A stretch of 64,000 bases of DNA from Haliotis asinina (lineage: Eukaryota > Mollusca > Gastropoda > Lepetellida > Haliotidae), in the NCBI RefSeq assembly GCF_037392515.1, contig NC_090281.1, positions 52,492,753 through 52,556,752 of the forward strand, given 5' to 3'. The notes below the pieces were generated by a model. It had not been told where the DNA came from. It saw only the letters and a list, made by a program, of their open reading frames with translations, and did no database searches. Below, piece after piece: positions 1 to 64,000 of the stretch; position 1 is the stretch's first letter, and each line of letters opens with the position of its first letter. A program made the translations under genes and the position numbers.

Positions 1-271
1 AGGCTAAAAGGAATTAGTGTTTCTGCTTTGCCCGGACCCGCTGTATCATATGCGCTGGTTAGATTTGCTGACAAACTTGTCCGTTGTCTGTTCATATGTC
101 TGTCCGTCAAAATACTGTATCTCCATTATCTCGGAAACTATTCAATGTACGGAGTTGAGATTTTGCACACTGCATCCCCTTGACTGTGTGTATCAATTCT
201 GTAAAAACCAAGTCATTCGGATTTCAACTTTTGTTTCTATGGCAACCCCGATAAACGAAAAACTTCAATCC

Positions 272-282
272 AAGATGGCGGC
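272..282 (+). promoter_or_regulatory. YY1-like motif recurring in the satellite
   Basis: AAGATGGCGGC matches the known YY1/REX1 consensus (AAnATGGCGGC). Within the same unit, AATATGGCGGC recurs at 606-616 and 1135-1145, and a variant, AATATGGCCGCC, begins at 953. The set repeats every 1853 bp through both blocks. The motif is seen directly; any binding is inference, and the spacing shows these are simply the conserved starts of the internal monomers. Confidence 0.35.
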
Positions 283-1755
283 CAAACGGTTAGAGATATC
301 GAATTTTGACCCCCGCCCAAAAATGTTCGGCTTCACATGACCAAGCCACATGCAAAATATGGAAGCGATTGGATTAATAGTAATGGAGTTACATGCTGTT
401 TTATGCCGTTTTAGACGCATATTAGATTTCTCCAATTTTCAAAGCCATATGACCGCCAAATGATGAAACTTTTGATATACATGTAAGAACAGGAAATGTT
501 AAGCATCTCATGCTGATGCACTATGCCGATTTTCACGTCATTCTGTGTAGAACTGTAGTAGATACAGCGTTTCAAATGTAGTGTCACCAGAATCTGCTGA
601 AATCCAATATGGCGGCCAAACAATTCACATTTTGACATGCATCAAAGAACAAAAAATGTTTAACACATCAAGTTACAGCACACTGCAAGATTTTAGCTGC
701 ATAGCTGTAATAGTAATGGTGCTGCGATTTTTTGAAAATACATCTGAGTTGAAAATAAACAACAAAAGTAAACATCTGAATATGCGTAACTAAGCAAGAT
801 ATCGCAATATACTTCCACTTCGTACATATATCAGGTACCTGTTCTATATCTGCAAAATCACAATGTTCTGCAGTAAATATTTTCAGAGTTATGGATTGCG
901 GAAAATGCGTACTTCACAAAATCTGCAAATTTCCTTTCAACAGCTTCAATCCAATATGGCCGCCGCATCACGTGACTTTTGATATATGACTAAGAACAAA
1001 AATTGTTCACCAGCCAAAAACAACTTCAGAACATGTATTTCAAGCGTTGTAGCTGCTAAGTTTGCCTTGCAAAAAAAATCAGAGAGAAGCCTGTTTACGT
1101 TTTTGTAGTCAACTTTTGAGCCGAAGTAGCATCCAATATGGCGGCCATCGAATCCACATTGTCGCATTTGACGATGTCGTTGCGTAGGGAGGTGCCTAGA
1201 GACAAAGTATGGCAAGTTTGAAAGCGGTAGCTGCTGTAGTTGTAGTGCAGCAGATTTTGGGAGCAAAGTAGTCAGAATTGGGCTGAAAAACAGCAGCAAA
1301 AACTTCAATCGCAAATAGCGGCCAAACGGTGCATTTTAGCGACTCGGCGCAACAGATGAAATTGTAGACATTTTGATTGCGCATCTGCTCAAGAAGTTTG
1401 GTAGTCATTGCAGCAGTAGTTTTGGAGATTATTGCATTTCAAATTGAAAATTTTGAATTAATTTTGATTTATCTGCCCTTTGCTATTGGACCCACAGCCT
1501 AGAGATTTTAATGGGGAATATCTACACCTCGGTGCGCATCTGCCTGATTTTTTTCAAGCGATTCTGTCCACTGGTGCTCTTTGTATCGCTGGCACAAAAT
1601 ACGGCGGAAAAATAAATAATAATAAAAACATCAGTAATTACAATAGGTCTTCTGCCTTATGGCAAGAAGCCCTAATAAGAAAAATCGTTATTTTTGAGTT
1701 TTTCGGGGTTTTGACACTTGCATTTGATAGCATGCCAAACAAACAATTTTTTTAG

Positions 1756-1786
1756 TCAAGGTCACCAAGGTCACGTGTCAAGGTCA
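1756..1786 (+). promoter_or_regulatory. Triplet of AAGGTCA half-sites plus E-box, once per satellite unit
   Basis: TCAAGGTCA (1756-1764), CCAAGGTCA (1765-1773) and TCAAGGTCA (1778-1786) stand in the same orientation, with CACGTG (1772-1777) overlapping the second site. TCAAGGTCA is the extended half-site known to be bound by monomeric nuclear receptors of the ERR and SF-1/FTZ-F1 groups. The first two AGGTCA cores are spaced 3 bases apart (DR3). The cluster recurs every 1853 bp: four times in block 1 and eight in block 2, since the last unit is cut before it. The sites are read directly; function is inference. Confidence 0.4.
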
Positions 1787-4700
1787 TTTAACTGGTTAGA
1801 CACAAGAAAAAGCACTTTTTTTCGCGAGCTAAGGCGACATTGTTATGGCATATAGGCTAAAAGGAATTAGTGTTTCTGCTTTGCCCGGACCCGCTGTATC
1901 ATATGCGCTGGTTAGATTTGCTGACAAACTTGTCCGTTGTCTGTTCATATGTCTGTCCGTCAAAATACTGTATCTCCATTATCTCGGAAACTATTCAATG
2001 TACGGAGTTGAGATTTTGCACACTGCATCCCCTTGACTGTGTGTATCAATTCTGTAAAAACCAAGTCATTCGGATTTCAACTTTTGTTTCTATGGCAACC
2101 CCGATAAACGAAAAACTTCAATCCAAGATGGCGGCCAAACGGTTAGAGATATCGAATTTTGACCCCCGCCCAAAAATGTTCGGCTTCACATGACCAAGCC
2201 ACATGCAAAATATGGAAGCGATTGGATTAATAGTAATGGAGTTACATGCTGTTTTATGCCGTTTTAGACGCATATTAGATTTCTCCAATTTTCAAAGCCA
2301 TATGACCGCCAAATGATGAAACTTTTGATATACATGTAAGAACAGGAAATGTTAAGCATCTCATGCTGATGCACTATGCCGATTTTCACGTCATTCTGTG
2401 TAGAACTGTAGTAGATACAGCGTTTCAAATGTAGTGTCACCAGAATCTGCTGAAATCCAATATGGCGGCCAAACAATTCACATTTTGACATGCATCAAAG
2501 AACAAAAAATGTTTAACACATCAAGTTACAGCACACTGCAAGATTTTAGCTGCATAGCTGTAATAGTAATGGTGCTGCGATTTTTTGAAAATACATCTGA
2601 GTTGAAAATAAACAACAAAAGTAAACATCTGAATATGCGTAACTAAGCAAGATATCGCAATATACTTCCACTTCGTACATATATCAGGTACCTGTTCTAT
2701 ATCTGCAAAATCACAATGTTCTGCAGTAAATATTTTCAGAGTTATGGATTGCGGAAAATGCGTACTTCACAAAATCTGCAAATTTCCTTTCAACAGCTTC
2801 AATCCAATATGGCCGCCGCATCACGTGACTTTTGATATATGACTAAGAACAAAAATTGTTCACCAGCCAAAAACAACTTCAGAACATGTATTTCAAGCGT
2901 TGTAGCTGCTAAGTTTGCCTTGCAAAAAAAATCAGAGAGAAGCCTGTTTACGTTTTTGTAGTCAACTTTTGAGCCGAAGTAGCATCCAATATGGCGGCCA
3001 TCGAATCCACATTGTCGCATTTGACGATGTCGTTGCGTAGGGAGGTGCCTAGAGACAAAGTATGGCAAGTTTGAAAGCGGTAGCTGCTGTAGTTGTAGTG
3101 CAGCAGATTTTGGGAGCAAAGTAGTCAGAATTGGGCTGAAAAACAGCAGCAAAAACTTCAATCGCAAATAGCGGCCAAACGGTGCATTTTAGCGACTCGG
3201 CGCAACAGATGAAATTGTAGACATTTTGATTGCGCATCTGCTCAAGAAGTTTGGTAGTCATTGCAGCAGTAGTTTTGGAGATTATTGCATTTCAAATTGA
3301 AAATTTTGAATTAATTTTGATTTATCTGCCCTTTGCTATTGGACCCACAGCCTAGAGATTTTAATGGGGAATATCTACACCTCGGTGCGCATCTGCCTGA
3401 TTTTTTTCAAGCGATTCTGTCCACTGGTGCTCTTTGTATCGCTGGCACAAAATACGGCGGAAAAATAAATAATAATAAAAACATCAGTAATTACAATAGG
3501 TCTTCTGCCTTATGGCAAGAAGCCCTAATAAGAAAAATCGTTATTTTTGAGTTTTTCGGGGTTTTGACACTTGCATTTGATAGCATGCCAAACAAACAAT
3601 TTTTTTAGTCAAGGTCACCAAGGTCACGTGTCAAGGTCATTTAACTGGTTAGACACAAGAAAAAGCACTTTTTTTCGCGAGCTAAGGCGACATTGTTATG
3701 GCATATAGGCTAAAAGGAATTAGTGTTTCTGCTTTGCCCGGACCCGCTGTATCATATGCGCTGGTTAGATTTGCTGACAAACTTGTCCGTTGTCTGTTCA
3801 TATGTCTGTCCGTCAAAATACTGTATCTCCATTATCTCGGAAACTATTCAATGTACGGAGTTGAGATTTTGCACACTGCATCCCCTTGACTGTGTGTATC
3901 AATTCTGTAAAAACCAAGTCATTCGGATTTCAACTTTTGTTTCTATGGCAACCCCGATAAACGAAAAACTTCAATCCAAGATGGCGGCCAAACGGTTAGA
4001 GATATCGAATTTTGACCCCCGCCCAAAAATGTTCGGCTTCACATGACCAAGCCACATGCAAAATATGGAAGCGATTGGATTAATAGTAATGGAGTTACAT
4101 GCTGTTTTATGCCGTTTTAGACGCATATTAGATTTCTCCAATTTTCAAAGCCATATGACCGCCAAATGATGAAACTTTTGATATACATGTAAGAACAGGA
4201 AATGTTAAGCATCTCATGCTGATGCACTATGCCGATTTTCACGTCATTCTGTGTAGAACTGTAGTAGATACAGCGTTTCAAATGTAGTGTCACCAGAATC
4301 TGCTGAAATCCAATATGGCGGCCAAACAATTCACATTTTGACATGCATCAAAGAACAAAAAATGTTTAACACATCAAGTTACAGCACACTGCAAGATTTT
4401 AGCTGCATAGCTGTAATAGTAATGGTGCTGCGATTTTTTGAAAATACATCTGAGTTGAAAATAAACAACAAAAGTAAACATCTGAATATGCGTAACTAAG
4501 CAAGATATCGCAATATACTTCCACTTCGTACATATATCAGGTACCTGTTCTATATCTGCAAAATCACAATGTTCTGCAGTAAATATTTTCAGAGTTATGG
4601 ATTGCGGAAAATGCGTACTTCACAAAATCTGCAAATTTCCTTTCAACAGCTTCAATCCAATATGGCCGCCGCATCACGTGACTTTTGATATATGACTAAG

Positions 4701-7373
4701 AACAAAAATTGTTCACCAGCCAAAAACAACTTCAGAACATGTATTTCAAGCGTTGTAGCTGCTAAGTTTGCCTTGCAAAAAAAATCAGAGAGAAGCCTGT
4801 TTACGTTTTTGTAGTCAACTTTTGAGCCGAAGTAGCATCCAATATGGCGGCCATCGAATCCACATTGTCGCATTTGACGATGTCGTTGCGTAGGGAGGTG
4901 CCTAGAGACAAAGTATGGCAAGTTTGAAAGCGGTAGCTGCTGTAGTTGTAGTGCAGCAGATTTTGGGAGCAAAGTAGTCAGAATTGGGCTGAAAAACAGC
5001 AGCAAAAACTTCAATCGCAAATAGCGGCCAAACGGTGCATTTTAGCGACTCGGCGCAACAGATGAAATTGTAGACATTTTGATTGCGCATCTGCTCAAGA
5101 AGTTTGGTAGTCATTGCAGCAGTAGTTTTGGAGATTATTGCATTTCAAATTGAAAATTTTGAATTAATTTTGATTTATCTGCCCTTTGCTATTGGACCCA
5201 CAGCCTAGAGATTTTAATGGGGAATATCTACACCTCGGTGCGCATCTGCCTGATTTTTTTCAAGCGATTCTGTCCACTGGTGCTCTTTGTATCGCTGGCA
5301 CAAAATACGGCGGAAAAATAAATAATAATAAAAACATCAGTAATTACAATAGGTCTTCTGCCTTATGGCAAGAAGCCCTAATAAGAAAAATCGTTATTTT
5401 TGAGTTTTTCGGGGTTTTGACACTTGCATTTGATAGCATGCCAAACAAACAATTTTTTTAGTCAAGGTCACCAAGGTCACGTGTCAAGGTCATTTAACTG
5501 GTTAGACACAAGAAAAAGCACTTTTTTTCGCGAGCTAAGGCGACATTGTTATGGCATATAGGCTAAAAGGAATTAGTGTTTCTGCTTTGCCCGGACCCGC
5601 TGTATCATATGCGCTGGTTAGATTTGCTGACAAACTTGTCCGTTGTCTGTTCATATGTCTGTCCGTCAAAATACTGTATCTCCATTATCTCGGAAACTAT
5701 TCAATGTACGGAGTTGAGATTTTGCACACTGCATCCCCTTGACTGTGTGTATCAATTCTGTAAAAACCAAGTCATTCGGATTTCAACTTTTGTTTCTATG
5801 GCAACCCCGATAAACGAAAAACTTCAATCCAAGATGGCGGCCAAACGGTTAGAGATATCGAATTTTGACCCCCGCCCAAAAATGTTCGGCTTCACATGAC
5901 CAAGCCACATGCAAAATATGGAAGCGATTGGATTAATAGTAATGGAGTTACATGCTGTTTTATGCCGTTTTAGACGCATATTAGATTTCTCCAATTTTCA
6001 AAGCCATATGACCGCCAAATGATGAAACTTTTGATATACATGTAAGAACAGGAAATGTTAAGCATCTCATGCTGATGCACTATGCCGATTTTCACGTCAT
6101 TCTGTGTAGAACTGTAGTAGATACAGCGTTTCAAATGTAGTGTCACCAGAATCTGCTGAAATCCAATATGGCGGCCAAACAATTCACATTTTGACATGCA
6201 TCAAAGAACAAAAAATGTTTAACACATCAAGTTACAGCACACTGCAAGATTTTAGCTGCATAGCTGTAATAGTAATGGTGCTGCGATTTTTTGAAAATAC
6301 ATCTGAGTTGAAAATAAACAACAAAAGTAAACATCTGAATATGCGTAACTAAGCAAGATATCGCAATATACTTCCACTTCGTACATATATCAGGTACCTG
6401 TTCTATATCTGCAAAATCACAATGTTCTGCAGTAAATATTTTCAGAGTTATGGATTGCGGAAAATGCGTACTTCACAAAATCTGCAAATTTCCTTTCAAC
6501 AGCTTCAATCCAATATGGCCGCCGCATCACGTGACTTTTGATATATGACTAAGAACAAAAATTGTTCACCAGCCAAAAACAACTTCAGAACATGTATTTC
6601 AAGCGTTGTAGCTGCTAAGTTTGCCTTGCAAAAAAAATCAGAGAGAAGCCTGTTTACGTTTTTGTAGTCAACTTTTGAGCCGAAGTAGCATCCAATATGG
6701 CGGCCATCGAATCCACATTGTCGCATTTGACGATGTCGTTGCGTAGGGAGGTGCCTAGAGACAAAGTATGGCAAGTTTGAAAGCGGTAGCTGCTGTAGTT
6801 GTAGTGCAGCAGATTTTGGGAGCAAAGTAGTCAGAATTGGGCTGAAAAACAGCAGCAAAAACTTCAATCGCAAATAGCGGCCAAACGGTGCATTTTAGCG
6901 ACTCGGCGCAACAGATGAAATTGTAGACATTTTGATTGCGCATCTGCTCAAGAAGTTTGGTAGTCATTGCAGCAGTAGTTTTGGAGATTATTGCATTTCA
7001 AATTGAAAATTTTGAATTAATTTTGATTTATCTGCCCTTTGCTATTGGACCCACAGCCTAGAGATTTTAATGGGGAATATCTACACCTCGGTGCGCATCT
7101 GCCTGATTTTTTTCAAGCGATTCTGTCCACTGGTGCTCTTTGTATCGCTGGCACAAAATACGGCGGAAAAATAAATAATAATAAAAACATCAGTAATTAC
7201 AATAGGTCTTCTGCCTTATGGCAAGAAGCCCTAATAAGAAAAATCGTTATTTTTGAGTTTTTCGGGGTTTTGACACTTGCATTTGATAGCATGCCAAACA
7301 AACAATTTTTTTAGTCAAGGTCACCAAGGTCACGTGTCAAGGTCATTTAACTGGTTAGACACAAGAAAAAGCA

Positions 7374-9924
7374 TATCAATCAAACAAACATAATGATTGT
7401 CGCTTTCAATTCTTATATGCTTTGAAACAGATGCTACTTGTAAATTAGCATGAAAAGAGAAAAAAACTTAGTGGTTGTCCATTCAGTGATCAAAGCATGC
7501 ACACTTCACAACAATCTTTTCAAAATGTCTAAAACATAAAAGCCTAAGCTGAATGTGATTCACGGTATGTTACTTAAATATATATATAATAAATGTTGTA
7601 TTAAGTAAATCTATATCAATGAACATAACAAACATGTCCAGTGATCTAACTTCAATAACATACAGGAAAAAACACCATTGATCTTGTTGACATAACTCGT
7701 ACTTGAATTGTTCCTGAGCTTGTGATTAATCTTGGAAATTTCACACTACCAGCACAAACGTAGTACTAGTCTAGATGGATAGACAACGCCATTCAGTGTG
7801 TTCACTTTCGTGGTTCAATTGATGTAAATTTGACTTATAATATTCATAACATCATACCAGTACCAGCTGAATGCTCAATACCATAGGACGATAGCACGTT
7901 ACTATAGTCCAAATGATACTGGTTGTGATTGTGTATGAATTTAAAAACAAGTTAACAGCAGCTATACCTGCTTCAGTGACAATATTTCGCTAGATCATGA
8001 GCACAAGATACATCAGGTTGTAGATATGCTAAAGCACACAGAATATTTTAAATGACTATTAAAACCTGAACAAAATGGCTATTAATCTTTCTATGGTTGA
8101 TGTGGCGTAAGTTATGGTTGTGTATGTTTGGAATGTAGCTGTGCTGTTAAAACCTGCTTTGTGCTTTAAACAGGAAACCATAACTATCAAAACAAGACAG
8201 GTATATGGAACAGAAGGCAAAATACCGCGGTTCCACTTATATCTCGGTTTATTGTTTCACAGACGAGGAATTTCTAGAATGAACGCATATATGCTACTCC
8301 ATTGTACACTAAAAAGTCTATGCATTAAGAGGTAACAACATCAGTCCAAACAAGGTAAGATTTGGTTGGAGAAGTACTGCCAGACCTAGTTAATTTGCGT
8401 ATTTCAGCGCCTTCTAGCACGTCGACCTGGCGCAACATTTTATTTTTGCCATTTTCAAAAGGATGAATGAAAAATCTATGAGACCTGTAAAAAATGTTAT
8501 TTTACTTCTGTTACGATTCATACAATTAAACAATCACAGTACATAGATAACATGCATATACTTTAATACATTTTTAGACCAGCCACTGAGTTGTACAAAT
8601 TGAGGGATTTTCAAAAGTATATAATCTTTTGCGAGACGCATGGAATTGTTCTCTACATCTGTTGTTCTTTAAAGTGGAAAATAATTGTAGTTTAGGTTCG
8701 CAAGCTTAGAAGCACCATCTTCGTAAGTTAACTTGTCAGAAGTTTAATAAACGCTTATATATCATAAATTTCATAGTGTGACACGCTACACAGTGTAAAT
8801 TTGCTAACATCTGTGAACTCGTTAATTAAAGCATGGGCTGGAACTCAGTGTGAAAACAATGCCATTTGTGATTAATTACTTTAAATGACACCAGCAAGTC
8901 AGTCTATCGTATCGGTGCTTGGCGAGACGCTCCCGATTTGTCACCTCCCGGCTTGGAATGAATTTCACGTGCATTTCATGCTCATGCAGAGACAATGAGG
9001 GTGAAAAGGAGAGAGATGGAAGCAAACTGATTTTCAATAAGTCTTGATCTTGAAATCCAATCAAATGCATGTAAAATTATTTATAATATTAATAGAATAC
9101 GGAAGCTCGACCGAAAATATAGTATAAGTAATCATAAGTTACATTCATGGTTTCCTCGCTGCATCGGTAAATATCCACACTGTTTTAAGCAAGGAGACTC
9201 ATCGGAGGCCCCACGCCAAGAACAGAAGCGATATTGACCGATACACTTCGGACTTTGCTTGCTGATGAATTTACTTGTATGAATCGACGTATGCACTACA
9301 GAACACACAAAAACCTTTAACTTTTTCGCATTTTCAGTTAGTTTTCAGATATATTCATAGGCCTATAAAAGGCGTTTCAACTGATTTCAACTGAAGCTCA
9401 GATCAAATGTATCTGCTAAGCGTTAGTACTTTTGACATACACAAAGGCAGGTTATACTTATATACACAGAACTCATACATATCGCCAACTTTGAACGAAA
9501 CGACTGAACTTAGAGACAATAGTGAGTGCCGGTGTGCGGTCCTGTGAGACACATGTTTGAAGGAGCGGCCGTATTCGACCTCCCACTTTCCTTCAGATTT
9601 TCGTGCTCTTTTCTAGGGTTAAACGTTAAATGCTGTACTAACTTTTAGCACGTTCGGCCGCGTATTCATGGGCCGTCGGTGATAAAAAGAAGTGCCTATT
9701 TCCTTAATAAGCAGAAACTTGGGGACTTTGATGGCTAGTATTGTTAACGGTCCTGTGTACATAGAAGCAACCACTTTCGATAGATATTTAAAGCGGTCTA
9801 AGCAGAAATATTAGTAAATTTGCTTCGCACTCTTTCCTTTCATTAGGGGGCACGTCTCAAACGTTGTGTCTTCGTTTTAGCTAATGCAGTGTGTATCGCC
9901 GTCAAAACGGAGCATTTTAACAAT
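7374..9924. other. Non-satellite DNA between the two array blocks
   Basis: About 2.55 kb of AT-rich DNA with no similarity to the 1853-bp unit that I can see. I find no convincing exon, no terminal inverted repeat and no SINE or LINE match. The flanking array ends do not fit a clean insertion: block 1 stops at unit position 1814 while block 2 starts at unit position 1173, so 642 bp of the unit is present on both sides. Confidence 0.8.
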
Positions 9925-12900
9925 GATGTCGTTGCGTAGGGAGGTGCCTAGAGACAAAGTATGGCAAGTTTGAAAGCGGTAGCTGCTGTAGTTGTAGTGC
10001 AGCAGATTTTGGGAGCAAAGTAGTCAGAATTGGGCTGAAAAACAGCAGCAAAAACTTCAATCGCAAATAGCGGCCAAACGGTGCATTTTAGCGACTCGGC
10101 GCAACAGATGAAATTGTAGACATTTTGATTGCGCATCTGCTCAAGAAGTTTGGTAGTCATTGCAGCAGTAGTTTTGGAGATTATTGCATTTCAAATTGAA
10201 AATTTTGAATTAATTTTGATTTATCTGCCCTTTGCTATTGGACCCACAGCCTAGAGATTTTAATGGGGAATATCTACACCTCGGTGCGCATCTGCCTGAT
10301 TTTTTTCAAGCGATTCTGTCCACTGGTGCTCTTTGTATCGCTGGCACAAAATACGGCGGAAAAATAAATAATAATAAAAACATCAGTAATTACAATAGGT
10401 CTTCTGCCTTATGGCAAGAAGCCCTAATAAGAAAAATCGTTATTTTTGAGTTTTTCGGGGTTTTGACACTTGCATTTGATAGCATGCCAAACAAACAATT
10501 TTTTTAGTCAAGGTCACCAAGGTCACGTGTCAAGGTCATTTAACTGGTTAGACACAAGAAAAAGCACTTTTTTTCGCGAGCTAAGGCGACATTGTTATGG
10601 CATATAGGCTAAAAGGAATTAGTGTTTCTGCTTTGCCCGGACCCGCTGTATCATATGCGCTGGTTAGATTTGCTGACAAACTTGTCCGTTGTCTGTTCAT
10701 ATGTCTGTCCGTCAAAATACTGTATCTCCATTATCTCGGAAACTATTCAATGTACGGAGTTGAGATTTTGCACACTGCATCCCCTTGACTGTGTGTATCA
10801 ATTCTGTAAAAACCAAGTCATTCGGATTTCAACTTTTGTTTCTATGGCAACCCCGATAAACGAAAAACTTCAATCCAAGATGGCGGCCAAACGGTTAGAG
10901 ATATCGAATTTTGACCCCCGCCCAAAAATGTTCGGCTTCACATGACCAAGCCACATGCAAAATATGGAAGCGATTGGATTAATAGTAATGGAGTTACATG
11001 CTGTTTTATGCCGTTTTAGACGCATATTAGATTTCTCCAATTTTCAAAGCCATATGACCGCCAAATGATGAAACTTTTGATATACATGTAAGAACAGGAA
11101 ATGTTAAGCATCTCATGCTGATGCACTATGCCGATTTTCACGTCATTCTGTGTAGAACTGTAGTAGATACAGCGTTTCAAATGTAGTGTCACCAGAATCT
11201 GCTGAAATCCAATATGGCGGCCAAACAATTCACATTTTGACATGCATCAAAGAACAAAAAATGTTTAACACATCAAGTTACAGCACACTGCAAGATTTTA
11301 GCTGCATAGCTGTAATAGTAATGGTGCTGCGATTTTTTGAAAATACATCTGAGTTGAAAATAAACAACAAAAGTAAACATCTGAATATGCGTAACTAAGC
11401 AAGATATCGCAATATACTTCCACTTCGTACATATATCAGGTACCTGTTCTATATCTGCAAAATCACAATGTTCTGCAGTAAATATTTTCAGAGTTATGGA
11501 TTGCGGAAAATGCGTACTTCACAAAATCTGCAAATTTCCTTTCAACAGCTTCAATCCAATATGGCCGCCGCATCACGTGACTTTTGATATATGACTAAGA
11601 ACAAAAATTGTTCACCAGCCAAAAACAACTTCAGAACATGTATTTCAAGCGTTGTAGCTGCTAAGTTTGCCTTGCAAAAAAAATCAGAGAGAAGCCTGTT
11701 TACGTTTTTGTAGTCAACTTTTGAGCCGAAGTAGCATCCAATATGGCGGCCATCGAATCCACATTGTCGCATTTGACGATGTCGTTGCGTAGGGAGGTGC
11801 CTAGAGACAAAGTATGGCAAGTTTGAAAGCGGTAGCTGCTGTAGTTGTAGTGCAGCAGATTTTGGGAGCAAAGTAGTCAGAATTGGGCTGAAAAACAGCA
11901 GCAAAAACTTCAATCGCAAATAGCGGCCAAACGGTGCATTTTAGCGACTCGGCGCAACAGATGAAATTGTAGACATTTTGATTGCGCATCTGCTCAAGAA
12001 GTTTGGTAGTCATTGCAGCAGTAGTTTTGGAGATTATTGCATTTCAAATTGAAAATTTTGAATTAATTTTGATTTATCTGCCCTTTGCTATTGGACCCAC
12101 AGCCTAGAGATTTTAATGGGGAATATCTACACCTCGGTGCGCATCTGCCTGATTTTTTTCAAGCGATTCTGTCCACTGGTGCTCTTTGTATCGCTGGCAC
12201 AAAATACGGCGGAAAAATAAATAATAATAAAAACATCAGTAATTACAATAGGTCTTCTGCCTTATGGCAAGAAGCCCTAATAAGAAAAATCGTTATTTTT
12301 GAGTTTTTCGGGGTTTTGACACTTGCATTTGATAGCATGCCAAACAAACAATTTTTTTAGTCAAGGTCACCAAGGTCACGTGTCAAGGTCATTTAACTGG
12401 TTAGACACAAGAAAAAGCACTTTTTTTCGCGAGCTAAGGCGACATTGTTATGGCATATAGGCTAAAAGGAATTAGTGTTTCTGCTTTGCCCGGACCCGCT
12501 GTATCATATGCGCTGGTTAGATTTGCTGACAAACTTGTCCGTTGTCTGTTCATATGTCTGTCCGTCAAAATACTGTATCTCCATTATCTCGGAAACTATT
12601 CAATGTACGGAGTTGAGATTTTGCACACTGCATCCCCTTGACTGTGTGTATCAATTCTGTAAAAACCAAGTCATTCGGATTTCAACTTTTGTTTCTATGG
12701 CAACCCCGATAAACGAAAAACTTCAATCCAAGATGGCGGCCAAACGGTTAGAGATATCGAATTTTGACCCCCGCCCAAAAATGTTCGGCTTCACATGACC
12801 AAGCCACATGCAAAATATGGAAGCGATTGGATTAATAGTAATGGAGTTACATGCTGTTTTATGCCGTTTTAGACGCATATTAGATTTCTCCAATTTTCAA

Positions 12901-15900
12901 AGCCATATGACCGCCAAATGATGAAACTTTTGATATACATGTAAGAACAGGAAATGTTAAGCATCTCATGCTGATGCACTATGCCGATTTTCACGTCATT
13001 CTGTGTAGAACTGTAGTAGATACAGCGTTTCAAATGTAGTGTCACCAGAATCTGCTGAAATCCAATATGGCGGCCAAACAATTCACATTTTGACATGCAT
13101 CAAAGAACAAAAAATGTTTAACACATCAAGTTACAGCACACTGCAAGATTTTAGCTGCATAGCTGTAATAGTAATGGTGCTGCGATTTTTTGAAAATACA
13201 TCTGAGTTGAAAATAAACAACAAAAGTAAACATCTGAATATGCGTAACTAAGCAAGATATCGCAATATACTTCCACTTCGTACATATATCAGGTACCTGT
13301 TCTATATCTGCAAAATCACAATGTTCTGCAGTAAATATTTTCAGAGTTATGGATTGCGGAAAATGCGTACTTCACAAAATCTGCAAATTTCCTTTCAACA
13401 GCTTCAATCCAATATGGCCGCCGCATCACGTGACTTTTGATATATGACTAAGAACAAAAATTGTTCACCAGCCAAAAACAACTTCAGAACATGTATTTCA
13501 AGCGTTGTAGCTGCTAAGTTTGCCTTGCAAAAAAAATCAGAGAGAAGCCTGTTTACGTTTTTGTAGTCAACTTTTGAGCCGAAGTAGCATCCAATATGGC
13601 GGCCATCGAATCCACATTGTCGCATTTGACGATGTCGTTGCGTAGGGAGGTGCCTAGAGACAAAGTATGGCAAGTTTGAAAGCGGTAGCTGCTGTAGTTG
13701 TAGTGCAGCAGATTTTGGGAGCAAAGTAGTCAGAATTGGGCTGAAAAACAGCAGCAAAAACTTCAATCGCAAATAGCGGCCAAACGGTGCATTTTAGCGA
13801 CTCGGCGCAACAGATGAAATTGTAGACATTTTGATTGCGCATCTGCTCAAGAAGTTTGGTAGTCATTGCAGCAGTAGTTTTGGAGATTATTGCATTTCAA
13901 ATTGAAAATTTTGAATTAATTTTGATTTATCTGCCCTTTGCTATTGGACCCACAGCCTAGAGATTTTAATGGGGAATATCTACACCTCGGTGCGCATCTG
14001 CCTGATTTTTTTCAAGCGATTCTGTCCACTGGTGCTCTTTGTATCGCTGGCACAAAATACGGCGGAAAAATAAATAATAATAAAAACATCAGTAATTACA
14101 ATAGGTCTTCTGCCTTATGGCAAGAAGCCCTAATAAGAAAAATCGTTATTTTTGAGTTTTTCGGGGTTTTGACACTTGCATTTGATAGCATGCCAAACAA
14201 ACAATTTTTTTAGTCAAGGTCACCAAGGTCACGTGTCAAGGTCATTTAACTGGTTAGACACAAGAAAAAGCACTTTTTTTCGCGAGCTAAGGCGACATTG
14301 TTATGGCATATAGGCTAAAAGGAATTAGTGTTTCTGCTTTGCCCGGACCCGCTGTATCATATGCGCTGGTTAGATTTGCTGACAAACTTGTCCGTTGTCT
14401 GTTCATATGTCTGTCCGTCAAAATACTGTATCTCCATTATCTCGGAAACTATTCAATGTACGGAGTTGAGATTTTGCACACTGCATCCCCTTGACTGTGT
14501 GTATCAATTCTGTAAAAACCAAGTCATTCGGATTTCAACTTTTGTTTCTATGGCAACCCCGATAAACGAAAAACTTCAATCCAAGATGGCGGCCAAACGG
14601 TTAGAGATATCGAATTTTGACCCCCGCCCAAAAATGTTCGGCTTCACATGACCAAGCCACATGCAAAATATGGAAGCGATTGGATTAATAGTAATGGAGT
14701 TACATGCTGTTTTATGCCGTTTTAGACGCATATTAGATTTCTCCAATTTTCAAAGCCATATGACCGCCAAATGATGAAACTTTTGATATACATGTAAGAA
14801 CAGGAAATGTTAAGCATCTCATGCTGATGCACTATGCCGATTTTCACGTCATTCTGTGTAGAACTGTAGTAGATACAGCGTTTCAAATGTAGTGTCACCA
14901 GAATCTGCTGAAATCCAATATGGCGGCCAAACAATTCACATTTTGACATGCATCAAAGAACAAAAAATGTTTAACACATCAAGTTACAGCACACTGCAAG
15001 ATTTTAGCTGCATAGCTGTAATAGTAATGGTGCTGCGATTTTTTGAAAATACATCTGAGTTGAAAATAAACAACAAAAGTAAACATCTGAATATGCGTAA
15101 CTAAGCAAGATATCGCAATATACTTCCACTTCGTACATATATCAGGTACCTGTTCTATATCTGCAAAATCACAATGTTCTGCAGTAAATATTTTCAGAGT
15201 TATGGATTGCGGAAAATGCGTACTTCACAAAATCTGCAAATTTCCTTTCAACAGCTTCAATCCAATATGGCCGCCGCATCACGTGACTTTTGATATATGA
15301 CTAAGAACAAAAATTGTTCACCAGCCAAAAACAACTTCAGAACATGTATTTCAAGCGTTGTAGCTGCTAAGTTTGCCTTGCAAAAAAAATCAGAGAGAAG
15401 CCTGTTTACGTTTTTGTAGTCAACTTTTGAGCCGAAGTAGCATCCAATATGGCGGCCATCGAATCCACATTGTCGCATTTGACGATGTCGTTGCGTAGGG
15501 AGGTGCCTAGAGACAAAGTATGGCAAGTTTGAAAGCGGTAGCTGCTGTAGTTGTAGTGCAGCAGATTTTGGGAGCAAAGTAGTCAGAATTGGGCTGAAAA
15601 ACAGCAGCAAAAACTTCAATCGCAAATAGCGGCCAAACGGTGCATTTTAGCGACTCGGCGCAACAGATGAAATTGTAGACATTTTGATTGCGCATCTGCT
15701 CAAGAAGTTTGGTAGTCATTGCAGCAGTAGTTTTGGAGATTATTGCATTTCAAATTGAAAATTTTGAATTAATTTTGATTTATCTGCCCTTTGCTATTGG
15801 ACCCACAGCCTAGAGATTTTAATGGGGAATATCTACACCTCGGTGCGCATCTGCCTGATTTTTTTCAAGCGATTCTGTCCACTGGTGCTCTTTGTATCGC

Positions 15901-18900
15901 TGGCACAAAATACGGCGGAAAAATAAATAATAATAAAAACATCAGTAATTACAATAGGTCTTCTGCCTTATGGCAAGAAGCCCTAATAAGAAAAATCGTT
16001 ATTTTTGAGTTTTTCGGGGTTTTGACACTTGCATTTGATAGCATGCCAAACAAACAATTTTTTTAGTCAAGGTCACCAAGGTCACGTGTCAAGGTCATTT
16101 AACTGGTTAGACACAAGAAAAAGCACTTTTTTTCGCGAGCTAAGGCGACATTGTTATGGCATATAGGCTAAAAGGAATTAGTGTTTCTGCTTTGCCCGGA
16201 CCCGCTGTATCATATGCGCTGGTTAGATTTGCTGACAAACTTGTCCGTTGTCTGTTCATATGTCTGTCCGTCAAAATACTGTATCTCCATTATCTCGGAA
16301 ACTATTCAATGTACGGAGTTGAGATTTTGCACACTGCATCCCCTTGACTGTGTGTATCAATTCTGTAAAAACCAAGTCATTCGGATTTCAACTTTTGTTT
16401 CTATGGCAACCCCGATAAACGAAAAACTTCAATCCAAGATGGCGGCCAAACGGTTAGAGATATCGAATTTTGACCCCCGCCCAAAAATGTTCGGCTTCAC
16501 ATGACCAAGCCACATGCAAAATATGGAAGCGATTGGATTAATAGTAATGGAGTTACATGCTGTTTTATGCCGTTTTAGACGCATATTAGATTTCTCCAAT
16601 TTTCAAAGCCATATGACCGCCAAATGATGAAACTTTTGATATACATGTAAGAACAGGAAATGTTAAGCATCTCATGCTGATGCACTATGCCGATTTTCAC
16701 GTCATTCTGTGTAGAACTGTAGTAGATACAGCGTTTCAAATGTAGTGTCACCAGAATCTGCTGAAATCCAATATGGCGGCCAAACAATTCACATTTTGAC
16801 ATGCATCAAAGAACAAAAAATGTTTAACACATCAAGTTACAGCACACTGCAAGATTTTAGCTGCATAGCTGTAATAGTAATGGTGCTGCGATTTTTTGAA
16901 AATACATCTGAGTTGAAAATAAACAACAAAAGTAAACATCTGAATATGCGTAACTAAGCAAGATATCGCAATATACTTCCACTTCGTACATATATCAGGT
17001 ACCTGTTCTATATCTGCAAAATCACAATGTTCTGCAGTAAATATTTTCAGAGTTATGGATTGCGGAAAATGCGTACTTCACAAAATCTGCAAATTTCCTT
17101 TCAACAGCTTCAATCCAATATGGCCGCCGCATCACGTGACTTTTGATATATGACTAAGAACAAAAATTGTTCACCAGCCAAAAACAACTTCAGAACATGT
17201 ATTTCAAGCGTTGTAGCTGCTAAGTTTGCCTTGCAAAAAAAATCAGAGAGAAGCCTGTTTACGTTTTTGTAGTCAACTTTTGAGCCGAAGTAGCATCCAA
17301 TATGGCGGCCATCGAATCCACATTGTCGCATTTGACGATGTCGTTGCGTAGGGAGGTGCCTAGAGACAAAGTATGGCAAGTTTGAAAGCGGTAGCTGCTG
17401 TAGTTGTAGTGCAGCAGATTTTGGGAGCAAAGTAGTCAGAATTGGGCTGAAAAACAGCAGCAAAAACTTCAATCGCAAATAGCGGCCAAACGGTGCATTT
17501 TAGCGACTCGGCGCAACAGATGAAATTGTAGACATTTTGATTGCGCATCTGCTCAAGAAGTTTGGTAGTCATTGCAGCAGTAGTTTTGGAGATTATTGCA
17601 TTTCAAATTGAAAATTTTGAATTAATTTTGATTTATCTGCCCTTTGCTATTGGACCCACAGCCTAGAGATTTTAATGGGGAATATCTACACCTCGGTGCG
17701 CATCTGCCTGATTTTTTTCAAGCGATTCTGTCCACTGGTGCTCTTTGTATCGCTGGCACAAAATACGGCGGAAAAATAAATAATAATAAAAACATCAGTA
17801 ATTACAATAGGTCTTCTGCCTTATGGCAAGAAGCCCTAATAAGAAAAATCGTTATTTTTGAGTTTTTCGGGGTTTTGACACTTGCATTTGATAGCATGCC
17901 AAACAAACAATTTTTTTAGTCAAGGTCACCAAGGTCACGTGTCAAGGTCATTTAACTGGTTAGACACAAGAAAAAGCACTTTTTTTCGCGAGCTAAGGCG
18001 ACATTGTTATGGCATATAGGCTAAAAGGAATTAGTGTTTCTGCTTTGCCCGGACCCGCTGTATCATATGCGCTGGTTAGATTTGCTGACAAACTTGTCCG
18101 TTGTCTGTTCATATGTCTGTCCGTCAAAATACTGTATCTCCATTATCTCGGAAACTATTCAATGTACGGAGTTGAGATTTTGCACACTGCATCCCCTTGA
18201 CTGTGTGTATCAATTCTGTAAAAACCAAGTCATTCGGATTTCAACTTTTGTTTCTATGGCAACCCCGATAAACGAAAAACTTCAATCCAAGATGGCGGCC
18301 AAACGGTTAGAGATATCGAATTTTGACCCCCGCCCAAAAATGTTCGGCTTCACATGACCAAGCCACATGCAAAATATGGAAGCGATTGGATTAATAGTAA
18401 TGGAGTTACATGCTGTTTTATGCCGTTTTAGACGCATATTAGATTTCTCCAATTTTCAAAGCCATATGACCGCCAAATGATGAAACTTTTGATATACATG
18501 TAAGAACAGGAAATGTTAAGCATCTCATGCTGATGCACTATGCCGATTTTCACGTCATTCTGTGTAGAACTGTAGTAGATACAGCGTTTCAAATGTAGTG
18601 TCACCAGAATCTGCTGAAATCCAATATGGCGGCCAAACAATTCACATTTTGACATGCATCAAAGAACAAAAAATGTTTAACACATCAAGTTACAGCACAC
18701 TGCAAGATTTTAGCTGCATAGCTGTAATAGTAATGGTGCTGCGATTTTTTGAAAATACATCTGAGTTGAAAATAAACAACAAAAGTAAACATCTGAATAT
18801 GCGTAACTAAGCAAGATATCGCAATATACTTCCACTTCGTACATATATCAGGTACCTGTTCTATATCTGCAAAATCACAATGTTCTGCAGTAAATATTTT

Positions 18901-21900
18901 CAGAGTTATGGATTGCGGAAAATGCGTACTTCACAAAATCTGCAAATTTCCTTTCAACAGCTTCAATCCAATATGGCCGCCGCATCACGTGACTTTTGAT
19001 ATATGACTAAGAACAAAAATTGTTCACCAGCCAAAAACAACTTCAGAACATGTATTTCAAGCGTTGTAGCTGCTAAGTTTGCCTTGCAAAAAAAATCAGA
19101 GAGAAGCCTGTTTACGTTTTTGTAGTCAACTTTTGAGCCGAAGTAGCATCCAATATGGCGGCCATCGAATCCACATTGTCGCATTTGACGATGTCGTTGC
19201 GTAGGGAGGTGCCTAGAGACAAAGTATGGCAAGTTTGAAAGCGGTAGCTGCTGTAGTTGTAGTGCAGCAGATTTTGGGAGCAAAGTAGTCAGAATTGGGC
19301 TGAAAAACAGCAGCAAAAACTTCAATCGCAAATAGCGGCCAAACGGTGCATTTTAGCGACTCGGCGCAACAGATGAAATTGTAGACATTTTGATTGCGCA
19401 TCTGCTCAAGAAGTTTGGTAGTCATTGCAGCAGTAGTTTTGGAGATTATTGCATTTCAAATTGAAAATTTTGAATTAATTTTGATTTATCTGCCCTTTGC
19501 TATTGGACCCACAGCCTAGAGATTTTAATGGGGAATATCTACACCTCGGTGCGCATCTGCCTGATTTTTTTCAAGCGATTCTGTCCACTGGTGCTCTTTG
19601 TATCGCTGGCACAAAATACGGCGGAAAAATAAATAATAATAAAAACATCAGTAATTACAATAGGTCTTCTGCCTTATGGCAAGAAGCCCTAATAAGAAAA
19701 ATCGTTATTTTTGAGTTTTTCGGGGTTTTGACACTTGCATTTGATAGCATGCCAAACAAACAATTTTTTTAGTCAAGGTCACCAAGGTCACGTGTCAAGG
19801 TCATTTAACTGGTTAGACACAAGAAAAAGCACTTTTTTTCGCGAGCTAAGGCGACATTGTTATGGCATATAGGCTAAAAGGAATTAGTGTTTCTGCTTTG
19901 CCCGGACCCGCTGTATCATATGCGCTGGTTAGATTTGCTGACAAACTTGTCCGTTGTCTGTTCATATGTCTGTCCGTCAAAATACTGTATCTCCATTATC
20001 TCGGAAACTATTCAATGTACGGAGTTGAGATTTTGCACACTGCATCCCCTTGACTGTGTGTATCAATTCTGTAAAAACCAAGTCATTCGGATTTCAACTT
20101 TTGTTTCTATGGCAACCCCGATAAACGAAAAACTTCAATCCAAGATGGCGGCCAAACGGTTAGAGATATCGAATTTTGACCCCCGCCCAAAAATGTTCGG
20201 CTTCACATGACCAAGCCACATGCAAAATATGGAAGCGATTGGATTAATAGTAATGGAGTTACATGCTGTTTTATGCCGTTTTAGACGCATATTAGATTTC
20301 TCCAATTTTCAAAGCCATATGACCGCCAAATGATGAAACTTTTGATATACATGTAAGAACAGGAAATGTTAAGCATCTCATGCTGATGCACTATGCCGAT
20401 TTTCACGTCATTCTGTGTAGAACTGTAGTAGATACAGCGTTTCAAATGTAGTGTCACCAGAATCTGCTGAAATCCAATATGGCGGCCAAACAATTCACAT
20501 TTTGACATGCATCAAAGAACAAAAAATGTTTAACACATCAAGTTACAGCACACTGCAAGATTTTAGCTGCATAGCTGTAATAGTAATGGTGCTGCGATTT
20601 TTTGAAAATACATCTGAGTTGAAAATAAACAACAAAAGTAAACATCTGAATATGCGTAACTAAGCAAGATATCGCAATATACTTCCACTTCGTACATATA
20701 TCAGGTACCTGTTCTATATCTGCAAAATCACAATGTTCTGCAGTAAATATTTTCAGAGTTATGGATTGCGGAAAATGCGTACTTCACAAAATCTGCAAAT
20801 TTCCTTTCAACAGCTTCAATCCAATATGGCCGCCGCATCACGTGACTTTTGATATATGACTAAGAACAAAAATTGTTCACCAGCCAAAAACAACTTCAGA
20901 ACATGTATTTCAAGCGTTGTAGCTGCTAAGTTTGCCTTGCAAAAAAAATCAGAGAGAAGCCTGTTTACGTTTTTGTAGTCAACTTTTGAGCCGAAGTAGC
21001 ATCCAATATGGCGGCCATCGAATCCACATTGTCGCATTTGACGATGTCGTTGCGTAGGGAGGTGCCTAGAGACAAAGTATGGCAAGTTTGAAAGCGGTAG
21101 CTGCTGTAGTTGTAGTGCAGCAGATTTTGGGAGCAAAGTAGTCAGAATTGGGCTGAAAAACAGCAGCAAAAACTTCAATCGCAAATAGCGGCCAAACGGT
21201 GCATTTTAGCGACTCGGCGCAACAGATGAAATTGTAGACATTTTGATTGCGCATCTGCTCAAGAAGTTTGGTAGTCATTGCAGCAGTAGTTTTGGAGATT
21301 ATTGCATTTCAAATTGAAAATTTTGAATTAATTTTGATTTATCTGCCCTTTGCTATTGGACCCACAGCCTAGAGATTTTAATGGGGAATATCTACACCTC
21401 GGTGCGCATCTGCCTGATTTTTTTCAAGCGATTCTGTCCACTGGTGCTCTTTGTATCGCTGGCACAAAATACGGCGGAAAAATAAATAATAATAAAAACA
21501 TCAGTAATTACAATAGGTCTTCTGCCTTATGGCAAGAAGCCCTAATAAGAAAAATCGTTATTTTTGAGTTTTTCGGGGTTTTGACACTTGCATTTGATAG
21601 CATGCCAAACAAACAATTTTTTTAGTCAAGGTCACCAAGGTCACGTGTCAAGGTCATTTAACTGGTTAGACACAAGAAAAAGCACTTTTTTTCGCGAGCT
21701 AAGGCGACATTGTTATGGCATATAGGCTAAAAGGAATTAGTGTTTCTGCTTTGCCCGGACCCGCTGTATCATATGCGCTGGTTAGATTTGCTGACAAACT
21801 TGTCCGTTGTCTGTTCATATGTCTGTCCGTCAAAATACTGTATCTCCATTATCTCGGAAACTATTCAATGTACGGAGTTGAGATTTTGCACACTGCATCC

Positions 21901-24900
21901 CCTTGACTGTGTGTATCAATTCTGTAAAAACCAAGTCATTCGGATTTCAACTTTTGTTTCTATGGCAACCCCGATAAACGAAAAACTTCAATCCAAGATG
22001 GCGGCCAAACGGTTAGAGATATCGAATTTTGACCCCCGCCCAAAAATGTTCGGCTTCACATGACCAAGCCACATGCAAAATATGGAAGCGATTGGATTAA
22101 TAGTAATGGAGTTACATGCTGTTTTATGCCGTTTTAGACGCATATTAGATTTCTCCAATTTTCAAAGCCATATGACCGCCAAATGATGAAACTTTTGATA
22201 TACATGTAAGAACAGGAAATGTTAAGCATCTCATGCTGATGCACTATGCCGATTTTCACGTCATTCTGTGTAGAACTGTAGTAGATACAGCGTTTCAAAT
22301 GTAGTGTCACCAGAATCTGCTGAAATCCAATATGGCGGCCAAACAATTCACATTTTGACATGCATCAAAGAACAAAAAATGTTTAACACATCAAGTTACA
22401 GCACACTGCAAGATTTTAGCTGCATAGCTGTAATAGTAATGGTGCTGCGATTTTTTGAAAATACATCTGAGTTGAAAATAAACAACAAAAGTAAACATCT
22501 GAATATGCGTAACTAAGCAAGATATCGCAATATACTTCCACTTCGTACATATATCAGGTACCTGTTCTATATCTGCAAAATCACAATGTTCTGCAGTAAA
22601 TATTTTCAGAGTTATGGATTGCGGAAAATGCGTACTTCACAAAATCTGCAAATTTCCTTTCAACAGCTTCAATCCAATATGGCCGCCGCATCACGTGACT
22701 TTTGATATATGACTAAGAACAAAAATTGTTCACCAGCCAAAAACAACTTCAGAACATGTATTTCAAGCGTTGTAGCTGCTAAGTTTGCCTTGCAAAAAAA
22801 ATCAGAGAGAAGCCTGTTTACGTTTTTGTAGTCAACTTTTGAGCCGAAGTAGCATCCAATATGGCGGCCATCGAATCCACATTGTCGCATTTGACGATGT
22901 CGTTGCGTAGGGAGGTGCCTAGAGACAAAGTATGGCAAGTTTGAAAGCGGTAGCTGCTGTAGTTGTAGTGCAGCAGATTTTGGGAGCAAAGTAGTCAGAA
23001 TTGGGCTGAAAAACAGCAGCAAAAACTTCAATCGCAAATAGCGGCCAAACGGTGCATTTTAGCGACTCGGCGCAACAGATGAAATTGTAGACATTTTGAT
23101 TGCGCATCTGCTCAAGAAGTTTGGTAGTCATTGCAGCAGTAGTTTTGGAGATTATTGCATTTCAAATTGAAAATTTTGAATTAATTTTGATTTATCTGCC
23201 CTTTGCTATTGGACCCACAGCCTAGAGATTTTAATGGGGAATATCTACACCTCGGTGCGCATCTGCCTGATTTTTTTCAAGCGATTCTGTCCACTGGTGC
23301 TCTTTGTATCGCTGGCACAAAATACGGCGGAAAAATAAATAATAATAAAAACATCAGTAATTACAATAGGTCTTCTGCCTTATGGCAAGAAGCCCTAATA
23401 AGAAAAATCGTTATTTTTGAGTTTTTCGGGGTTTTGACACTTGCATTTGATAGCATGCCAAACAAACAATTTTTTTAGTCAAGGTCACCAAGGTCACGTG
23501 TCAAGGTCATTTAACTGGTTAGACACAAGAAAAAGCACTTTTTTTCGCGAGCTAAGGCGACATTGTTATGGCATATAGGCTAAAAGGAATTAGTGTTTCT
23601 GCTTTGCCCGGACCCGCTGTATCATATGCGCTGGTTAGATTTGCTGACAAACTTGTCCGTTGTCTGTTCATATGTCTGTCCGTCAAAATACTGTATCTCC
23701 ATTATCTCGGAAACTATTCAATGTACGGAGTTGAGATTTTGCACACTGCATCCCCTTGACTGTGTGTATCAATTCTGTAAAAACCAAGTCATTCGGATTT
23801 CAACTTTTGTTTCTATGGCAACCCCGATAAACGAAAAACTTCAATCCAAGATGGCGGCCAAACGGTTAGAGATATCGAATTTTGACCCCCGCCCAAAAAT
23901 GTTCGGCTTCACATGACCAAGCCACATGCAAAATATGGAAGCGATTGGATTAATAGTAATGGAGTTACATGCTGTTTTATGCCGTTTTAGACGCATATTA
24001 GATTTCTCCAATTTTCAAAGCCATATGACCGCCAAATGATGAAACTTTTGATATACATGTAAGAACAGGAAATGTTAAGCATCTCATGCTGATGCACTAT
24101 GCCGATTTTCACGTCATTCTGTGTAGAACTGTAGTAGATACAGCGTTTCAAATGTAGTGTCACCAGAATCTGCTGAAATCCAATATGGCGGCCAAACAAT
24201 TCACATTTTGACATGCATCAAAGAACAAAAAATGTTTAACACATCAAGTTACAGCACACTGCAAGATTTTAGCTGCATAGCTGTAATAGTAATGGTGCTG
24301 CGATTTTTTGAAAATACATCTGAGTTGAAAATAAACAACAAAAGTAAACATCTGAATATGCGTAACTAAGCAAGATATCGCAATATACTTCCACTTCGTA
24401 CATATATCAGGTACCTGTTCTATATCTGCAAAATCACAATGTTCTGCAGTAAATATTTTCAGAGTTATGGATTGCGGAAAATGCGTACTTCACAAAATCT
24501 GCAAATTTCCTTTCAACAGCTTCAATCCAATATGGCCGCCGCATCACGTGACTTTTGATATATGACTAAGAACAAAAATTGTTCACCAGCCAAAAACAAC
24601 TTCAGAACATGTATTTCAAGCGTTGTAGCTGCTAAGTTTGCCTTGCAAAAAAAATCAGAGAGAAGCCTGTTTACGTTTTTGTAGTCAACTTTTGAGCCGA
24701 AGTAGCATCCAATATGGCGGCCATCGAATCCACATTGTCGCATTTGACGATGTCGTTGCGTAGGGAGGTGCCTAGAGACAAAGTATGGCAAGTTTGAAAG
24801 CGGTAGCTGCTGTAGTTGTAGTGCAGCAGATTTTGGGAGCAAAGTAGTCAGAATTGGGCTGAAAAACAGCAGCAAAAACTTCAATCGCAAATAGCGGCCA

Positions 24901-25251
24901 AACGGTGCATTTTAGCGACTCGGCGCAACAGATGAAATTGTAGACATTTTGATTGCGCATCTGCTCAAGAAGTTTGGTAGTCATTGCAGCAGTAGTTTTG
25001 GAGATTATTGCATTTCAAATTGAAAATTTTGAATTAATTTTGATTTATCTGCCCTTTGCTATTGGACCCACAGCCTAGAGATTTTAATGGGGAATATCTA
25101 CACCTCGGTGCGCATCTGCCTGATTTTTTTCAAGCGATTCTGTCCACTGGTGCTCTTTGTATCGCTGGCACAAAATACGGCGGAAAAATAAATAATAATA
25201 AAAACATCAGTAATTACAATAGGTCTTCTGCCTTATGGCAAGAAGCCCTAA
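9925..25251. repeat. 1853-bp satellite array, block 2 (about 8.3 units)
   Basis: The same 1853-bp unit as block 1, same orientation. Landmarks recur at 10622, 12475, 14328, 16181, 18034, 19887, 21740 and 23593. It starts at unit position 1173 (within the sixth internal monomer) and ends at 25251, soon after AGAAGCCCTAA, about 45 bases short of the half-site triplet. Translations of the shared frames are identical to block 1, so the two blocks have not diverged despite the spacer. This points to recent amplification or efficient homogenisation across both blocks; an assembly effect is not excluded. Confidence 0.97.
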
Positions 25252-25379
25252 AAATTGGTATCATAGGTTCCATGCGTATGCCACAAGTCTCTCTCACAAG
25301 GAAGGTAACGTGCATTTCAATGGTTTCAACATAATGCGGCATTGCAGTTTTAGTGGTTACTGAAATCTGAACTGGATAC
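25252..25379. other. Short stretch between satellite and transposon
   Basis: 128 bases linking the end of the satellite to the TTAA of the next element. An open frame running across from the satellite (25056-25334) is a chimera of repeat and flank and is not a gene. Nothing else is recognised. Confidence 0.6.
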
Positions 25380-27400
25380 TTAAAGGGGCACTGATGCGGA
25401 GCAATTTCCGTGGACTGGTGTAAACTTTTGTTATTGTTTTTCTCCCGTGAGTACCCGGATGATATCCCAGCATTCGTGACTGGTTCGTGACCTCTGCTGC
25501 GCATTCCGTAAGCGCAGCTGATCGTTTAATTATAGACAGATCAACTTAAGTGAAGTCATTTTTAGTTCATAACAAATGTATTAGGAAAACAAATGAAACA
25601 CTTTGAAGGGTAATCATCTGCCAGTGGTAGAAATGGTAAAAAACTATTAGGACGGAAAAATAACGAAGCCAATGTACGTCTCTATATTTTGTCTCATAAC
25701 CCTAATTAGTTTATTGTCATATTTGTATGATTCTGAAAATTAATAAAAGAACACACGATCTGCTTATACTCATAGTAAATTTCTAACATAACAGCAACAT
25801 TTATACATTGTATAGATTGCCAAAGGGGATCCTATTTCACACATATACGCGATCTAGTGTGTGTTTTCTGTCATATAGATTCTGCTGAATGCTACAACAA
25901 ATAAATTAAAACAAAATGCAAATAATGAATGTCAAACAGACTAATTTTATAGCAACAATGTCTGGCTACTACCTTGTTCAGGAATGTATCCATCAATATC
26001 CACGTAAAAGAAATCGTATTCCATTCATCTGCAGCTGGTAAATAATCCTGCTCTATGTCGCGTGTCTTACAACTGTCTAGTTTGCGAAAAAGTAACACAT
26101 CGTTTCACGTCTTTCGTTGGTGAAAACCAGATAAATCTCTCATTGGTCTCCCAAGATAGCACACCTGGCAAACTAATTGCATGATGTCCACTATTCTAAG
26201 TAATTTAGTTAACCAATAATGAGCAATCAATCAACCAACGCAAGGGTGGTTAATTCTTTGAAGGGATGATGTTGTTTTTGCACTCACTCTTTACGACAGG
26301 GTGTAGTCATCTACACACACTGCCTTTTGACAAATCCGTCAGAAGATAAAAGTAATTAATCAATCAGTGTGTTATCGGTTAATCCTTTGATCGATGTTTG
26401 TTTTTGTAACTCAGCTGATAAACCCTCTTGCATCACTTACATGCACATATTACATAACATACAATACATTTGCCATTACAGACCTTAGTTTATAATGTTG
26501 AGTATTTACTCCAGACAGGAGAAATGCCAAATGGGAACCTTTGTTGAGTAACCGAAGTGGTGTTACTACTAATTATACCTGTTATAAATTCATTAATTGA
26601 CCATCCAGAGAAATAATGACAAATAACACGTGCAGGTGTACACCATCAAACGCGAGTTACAGCAAGGAAGATGTAATCTCTGTGTCGCATGCAGCCTGAC
26701 AACACTTATGGGCCGAAACTGTTTTGAGTATACCAACGGAATTTCGTTACATAAGGAATACACACAGGCATTTGCTGTGTACTTGGGTAAATAGGTGAAA
26801 TAAGGGTTTTTTTACGTAAGAAAATTTTCAGATTTCTCTACCAAAGGCAAAGTCATCGTTTTTTGTTTACGAATTCAAATAAATCAACTGTGTGTTTTTA
26901 TTATCATAAATAATAAACCATTGTAGCTACCATAGCTACCAAAATTTCCGTATGATATTTGCTATCACAGCTGAACCAACACTCAAAACTACCTATATAT
27001 ATAAAGCTTTACAACCTTCCGTACTGAAACAAATGGCTTGCTACCTGCCTGTAGACATCATATTTTCATGTAACATGATTAAATATCGAGGTTAAAAACA
27101 CAGAAATAGGATCAAATTGGATCAGTAACTATTCCATCCAAGCATCCGAAAAGAACTACACTGCTGGGATATTTGGATACGATCAGACAAGGAATACCAT
27201 GGATATTTTTAAACAAATGGCATATGATGGGCATCCGACCTCCTGACTGTTTAGGTGAAGAAATTCTGCTAATATGGACAGGAGCCCAGTTCCTTTGTCC
27301 GTCACGGTCGAAGGAGCGGGCGCTGACCAATTTGCGGTTTGGTTTCGTAATTCGACCGTTGGCGAGAAACATTATTCGCTCCGCATCAGTGCCCCTTTAA
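25380..27400. mobile_element. Non-autonomous DNA transposon with TTAA sites (piggyBac-like ends)
   Basis: AGGGGCACTGATGCGGAG at 25384-25401 is matched by its exact reverse complement at 27379-27396. Both copies are directly bounded outside by TTAA (25380-25383 and 27397-27400). An exact TTAA duplication is known for piggyBac and also for Kolobok elements, so the superfamily is tentative. The interior is about 2.0 kb, AT-rich, with no transposase frame I can recognise, so the element would depend on an enzyme made elsewhere. Inside, two imperfect direct repeats of a GGTTAAT-CTTTGA segment lie about 130 bp apart (around 26220-26300 and 26350-26420). The perfect ends suggest a fairly young copy. 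Confidence 0.75.
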
Positions 27401-27940
27401 AATTTATGTTTTTACTTTCATCCTGTGGGTAGAATGACTAAACAAGTATGCATCAATATATTAACTTCCCCAGATGCCTGATAGAATACGTAACTGTGGA
27501 CAGCGCAATTAATTAGCAAGACGTATTAAATGGAACAGTGAATCATGAAGATCTAGTCAAAACTAGAACCGCTAATCTCAAAAAAATGATGAATAAACAT
27601 GATGTTCTCACAGGGTACATCTCTCCAGGTAACGAACATTCAAAACAGCACGTTTTTCACTTGCATATGACATTATGTATAATCCTTAATCTCTTGCCAA
27701 ATCTAACAGACAAAAGCTGTAACTTTGCATTAGAAATACAAGAACAATAATGGAACTATACACTGGCACCAGAGTTTTTGGTTATTTCCTGGTAGCGCAC
27801 ATGTCAGTCTACTGATACTCATGATAGTTACGTTCAATGGTTCCTGAATCATCTTGGCTAAGTTTCAGCATGCGCCCTGATTTTCCACATGCTTGAGGAG
27901 GTTGAACATACGATCTCTTCTTTCTTACACCAAACAATTC
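27401..27940. other. No gene seen
   Basis: Unique AT-rich DNA between the TTAA element and the broken transposon gene. The open frame near 27538-27750 has no recognisable family features and I do not call it a gene. Confidence 0.5.
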
Positions 27941-29670
27941 CATGGCCAACCACAGCGTGAATTTTCATTGTTCCTGATATTCAAGATATCCTGGCACCCC
28001 GGGGAAGACACAAAGAAGAACTTGGCAGATTTCATATTTGATGACCTTGCCCATGTGAACAAACTTTTGGGATCCTGGATGGGCCATTGAAAGAGTTATT
28101 TCTTTTTCTCCATGAATGTTATGTTGACTGCCTGATCAGCATTGTCAACTTCAAGAATCCTTCCGGTGCACCACCTGCCATCATAGATAGCAGCTACATA
28201 AGAACCATTTGAGTATTCATGATCAGCTGCATCTTTAGGGTCCACTTCACCTGCTGTTTGTGCCTCCTCTGTAGGACCAGCTTATGGATCTTGGACTTCT
28301 GTTGCCAAAGAATGTGTCGCTGCAGATCGTGGACAGATGGTGTGGTTTCCAAAGAGTGGAATTTTTCCGGCTGGTCTGGAGATGCAAGAGACTCCATGCT
28401 CCAAGTGTCACACAGGCCACATGAGATGCACACATCACAGTAACAATTTACATCTCTTACACTGATGCTTGAGGTTCCATGGCCGACTACAGCGTGAATT
28501 TTCATGGTTCCTGATATTCCTGGCACTCCGAGGAAGACACAAAGAAGACCTTGACAGATTTCATATCTGATGATCTTGCCCACGTGAAAACACTTTTGGG
28601 ATCCTGGATGACACACTTCCCACTACGGACAGCCTCATCAGCCATACGTTTAGCTGTACCGCCTAATCCATCACATGGTCCCTTGCCAGACCTGCTTCAA
28701 AATAGTTCCATCGAGCTTTCATCCCACAAATTGCTGATGGTTTGCCACTGTGTTGAAAACAACTTTGTTCCTGTACTGACTTGTTGGACTGTCTGTCCAA
28801 TAATGGATTCTCTCCACATTGTCATCTAGTGCCTTACTATCAGGCATCAACGTGTGAAGTATTGCAATAACTGTAGAAGACGCATAAGATACTTCATCAG
28901 ACACAGCAACAAAACTCTGATGGGTCAGCTGACCAGCATCATTCCTGTAGTGGACTACATTCGGATGAAGAGTCACTCCAGTGCATTGATAACCTGTGGC
29001 GACATAGACAGTCTGGGAACTGAGCTGATTCAAACATCGACACTTCTTGAGGATTTTCCCAGAGACAATTCCATGCAGAAGAGGCGCTTTGACGTTTTCA
29101 TTTCTTCCTTAGAGTGAATGATTTCGGAAATAACTAAGATTTTTCTGATTTTTCATTGTTCATTTTTGTTGATCTTGCCTTGCTTCAGCATTGCCTCAGT
29201 TTTGCTCTTTGGGGTACTGGTTGATCCTGCTGCCATTTTTACATCATGTCTTTTTACTTTTCTTTTCAGTGAGTAGTATTTCTTAGATAATTCATACTGT
29301 CTAACTTTGAGGTCTGCAATGGTTCTGTATGCCTTTGCCTTTTCTCTGTTTGTTCTACGTCTAGGCCTCAGTCTTGTGGCATTTGGTCGGGGCAACCGAA
29401 CCACCAACTGTTTATGTGAAGCTGCACCCTGGCTCTCGCAGCCACTTGTTTCTAGTTTGGGTTCATTTTCAATTACTGCAGCCGCAAGCAATGCTTTCTT
29501 TTGAGACAGGTGTCTCTTCAAATTAGCAATATTTTTTAGGTTTCTTTTCAACAAATCGTTGCAATTTAGTTGAGATGACGGAACATAATTTTTACGCCGT
29601 CTCCTTCTTTCTTTCTCAAGATATGATTGTTTGATTGGATAGAATGTCTTAATCAGCTTTTTGTGATATG
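27941..29670 (-). pseudogene. Broken transposon-derived gene (DSPTSQYRN / GKGPCDG family)
   Basis: Several minus-strand blocks follow one another in the order expected of a single protein. A basic, coiled-coil-like N-terminal part (about 29660-29153, rich in EKERRRR and KRKVKRH) comes first. A central block (29033-28719) ends in the motif HYWTDSPTSQYRN. A glycine-rich block (about 28700-28585) has GKGPCDGLGGTAKRM. A Cys-rich block (about 28500-28400) follows, then a C-terminal block (about 28230-28105) with YVAAIYDGRWCTG. I recall this motif series from a large uncharacterised family in molluscs and cnidarians that behaves like transposon genes, the Asp of DSPTSQ being a plausible catalytic acid. 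This copy is broken, with at least three interruptions. A second, diverged copy of part of its 3' region lies at 27941-28086. Terminal repeats of the element were not found. Confidence 0.65.
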
Positions 29671-31117
29671 TACATCTTTATTCTGTAAATCTACATCAAA
29701 TGTCACTATTCGCTTCATCATTTTGAGATATTTTCGGTCACACTAAGGTGATCAAACATAAAGGTGTTTCGGTAAACATATGTATCAGTAAACATGACAC
29801 GTGGTTTGACAGTGTAGTTTTCTGTGGCAATAACGGAAGTACAAGTCAAGCTGTCTGCGCAAGCGCAACAGTCAGGTGTTGGCGATAACTGGTCGCTAGC
29901 CAGAAGCCTTCGCAGTACTTCCAGTGCAATGTTATGGTTGAATGAACACGGCGCGCCTCACTCGGAGGCTCAGACAAAGAGGAAACAGGATTAACGTGGA
30001 CGCTCTTTGATTTTGGCACATTTAACAATATAAATAAAGTTATTAACACATTTGCTCTTCTATTCTTCATTATACATTTTATTTAATTTGACATTAAATT
30101 GGCATTATCTATGGTAAATCACGTTTCTGTCTGTCTGTCTTCCAGTTTAATACAATTAGAGAAGTTCAGACAGTGCACCTTAATGATCTTACTGTTCATG
30201 GCGATTTGGTAGAGTCCCATTAAATATAAGAATCCGTGTCAACATGTTGTCCTTTTGACATCTACTGAGACGATCAAACTATCTCATGTTTTATATCAAT
30301 ACATTGGTCGTGACTATGAACAACATACTACGGTATACCCTTGGTTACACTACATAAAACAATTATTTGACAGAATCAGTTTATCTGAAATATAATAAAT
30401 CCCTCGCCATTTTCTCTTTAGTTGGTGACTAATTTAGTCGGTGAGGAATTCAGTTATCTTTTAAATGTATATGACTAAATTCCAACATATAATCATTCAC
30501 CCCCTAAAATATTGCAATTGGGCCATGTTATCAACACTTAACAAGGTCGTGTCGCCCGTCAATTTTAAGCTTAGCAAATGTTTATCACCATTTACCTCTC
30601 GCTTGCATAAATTGATACGTAAATAACTCATCATGGCGCATGTTTATATTTATGTACATTTATGTACATTAGTTAATATTGTCAGTTCTTTGCTCTTGTA
30701 CCACCGGTGGTGATTTATGAAAATGAAGAAGTGTAAAGTTCAAAAGAAGCGAAGATTATAACAATGTTTTGAAAAGAATTCTCTCTACTCCCGCCACGGA
30801 TTATGCTGCCCGGCACCTTATCTTTAGGTTTGGAGGTACATGTACTTCCCTAATTAGCTCTTCTGGGAAAACAGAACAATACATTTTAGCCTTCATGGGA
30901 CATCTGGAAAATAGATTTTAGCCTTCCCGGTTCGACACCATAGAACCAGGGATACTCTACAACAGGGATAGGTCACTCGCTTGCTTTCTTTACCATTTGT
31001 GCTAATTAACGTGTGCCTCATCATGCTCCAACGCACACAATGACTTGGCTCATTCCCAGTGCAACTTCAGTTGTGTTTAACAGAACTTCAGCAGTTTATT
31101 GTATCAGCCGGAGTTTT
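29671..31117. other. No gene seen
   Basis: About 1.4 kb without a supported gene. It may include the 5' flank of the broken transposon gene. The minus-strand frame at 29846-30070 has no family features that I recognise. Confidence 0.5.
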
Positions 31118-31235
31118 GCAATGAATGAATGAATTACAGAAAAAGTTAAGAGCAAGATTTATGTGAATGAATGAATGAAAGGAATAAAGAATGAAAGAAA
31201 GAAGTACACATGTGAATGAATGAAAGAATAAATGA
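31118..31235. repeat. GAAT/GAAAG microsatellite
   Basis: Imperfect runs of GAAT and GAAAG units (for example GTGAATGAATGAATGAAAGG) occur in three clusters over about 120 bases. Confidence 0.85.
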
Positions 31236-31429
31236 TACACCGCGACTTTCCTTCCCAAAACATGTTAAAGAACGCAATTTTAAGTATCGCGAGAACACGT
31301 GTTAACATCAGCTAGTCCTTTTTTTAAAAAAAGATCTACTTTGAGACATTTTTGTTTACATTTATAATTAATTCAGATATCTTATTACATGTTTAGAATG
31401 GAGTGGACATTGACAAAATATTAACTGAC

Positions 31430-32155
31430 ACTGTCACACACACCTCAAAAACAGAAAGTGTAAAACTGCCACAGTGCGTTCTAAAACACATTTCCAATTT
31501 TGTCAAATAATAAGATCAACAAGACAGAAAGAAGTTATGGAACTATAACCCTCAAGCATCACAAGCATCAATGGCGAATCAGATAAGATGGGCGATATGT
31601 CATATTTTTCACACACCTCAAATACACCCTAACATTTTGTTTTAGATTTAGAAACTATCACTATTACTTGCAAACACACTTCACCTGATAGTATATTCCC
31701 CTCATATGAATTAAAGGTGCATGCGAAAGATGGTTTGAAGAAATAACTAGAAACACTCAAACAACGGCGTGTAGCATTTCAATGACGGACCAGGGCAGAT
31801 CGGCGATATGTCACATTTTTCACACACCTCAAATACACCTAACACTCTTTCTAAGATTATGGTACTATCACTAATACGTGCAAACACATTTCACCTGATA
31901 GTATATTCCCCTCATATGAATTAAAGGTGTATGCGAAAGATGTTTTGAAGAAATAACTAGAAACACTCAAACAACGGCGTGTAGCATTTCAATGACGGAT
32001 CAGAGCAGATCGGCGAAATGTCATAATTTTCAGACACCTCAATTACACCCTAATAATTTTCAAGGCATAAAACTGTCACTATTACTTGCAAATACCTTTC
32101 ATCTAAAGATATGTTTTCCTTCTAAAAATTAAACGAATGTGTGAAAGAAGTTTTT
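31430..32155. repeat. Roughly 210-bp tandem repeat, about 3.5 copies
   Basis: The anchor CACACACCTCAAATACAC and its variants recur at about 31439, 31610, 31821 and 32031. Spacings are about 171, 211 and 210, so the first copy is shortened. The two central copies are very similar, sharing CACCTGATAGTATATTCCCC and a run around ACAACGGCGTGTAGCATTTC; the outer two are more diverged. No open frame runs through it. The gradient of divergence suggests the middle copies were duplicated last. Confidence 0.85.
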
Positions 32156-32880
32156 ATCTTCTTCCCATCTATCGTCGCGGTGAATTGAGAATAGAAGCCA
32201 TGGAGTGAGCTATAACATACCGACTTGAAACGTTACAGCAAATCCACTGTCCTAATACGGACACTAATACCAAATTTTTTACTTAAACTGAGGTGGCAAA
32301 ATAGTTAACTTATCTTCTACATGTAGGATTTCAGTTGTTACAACACTCAGCGAACTTAATCCATTGTTGAAAATAAACCAGGCTTAATCTTAAATACTAT
32401 GCTGCCACCATATTGGCTACACCGATTACGTTACGACCCGAAACATACGTTCAGTGGCTTTTCGAGGAGTTTCTCCTCCCTTTCTATATGGGCTCCCTGA
32501 TAGAGAACACCAACATAATGTCTTCTGTCTGGGAGTTTGGACGCTCCTAAATATATTTATACCACGTATTTGCCTACACTCAATATACTTCAGACATAAT
32601 GTTATTATTCCATTAAACATGACAAAGCCGAACACACTAGGTTTGAAAATTAAATTGGTTTATTTCGTGTCTATTTAAACTGGGCCACGTTTTGGCGAAT
32701 TGGACGTTAAGATAAAGGAATTGCGTTAAAGTCAGAAATTATTTCTGATGGTTTCCGTAACCAAGGTACTTAAGGTCATAGATGATTTGCATTCTGATTG
32801 CTTTGCTTAATTTGGCACAATGGTTTTGCTTCATAAGGGATGTCGTCAGCCGACTGACGGAAAATAGCCAGTGGTGCAGC
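32156..32880. other. No gene seen
   Basis: Unique DNA. Two overlapping open frames on opposite strands near 32426-32678 show no family features, and neither has convincing splice context. Confidence 0.5.
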
Positions 32881-33100
32881 CAGTGAGTTAAGTGTTACGC
32901 CGCTCTCAGCAATTAGGCGGCGTCTATAAATAATCGAGTCCGGATCAGACAACCCAGTGATCATCAACATGAGCATCGATCTGCAGTTGAGAACCGACGA
33001 CATGAGTGCACCCAGTGCCTCACCACCCGATCCCATTACTCGCCTCTTACGGCAAGCATGGGCTGCTGCAGATCGATTCCAATTCCGATCTTCACAGGTT
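32881..33100 (-). mobile_element. SINE family B copy
   Basis: Reads from the tail (GTGAGTTAAGTGTTACGCC) through the conserved core (AATAATCGAGTCCGGATCAG, then CATGAGCATCGATCTG) to the CGCCTCTTACGGCAAGCATG part. This is the minus orientation if the tail is taken as 3'. The copy is diverged. Confidence 0.85.
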
Positions 33101-33426
33101 CATCCACAATTGAAGTTTCAAGAAGCCACGTTGTTGCCTAGCGACAAGACTGGAATAACATCCTCAGACTTCTCATGCAGTTTAAAAATGCAAATATAAG
33201 AAGGTATATATGTACATAGATGTTATGGACTGGTCACTCAATGCCCACTTTGTGTCGGTTGTAATACTTCTTATTTGTGTTCATATCTGATGATGACTTT
33301 ATATACCATGTGTTGATTTTGCACCCGGAGCGGGGGTAAAACCTAATGGTTTTTGCCTTACCTCGTCACGCCTAACAAATCCGGGTTTATTCGGATATCT
33401 GTCGAATTGCCCCAACTACAAAATAA
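33101..33426. other. No gene seen
   Basis: Spacer between two SINE copies of different families. Nothing is recognised. Confidence 0.5.
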
Positions 33427-33694
33427 GTTAGTGAGTATAGTTTAGTTTTACGCCACACTCCACAGTTATGCCAACTAGCAGTATTCCAGCAATATCACGG
33501 CTGGGGACACCAGAAATATGCGCCACACATTGTACGCATGTGGGGGAATCGAACCCGGGCCTTCGACATCAATCTTCGCACATGGGATGCGATGACATGA
33601 CGCCCAATACTACAAGCATGGGTCCCACCAGTTTAAACTGGCAAGAAGACGAGTGACAAGCGGACGCTTAAACCACCAGGCTGCCCCACTGCCC
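33427..33694 (-). mobile_element. tRNA-derived SINE family A copy
   Basis: On the minus strand it has a tRNA-like head with a B box, GGTTCGATTCC (complement of 33545-33555), then a body (ATATTGCTGG region) and the tail GTAAAACTAAACTATACTCA. The head is interrupted by about 40 extra bases (around 33600-33650) compared with the other copies in this window. The tail is the same type as in family B. Confidence 0.8.
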
Positions 33695-34135
33695 TCTTGC
33701 GGGAAGGACTACACATGCTGAGTGACAGCGGTGCACTACACACTCTACATCACTTCCTAGACTGATGCGGTGTGCCAGTTTCCTGTCTTCCAAGAACTAC
33801 ATTGTGCTTGGAAGTCCATATTGGAAATTCATGGGGATGTATTTCCATATATGTAATTTACACGTGGGTGTTAGCTGGAAATAATAGACATGGGGACTTT
33901 CCCGAACCTTGTGTTAATATATATCCCAAACTCCCTGATGGATGAGCTCTAACCCGTCCAGCGCTCAGCCTACACGGTGTACGAGGGTGCTGTGACTGAC
34001 ACCACGATCCCCTAGGTCTGTCGGAACCTAGTCGCAAGGACGTATCTCCAGAAACATCTGGTCCTAAATCTACCTGTGGTACCTTGACTTGTAAAGGTGC
34101 GAGTCTGAAGAATAAGTTCTTGGTGACAACAGACT

Positions 34136-37040
34136 ATGGCACCATCCCAGGAAGAATTTGAGATGACCAAAGATTCAGTAGAGTTGGACGAGACAGGTAC
34201 TTCCCCACGGTAAGTTTCGCGCATACGCACAATGTATGACCCACAGGCAAACTGTGGCGCAAATGGGTTGCGGAGCATAGAGAATATAGCGAAGAAAACA
34301 AAGATTGGCACTTTGATGTTTTGTGGGCAAGTACAAACACGCACGCACGTTCGTTTACATGACCATGTTTAACTCACCCACTCACAAATAAATGACGGTC
34401 TCCAAGACTATGTAGATCACATTACACGCATGCACGCACAACGTGTACATCGCTATACCCAACGGTGGGTATTGGGACAGAGCTACACTGGGATAATGTT
34501 TAAAACAAACATGAATTCTGACAAATCCTACCCTACTTTGGATCACTGACGTGAACAAGAAGGTGGGTGGGGATTGGGGGGTGGGGTTGTTTGTTTGCTT
34601 TTGTTTTTTGTTTGTTTGATTGGTTGTTTTTTTCTTGTACCTCTATGCATAGATCGCATTACTTGTAAGTTTTATATCTAAACGTCACTGACGGACACTG
34701 TAATTAGTTTGGTCAAGGCACGCAGTTATATAATTGATACTGTTTCCAGACATTTTCAATAAGTATATCTATGTGACTTTGACCTCCAGGAATGTAGCGA
34801 CCATACTTGAAAAAAAAGACACGGGCTTACACATGGTTGTTGCTTTAAAGTCTGGACAAGCCATCAATACTATCTAAATATGAAGCTTTGTAACCTATTG
34901 GGCCTACACGGAAAATGGCTTGCTACGCGCCTGACCTCGCCTGACATGTCTCCTTGAATGCAGGATTGGCCTCTACTTCCGGTAGTCGTGTGGAAATAGA
35001 TAGTGGATTCGGAAGTTAACTGGAGACCTACTCTTGAATGCGCACAACACACCGTAGCACTTGTGAATATATAGTATATGGGCGTGTATTCAAATTTAGA
35101 GGAAGTATGCCACAGCCTTTCGCCAAACTCAGAATTTACCACGAAGAATACACAATTTGAAGTTTCCGAGTGAGGCGTAAAGTAACTAACACACACACAC
35201 ACAGAGAGAGAGAGAGACAGACAGAGACAGAGACAGAGAGAGAGAGAGAGAGACAACAAAGATGATTTTAATTAGTTGAGTTTGTGTCGAATTAAAAACA
35301 TAGAGGGACGATCATAGTACACTGGATATACTGCAATCACAGTTTTAATTAATTCGGATTCTCTGTTTTTACAAGCCATTGTGTAGGGTTGTGCCCTTCG
35401 AAAACTTCCATCATGGGTTCAAATCCTGGTACGCCCTGATGTGTCTGGGTGCGTCTCCACCATAAGGAACTCTCCTATGTCACTGAAGTGGTAAATACCG
35501 AACACGTGCATCACACAGGGATTCCCTTGCACATTAAGCTGATGTTCTGTGATATAACAAAAATGCTGTTCAAAAAGACCCTAAACCCAACTACACCACT
35601 CACTCTCATTTCACAAAGTCAGAACCAGTCTTGTGTCCGTGACGAGCTAACGCACCCTCCACTAAGCCAGATCATTTATCAAAACAAAAATTAAACAAAA
35701 TTAAAACACAGCTATGACATTTTCATGACATATGATATACATTGCGGATTGTTCTGTCTGTTCAGGGGCGGTGGGGTTAGCCTTGGGGGTTAAGCGTCGC
35801 TCGCTATTGGGTTCGATTCCCCACATGGGCACAATGTGTGAAGCTAATTTCAGGTGTCCCCACCCATGATATTGCTGAAATATTGCTTTAAACGGTGTAA
35901 AAGCAGTCACTCACTTTTCTGTGCAGCAAACCAGACAGAGATGATACACCCTTCGCCATCCTGGAAGCCGACGTGACGGAAACCGACAAGCCGGAAACCG
36001 ACGAGCCGGACGGGAACCTGGTGAGTACAGACGCCACCACAATATAATCAAAGCCATATGTAAAGCAACTACAGGCATTTAATTCATTTTGCAGGCTTAT
36101 ATGTAACGCCACTGGTATAGCATTCAGTATGCTTCAAAGAACTCCTCAGATACGGCGTTGTCCCGACACGGTTGTGATTGTTGGGAATGTTCCACTTTGG
36201 AAATCAGGACCAGGGCGTAGCTACCATTGTTGAAAAAAAACGCCCCGGCTTGCTTTATATTATTTTGAGTTTACTTGGTTTATATTTCCTTTTTCCACAT
36301 ATTTTTAAAATGTTTTCTATTAAACCATTCTCTGCTGTAGGGTTCCATGTAAGAATGTCGGTGTCATACACATGTGTTTATGGCAAGGGGCAACTTCACG
36401 TATCGGTTCGGTGACTTGGTAGATTGTGTGTCTGCCTATAGTGGACATACACCGGTGCTCGTTATACCGATCGCTTGACCAGACTCGTTTATGTACTCGC
36501 TAGAGTCACAGCTGGAATACGTGAAACGTAGAGAACAAATAAATGGAAAGAAACAGTCAAACGTACCGATCATTTCTAATCAGACTCTCCTAATTGTAGG
36601 TTGCCAAACCTGGGCAGATGAACGAGTTTGGTGTTCGGAGAACCACTGTCCAGAACATGCTTGACCTGGCTCTTGTTGCTGCCAACATTTCCCAGCTGAG
36701 AATCATTCTGACTGTAAACCCAAGCTACCTGGACTTTTACTACTTAATGCTGTCGTGCGTGTGTCTATCGCTTGGCTGTCAGGTGTTGTTTGCCATCATT
36801 GTCCTAGCTCTGAAGATCAGAGAAGATCTAATAAATTCCGTGTCACGTGACCAGGAAGGACAGCAGGAATCGAAACGACTGACGCGAGACAGAGTGACCG
36901 ACATATTGAATTACTGTTCAATGGCATTAGTTCTTTTGGTGCTTCTGTTAAACATGGTAATCAGTGCTTTCGTCAATGTGAGAAAGAATTCACCCTCAAA
37001 CAAAATTGTTCAAGAGTTTACCACCGGTGGTTTGTTTTGA
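34136..37040 (+). CDS. NINJ: Ninjurin (NINJ1/2-like cell-surface protein), three coding exons
   Basis: Coding exons at 34136-34209, 35927-36020 and 36600-37040, with introns GTAAGT...CAG and GTGAGT...TAG; phases join exactly, giving 202 residues. The start is fixed by an in-frame TGA four codons upstream. Residues 1-62 are acidic and polar, as in ninjurin N-termini, with a small repeat ETDKPETDEPD (about 43-53). Residues 71-94 (TTVQNMLDLALVAANISQLR) are the ninjurin amphipathic helices, followed by membrane segments at about 102-127 and 161-182 and a short polar tail. Ninjurins are known as homophilic adhesion proteins; NINJ1 oligomerises to rupture the plasma membrane in lytic cell death. 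Odd points: a loop of about 30 charged residues (130-158) between the membrane segments, and a SINE ending 12 bases before exon 2. Which vertebrate paralogue it corresponds to cannot be told. Confidence 0.9.
34565..34586 (+). other. G-quadruplex-type motif in ninjurin intron 1
   Basis: Four G-runs (3, 4, 6 and 4 bases) separated by loops of 1, 3 and 1 bases lie on the sense strand of the intron. Folding is a prediction from the pattern only. Confidence 0.5.
35188..35253. repeat. AC / AG / GACAGA compound microsatellite
   Basis: (AC)n passes into (AG)n, then GACAGA units and (AG)n again, all inside ninjurin intron 1. A low-complexity open frame on the opposite strand here is an artefact of the repeat. 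Confidence 0.95.
35764..35914 (+). mobile_element. tRNA-derived SINE family A copy at the ninjurin exon 2 acceptor
   Basis: The tRNA-like head has an A-box-like TAGCCTTGGGG (35778-35788) and a B box GGTTCGATTCC (35810-35820). The body (CACAATGTGTGAAGC, then ATATTGCTG) and the tail (GTGTAAAAGCAGTCACTCAC) follow. The tail ends at about 35914, 12 bases before the acceptor AG at 35925-35926. Part of the polypyrimidine tract of ninjurin exon 2 therefore adjoins, and may derive from, the SINE. Confidence 0.85.
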
Positions 37041-37132
37041 TCTGTTGACCAAAGTTCGCGTGAAATGGAAATTTAAAGGTCCTTTTAACAATCCAAGTTG
37101 ATTGTCGATATAACTGAATTATGAAAGTCTAC

Positions 37133-37138
37133 ATTAAA
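37133..37138 (+). terminator. Possible poly(A) signal for ninjurin
   Basis: ATTAAA 93 bases after the ninjurin stop. A second candidate, AATAAA, is at 37719-37724, beyond the G-rich tract. Which is used cannot be told from sequence. Confidence 0.35.
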
Positions 37139-37297
37139 GAATTTGTCAAAGAACAGATGCTTTATCCCTATTATCTTATGTATGTGTAGTTCGTTTATGG
37201 GACAGATCGACTGATCTCAGCACATTTCAGCACATGTATGAACTTATGAGACACCAGTTGCAGTAATGGTTGTACTTAATTGTTCGTTTGTTTGCTT

Positions 37298-37390
37298 GGG
37301 GGTGGGGGGTGGGGGGAGAGAGAGATAGAGAAGGGGGTATATATCAGTATGACTGAGGGGGGGAGAAGAGTGTGTGTGTGTGGGGGGGGT
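37298..37390 (+). repeat. G-rich low-complexity tract downstream of ninjurin
   Basis: Long G-runs broken by single T or AGAGAG, with a short TG run, lie about 260-350 bases past the ninjurin stop on its sense strand. It could form quadruplexes. The open frame across it is low-complexity and not a gene. Confidence 0.7.
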
Positions 37391-37505
37391 GTTTGGTTGT
37401 TTTTTTTCAGGGGAAGAGGGTCTGTTTATTGTTTAGAGGCCGCAATATCTCCACTATATGTCATTGAACTGAAAATATTCGATCGACGCATTTGGGATAC
37501 AGTTA

Positions 37506-37600
37506 CAAGTCAGTGAGTCTGACCACCCGGTTGGTTGCCTCTTACAACATGGGCTCCCCGTTGTTGCAGACCAAATCTGCCCCGAATCTTCTCGGGCGCG
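37506..37600 (-). mobile_element. SINE family B fragment
   Basis: AAGTCAGTGAGTCTGACCAC, GGTTGCCTCTTACAACATGG and TCTTCTCGGGCG match only the non-tail half of family B. The core and tail are missing. Confidence 0.65.
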
Positions 37601-38143
37601 TTGTAGACCCACTAGCAGGAGCAGCAGCAGCTACAACAGTAGAAGAATTAAAAACTATATATTTGATGGCGGAAAATAAGTAACATTCATTTTACGAACT
37701 CAGTATGTGATATTTTGTAATAAAATCGTAATCATTTCTGACTTATCATTCAGTTTCTATCAGTGGACATGCGCCCATCCTTCCTTGAACCCCAACCCCC
37801 CACCTATATTGGGACAAAGTCACAATTTCAAGGAAAATAGTACGTTACGGAAGCATGAGGCATTACGTTCAGTCGAAAGCTCTTCCGTGTGAGAGAAAGT
37901 GACCCAGATGTCAAGTCTCGCTGAATGAACGTACGTGTCGCTGTCGGTGTGGGTAGCTACATATATGTACTGAGACCCACATATGTACCCAGGAACGTGT
38001 ACAGGAACATCTGAATACAGAAACGGACCACAAGCCAGATTCCTGCCATTTCGTGATAAACCAAATCACAGGCTACCTTCAGCATGCGTGACCAGATCGC
38101 ATTATTCCGGAACACGTCGAATAGCCTTTTTGCCGTGAATGAC

Positions 38144-38365
38144 AGAGTTAATTTTTACGCCGCACTCTACAATATTCTAGCGGTGGTCTGTAAATTATCG
38201 CGTCTGGATGAGACAATCCAATAATCAACAGCATGAGCATCGATCTACGCAACTGGGAGGCATGTGTCAAGTATGTCAGCGAACCTAACAGCCCGATACC
38301 GTCAGTCGCCTCGTACATCAAGCATGGGTTGCTGAAGATCAATTCGGACCCGGATCTTCGTTGGT
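38144..38365 (-). mobile_element. SINE family B copy
   Basis: GTTAATTTTTACGCCGCACT, then ATTATCGCGTCTGGATGAGA, CAACAGCATGAGCATCGATC and CGCCTCGTACATCAAGCATG, in the tail-first direction. A moderately diverged, nearly full copy. Confidence 0.85.
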
Positions 38366-39984
38366 GTCTTTTGTATGTTAGGAGCGAGTTGTAACGAACG
38401 TAACAAAAGATGAAAGTTGTAAAACACGTCGCCTGGGAAAAGTCGTTGTGCCTGCCCCGCAAACTATAACTGCAAGAAGCGGTAGTAAAATATCACCTGT
38501 ATTTTATGCGTCACACAAAGGCCGAAACTGGCATCAGGTCGACATAATGTCACGTACAGTGATCCCCGGTGCTGGGAACATGTCATACTGGTTGGTATTA
38601 TATTCCCATCGTGGATTATGTAGCTCACAAGGGAACCACGATTCCTTATGAATATCAGACAGTGTGTTGTGTAATACTTCAGTTAATCTAAATAGCATCT
38701 CTTTCATTTCAGTTGTGTGTTCACTACTATTTTCTCCTCAATAACAGGAATTCTAAAAGTCATAACAAATTATTTTAAATTACAAGATCTGTACAAATAT
38801 CCTTCGTCAAAGCATCCCATTGTCTATTCAAGTATGGATGGTGTACACATTTCAACATAATTACCAACATCTGTCCCTGTGCTAATAAAAAATCTATTAC
38901 TACAGTAAGGAGGAAGATTTCTAACTATTCTATGCATTCACTGTTCAGAAAACAGTGGCAAAATAGTGCCAAATGAACACAAGGATAAATGGACGTATGT
39001 CCCACACTGACTGGGAATCAACTCCAGGTTTCAAATCGCCCGCCATCTTGTTCCTATGTGTGTCCACGAATTTAAACAATCAGTGCCACGCCGCAGCATG
39101 ATGCTTCCCTGACTGACGCTATCCCCTCCCCGGACACTCAAAATCCGACCCCCCGGGTTTACCCAGCGTCATGCTCTGCTCCACAATGCAGTATTTATAA
39201 CACCTCGGGCTTTGTCCCAACCATGGTCCTGTAAAACCTTCACGTCTGCTTGCAGGCAAACACGCATTGTTCTTCACCATGTCAGCGCCAGACCTTGGGA
39301 TGTCAGTGACTTGGGAATTACATGCTATTGACAGGATGATAGCAAATCTGCTTCATTTCGTCACATTGTTGTATACAGATATGTGTCTGGCTCTTTGTTT
39401 TTTGGGGGGTTTTTTGTTCAGAAGGACAGGGTGTGGTGTCATTCACACCTCCAAGCCTATTCATATCAATGCTTCCTGTGCTCGCCTGTTTGAGGCGACG
39501 TTTTTCTATTATTCGTAATTTACGTACCGACCTAATAAATTCAATTCTTAAATATTATAAAATATTTAGTCATATCACGATTTAAAAAATATAATTTAAG
39601 GTACTCCTTAATCGAAAAATTGACGTAAAAGATAAACTTTATATGTATGCCAAAATACGATATCACAAACTGAAAATACCACGTTCAAAATGTATTATTG
39701 ATATGAATGAAATGAAATTATGAAAACATCTTGTGAAAAACACATCATGTTTTGTTTTTAAGTATAATATGCCATTCTGAAAGTAGGTCTTCATACGCTC
39801 CTTTCTCTCCCTTTTTTCGTACAAAGACAATGCACAATGACTTATTCTAGACATTTCCTGGAATTTTTAAATTAATCTTTACTATTTTTGCAGAATTTTA
39901 TCAAAACATGTATTTAGATCTGTATCCACATCGTACATGTAAAAAAAGTATGTATGTGTTTAATTTTTGCACCTGGAGTAGTAT
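38366..39984. other. No gene seen
   Basis: About 1.6 kb of unique AT-rich DNA. A frame at 39267-39518 lies after a TATTTATA-like box but shows no family features or splice support, so I leave it uncalled. Confidence 0.45.
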
Positions 39985-40262
39985 ACTGCATAGGGGTACA
40001 TATTAACTCAGTCGGTGAATTCAAATCTCTCCTTAGAAACGACAAATCCATGAATTATCTAGATCTGAGTTATGGCAGTCGATTCTGTCAGATCGTACAC
40101 TGTCCACTTAATCTCGGCTATAGTGATTTGAATGCGGGTGAAGTAAATAGACACATTTCTAACAACCCAGGATGCGTCTGTGGACATCATAATGAAGACA
40201 CAGCCCATTATCTTTCTACATGTAAGTCACACACTGCTGTCAGATGTAATACCTACTTCTGT
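39985..40262 (+). mobile_element. LINE (non-LTR retrotransposon) ORF2 C-terminal fragment
   Basis: The frame contains LNLGYSDLNAGEVN followed by CVCGHHNEDTAHYLSTC. This matches the C-terminal pattern after the reverse transcriptase of many animal LINEs (an RxGxSxLN segment, then CxCG...ED..H....C). Only this 3' part is present; no reverse transcriptase or endonuclease domain is seen upstream. It runs directly into the 31-bp minisatellite. Confidence 0.65.
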
Positions 40263-40317
40263 GTAAATGGTTAAAAATAACACCTAGTTCTATGTAAACG
40301 ATTAGAAATAACACCTA

Positions 40318-40352
40318 CTTCTATCAGAGACCATAATGGTCTCTGCTTCTAT
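40318..40352. mobile_element. 21-bp palindromic micro-insertion with 7-bp target duplication
   Basis: The core at 40325-40345 is CAGAGACCAT, one A, then ATGGTCTCTG: a perfect palindrome with 10-bp arms. It interrupts a 31-bp minisatellite unit and is flanked by CTTCTAT at 40318-40324 and 40346-40352. A second example with the same ends is at 42491-42527. Confidence 0.6.
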
Positions 40353-40632
40353 GTAAAGAGTTGAAATAACACATATTTCTATGTAAATAGTTAGAAGTAA
40401 TACCTACTTCTATGTAAACGATCAGAAATAACACCTAATTCTATGTAAATAGTTAGAAATAACACCTACCTCTATGTAAATGGTTAGAAATAACATCTAC
40501 TTCTGTCTAAATGGTTAGAAATAACACCTACTTCTATGTAAATGGTTAGAAACAATATCTACTTCTATGTAAATTGTTAGAAATAACACCTACCTCTGTA
40601 TAAATGATTAGAAATAACACCTACCTCTATGA

Positions 40633-40825
40633 GTAAGTGAGTGGGTGAGTTTAGTTTTACGTCGCACTCAGCAGTATTCCAGCTATATGGCGGCGGTCTG
40701 TAAATAATCGAGTCTGGAACAGACAATCCAGTGATCAACAACATGAGCATCGATCTGTGCAACCAAGTCAGCGAGCCTGACCACTCGATCCCGTTAGTCG
40801 CCCCTTACGACAAGCATAGTCGCAT
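40633..40825 (-). mobile_element. SINE family B copy inside the minisatellite
   Basis: AGTAAGTGAGTGGGTGAGTT, TTTTACGTCGCACTCAGCAG, AATAATCGAGTCTGGAACAG and CATGAGCATCGATCTG lead to CGCCCCTTACGACAAGCATA. It is less diverged than most copies here but lacks part of the middle. It splits the 31-bp array, so it arrived after the array expanded. The repetitive flanks make the target duplication ambiguous. Confidence 0.9.
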
Positions 40826-41271
40826 TTTACCTATTTCTATTTAAATAGTTAGAAATAACATCTACTTCTATGTAAATGGCTAGAGATAACACCTACCTCT
40901 ATATAAATAAGAAATAACACCTACTTCTGTGTAAATGTTGATGCCAGTGCATCACTGAAATGGGATACTGACGGCCATCATCGCGAAGCACGATGAATTT
41001 AAATCAAACACTCAACAGCAAAAACGTCCTCTAGTACGAGCTCTGAAAGACACCTGTTTGCCATCACCACCGCCAATGTAGTATTAAAACTCGACATGCA
41101 CGCTGTGGAATCTAATTATCTAATTTCATTAAGAAATGAGTGAGAGAACTGTCTGAAATGTTTCAACCTGGATTTGATCGCCCAACGCCCATCGGCGAAA
41201 CACTGTTTCAGTATCCTCTGCACGTGAATGTTGTTCCCGGGCTTCCAGCACCTGCAACTTGCTACGTAGAC

Positions 41272-41440
41272 TGATGTCTACTCTCTGAATATATTATTTT
41301 GACAGAAACATATTAACCCGTATCAACTGAAAGGAACCCCAGTGAGATGGGGGATTCAGAACATGGGGAAATCTAAATTGCAGGAAGAGGTAGTGTGAAA
41401 TAATGTTGTTCAGGAACTGTGAGCCAGACTACAGAAGGAC
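41272..41440 (+). repeat. Dispersed repeat, copy 1
   Basis: Shares with 44439-44620, in the same order, TCTCTGAATATAT, TTAACCCGTAT...TTGAAAGG-type sequence, GAAATCTA, GAAGAGG and AAATAATGTTGTTCAGG-type sequence. An interspersed repeat of unknown class; no coding frame. Confidence 0.65.
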
Positions 41441-42483
41441 TATTTGGCTTACAAATGCACGTTTCGGGGCAAGGACACGATTGCAATAGAAACAAAACAT
41501 GTGTATTTATCAATCATAATTTGTATCCCGTAACCATGCTGAAGGACCGTATTATAATCTTGTCTTATAAAAGGTCAACAGGTATTCTCTGCCAATTGAA
41601 GAAGGTAAAATAAAAATTTGCTTCCATATAAAACCTTATGTAATGGTCTCTACTAAAATATAACTCGGTACATTTAATACAGCTAAAGCCCAAATACTGT
41701 TAGATTATATGGTCTCTGATAAAGCTTACATACCGCCTTCCGTCATGCAATATTGAGTGCAACCTTCACTATTATTTAAGAATTAATGTCGCACATGGCA
41801 TCTGATTCCGTGGAATTTCTTCACGAACGTCCATTATCTTGCCGTATTGAGCTAACAACTAGTGATATATATAGAATATACATGCAAGTGGTAGACATGT
41901 CCATGTTCACTGACACTCCTAATAATCAGAAGGCCGTTACAAGGTCGTTATCTCGTTCAAAATATTCACCCCATGCAATCGCCACTTTCCGTAACCTGCA
42001 AGAAGACATTCGTTGCCCGTCGCTCTTGTCCGTAACCTGTAATTCCACTCGACCTTTTCCGTAACCTCGTTATTCGGCATATCAATGGATAGCACGAGTT
42101 GGACACGAATGAAGTGGGTCGATGCCATTCGCCACTCGCCTCGTTCGTCGGTACTCGCCCCTTTTCGAAACTTGAACCAAAAAATTGTCGCCTGCAGGTA
42201 ACGCTCAAGAAGACATTCGTCACCAATCGATCTTTTTTCCGTAACCTGTAAGAAATGGACACGGATGTCTTTAATGTGCAGTTGCTTACATCTTACTGTG
42301 CCAAGTGTTCATGTGGGGGTGCAAAGAGATCGGAGACTGTATCCAACCATCATCCCTCACCACTGCAACAAACAAAACTTTGATGTACAAAAAATAGAAG
42401 TACTAAATGCAGAATAAAGAAATATCCCGTCCAGAAAAAAAACATGCTAAAATCATTACAGTCCATTTGCAGGGTCTGTGTGT
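41441..42483. other. No gene; repeated CCGTAACCTG and ATGGTCTCT pieces
   Basis: CCGTAACCTG recurs around 41991, 42029, 42054 (variant) and 42239, partly with CAAGAAGACATTCGT, suggesting a short decayed local repeat. ATGGTCTCT appears at about 41643 and ATTATATGGTCTCTG at 41704-41718, matching one arm of the palindromic insertions. No exon is supported. Confidence 0.5.
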
Positions 42484-42534
42484 GTTTAAGCAGAGACCAT
42501 ATAATAGATTCTATTATATGGTCTCTGGTTTAAG
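42484..42534. mobile_element. 37-bp palindromic micro-insertion with 7-bp target duplication
   Basis: 42491-42527 consists of CAGAGACCATATAATAG, the loop ATT, and the exact complement CTATTATATGGTCTCTG (17-bp arms). It is flanked on both sides by GTTTAAG (42484-42490 and 42528-42534). This is the structure expected of a DNA transposon reduced to its inverted ends. No superfamily is certain from a 7-bp duplication. Confidence 0.7.
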
Positions 42535-43276
42535 ACCTTCCCAGTCTGTCAGTCTCTCTCTTGACCAGTGACCTTGCAGCCAGCATGTGGTAGCCATTCC
42601 CTCCCACATCCGGGTAGTTACCTCATCGTGACAGCGTCCCGTGCACCCCACATGTAACTGGACGTGTCAAGTGTCTACGGTGTAATCATATGCACAAACA
42701 ACACCCACTTGTGTCAATGTTATGTCTTGACATGATAGGGCCTTGTACATAAGAACCTGCCCACTCCGCTGTATGGTACACGCTGTTAGACAACTGGCTA
42801 ATTAAGATGTAATTACACTTGTAGATATCTCTTCGAGGGGTGTGTATTTCAAAGCACCCCTCTCACGTGGGATTAATTACCGCGGCGGTGTATACAACTG
42901 CACTTGTTACTCCGTACAGTGTACAGAAGAAAAACAAGAAAAGAAGCCTGGCTGTACAGGCGTACGGTAGTAGGTACACTTTGATTCGACATTCAACAGT
43001 AGGTAATCATTTGGATGAGGGTGTCTAAGCGACGCTCCTTCAAGAACGTTTTGAAGGCATTGACACGTCGACGTGCTGAAAAGCGAGTTAGACAGCGCCC
43101 AGTCACATACTTGGATGTTAATGGACAATCAGCCACTTTTTTCAGACACGCCCATGGTCTATATCATACACATTAAACGTTTCATCTAGCCACTTTCTAA
43201 GTGGCATTGTGTATTTATAATTACTGTCATTACTGTGCTATCCTTTTGAGATAGTAGACAGTTTACCATGGACAGT
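42535..43276. other. No gene seen
   Basis: Unique DNA. The short overlapping frames on both strands near 42840-43128 have no recognisable features. Confidence 0.45.
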
Positions 43277-43343
43277 TACCGGAAATCGAACCCGGGCCTT
43301 CGACGCCAACGCTTAAACCACTAGGCTACCACGCCGCCCACCC
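43277..43343 (-). mobile_element. SINE family A head fragment
   Basis: GAAATCGAACCCGGGCCTTC (complement of the B box region) through CGCTTAAACCACTAGGCTAC, i.e. only the tRNA-like head. The body and tail are absent. It is not a tRNA gene because no acceptor stem closes. Confidence 0.75.
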
Positions 43344-44438
43344 TTCCGAATAAGTAATGAAGTGAGAATTTACAAGGTAGCAAGGTCTCCACCGCGAGTC
43401 GAGCGGATTGCCCCACCGCCTATTAAGATCTTAGAATGCCGTCATATTGGCATCATCATGATGACAATCCCAATCATCTTCGTCCCACCAAGTCACTTTG
43501 TCATCAACACTGACACGGCGAGATTTAAGCGTCATTAACAGGATATGCTGAATTTAACTATATCAGAAAACACAACGTCTTTATTCCAAAGCACAATTGA
43601 CGTTTCCAATGGATCAGTCAGATGTCAAATCGCCAACCCAGTTATTTTGTGAAGAAGCTGTTTTAGACATTTACACTTGGATGTCAGTGTTCGGTGTTGA
43701 TTAAGATAAAACTCCACCTAGCTCAATAAATCAGGGACGATCTTCCCCTTAAATACCATTAATCTGAGTAGACGTGGAGGCATTAGTCATTCAGAAAATG
43801 TACTTTCATTAATAAAAAGAACATCGGATGTCAACATTCCTTCCCCGAACTCACATTGAACTCAATTTCTTTAACTTTTTGTCCCTCAGTCCCCTAAATG
43901 ACAGCATCGGCCCTTACGTTGTAGTTAAATATAGCACCGCGCCGTTCTAGGTCATCGCCCGGATGACCTAGAGATGACTTGAAGCTTGGGAGCTGGCGTC
44001 TCCGGCTCCCGGACCATCTTGGTGAGCGACGATCCCTTTGATGTTGTCAGATGGTGTAACAGGCGCACAGGAGGCCGTTGCTAGCGTAATGGCGTGTAAG
44101 TCAGAAGCGAGACATCAATTTGGTCAAAGGAGCACTTGTCATGTTTAGTGTAGAGGGCGGTTGGTTTGTTGAACGCGGACATGATAAATATTTTCTTTTG
44201 ACAATGGTACATGTCTTTATAGTAAGTTTCACTGCTGGCCTTCAAAAGATACACCCTCTGTTGTCGCCGAGGTGGGAGGTTTGTGGGTATAAAAATATGT
44301 CCTAGCTACAAATATACTACAAGGTCAATTTGTGGTCCGGGATGAAGTGTTGACCTTGAGGTTCAGATTCATGCGTGATGGTCATAGATGCTAGATACTG
44401 ACCGGGTGGACCTTTGGGAGGACATTCCAATTTAAACT
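43344..44438. other. No gene; two adjacent hairpins
   Basis: Mostly unique DNA with no supported exon. It contains CTAGGTCATC / GCCCG / GATGACCTAG (43947-43971, perfect 10-bp arms) and, 16 bases on, GGGAGC...GCTCCC (43988-44010). Confidence 0.5.
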
Positions 44439-44620
44439 AATGCCTAGTCTCTGAATATATACAGTAGTAACAAACTAACCCATATAAATTGAAAGGGGTC
44501 CTTGGAGAAGAAATATTCGGCCTCTGAACCTGAAGAAATCTAGATTTGTTTTAGCATTGCGAAGAGGGCATGGCAGTGGGGAAAATAATGTGGTACAGGG
44601 ACTCTGAGACGACTGTTTTG
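44439..44620 (+). repeat. Dispersed repeat, copy 2
   Basis: Second copy of the repeat at 41272-41440, same orientation, about 3.2 kb away and clearly diverged. No target duplication was identified. Confidence 0.65.
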
Positions 44621-44684
44621 CAGTCAGGAATATCACATTGGACAATTTTTGTTCTGTAAGAACCATACTTCCTCCTCGGCACTT

Positions 44685-44960
44685 AATACTAAAAGTCACA
44701 ATTCTTAGGCTCATTTTATATCGACTCAGCCGTGGCAGGCTCAAACTCCCGTGTATGTGTGCTAAGCAGCTGCACATACCACAATTTGCTAGGAATATTT
44801 ATTCGTAGTTGTGTATGTTCATTTACATTGAGTTTCTGTACTAACTATTAAAAATCACTATTTAGACACCATTTGAAAGGCTCAAACTCTAGTCCGTGTG
44901 TATGTGCTAAGTAGGTACACTGATATAGCTGGATGGGAGTGTTCATCCAATGTTGTGTAA
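44685..44960. repeat. Imperfect direct duplication, about 141-bp offset
   Basis: AGGCTCAAACTC followed by GTGTATGTGTGCTAAG-type sequence occurs at 44737 and again at 44878. The preceding ACTAAAAGTCACAATT-type sequence is matched by ACTATTAAAAATCACTATTT. A local, old tandem duplication. Confidence 0.6.
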
Positions 44961-45995
44961 GTGTGTCTATTCTCATTCGGTCATTCTTTACCACGCATGG
45001 ACAAAGTTATATGTCCTCCTAAAGATCAAGAATCTATCCAACATCAGCGAATATATCGGTATATACATGACCCCAGAATTAGTTCTTGAATATCAAAATG
45101 ATGAGACATATCTTGTAGCGTCTGGGTGGTCTCTCCAGCTCAATTCACGTTCATGTTTAGTACAATCTACATGGTTACAACCGAAGGAAAGCTAAATAAA
45201 AACCAGGCTGAAAAGGTATGTTTGAAGAAATCCCACTTCAAAACACAAACATCTGTCTGCCTGCACTTGTGAAGGCAGACGATCCCAAGACGCGTGTGTC
45301 GTCTGCTTCAGTTTGATAGCCGCCCCTCGAGGCACGCGGACAAGGGTTTTCAGATGACAAAAGGATAACTACTCTAATTTGAAAACCCAACAAAAGACGA
45401 AACTAAAGCATTATACGAAACTTGCTTAGTAAAAACAATCGTGGATTCTTTTTTGGTCAGAACTACTTTGAAGGGTGGAGGTTAAAAGCTCGTTGACACC
45501 TTCCTGGTTCTAAGCCTGACCCACGGCACAAAACGCTACTTCTGTATCCTTGGGCCAGATGGCCCGGGGTCCATCCTCAGCACAAAGGTCGTAGCTTTGA
45601 TACTCAATAATCTTGTGGCCTCAGTAGAAGCGTTGTCCTCATTTCAGGGGAGGTAACTGATGTGTGAGCTGATAATAAAAGGAAGGAGGTGATTACCCGG
45701 GTGGCTGTTACATAAGTCTTGGCTTGTGGGGCCATTTGTCACAAGACATTGTTACAAGTGAAAGGGATTTAAGCATGTTTTGTATAAGACAAGGACGGAT
45801 AGACATTTTGTGTATAAACCATCCTGTTACTGAAATTTGAATATGGCACAAGTCAAAGATATGATAACTAACCCTTTTTCTTTGAAGTCGGAAGACACGG
45901 TCAGTCGTATGATCGTTGTTCCCAGAAATGATGTCCAGATCTGCACTGTCACCCCAACTGTTACCACTTCACCGTCATTGTCCAAGTTATTATGT
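44961..45995. other. No gene seen
   Basis: Unique DNA. GTCTGCCT (45255-45262) pairs with AGGCAGAC (45273-45280), and GCAGACGA there can instead pair with TCGTCTGC about 20 bases further on, giving two alternative hairpins. No exon is supported. Confidence 0.45.
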
Positions 45996-46976
45996 CCTCT
46001 GTGAACACAGACAGAATGCTGTCAATACTTTAGAGGTACTGTGAAGTCTTTGAAAGGCATTTAGTTCTTGAATATCTTGTGAACACAGACACAATACTGA
46101 CAATATTTTTGAGGTAGTTCAGTCTGTGAACACAGACACAATACTGACAATACTTTGGAGGTACACCAGTCTGTGAACACTGTCACAATACTGACAATAC
46201 TTTGGAGGTACTCCAGTCTGTGAACACAGACACAATACTGACAATACTTTTGAGGTACTCCAGTCTGTGAACGCAGACACAATACTGACAATACTTTGGA
46301 GGTACACCAGTCTGTGAACACAGACACAATACTGACAATATGTTTTAGGTAGTTCAGTCTGTGAACACAGACACAATACTGACAATACTTTTGAGGTACT
46401 CCAGTCTGTGAACACAGACACAATACTGACAATACTTTTGAGGTACACCAGTCTGTGAACACAGACACAATACTGACAATATTTTTTAGGTAGTTCAGTC
46501 TGTGAACACAGACACAATACTGACAATACTTTTGAGGTACTCCAGTCTGTGAACACAGACACAATACTGACAATACTTTGGAGGTAGTTCAGTCTGTGAA
46601 CACAGACACAATACTGACAATATTTTTGAGGTAGTTCAGTCTGTGAACACAGACACAATACTGACAATACTTTGGAGGTACACCAGTCTGTGAACACAGA
46701 CACAATACTGACAATATTTTTGAGGTAGTTCAGTCTGTGAACACAGACACAATACTGACAATACTTTTGAGGTACTCCAGTCTGTGAACACAGACACAAT
46801 ACTGACAATACTTTTGAGGTACACCAGTCTGTGAACACAGACACAATACTGACAATACTTTTGAGGTACTCCAGTCTGTGAACACTGTCACAATACTGAC
46901 AATACAGCAGAGGTAATTCGGCCTGTGAACACAGACACAATACTAACAATACTTTAGAGGTACTTCATTCTGTGAA
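45996..46976. repeat. 47-bp minisatellite, about 20 copies
   Basis: The unit contains TCTGTGAACACAGACACAAT, ACTGACAATACTTTTGAGG and TACTCCAG-type sequence. Each unit holds the palindrome TCTGTG-AA-CACAGA. Because 47 is not a multiple of 3, three units make one 47-residue protein period, and minus-strand frames (170 and 276 codons) stay open through all three phases. Those frames are artefacts of the repeat: no start context, no domain, no flanking exons. A lone diverged unit lies at about 47151-47192. Confidence 0.95.
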
Positions 46977-47614
46977 TTATGCGCCAGGTTAGTGATACAG
47001 CGAGCTTGAGGTGACGGAACTGGTGGTCACACGAATACATGCAAACACCTAGTTGCAGGTAAAGCAACGTGCAGTAAACTTGGGAAAATGCTGTGACTGT
47101 ATGATCTGTATATTGGCGCTGTATAAATATATATAGATAAATACATAAATACTGTAGAGGTAATTCAGCCAGTGGACACAGACACGATATTGTAAAGGTA
47201 AAGGAGAGATGAGGAACTGAAAACAATAGGGTCAGGAACTTTGTGGCAAACTGGAGCTACAGCTGTTTGGTCATGATTCCAGGTGACTGATGTTTCGTTG
47301 CCAACATGAAGGCTGCCCACAGTTGGGTGCTGCAAGAATCTCTTCAGGCTATCATCACTCCTTATCTCTGATCACTGATCGCCCCGATTATGTCTCTGTT
47401 GTTGTCAGCACCCCACCAGTGATTTAAGGTTTTACCAAAATAGTGAACGTGTCGAACCTGCCTAACTTCCGGTTTTCCTCCCATATCACGTTGGTTGCTA
47501 TGAAGAAGATGGATTGCTGTTCAAATCGGCGTAAAACACAATTCGTTCACTCACATCACAATTAGGAAAATGTATTGAAAGTTAAAGTCTAAACGCTTTT
47601 AGATTGGTTGGATT
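46977..47614. other. No gene seen
   Basis: Unique DNA apart from the stray 47-bp unit. No exon is supported. Confidence 0.45.
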
Positions 47615-47852
47615 CGTGTTTGTTGTTTAACGCCCCACACGGCAATGTTCCACCTATATGGCGGCATTCTGTTAATAATCGAGTCTGGACCAGACAACCC
47701 AGTGATCAACAGCTTGAGCTATCTACGCAAATGGGGTATGATGCCATGTGTCAACGAAGTAAGCGACCCTGACTATCCGATCCAGTCAGTCGCCTCTCAT
47801 CACAAGCATGTCTTGCTAATGACCAATTCTAGCCCGGATTTTCACGGGTGCT
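47615..47852 (-). mobile_element. SINE family B copy
   Basis: The diverged tail TTGTTTAACGCCCCACACGG, then AATAATCGAGTCTGGACCAG, AACCCAGTGATCAACAGC and GTCGCCTCTCATCACAAGCA. Nearly full length; one of the better-kept cores. Confidence 0.85.
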
Positions 47853-48232
47853 TAGCGGTGTTGGTAGGGTCACAGTACGTCAAAGTCATGTCCGTGCTTC
47901 ACTGTACGTCACGGTGCCTAAGTCATAATAAACAATAAAGAGCACCATTGTGGGCACGTATACTTCACGGCGGGTATGGTACTGTAAGATATACAGCGTA
48001 TTAAGAAAAAGAAAAAATGTGTGGGTACGAATGAGAGTGTGAATGGTGTAAAAATGTGAAAAAAGGTAATGTTTGCATTGCTTAATATCTGCTTAACTGC
48101 TTAATAGCTTAATGTGTGATATATATTGTCATCAATGGAAAAAGAAATAAGAAAAAGAAAAAGAAAATAATTATCTCATTACGGTGTCACACATGCACAT
48201 ATCACAGGTCAGTTTATCTGCCTGCCTTGGGT
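47853..48232. other. No gene seen
   Basis: Contains A-rich runs (AAGAAAAAGAAAAA types around 48001-48165) and repeated GCTTAAT words. Nothing coding. Confidence 0.45.
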
Positions 48233-48498
48233 ACCGAGACCCGTGGGTAGAATAGGCCTTCAGCAACACATGCTTGCCATAAAAGGCGACCATGCTTGTC
48301 GTAAGAGGCGACTAACGGGATCGGGTGGTCAGGCTTGCTGACTTGGTTGACACATGTCATCAGTTCCCAAATGCGCAGATCGATGCTCATGTTGTTGGTC
48401 ACTGGATTGTCTGGTCCAGACTCGATTATTCACAGACCGCCCCCATATAGCTGGAATATTGCTGAGTGCGGCGTAAAACTAAACGCACTCACTCACTC
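48233..48498 (+). mobile_element. SINE family B copy, near full length
   Basis: Starts at ACCGAGACCCGTGGGTAGAA and runs through ATGCTTGCCATAAAAGGCGA, CGTAAGAGGCGACTAACGGG, CATGTTGTTGGTCACTGG and ATATAGCTGGAATATTGCTG to GCGGCGTAAAACTAAACGCA and (CTCA)n. This is the most complete copy and a useful local reference. Confidence 0.92.
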
Positions 48499-50614
48499 TT
48501 GGGTAGCGACCACTGCACTGTGCAAAAACCCCAGCATGTTGTAGTAATGCATCTAGAGGGTTGAAGTCATGCAGCACCCACGATACTGTGAAACGGTACA
48601 CGTTGTACTTCCCAGAACCCCTGTGCTAACGTCATCACCCAGGGACAGGCGTCAGCATCCACGACAGACACACAGCAAAGCACGTACACACGTTTAAACA
48701 GTTGAAGACATATATCTCAAACGTGAGTGGTGTGGTAGATACTGCATATTCTCGCCCAGCATTTGCTCGCACTTGTACATGTTAGTAAGTAATGCAGATA
48801 GGTTTAGGTTTAACTAGCACGTGATTCTGTTTGAGGAACGCGATTTGCTCAAGTGATGTGAAAATCTTGTTGAACTGAATCTATGTCCAGTATGCTAACA
48901 CGAGTGGATGTGTTATAATTTAACATTGAATCAATATTATGAATTACTATTGAATCAGTATGTGGATCAAGGTCCTAATACGTGGTAAAGCGGGAGAACA
49001 ATCGCTCATTCCTCCTTACCCAACTTGCTGGGAGAATTAAAGGAGATCGCCAGTTACGGATCAGTGACCGTACAGGGTGAATTTGTTACTCGTGCTTTGG
49101 CTGCGAGTAACTTCACCCAGCACTCCAATCATGGCCAATCGAGCGTTCTCGTGACCAAAGGTTACATACATGCATTTTACAGGTTAAACTGAGTGGTTAT
49201 TTTCGTATCATTTGCAACAAATTGAATTATATTTAAGTGAACTACATACTGGGTGGAGAGGAATCATGGACGTGGAATGTGGAACCATTTCAGAACTGAA
49301 AGTCCAAGGACAACATATCATGTAGAGGTGTAACGTTGTAAAATGAGTGATTTGTTGCCGAAAGTTAAGGAGCAAACCTCGGCAAACCTGAGGTATATGT
49401 CCTACAGCTCAGGAAAGGTGTTAGACATCTACCTTGGAAGAGAAGACATGTTGCTCTGAACCATGCCTTGGAAATGTAAGACAACTGATTAGTGTTATGA
49501 GACAATGGTGTAGACTTAAAAATATGAGAAAAAAATAGGCTGAGCAGTATAATTTTTGTTTGAGACGAATAAAATGTGCAATCTGCAAACAACTGGAACC
49601 AAACAGTGTCTAAGAAATTAACTTCCCTGGATTTTCAAGAAGCATTGCTATGCAACAGTCCTATGCAGAAACGTAGCCTATGCTCTGTAGCTATGAACGT
49701 CTTATCAATGATGATATGGTCCCGGATACTATTTCACGGGGAACAAAATATGGGATTAAAGCGGATTATCACCCCCCAGTTGTTTCTTCTACTAAAACAA
49801 TAGGAGTTTGGTAAGTGGGAAAACCCCAGAGCAAGTGGCCCGTTTGTCAAATGCGCCTCATTTTATTGTGCGGAGTTACCTCTCTTTGGCGTGGCAGAAA
49901 CCAGTGGTCGTGGGTTCGTAAACGTAAACGTAAAGCCTACGTCATTTCGGGGTCTCTGACAACGTCTAGCTAACACATGGTAATGTAGCATGAAGACTTA
50001 TGTTCAAAGAGTAAACCAACTAATTTCAAAGGATCGCTAAAACACTTATGTATATGTACATTGACTTTTGTCGAGTGGTTGCAAAGTCTCGTATCCTTTG
50101 TTGGATTTAACATTTAATATTCTTCATAAAAAAACACAGCTTTTCAACGTAGTATCTTCTCCATGTGTCATATCTCCACTTTGTCTCAGCTGGGGCCCCA
50201 GGGTTGTACTGGACAGCTCATCAGCCCAAATGACCGACGGCGATCTCACGGAGGGCTGTGATGATGAGCATTGCATGACGTATCTCTATATCCTAACGAC
50301 CCAATCGCTGATAACAATATCGATGAACATAGATACTGGATTTTTTTCTTATCACCTAATCGACAGGAGCCTCATATATCAACCGCGTGACATTTTTACT
50401 GCTCAAAAATGTCTACAATGGTGACTAACAACGGGAGAGGTGACGATGTATTTACAGGAGCAGTATTCTTCGCACACTTACTCCTGTAGTAAGATTTATC
50501 TGTAGACAGATTTATGGGATGGGGAATTACATAAACCGTTTTTGTATTTTTGTCTAAAATTACGATGTCTTCATTTTGATAAAATCACAAATACAACCCA
50601 GATACATACATACA
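48499..50614. other. No gene; one hairpin
   Basis: About 2.1 kb of unique DNA. At 49075-49118, GGGTGAA...GTTACTCG pairs with CGAGTAAC-TTCACCC around an 11-base loop with a 3-base bulge. The frame at 50068-50424 has no family features. Confidence 0.45.
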
Positions 50615-50706
<92 letters not shown>

Positions 50707-50708
50707 TC
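50615..50708. repeat. (TG)n microsatellite
   Basis: About 45 TG dinucleotides, nearly pure. The frames rich in Cys-Val across it are artefacts. Confidence 0.98.
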
Positions 50709-51610
50709 ACTTTACACCAATCCACATAGTACATTTAATTACAAACACTAACGTTATATCATAATAGAGTTAATGGCGCATATAGAAATAAGTACAACCA
50801 AACATGAGAAATATTGCTGGACATTAGGACAGGTATAAAGACAACATACAATGTTCGTACAAACTTTAATTAATTCTCCGTGGAAAGTCACAGAAAGTGA
50901 AGACCGCGCACAATGAACCATTTCTCTTGATCCGTGAGCGTGAAGCATGTAATGAAGAAATAATCTTAGAACGAACGGATCCCCGACAATGCTCCACACC
51001 TTCCCTGCAGATTGATACCGTGAGTGTTGCGCGATGTCCATTCGTTCCGTGTCGTCCTCACTCAAGACCTGCATTGTGCTGAAATATAGAGATGGTATTC
51101 CTATGTTTGTTTTCTTGTAATCCCATTATGTCAGAGAAGTGTTTGAAAAGCCGACATTCTCAATAGCAACTAATTAGTACGTTATTGAAAGTCAAGTGTG
51201 CGTGACTGCAGTCAGCCATGATCACATGAGTGACGCTCCGCTTAGACTCTATAGTCAGTGCTTCAACTACAACGACGGAGATGTCGATCGGTTACATAGA
51301 CATCGACAACTTCGGCTTTTTATATCTGTTCAAAACGATCACATTGTACATATTTGCTGCTGATGGTATCTATAACAGTCATTTTTATGAATTGCTGACA
51401 TTATAGAGGTAGCCAAGAAAATGTACCAATATGTGCAATCGCTTTCAAAGTAGAGTTATCTGCCCCTGACATGATAAATTACTGCTGTATATTTTCTCTC
51501 AAGTATCTCATAAAAAGTAACATTTTAATTTGTGGTGATTTGTTTTCACATTCATATTATAGATCGATAGCAACCTTTTTTTCCATCTTGGCCATGTCGC
51601 AAGTACTAGA
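50709..51610. other. No gene seen
   Basis: Unique DNA. Overlapping frames on both strands near 50754-51082 are mutual shadows with no recognised features. Confidence 0.45.
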
Positions 51611-51844
51611 AACCCGTGAGGTAGAATTGGCCTGCAGCAACCCATGTCTGACATAAAATTCGTCTATGCCTGTCATAAGAGGCGACTAACGAGATCGGGT
51701 AGTCAGGCTTGCTGACTTGGATGTCATCGCTTCTCAATTGCGCAGATCGACGCTCATGTTCTTGATCATTGGACTGTCTGGTACAGACTCGATTATTTAT
51801 ACCTGGAATATGGGTGAGTGCGGCGTAAAACTAAACTCACTCAT
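51611..51844 (+). mobile_element. SINE family B copy
   Basis: AACCCGTGAGGTAGAATTGG, CATAAGAGGCGACTAACGAG, CAATTGCGCAGATCGACGCT and GGACTGTCTGGTACAGACTC to GCGGCGTAAAACTAAACTCA. It lacks a short piece before the tail. Confidence 0.9.
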
Positions 51845-53639
51845 TCTGAGTTTTGACCACAATCCAATTTAATATAATGCAAATATGCTTTGACATCAAC
51901 AAATCCGAGAAGTACAAACTTGCTTTTCTGGTACAACACCCGAAGGGCTTTGTAACATCATTTTTTTCCGAGTTCCCCCCCCCCCCCCCTTTATTAAACT
52001 ATCCCTTGTCCTTTATTAAAATATCTCTTGTAAATGAAATGTACATTCGACTGGTGTCGTACATTATGTAACGAAATAATGTGTTGACTTTGTGGTAACA
52101 TGTATAAACACAAACACTGTGTTGTTTATACAGTGTCTCAGTTTATTGTTTCACTTGCACTCGGGGGAACACAATACGTGAGAGTACGCACCTCAGACTC
52201 TGGCTCTCAAGTAGAGAAATCATGACAAGGCTATTAAGAGATTAAGAAAGTGACCCAATACACTTAACACTGACACTTTTTAGTTTGTATAGCATATTAA
52301 TTGTTTGTTTATTAACCGAATTAAAGAAAACAATAGAATCTCTAAAATACACTTGCTGAACAAATCATAAATCGTCTCAACACGGTGTTCATTTCAGTGA
52401 ACCCCACTCAAGGAGACATGAAGTGCCGTATGTGTGTACATGTACTTATATATACTTCATAAAAGTGGTCTTATAACATACACAACACTTTGTGCATGTG
52501 TGTGTAAATACACATATTCAAGCCATTACATTGAAGCTTTTTATATATTAAGTGGTTCTATAGTACGTATATACAACACTTTGTGTCCTTGGAAATACCA
52601 TATGTGCGGTGCGAATTATTTTCCCTCACTTTTACATGTACATGCAGTAATTAGCATATCAATGTTCGAACGATTCCGGTCTACTTTGTCATAAATGGTA
52701 CCAGACACTAATTATTCCCTTCAGCATTGAAAACGTGATAAACTCAATTTCTAGAACTAATTATGGGGACTAGACAAGACTAATCACCCAAGCTTCCGAG
52801 TAATAAATTACTTAGTACATGTCTACTTGCTCTGTACACTCGTTTAGATAAACATGTGATGTACCTGGTTATGACAGGTGAAAGAAAAGGTGTGGTTGGG
52901 GCGTGTTGTTGAGTGAATGTCGGGTATGACGCTTTGTTATATAAATACAATAGGTGGTTGGGGACTAGCCCCTCCCGAGAAACTATTGCTATTTGAAAAC
53001 ACGTATTTTCTCAGGGCAAGATATGGTAGGGAAAAAATGGCATTGTACCAATTCAAATCAGCATACTCATCAATAGATAAGTGATGTTAAACGCAATTTA
53101 GGAGCAGAAATAAGTGAATTGTTTTATTGTCCATACAAATAGACACTACATGTTACTTATGTTCATTATGTATATACGTTTAAAATTGTTATTTCGATGA
53201 ATATATTTGAACAGTACTATACTATTCTCGTACTATGATATAAAAAGTGCATTTTACACCATGATTAAATTAATGCTGGGACGTTTTTCAGGAACTAGAA
53301 AATAGGGCCAGCTGCAGCAAAACAATGTTAAACTGCAACATGTTTTATGCTTACTTTGGCTAAATTTCTCATCACAACTTGAAATCGCCCAAGTCAATTC
53401 TTATTCAAATAATATTTTCCGGATAGAAATAGTGTAAAGATACTTTTCACAATTTTTCACATGTTAATCAGCTTGTCTCGAATGAGTGAGAAAAGAATAG
53501 ATTGATTTTTACAACATTCCTAAATGATTTCGCGAATTAGTGCGCTTTGGCAATTTGCACGATTCTAGTTACGTAACACGGGAAATAGCAAGATAAAAGA
53601 TCGTAAAGTCGCAGCTGTGCACTCGCCTCGTTTAGAAAT
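51845..53639. other. No gene; short local duplication
   Basis: AT-rich upstream flank of cyclin A. It includes a C-run (about 51977-51989) and a roughly 115-bp imperfect duplication (about 52445-52590) with AACATACACAACACTTTGTG against ATATACAACACTTTGTGTCC. No exon is recognised. Confidence 0.5.
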
Positions 53640-53780
53640 TGTTTATCACGTGACTCGCCAAGCGTGGTTTTATTGGCCGGTTCAAGCTACAGCGGGGAAT
53701 TCAACGGGTAGACACACAACACGAATGACCTGACCTGACAAGACAAGAGAGTTTCAAAATTTTTCGCCTGTTTGAAGCTG
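53640..53780 (+). promoter_or_regulatory. Probable cyclin A proximal promoter
   Basis: Within 270 bases upstream of the start codon are an E-box CACGTG (53647-53652), an inverted CCAAT box ATTGG (53672-53676), and TTTGAA in both orientations (53753-53758 reversed, 53771-53776). CCAAT boxes with a TTTGAA-type CHR element are the known architecture of G2/M cell-cycle promoters, including cyclin A. Here the CCAAT-to-CHR distance is longer than usual, so the assignment is tentative. Confidence 0.4.
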
Positions 53781-53909
53781 CTATCTTACGTGGAGTCACT
53801 TTATTCAACTGCGCTACATCTCCTGGAGACTACCAACTCTTCTGAGGGTGGTATATTTATTCAAACGGGTCTCGTTTCATCATTTGGAGGCTCGTGAAAC
53901 AAATCAAAT

Positions 53910-56900
53910 ATGTCTCTTCTACAACAACCCAGGACTAATTTTGGAGATGAAAATGCAGAAGGCCCGAGGAAGACAAAGGGACTTTCAGTTAAAACTTCAA
54001 ACCAAGCTGCTCCAAAGCGAACAGCCCTCGGCACGATAACAAATCAAGTTAGAAAGCAACCGTCTCGTGCTGCCAAGGTAAGTTGTTTCACTTATGAACC
54101 GTCCGTGAAGCCATTGACCTCCACAGACAAAAGCCCACGTTTTCAAAGTGTGTGCACACTTCTCGCTATACTTGTGACTTACAAAATAATAATGTATGTG
54201 AATGGAATATTTTCGAATATTGTCGTGTAAACGATGTTTACCATGCACACATTCATTGACGACAAACACAACGCTACATAGCGTTAAAGTTCAAAATACC
54301 TCAGCCATGTTGGCACAGCTGTTCAAAAGATTTGCCCAGCCCACACTCTACAGTATATTTCAAGGGAACAAGTGGATAAGTGTTATGTGGGTCGTATTTT
54401 TCAGGGTAATTATTCCACGGGTCAAGATGAAAATGGCTTCGCTCGTCAGAAACCTTTCGCAGATGCTCCACAAGGATTTTCAATCTTTGTCGACGAAGAA
54501 CCAAATCTACAAGCTCTTAAACCAGTATCTGTATGTCACTCAACTGAATCAAACACATCTGGCATTAAGCTATCGGACGCAGTGACTTCATTACCTGATG
54601 TTTCATCAACGCTCTCGTCACTTCAAGACAATGCCATTCATGTTGACGAAATCGGTAAGTAGACCTAGACATCTAACGCCAAAGGGCTGAAACTGTCAGT
54701 TCGGTTTTGTCTATCCAACTATTTTTATAATTCTGCTGAAGTATCAATACCCCATAGTTCATTCTTGCCTGCAGTCTGTACATTTGAATTAAACCAGTCC
54801 ATTATCCAGTATTTGAATAGCATTTGCTGAGAAGCGTTCAGCTAATACCAATACTGTAATGAAAATACCACTGTCAAAGCTCACATGTTTAGTATGTGAT
54901 AATATTGATTACATTTATGACTGGAACACTTTTCAGATTCACCCATGGTATTGGACACAACACTTGATGAATCATCTGTATCCAAACCCTTGGACAGAGA
55001 AGCTGTGATACTCACTGTACCAGAATATGCAGAGGATATATACAACTACCTCAGGGAAGCTGAGGTGAGTATTTTAAACTGTCTGGTAATTGATAAAAGG
55101 ATGCCACACTAGAACATATTTATACCCAAGGTTATATGGTTGGGGGCAACATGCAAACACATCAAATCAAAGGTTTAATGGTAGGAATTTCTCTTGTCTC
55201 TTCCCCACCCCCTCCCCACCAACAGATATATACTAGAACCATCAACAAAATCTAACAACTGCTAGAGGACTCGTAAATGTAACGAAAAGTCTCCAAAGTG
55301 TTACCTCTGTTAACCTGCGGAAGAATGAGGGGAACAGAATGAACTCTTTACCTTTTTTAATCAGACCAGTGAAGCTACACTGCAGAGTTTATATTTGCGA
55401 TGTACCTTCATTTGGGTGAATACATGGCACTGATTTTAATGGGAAGATGAATAATGGCTATCTTTTACAATGGCTTGTTAACATTTTCTCAATATAGTAG
55501 TGTTAAAACCACTTAACTTGAATATTTCCATCCTACAGCTCAGAAACCGTCCCAAACCAGGCTACATGAAAAAGCAGCCTGACATCACCAACTCAATGCG
55601 CAGCATCCTTGTTGACTGGCTGGTAGAGGTGGCAGAAGAATATAAACTACACAGGGAGACACTCTTCCTTGCAGTCAACTACATTGACAGATTCCTCTCT
55701 CATATGTCAGTCAACAGAGGCAAACTGCAGCTTGTTGGTGCTGCTAGCATGTTCCTTGCTGGGTAAGTTTTGATTCTTGTAAAATAACACTGTTATCCAC
55801 CTGCCTACAACTGGGTAAACTTACCAACACACCAATCCCTCAAATATGAAAATGTTGATGTTTGCACAAAGTGTGTCTGTTTTTCTTAAAACCAAAACAT
55901 GTTGTGACTTAAGTGAGATGACGTCGTGATATTATCTTTCAGGAAATACGAGGAGATCTATCCACCAGATGTTGCTGAATTTGTCTACATTACTGATGAT
56001 ACGTACACGGCACAACAGGTAATTTGTCTGTTCTGTTACCGGAACGAGACCTTGTTGCACATTTTTCATGAGCCTACATTAACTGTTTTCCAGGAACAGT
56101 GTGATGGCCACTGTGACTGTGATTCCCTTGTGTATCGTGCGTATGAAAAATATCCTCGAATTCATCAGTGAAATCTTTCATAACTTTTATTAAGGAATCT
56201 GTGTTGCACAACTATCAAAGTGATACGCAAAGTGGAATGTATCCATGCCAGGTAGCATAACTGAGAAAGAACCAAAATTTCCCACAACCAGTGAGTGGGT
56301 CCTCTTGGTACTTCTCTTCCAAAAGAACAGATCTATCAAAATGAAATTCACTGGCCAGTGATAACTGCAAAATTATCCTTTAGTGCTCATGAGAAATGTT
56401 TTCTACCCTGTGACTAGACCACTGCGTAAGTTAGCACTCATCTATTCAGTTTGATTACAATGTGATCCTTGATCATTGTTCTAGAACTCAGCATTGTTGA
56501 AGCACGGCTAATCACATTTGTATTCACTGACCAGTATTCCTGCAATGTAACATGGATTTATGCACACCCCAAATAGCCACTGGTCAAAACCTTCATTTAA
56601 TCATGCTTACCAAACATCTTTTCCAGGTTCTACGGATGGAGCACCTTGTCCTGAAAGTCTTATCTTTTGATGTAGCTGTGCCGACAACAAATTGGTTCTG
56701 TGATCGATTTTTGAAAATCAGCAATGCAGATGCCAAAACTGAACACCTCACCATGGTAAGTTGCAAATTTCTGTCCTACACATGCCCAATATCCTTAAGT
56801 CCCCTCTCCCCAAAGGCAGTATCACTTCACTTCTCCATCACAAGTCTCTGGCAGTCAATTCAATGATGCAAGGGATGTCTATAGCTATTTTTGTACCCAA

Positions 56901-58678
56901 ACCGTACCTTGGCTACATGCCAGAAACATGCAACACATTGTCACATCTTACAGTCCCTTCAATACAATAAATGTACACATTTCTTAACATATATTTTAGC
57001 CTACACATCAAACATTGTGAAAATGTTTTAGTTTCAGTCATACATAGCCTAAAAACATGGAACACGATTCTGAATTACGAAGCAATCTTTATTGAGAGCA
57101 GAGCAGACCAACCTCTTTGATATCTTGTCAGTGTCATAAACCTTGCCATCCCAATTGATCATACAAAACAATGTGAAACATTATAATGACCAGACTAAGT
57201 AACTTGGTATCCTGTTTAAGAATCTGAATGTTTAAACATCACCGGGATTGGGATAGACCTTTGACGATGTGCCAGTCAAGATTAGCCATTTTCTGAATTT
57301 AGAATGGACCACTGCCTTTGAATCTCGTAAACTTCAAAATTTTAATGAACATTTTCTTATTTTCATGAGCAAAATGCCCCATTGCCCTTGTCATTCCCAA
57401 TCCCTGCATTCAAGTGAAGTCAAATGCTGTGCAAATAGGCCTGTCTGTAAAATTGCAAAGTCATTGCTGCATCAGTGTTTTTGAACCCTCTTAATGCTTT
57501 CTATTGCCTACCATCACTGACAATTACTTTGAAAACTGCAGACTAAGTTATCTAGGCAAATTCATAATTTCAATTTTTACAACAATCCTTTAATCTGGCA
57601 TTTATTCATAAAATAGTAATTGTTTATGTCGGAACAGTCTGCTTTCTCCACGTATGTATTTGCCAAATTGTATACTGATAGTGGAACTTATTCACCATAA
57701 CCTGAAGGGTAAGACAAAGTAGTTAATATCAGCTGGAGGTGCCCTTAGAGAATGTTTGCCTTTCTTTCAGTACTTGGCCGAACTGACGTTAGTTGAATGT
57801 GAGCCCTACCTTAAATACTGTCCCAGTCTACTAGCTGCAACAGCGTTGTGCTTAGCCAACTACACACTTGGCAAGGAGGCATGGGTATGTAAACTGAATT
57901 TGGAACTGATATGAGGACATTAACCTACACACCAGATTGAATTCTAATAATATAAATATATATCTCTGTTGTGCAGTGGGGCCAATCTCAACATACTTTA
58001 CATGCTGGTCATGGAAAAAACCCACTATCTTCATACTGACATGGCCACTTTCTCTGATTCGTTGCTAATTTGGATATTGCATGAGCAAGACTTAATGCTG
58101 TCATGTGACAAAACCTTAAGTGGCTCTGTATTCATCTCATTTCAGCCATCATCACTAGAAAGTCAAACAAGGTACAGCCTCACGCAGCTGGCAGAAACAC
58201 TGAAACACCTATACAGAACTTTCTGCAATGCATCAAGTCATCCACAGCAAGCCATCAGGGAAAAGTACAGGGCACCAAAGTAAGTTTAAGTGTCTATCCT
58301 CAAAACTCAGATTTGCTTGTTTTAACATAAATGCCATTGTAATATCTTTGTCAAGTATATCTTTGATAGGATATTATGTAACAATTGTTACCCTTGGAAT
58401 GTGTGCAAGTTCGCTTCTTAAAACATCAAGGTTTTACCCTAACTTTCCACTGTTAAAACGTGTTCTAATCACCAATAAACAGGCAATTTATGTAAATCAG
58501 AAAGTCTTAGTAGTTACCAAGCCTGCTAACAGCTTTGGCATTAGAATTTCACCTGGATTGATGCTAGACTTATCCTCTAATGCACCTGGAAACTGTCACT
58601 AACATTGGTTTCCCTTCTTCCAGGTACCACCAAGTTTCATTGCTCAGCCCACCAGAGACCCTCTCCCTTGTGCCATGA
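53910..58678 (+). CDS. CCNA: Cyclin A, complete nine-exon gene
   Basis: Exons: 53910-54077, 54405-54654, 54937-55064, 55539-55762, 55943-56018, 56627-56755, 57771-57884, 58146-58279 and 58624-58678. All introns are GT-AG, phases close, and the product is 425 residues, normal for cyclin A. An in-frame TGA five codons upstream supports the start. The N-terminus has a destruction box RTALGTITN (37-45) and an ABBA-type motif FSIFVD (81-86), both used for APC/C control. [14 protein letters not shown] precedes the first cyclin fold. [12 protein letters not shown] (202-213) carries the hydrophobic patch that docks RxL substrates. [21 protein letters not shown] is a cyclin A hallmark, and the end [13 protein letters not shown] fits cyclin A C-termini. 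It activates CDK1/CDK2 in S phase and mitotic entry. A single invertebrate cyclin A is expected; the A1/A2 split is vertebrate. Confidence 0.97.
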
Positions 58679-59228
58679 AAAGGCTGCCAGTATTAACCCC
58701 CACGAGCTTTCACAGGCCTTACAATACAAATATCATTGTACATTGTACACTATCATCTCCTCAGTATGTTCATAGACTCTCAAGAGCCAACCCAGTTGTT
58801 TATATCCTCTTATTTAACCTTTTAGTTCATCTGGAAATTCATTTTATCAACCATGTCATGCTTGTCCTGTGCAATAATGCATTTCATAATCTGGAATGAG
58901 AGAATGAGTGACTGAGTGAGCGCTTGATGAAATGTGTCCTGAATGCTTTTACAAATTTAAGTTTTATATGGCACTGTACATAAGGCATGCACATGTAACT
59001 TTTATTCATGAGAATTTGTTTGCATGAATGGAATCAGGTCAAACTACCCCAAATCAGGTCCTGGAAATTTTAACCCAAGATCTTAACCTAACTTTTATAG
59101 AAGATTTTTAATAACATGTTTTGTATGTGACATTGACTCTGAACAGTAGACATAATCACGACAAATTTCAAATTGACCTGGCTTGATGATATTCATTCAA
59201 ACCATGCTCTTCCCCTTGACTTTAACTG

Positions 59229-59234
59229 AATAAA
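59229..59234 (+). terminator. Possible poly(A) signal of cyclin A (proximal)
   Basis: AATAAA about 550 bases after the stop codon. A second AATAAA stands at 59510-59515, followed by a T-rich stretch. Confidence 0.4.
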
Positions 59235-59509
59235 ACATTCCTGAATTCTTTATATTTCGTTTTCATAACATACCTTCTTTTTCTGTCCATTTCCCTTTTC
59301 ATAGACCAGCTGAGGTTACCTTACTTTTCGTCTGTCATCTGTTTCCCAACTTGTCCTACCTTTGTTCTATCAAATCTAGTGCTATTCTGACATCACCCAG
59401 TTATGGTGCATCATGTACAGTTAAGTTTCAGGAGTTAAGGAGGACCATGTACATTTTACTGTATTATTTTTAGGGCATCTTATCTGTAAGATGTTATGTA
59501 TATCAACTG

Positions 59510-59515
59510 AATAAA
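59510..59515 (+). terminator. Possible poly(A) signal of cyclin A (distal)
   Basis: AATAAA in CTGAATAAAGTGTAC, with TTTGTTC about 25 bases downstream as a possible GU/U-rich element. Transcripts would be needed to choose between this and the proximal site. Confidence 0.45.
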
Positions 59516-61639
59516 GTGTACAAAGTATGATAAATAATTTGTTCATTCATAATTATTTCACCCACAGATTCAAACATGCATGTATCTTTTCTCTTTCTTG
59601 CTGCACATCTTCAATCTTTTCTGCACTTCAGATTACACTTGTTTCAGAAGTGAACAATAGATGCCAGGCAGTTCCTGTCTGAAGGAAATGTGCAATGTGT
59701 GTAATTACAATGTCAGGTCCTATTTTCAAATGATATTTTTGCTTAAAACTTATCAATGTGCAGTAGCACTGCTGAAGTTTTGCACACTGATATACAAGGC
59801 ATTTCAGCCATAACTGGCTTGCTCTGAAGTACAAGTCCAGCTTTATAGTCCATTTAATGTAGGCAGAAGTTGCCAGAAAGTTCTAGTACACAATAGAAGT
59901 ATTTGGATCCTGTTACACCAACTGTTATATCAGATATTACATGGTAAAATCGACTGACTTGATGACAAAGCACTTTTTCGACATGTTAGTGTGATTAAAC
60001 TGTCCACAAAAATAATTTAGTGCTGGCATAAAATATTTTAAATATATCTACTCCATAACAGACAAGTTTGCCTTCAGAGATGTCTTATACATTTCATGCC
60101 TGCCTCGTACCATTTCTTAAATATGAACTTATTGTCTACTTTTGAATTGTAATTGTACCATATATACTCAAAATAAATATCTAGAGCTATACACTCGATA
60201 CAAGAACATTTCTCAAATGTAATACTAAGTTTTTGATCATACATAATATTTACTATACACTGCATCCATTTAATAAATGTTGGGTACGACATTTGATTCT
60301 TAGAGTAAGGTGATCTATTTTGTAAATTCAAAAGACTTAACCCAATAAAGTTTCTGAGCATATATTGGTTGGAAGATACTCCAAATATCACAAACACAAT
60401 TAGCTATAAGTCCAAATTCATATTTTATTACAGCTATTAAACTACAGTTTACTCTTACTATTTGTATACACATACTCTGAAGTTCACTTTAAGTAGTAAA
60501 CTACTTTGTTGCTTTTTACGCAACGTTTCTATTCCCCTTGTGGAATTACCTGTTGCTACCATGAAATACAAATCCCAAACTCCAAACATACAAGAACTGA
60601 CGTGTGCTGTCCCTTGTGCGCGTGAAAAGCAAAGTTTTATGTCCATAAGGATTGTCTCTGGGTGCAAGAGTTCTCTCTGCTGCGTTTGGTCAACAGCTCT
60701 CGTGTCCATATATAAATGGGATCTGTTACACTGGGAAATGTACTACCATTGCAAATAAACCAGAAAATTACAAGAGAATTATCATTTCATTCTTCAAATT
60801 GGAAACACTTTCCCTGAAAGTTACTGATAGTAGCATTTGCTGGCGAAAAGATGATAGTTTTTGTATCAATAGGGATTATGACGTATTTCTTCCCAAAGGT
60901 GTTCGAATTCTACACCTCCATAACCTCATTAAGTTATTAAATCATTTACAGTTTGATAATCAACACTGACACATTGCTAACTGAGGACTGCTGTTATGCA
61001 AAAAGTAAAATAGTTATTAAAGTCTTATGCTTCAAAATAAGTGGAGCTGAAGGATGTGTTGGCTTTGCAACTGCTTACACTACTTCCATGCACCTCTTTA
61101 CACTGTGCCTTGGTGAACTCCATTCTTAACAACTTATGAGCAGTGCTATGCACTGACTGCACCATGGCATATATTGTGTCCTTCTATACCATCATTTCAA
61201 TGATTCTCCTTCACTGGTATCCCAGCTGGCTCAAAGATAGTCATTATCAGGAAAGATATCCTACAAATTTGGGATCACAAAACCTTCTGGATATCTCATG
61301 TAAATGTCCACCGCCAAAGTTAAAGGTCATTAGTTTTCACAAGACAGCTATATTTTGATGTCCAGGAACATCCAACTTGACAGAGCTATGAGTTTGTTAG
61401 TCCAAGACTAATGAATATTTCCAGAGATAAGGGTAATAAATACAAACTTGGTCCCCAAATACCCTAGCACACATATGACATGCATATTCATAGCATATGC
61501 TTCACTCCAACTAAAATGCCATGGGTAGCATGTTCAAGTGCCAAGAAGGGGCCAAGCACTTTGGGGTATCATTTCATGCCAGGATATGCACCATGTGTAT
61601 AGTGTAGATTACTGAGGAGTATAGTGGAGATTACTGATG
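59516..61639. other. No gene seen
   Basis: Intergenic DNA between the convergent genes. Paired frames on both strands at 60458-60758 are open but show no domain or splice support, and one must be a shadow of the other. Left uncalled. Confidence 0.45.
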
Positions 61640-62065
61640 ATGCCCAGAAGTGAGCCCGATCAGGTCGGTTGTTTAGATTTGGTGACAAAACTGTCTAGCA
61701 CTGATATTCATGTTTTTATGTATTATTCTCAGATTGCAAGTAAATTGTTATCAAATTTCATTTTTGTGTATTTTAATACATGGACTTCAGAGCACAAAAT
61801 ATTACATGCAGTGTCTTTGAGAAGATATATTAAACAAGAAGACATGGTCATCAATATCCCCAACCAGTGTTCTGTTCTAATGTGGTTCCTGCTTTCTAAC
61901 TCCACTATGACATACAGATACTGAAAACACATACCAAATTTCATTTTCTACTCTTTAACGTTTTATGAACAAATCTATCCCTAAAATCTCAGATGGGCAG
62001 ATACAGCTCAAACCTCTATCCTCTTCCACCTTTGTGGTGGGGGATAAAAGGTGGGAACTGCTTTA
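61640..62065. repeat. Decayed interspersed repeat (candidate)
   Basis: ACATACCAAATTTCATTTTC, then AGATGGGCAGATACAGCTCA and CCTTTGTGGTGGGGGATAAA, resemble the ends of a dispersed repeat type common in mollusc genomes (an accaaatttcat / gacggacagac / gtggtgggggataa pattern). This is recollection of a pattern, not a database match. Confidence 0.35.
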
Positions 62066-62090
62066 GTAATACTCAAGGATATATGTATTG

Positions 62091-62096
62091 TTTATT
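62091..62096 (-). terminator. Possible poly(A) signal of the EXOSC9 candidate
   Basis: TTTATT on the plus strand is AATAAA on the minus strand, about 195 bases past the stop at 62289-62291. Confidence 0.45.
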
Positions 62097-62288
62097 TTGA
62101 TACTTCACACGAACCACTGGCGTGAATAACATGTTGATATGACTAATGGTGTTACCCCTTGATACATTCGGTGCCACAAGACATCACGTGTCTGCTTCGT
62201 GTTAGTGAATTAACAAAATAACACAAGCTGTTTTTTGTGTATGAAATGAATTTATACAAATGATAATGTACATTGAACTAGTGGGACA

Positions 62289-63511
62289 TTATTTCTTTTT
62301 CTTCTTCTTGCCTTTCCTGTCTGCAGACTTTTCACTTGAGGCTTGTGCTGGCTTTGTGGGTCTGGCAAGACAAAGACAACTATCAGTATGGTCATGTGAC
62401 AGAAATAGCATGAGAAAGTCATCCTCAAATATCAAGGACATTACATTCACATTCTATAATTTTCAGCAGGTAATAAGACATCACTGCACCAAGGCATGAC
62501 ATTTTAAACTTACAAGAGCGCAGTTTAGTCCCAGTTTGAATGAACCATTTTATGCCAGAAGAAATCTGAACATGAGTAAAGATACCATTAAATTTGAAAA
62601 GGAACACATTTATGGACAGACAACTTCTTTACTGCAACTGACTGTTGTCTGCACCTACTGCAATATAGTAGTTGTTTATGCATGTAAGTGTTTCACATTT
62701 TCACACTGTTTCTAAATGCCACTTAAAGAAACCATCAAGTTTATAGGAAATCAATTGAAGCATGCCTCAAGTCAGCCACCTCGTTCAATATTCATGCCAC
62801 GGACCCCAAATTTACTATTGTGAATTGGACCTGAAACAAACTGACCCAGGTACTTTCATGATCTTCATACAAACATAGGATGGTGAGGAGTTGTTTTGAC
62901 GGAGGATCATCCAAAGGTGATGTTCAGGGGGAAAGTGACGACTGATCTCAAAAACTCTACCTCGTCTACCTGTTACCTAACTGTTTACTTCCAGACAAAC
63001 AAGGTGGTCAGACTTGCTGACTTGTTTGAAACATGTCGTCAGTTCCTAATTGCACAGGCCTAAGCTCATGCTGTTGATCACTGGACTGTAATTGCTTACA
63101 ATCTGATATGTATCACACATCATGCGGGTACTTGTTTATTGTGTTTATTGTCATGATATCTTAATATGGTTCACATGGTCTACGACTCATGAAGATCCAG
63201 GTTAGAATTGGTCTTCAGTAACCCATGCTTGTCGCAAGAAGCAAATAATTGGATTGGTTAGCCAGGCTCACTGATTTAGTTGACACATGTCATCACTGTA
63301 TCCCAATTTTGTAGATCAATGCTCATGCTGTTTATCACTGGATTATCTGGTCATGACTATTATTCACAGACCGCAGCCATATAGCTGGAATATTGGTGAC
63401 AGTGGCAAAAACATAACTCACTCACTCAAGATACCCACCTTTGAGTCAGTAGGTCATCGTGACTCAGTGTCATAGTTGTCTCCTCTTCACTGCCACTGTC
63501 AAGGTCAATGA
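62289..63511 (-). CDS. EXOSC9: 3' end of a convergent gene, candidate EXOSC9 (exosome subunit RRP45)
   Basis: Two minus-strand exons: 63511-63439 (acceptor TTTCATTTCAG, donor GTGGGT) and 62361-62289 (acceptor GTCTTTGTCTTGCCAG). The split codon AG+A joins in frame, giving IDLDSGSEEE...HDDLLTQR then PTKPAQASSEKSADRKGKKK and a stop. An acidic SEEE segment followed by a lysine-rich end is how known EXOSC9 proteins finish, and human EXOSC9 is tail-to-tail with CCNA2, as here. EXOSC9 is a catalytically inactive RNase PH-like ring subunit of the RNA exosome in nucleus and cytoplasm; its RNase PH domain would lie right of the window. Family identity rests on composition and synteny, not on a domain. 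I found no further exon between 63512 and the window end. Two SINE copies sit in the intron, one ending 9 bases from the donor. Confidence 0.55.
62362..62999. other. Intron of the EXOSC9 candidate, first part
   Basis: No further exon and no repeat recognised before the SINE pieces that start at 63000. Confidence 0.45.
63000..63095 (+). mobile_element. SINE family B fragment
   Basis: AAGGTGGTCAGACTTGCTGA, ACATGTCGTCAGTTCCTAAT and CTCATGCTGTTGATCACTGG correspond to the middle of family B. Both ends are missing. Confidence 0.75.
63190..63429 (+). mobile_element. SINE family B copy next to a splice donor
   Basis: TCATGAAGATCCAGGTTAGA, AGTAACCCATGCTTGTCGCA, ATATAGCTGGAATATTGGTG and AAAACATAACTCACTCACTC. 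It is antisense to the EXOSC9 candidate; its tail ends about 9 bases inside the intron from the donor at 63438. Confidence 0.85.
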
Positions 63512-63639
63512 CTGAAATGAAATAACCAAAGCATCACGAGCCCAACATCATAAATGATAATTTGAGAAAACATTATGTGCATTTCAACAATGTGACAGAA
63601 ATTAGAAAAGCAGTGACTAGCCATCACTTGCAGGTTTGC

Positions 63640-63835
63640 CTGTTTGTTGTTTAATGTCACATTCAGCTATATGTAATATGTAAGTAATCGAGTCTGAGCG
63701 AGACAATCCAATGATTAACATCATGAGCATGGAAGTTTTTCAGTTGGGACACGATGACATGTCAACAAAATCAATGTGTCTGACCACCAGATCCCATAAG
63801 TTGCCTCTTATGACAAGCATGGGTTACTGGTATTC
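63640..63835 (-). mobile_element. SINE family B copy
   Basis: TTGTTGTTTAATGTCACATT, TAAGTAATCGAGTCTGAGCG, AACATCATGAGCATGG and TGCCTCTTATGACAAGCATG, tail-first. It lies in what should be the next intron upstream in the EXOSC9 candidate. Diverged. Confidence 0.8.
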
Positions 63836-64000
63836 TGCAAATCACACACTCAGTCTTTTCAGCTGAGTTTACATGCAGGCTATCATTTTTACTATAGAGA
63901 GGTAACTTCTGCATAGACAATGTGAATAATAATTCATCTATAACAGAGTCAACATAGAACATTCTACACCTCCATCAAACACCTGAGGTCTTTATCAGGA
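63836..64000. other. Window edge, no exon recognised
   Basis: Short minus-strand frames exist, but none has matching splice signals and family features. Confidence 0.4.

What the first reader, a model, noticed from the sequence alone, without database searches (positions are those of the whole stretch)
1..25251. A 1853-bp satellite with about 12 near-identical units next to genic DNA
Landmarks repeat at exactly 1853 bp in both blocks and every shared frame translates identically, so the units show almost no divergence even across a 2.55-kb interruption. This implies very recent amplification (rolling-circle or replication-based) or strong gene conversion. A unit this long made of small monomers is a higher-order repeat, a form typical of centromeric or heterochromatic satellites. 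Here it ends within 9 kb of a working gene.
Basis: partly seen in the sequence, partly recalled or inferred. Interest (0 to 1): 0.7.

Follow-up and report, generated by a model that had tools for sequence, protein, structure and literature searches.

The report
Rolling-circle transposon array posing as satellite
What looks like a centromere-type satellite beside ordinary genes is a very large jumping element of the rolling-circle kind whose front part was copied dozens of times in a row, and it shows a likely way in which satellite DNA is born.

Summary
The 1853-bp repeat is real: the 12.2 units in 1-25251 show no difference, with boundaries at 7373, 9925 and 25251. It is not a centromeric higher-order repeat. 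Flanks from the same genome show one 93-kb structure. Read on the minus strand it is a non-autonomous Helentron (HINE): each unit starts with the element's 5' end (11-bp subTIR, complementary repeat, TTA run) and carries degenerate ~174-bp central repeats; only the last copy keeps the 3' end. 5':3' ends are 35:1 in the outer element and 14:1 in a nested inverted one. The 2.55-kb 'interruption' is the interior of the full-length element. Genome-wide there are 287 such 5' ends and 79 3' ends. Six of six arrays read end in one 3'-complete copy. Units are nearly always identical within an array, 94-99.9% alike between arrays. Best explanation: each array was copied from one template, probably by rolling-circle replication past a lost terminator, then inserted. 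The rolling-circle step is inferred; tandem Helitron arrays are known, chiefly from plants.

The parts
1..1675 (-). Part of a unit that starts (element sense) at 1675 and continues to the left of the window; it contains a complete 5' end at its right side
   Evidence: Identical to the unit over -177..1675
1676..7234 (-). Three complete 1853-bp units (each LF + central repeats + tail, no 3' end)
   Evidence: Identical strings
7235..10427 (-). One 3193-bp variant unit: 503 bp unit start (10427-9925), full-length-type interior (9924-7374), 139-bp unit tail (7373-7235)
7374..9924 (-). The 'interruption': interior of the full-length element; again at -67736..-65186 (99.96%) and inverted at -25198..-22620 (93.4%); related interiors in elements on C1, C4, C5, C9, C15 and C16
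10428..25251 (-). Eight complete 1853-bp units; 25251 is the outermost 5' end of the whole element
25239..25251 (-). 5' terminus: TT then 11-bp subTIR AGGGCTTCTTG (25249-25239), inverted match of the 3' subTIR at about -67.9 kb
   Evidence: 0 of 2000 shuffles of the two end pieces reach 11 bp
25221..25230 (-). Repeat complementary to the subTIR; with it forms the strongest hairpin of the unit
   Evidence: rank 1 of 1853 phases; DNA fold z -3.15, 0 of 200 shuffles
25184..25205 (-). T-rich/TTA run of the 5' end (short here; about eight TTA in the nested 1868-bp type); self-insertions fall in or near this run
   Evidence: Tandem Repeats Finder at score 30 does not call it in this unit
255..1466 (.). 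Central degenerate ~174-bp repeats of the unit (six recognisable copies, a gap at 766-938)
   Evidence: leave-one-out profiles, 0 of 200 shuffles for each of six

Best explanation
It is a tandemised non-autonomous Helentron (HINE), read on the minus strand. SHOWN: (1) one structure runs from a 5' end (LF) at 25251 to one 3' end (RF) at about -67930, with 35 LFs and one RF in its own sense; a nested inverted 25.6-kb element inside it has 14 LFs and one RF. (2) LF and RF share an 11-bp inverted subTIR; LF also has the complementary repeat and a TTA run, RF ends in a short palindrome and T's. (3) The nested element sits in the LF of an outer unit with nothing lost and no target duplication beyond bases shared by both ends. 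(4) In the six arrays read, many LF-units are followed by one 3'-complete element. (5) Units are nearly all identical within an array and differ between arrays. INFERRED: a circular intermediate lost its 3' terminator, perhaps by recombination in the central repeats, where unit and full-length interior part company; rolling-circle replication ran round it many times; the concatemer, closed by one terminator-bearing copy, was inserted at TT by a Helentron-type Rep/helicase/endonuclease. Insertion of elements into each other's T-rich LF then builds composites.
For: Whole map and ends. Hairpin at the array end ranks 1 of 1853 phases. subTIR: 0 of 2000 shuffles; 10 of 5000 random pairs from the same 284 kb, about a third of which is this array. 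Single full-length elements with the same ends on C1 (3337 bp) and C5 (2908 bp). Arrays on C4, C9, C15, C16 end in one RF-bearing copy. 17 of 19 loci grouped from the 100 printed LF rows have an RF downstream in the right sense within 60 kb. Identical units within arrays: 31 of 32 (C2 outer; the broken unit left out), 8 of 9 and 3 of 3 (C2 nested), 7 of 7 (C16), 5 of 5 (C9), 5 of 6 (C4); between arrays 93.97-99.89%. Array-specific periods 1851, 1853, 1855, 1858, 1861. A second clean insertion into a TTA run on C15. The genome encodes Helitron-type Rep (15 matches), one in a 2290-aa open frame whose C-terminal part matches Pif1 2B and Exo_endo_phos.
Against: No circle was seen; polymerisation could have followed insertion. 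The unit carries a 1350-bp stretch that the full-length copies lack, so it is not just a 3'-truncated copy of them. Two unit types (1868 and 1853 bp) sit in one nested element, so more than one template or event is needed there. The base after the array end at 25251 is T on the element's strand, as expected, but no empty allele was available to prove the outer insertion site. The autonomous partner was not tied to these ends: no LF, RF or subTIR in the 2475 bp of C150 read. C13:37.97 Mb and C63 show no RF within 60 kb.
Confidence: 0.8

Rival explanations
1. The element is a HINE, but the array grew after insertion, by unequal crossing-over or replication slippage from a dimer, with conversion keeping units equal.
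For: Identical units are also what recent unequal exchange gives. The outer array contains one unit with a 23-bp deletion and a 3193-bp variant, and a 17.9-kb stretch (8 units, 503 bp, interior) occurs twice, which looks like rearrangement inside the array.
Against: It does not explain why six of six arrays read keep exactly one 3'-complete copy at the far end, nor why small arrays on C9 and C4 are already uniform.
Confidence: 0.14
2. A classical satellite or higher-order repeat of centromeric or heterochromatic type.
For: Long unit, near-perfect homogeneity, degenerate monomers of near-nucleosome length in part of the unit; the locus lies near the middle of a 102-Mb contig.
Against: Transposon ends in every unit, single-copy relatives, many small arrays on several chromosomes, only part of the unit monomeric, sulfatase, receptor, ninjurin and cyclin A genes on either side.
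Confidence: 0.02
3. An assembly artefact: one or a few units multiplied by the assembler or by consensus polishing.
For: No reads could be inspected, and runs of identical units reach about 16.7 kb between landmarks, near the limit of many long reads.
Against: Landmarks (odd unit, variant unit, nested element, RF) are spread through the structure. The C9 array is about 12.6 kb in all, within one long read, and shows the same pattern; periods and substitutions are array-specific.
Confidence: 0.03

Closest known systems
HINE / DINE-1 non-autonomous Helentrons, incl. Cg_HINE of the Pacific oyster (PMC4067079, passages; PMC7492417, outline, passages and its Cg_HINE section)
   Same: subTIRs of 11 bp or more, complementary repeat and microsatellite in the 5' module, central ~160-170-bp-class repeats, 3' palindrome, TT target, no TSD, no coding frame
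   Different: There the central repeats are the tandem part of one element; here the element's own 5' module is inside the repeated unit. PMC7492417 does mention tandem whole elements with inner copies truncated at the 3' end.
Tandem arrays of truncated Helitrons in plant centromeres (Xiong 2016; not held, known here only through passages of PMC12628747 and PMC5148889)
   Same: Many 5' ends, single 3' end, several to hundreds of repeats, rolling-circle origin proposed
   Different: Described as partially decayed plant Helitrons; here Helentron-type ends in an animal, nearly no decay, array-specific templates, nested composites
Fusarium Helitron2 elements with several 5' termini (PMC5148889, passages)
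   Same: Multiple 5' termini with one 3' terminus; self-insertion; composite from leftmost 5' to first 3' end proposed
   Different: The duplicated 5' piece there is typically under 200 bp; here 1.85 kb and up to 35 times
Oyster satellites related to Helitrons (PMC8268682, abstract and section 2.3; PMC11136912, passages)
   Same: Satellite-like arrays scattered over chromosomes and tied to Helitron ends
   Different: In those species the satellite monomer corresponded to the central repeats, not to the 5' end plus repeats. CgiSat48, a 2056-bp monomer with Helitron boxes at both ends, is mostly single and never more than three in a row.

Membership tests
HINE (non-autonomous Helentron) | At least 11 bp of subterminal inverted repeat shared by 5' and 3' ends | tested here: met
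   AGGGCTTCTTG / CAAGAAGCCCT; 0 of 2000 shuffles, 10 of 5000 random pairs from array-rich DNA. On the single unit the test failed, because it has no 3' end
HINE (non-autonomous Helentron) | 5' inverted repeat complementary to the subTIR | tested here: met
   hairpin at the 5' end, rank 1 of 1853 phases
HINE (non-autonomous Helentron) | Microsatellite in the 5' module | tested here: met
   TTA run read in the sequence, long in the nested 1868-bp type; short in the window's unit, where Tandem Repeats Finder calls nothing
HINE (non-autonomous Helentron) | Central tandem repeats (present in many, not all) | tested here: met
   six degenerate ~174-bp monomers, 0 of 200 shuffles each
HINE (non-autonomous Helentron) | Short palindrome near the 3' end | tested here: met
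   GCTGCTCGCAGC, 5-bp arms, in the last 20 nt; weak fold, -4.5 kcal/mol with RNA parameters
HINE (non-autonomous Helentron) | Insertion at TT, no target site duplication | tested here: met
   two insertions into known units (C2 nested, C15) lose nothing; T follows the RF in the C1, C4, C5, C9, C16 and C2 copies. No empty allele for the outer element
HINE (non-autonomous Helentron) | No coding capacity | tested here: met
   9 open frames of 70 aa or more (7 unit, 2 interior): none over a Pfam cut-off
HINE (non-autonomous Helentron) | Autonomous Helentron with the same ends in the genome | tested here: inconclusive
   Rep/helicase/endonuclease-type frame on C150, its ends not tied to LF/RF; 2475 bp read
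Canonical Helitron (5'-TC...hairpin...CTRR-3', A^T target) | 5' TC and 3' hairpin plus CTRR | tested here: not met
   the CTAA-hairpin at 25251 is the complement of a Helentron 5' end; no TC start and the next plus-strand base is A
Higher-order repeat satellite | Unit made wholly of monomers of one satellite | tested here: not met
   four of the other stretches of the unit show no monomer

The most novel reading that the evidence does not exclude
Whole multi-unit arrays are themselves mobile: giant Helentrons of roughly 12 to 68 kb that carry their satellite with them, start at the leftmost 5' end, stop at the first 3' end and tend to land in each other's 5' ends, so that satellite arrays are born, moved and stacked by transposition. 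The nested 25.6-kb composite (5' end and three units of one type; nine units and the 3' end of another) occupies a single clean site.
Probability: 0.45. Interest if true: 0.78.

Novelty: new variant of a known kind. Interest (0 to 1): 0.62.

Why it matters
How a satellite starts is usually inferred from old, scrambled arrays. Here the starting state seems preserved: units almost without differences, sharp ends, one terminator copy per array, and sister arrays at other sites made from slightly different templates. That makes a rolling-circle origin of satellites testable with long reads and circle sequencing, and it shows that a long-unit satellite beside genes can be one transposon insertion.

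Tried and rejected
Rfam and tRNA searches: nothing in the window (1-10600 at E up to 1), so no known ribozyme or RNA-gene array was found. Canonical Helitron ending in hairpin + CTAA at 25251: my first reading, dropped when the flanks showed subTIR and palindrome at the other end. A GTC microsatellite in the unit: 5 of 500 shuffles reach it, Tandem Repeats Finder finds none; not used. Interruption as an inserted transposon: no long inverted repeats, two open frames of 70-74 aa without Pfam match, no flanking duplication of a target site. Copies elsewhere: plasmids none; viral contigs 4 matches to a 17-mer, about what chance would give by my own estimate, and 0 to the hairpin pattern. Literature by '1853 bp' or by sequence strings: nothing on this element (listings only). 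Xiong 2016 is not held. The interior as a DNA query of the own genome was asked once, unanswered, and not repeated.
Full report
OBSERVATION. Shifting the window by 1853 bases gives exact identity over 1-5520 and 9925-23398, so block 1 is 1-7373, block 2 is 9925-25251 and the gap is 2551 bp. The 11 complete units in the window are the same string. Block 1 continues left of the window.

UNIT ANATOMY. The unit is not simply a chain of monomers. Leave-one-out profiles support six degenerate ~174-bp monomers at unit positions 258, 432, 592, 939, 1121 and 1298 (0 of 200 shuffles each); nothing was found at 84-257, 766-938, 1467-1640 or 1641-1853. Nine open frames of 70 aa or more (seven of the unit, two of the interruption) gave no Pfam family over its cut-off. 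Rfam gave nothing. The array's right end, 25251, lies one base past the foot of the strongest hairpin of the unit, rank 1 of 1853 phases (DNA fold z -3.15). The other two block ends in the window do not coincide with a hairpin. This suggested a transposon terminus at 25251.

THE WHOLE STRUCTURE. The genome that holds the window (1.143 Gb, 159 contigs, unnamed; window at C2:52492753-52556752) let me read 200 kb to the left and 20 kb to the right. In window coordinates (negative = left) the structure runs from about -67930 to 25251, 93.2 kb. Right to left, which is the element's sense, it holds: 8 units; the 3193-bp variant 10427-7235; 16 units, one of them with a 23-bp deletion and one substitution; one unit broken by a nested inverted element of 25.6 kb; 8 units; then 503 bp of unit start, 2551 bp of interior and a 196-bp end. 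The nested element reads the other way: three 1868-bp units, 61 bp of a further 5' end, nine 1853-bp units, 489 bp, interior (93.4% to the outer one) and its own copy of the 3' end (96.4%). In all, 35 5' ends and one 3' end have the outer sense, 14 and one the nested sense. The 'interruption' is thus the interior of the full-length element. A 17.9-kb stretch (8 units, 503 bp, interior) occurs at both ends of the outer element, which points to rearrangement inside it.

WHAT THE ELEMENT IS. On the minus strand the 5' end reads TT-AGGGCTTCTTG-CC-ATAA-GG-CAGAAGACCT, followed by a TTA run; the 3' end reads CAAGAAGCCCT-CATC-GCTGCTCGCAGC-TATATTT. An 11-bp inverted match between the ends was reached by 0 of 2000 shuffles of the end pieces; in 5000 random pairs from the same 284 kb it was reached by 10, but about a third of that DNA is this array. 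Such subTIRs, the 5' complementary repeat, a 5' microsatellite, central repeats and a 3' palindrome define HINEs (PMC4067079, passages; PMC7492417, outline, passages and its section on Cg_HINE). The nested element broke an outer unit's 5' end at TGTAA^TTACTG with nothing lost. On C15 another array sits in the TTA run of a different unit, both halves of which are there. My earlier test of the single unit for subTIRs failed, because the unit lacks the 3' end. The microsatellite is short in the window's unit; Tandem Repeats Finder does not call it.

GENOME-WIDE. The 36-nt 5' end has 287 matches at up to 3 mismatches (reversed-pattern control 0; 100 rows printed). The 33-nt 3' end has 79 (control 0). 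From the printed 5'-end rows I grouped 19 loci; 17 have a 3' end downstream in the right sense within 60 kb, C13:37.97 Mb and C63 do not. The elements on C1 (3337 bp) and C5 (2908 bp) are single: one 5' end, one 3' end, no tandem units in the stretches fetched. I read six arrays (C2 outer, C2 nested, C4, C9, C16, and both ends of the one on C15); all six finish in one 3'-complete copy. Other arrays (C2:67.64 Mb, C8, C11, C63, and more on C15) were not read. Identical units within arrays: 31 of 32 in the outer one (the broken unit left out), 8 of 9 and 3 of 3 in the nested one, 7 of 7 on C16, 5 of 5 on C9, 5 of 6 on C4. Representative units of seven array types are 93.97-99.89% alike, the highest value being C15 against C16, whose 2326-bp terminal copies are identical. 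Periods differ: 1851, 1853, 1855, 1858, 1861. With 0 differences in the 57,443 bp of the 31 identical units, mean divergence from their source is below about 5e-5.

MECHANISM. Identical within, different between, sharp ends and one terminator copy fit amplification of one template before or at insertion. A bat Helitron makes circles (PMC4778049, passages). For plant arrays with many 5' and one 3' end, loss of the terminator through internal repeats followed by run-on rolling-circle replication has been proposed (Xiong 2016 as told in PMC12628747, passages). Here unit and full-length interior part company within the central repeats: the nested interior begins with 17 bp of monomer (0 of 1000 shuffles), while the outer copy's match is weak (26 of 1000). 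Composites running from the leftmost 5' end to the first 3' end were proposed for Fusarium Helitron2 elements (PMC5148889, passages); the nested element, with one unit type at its 5' end and another at its 3' end, looks like one. The genome has 15 matches to Helitron_like_N. One lies in a 2290-aa open frame; its last 441 aa, read from L039 in the same frame, match Pif1 2B and Exo_endo_phos, the Helentron arrangement, but I could not tie it to these ends. Rolling-circle polymerisation is inferred; growth after insertion is the main rival. The unit also carries 1350 bp that the full-length copies lack, and where these came from is open.

KNOWN OR NEW. In six oyster species the Helitron-related satellites corresponded to the central repeats (PMC11136912, passages; PMC8268682, abstract and section 2.3). 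Here the repeat contains the element's own 5' end, as in the plant arrays. Tandem Helitrons with 3'-truncated inner copies are known (PMC7492417, passage), and tandem insertions are reported for bat, Drosophila, rice and maize (PMC5148889, passage). I rate this a new variant of a known kind. That this element itself is not in print rests only.

LIMITS. No reads were seen. My samples of arrays were chosen from the printed rows, not at random.

Noticed in passing
window 25380-27400: Two perfect 23-bp terminal inverted repeats (TTAAAGGGGCACTGATGCGGAGC) enclose about 2 kb, with TTAA at both outer ends: looks like a non-autonomous DNA transposon.
   Followed up: no
window 258-1330 and each further unit: Several central repeats carry ATCCAA(G/T)ATGGCGGCC, which resembles the YY1 binding consensus, and the tail has three AGGTCA half-sites (about 1751-1788); both likenesses are recalled, not tested.
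   Followed up: no
window 46078-46976: 47-bp minisatellite, 19 copies, 90% matches, with long open frames on the minus strand.
   Followed up: no
window about 32.9, 40.6, 48.3, 51.7 and 63.2 kb: A dispersed ~200-bp repeat in both orientations, 74-83% alike.
   Followed up: no
window 43945-43971: Perfect 11-bp-arm hairpin TCTAGGTCATC-GATGACCTAGA; possibly the end of another mobile element.
   Followed up: no
L025 to L020, about 143-186 kb left of the window: Tandem cluster of sulfatase-type genes in 7-9 kb segmental repeats up to 98.7% alike; one copy confirmed by Pfam.
   Followed up: partly
L037, L038, L033 (C15, C16): Repeated self-insertions break other units' 5' ends 50-56 bp from their start, at different points of the T-rich run, like the 61-bp break in the nested C2 element: a self-targeting hot spot.
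   Followed up: partly
G000 contig C150, PF14214 match at 11074-11667; L039: Open frame of 2290 aa with Helitron_like_N, Pif1 2B and Exo_endo_phos matches, on a 16474-bp contig: a candidate autonomous Helentron.
   Followed up: partly
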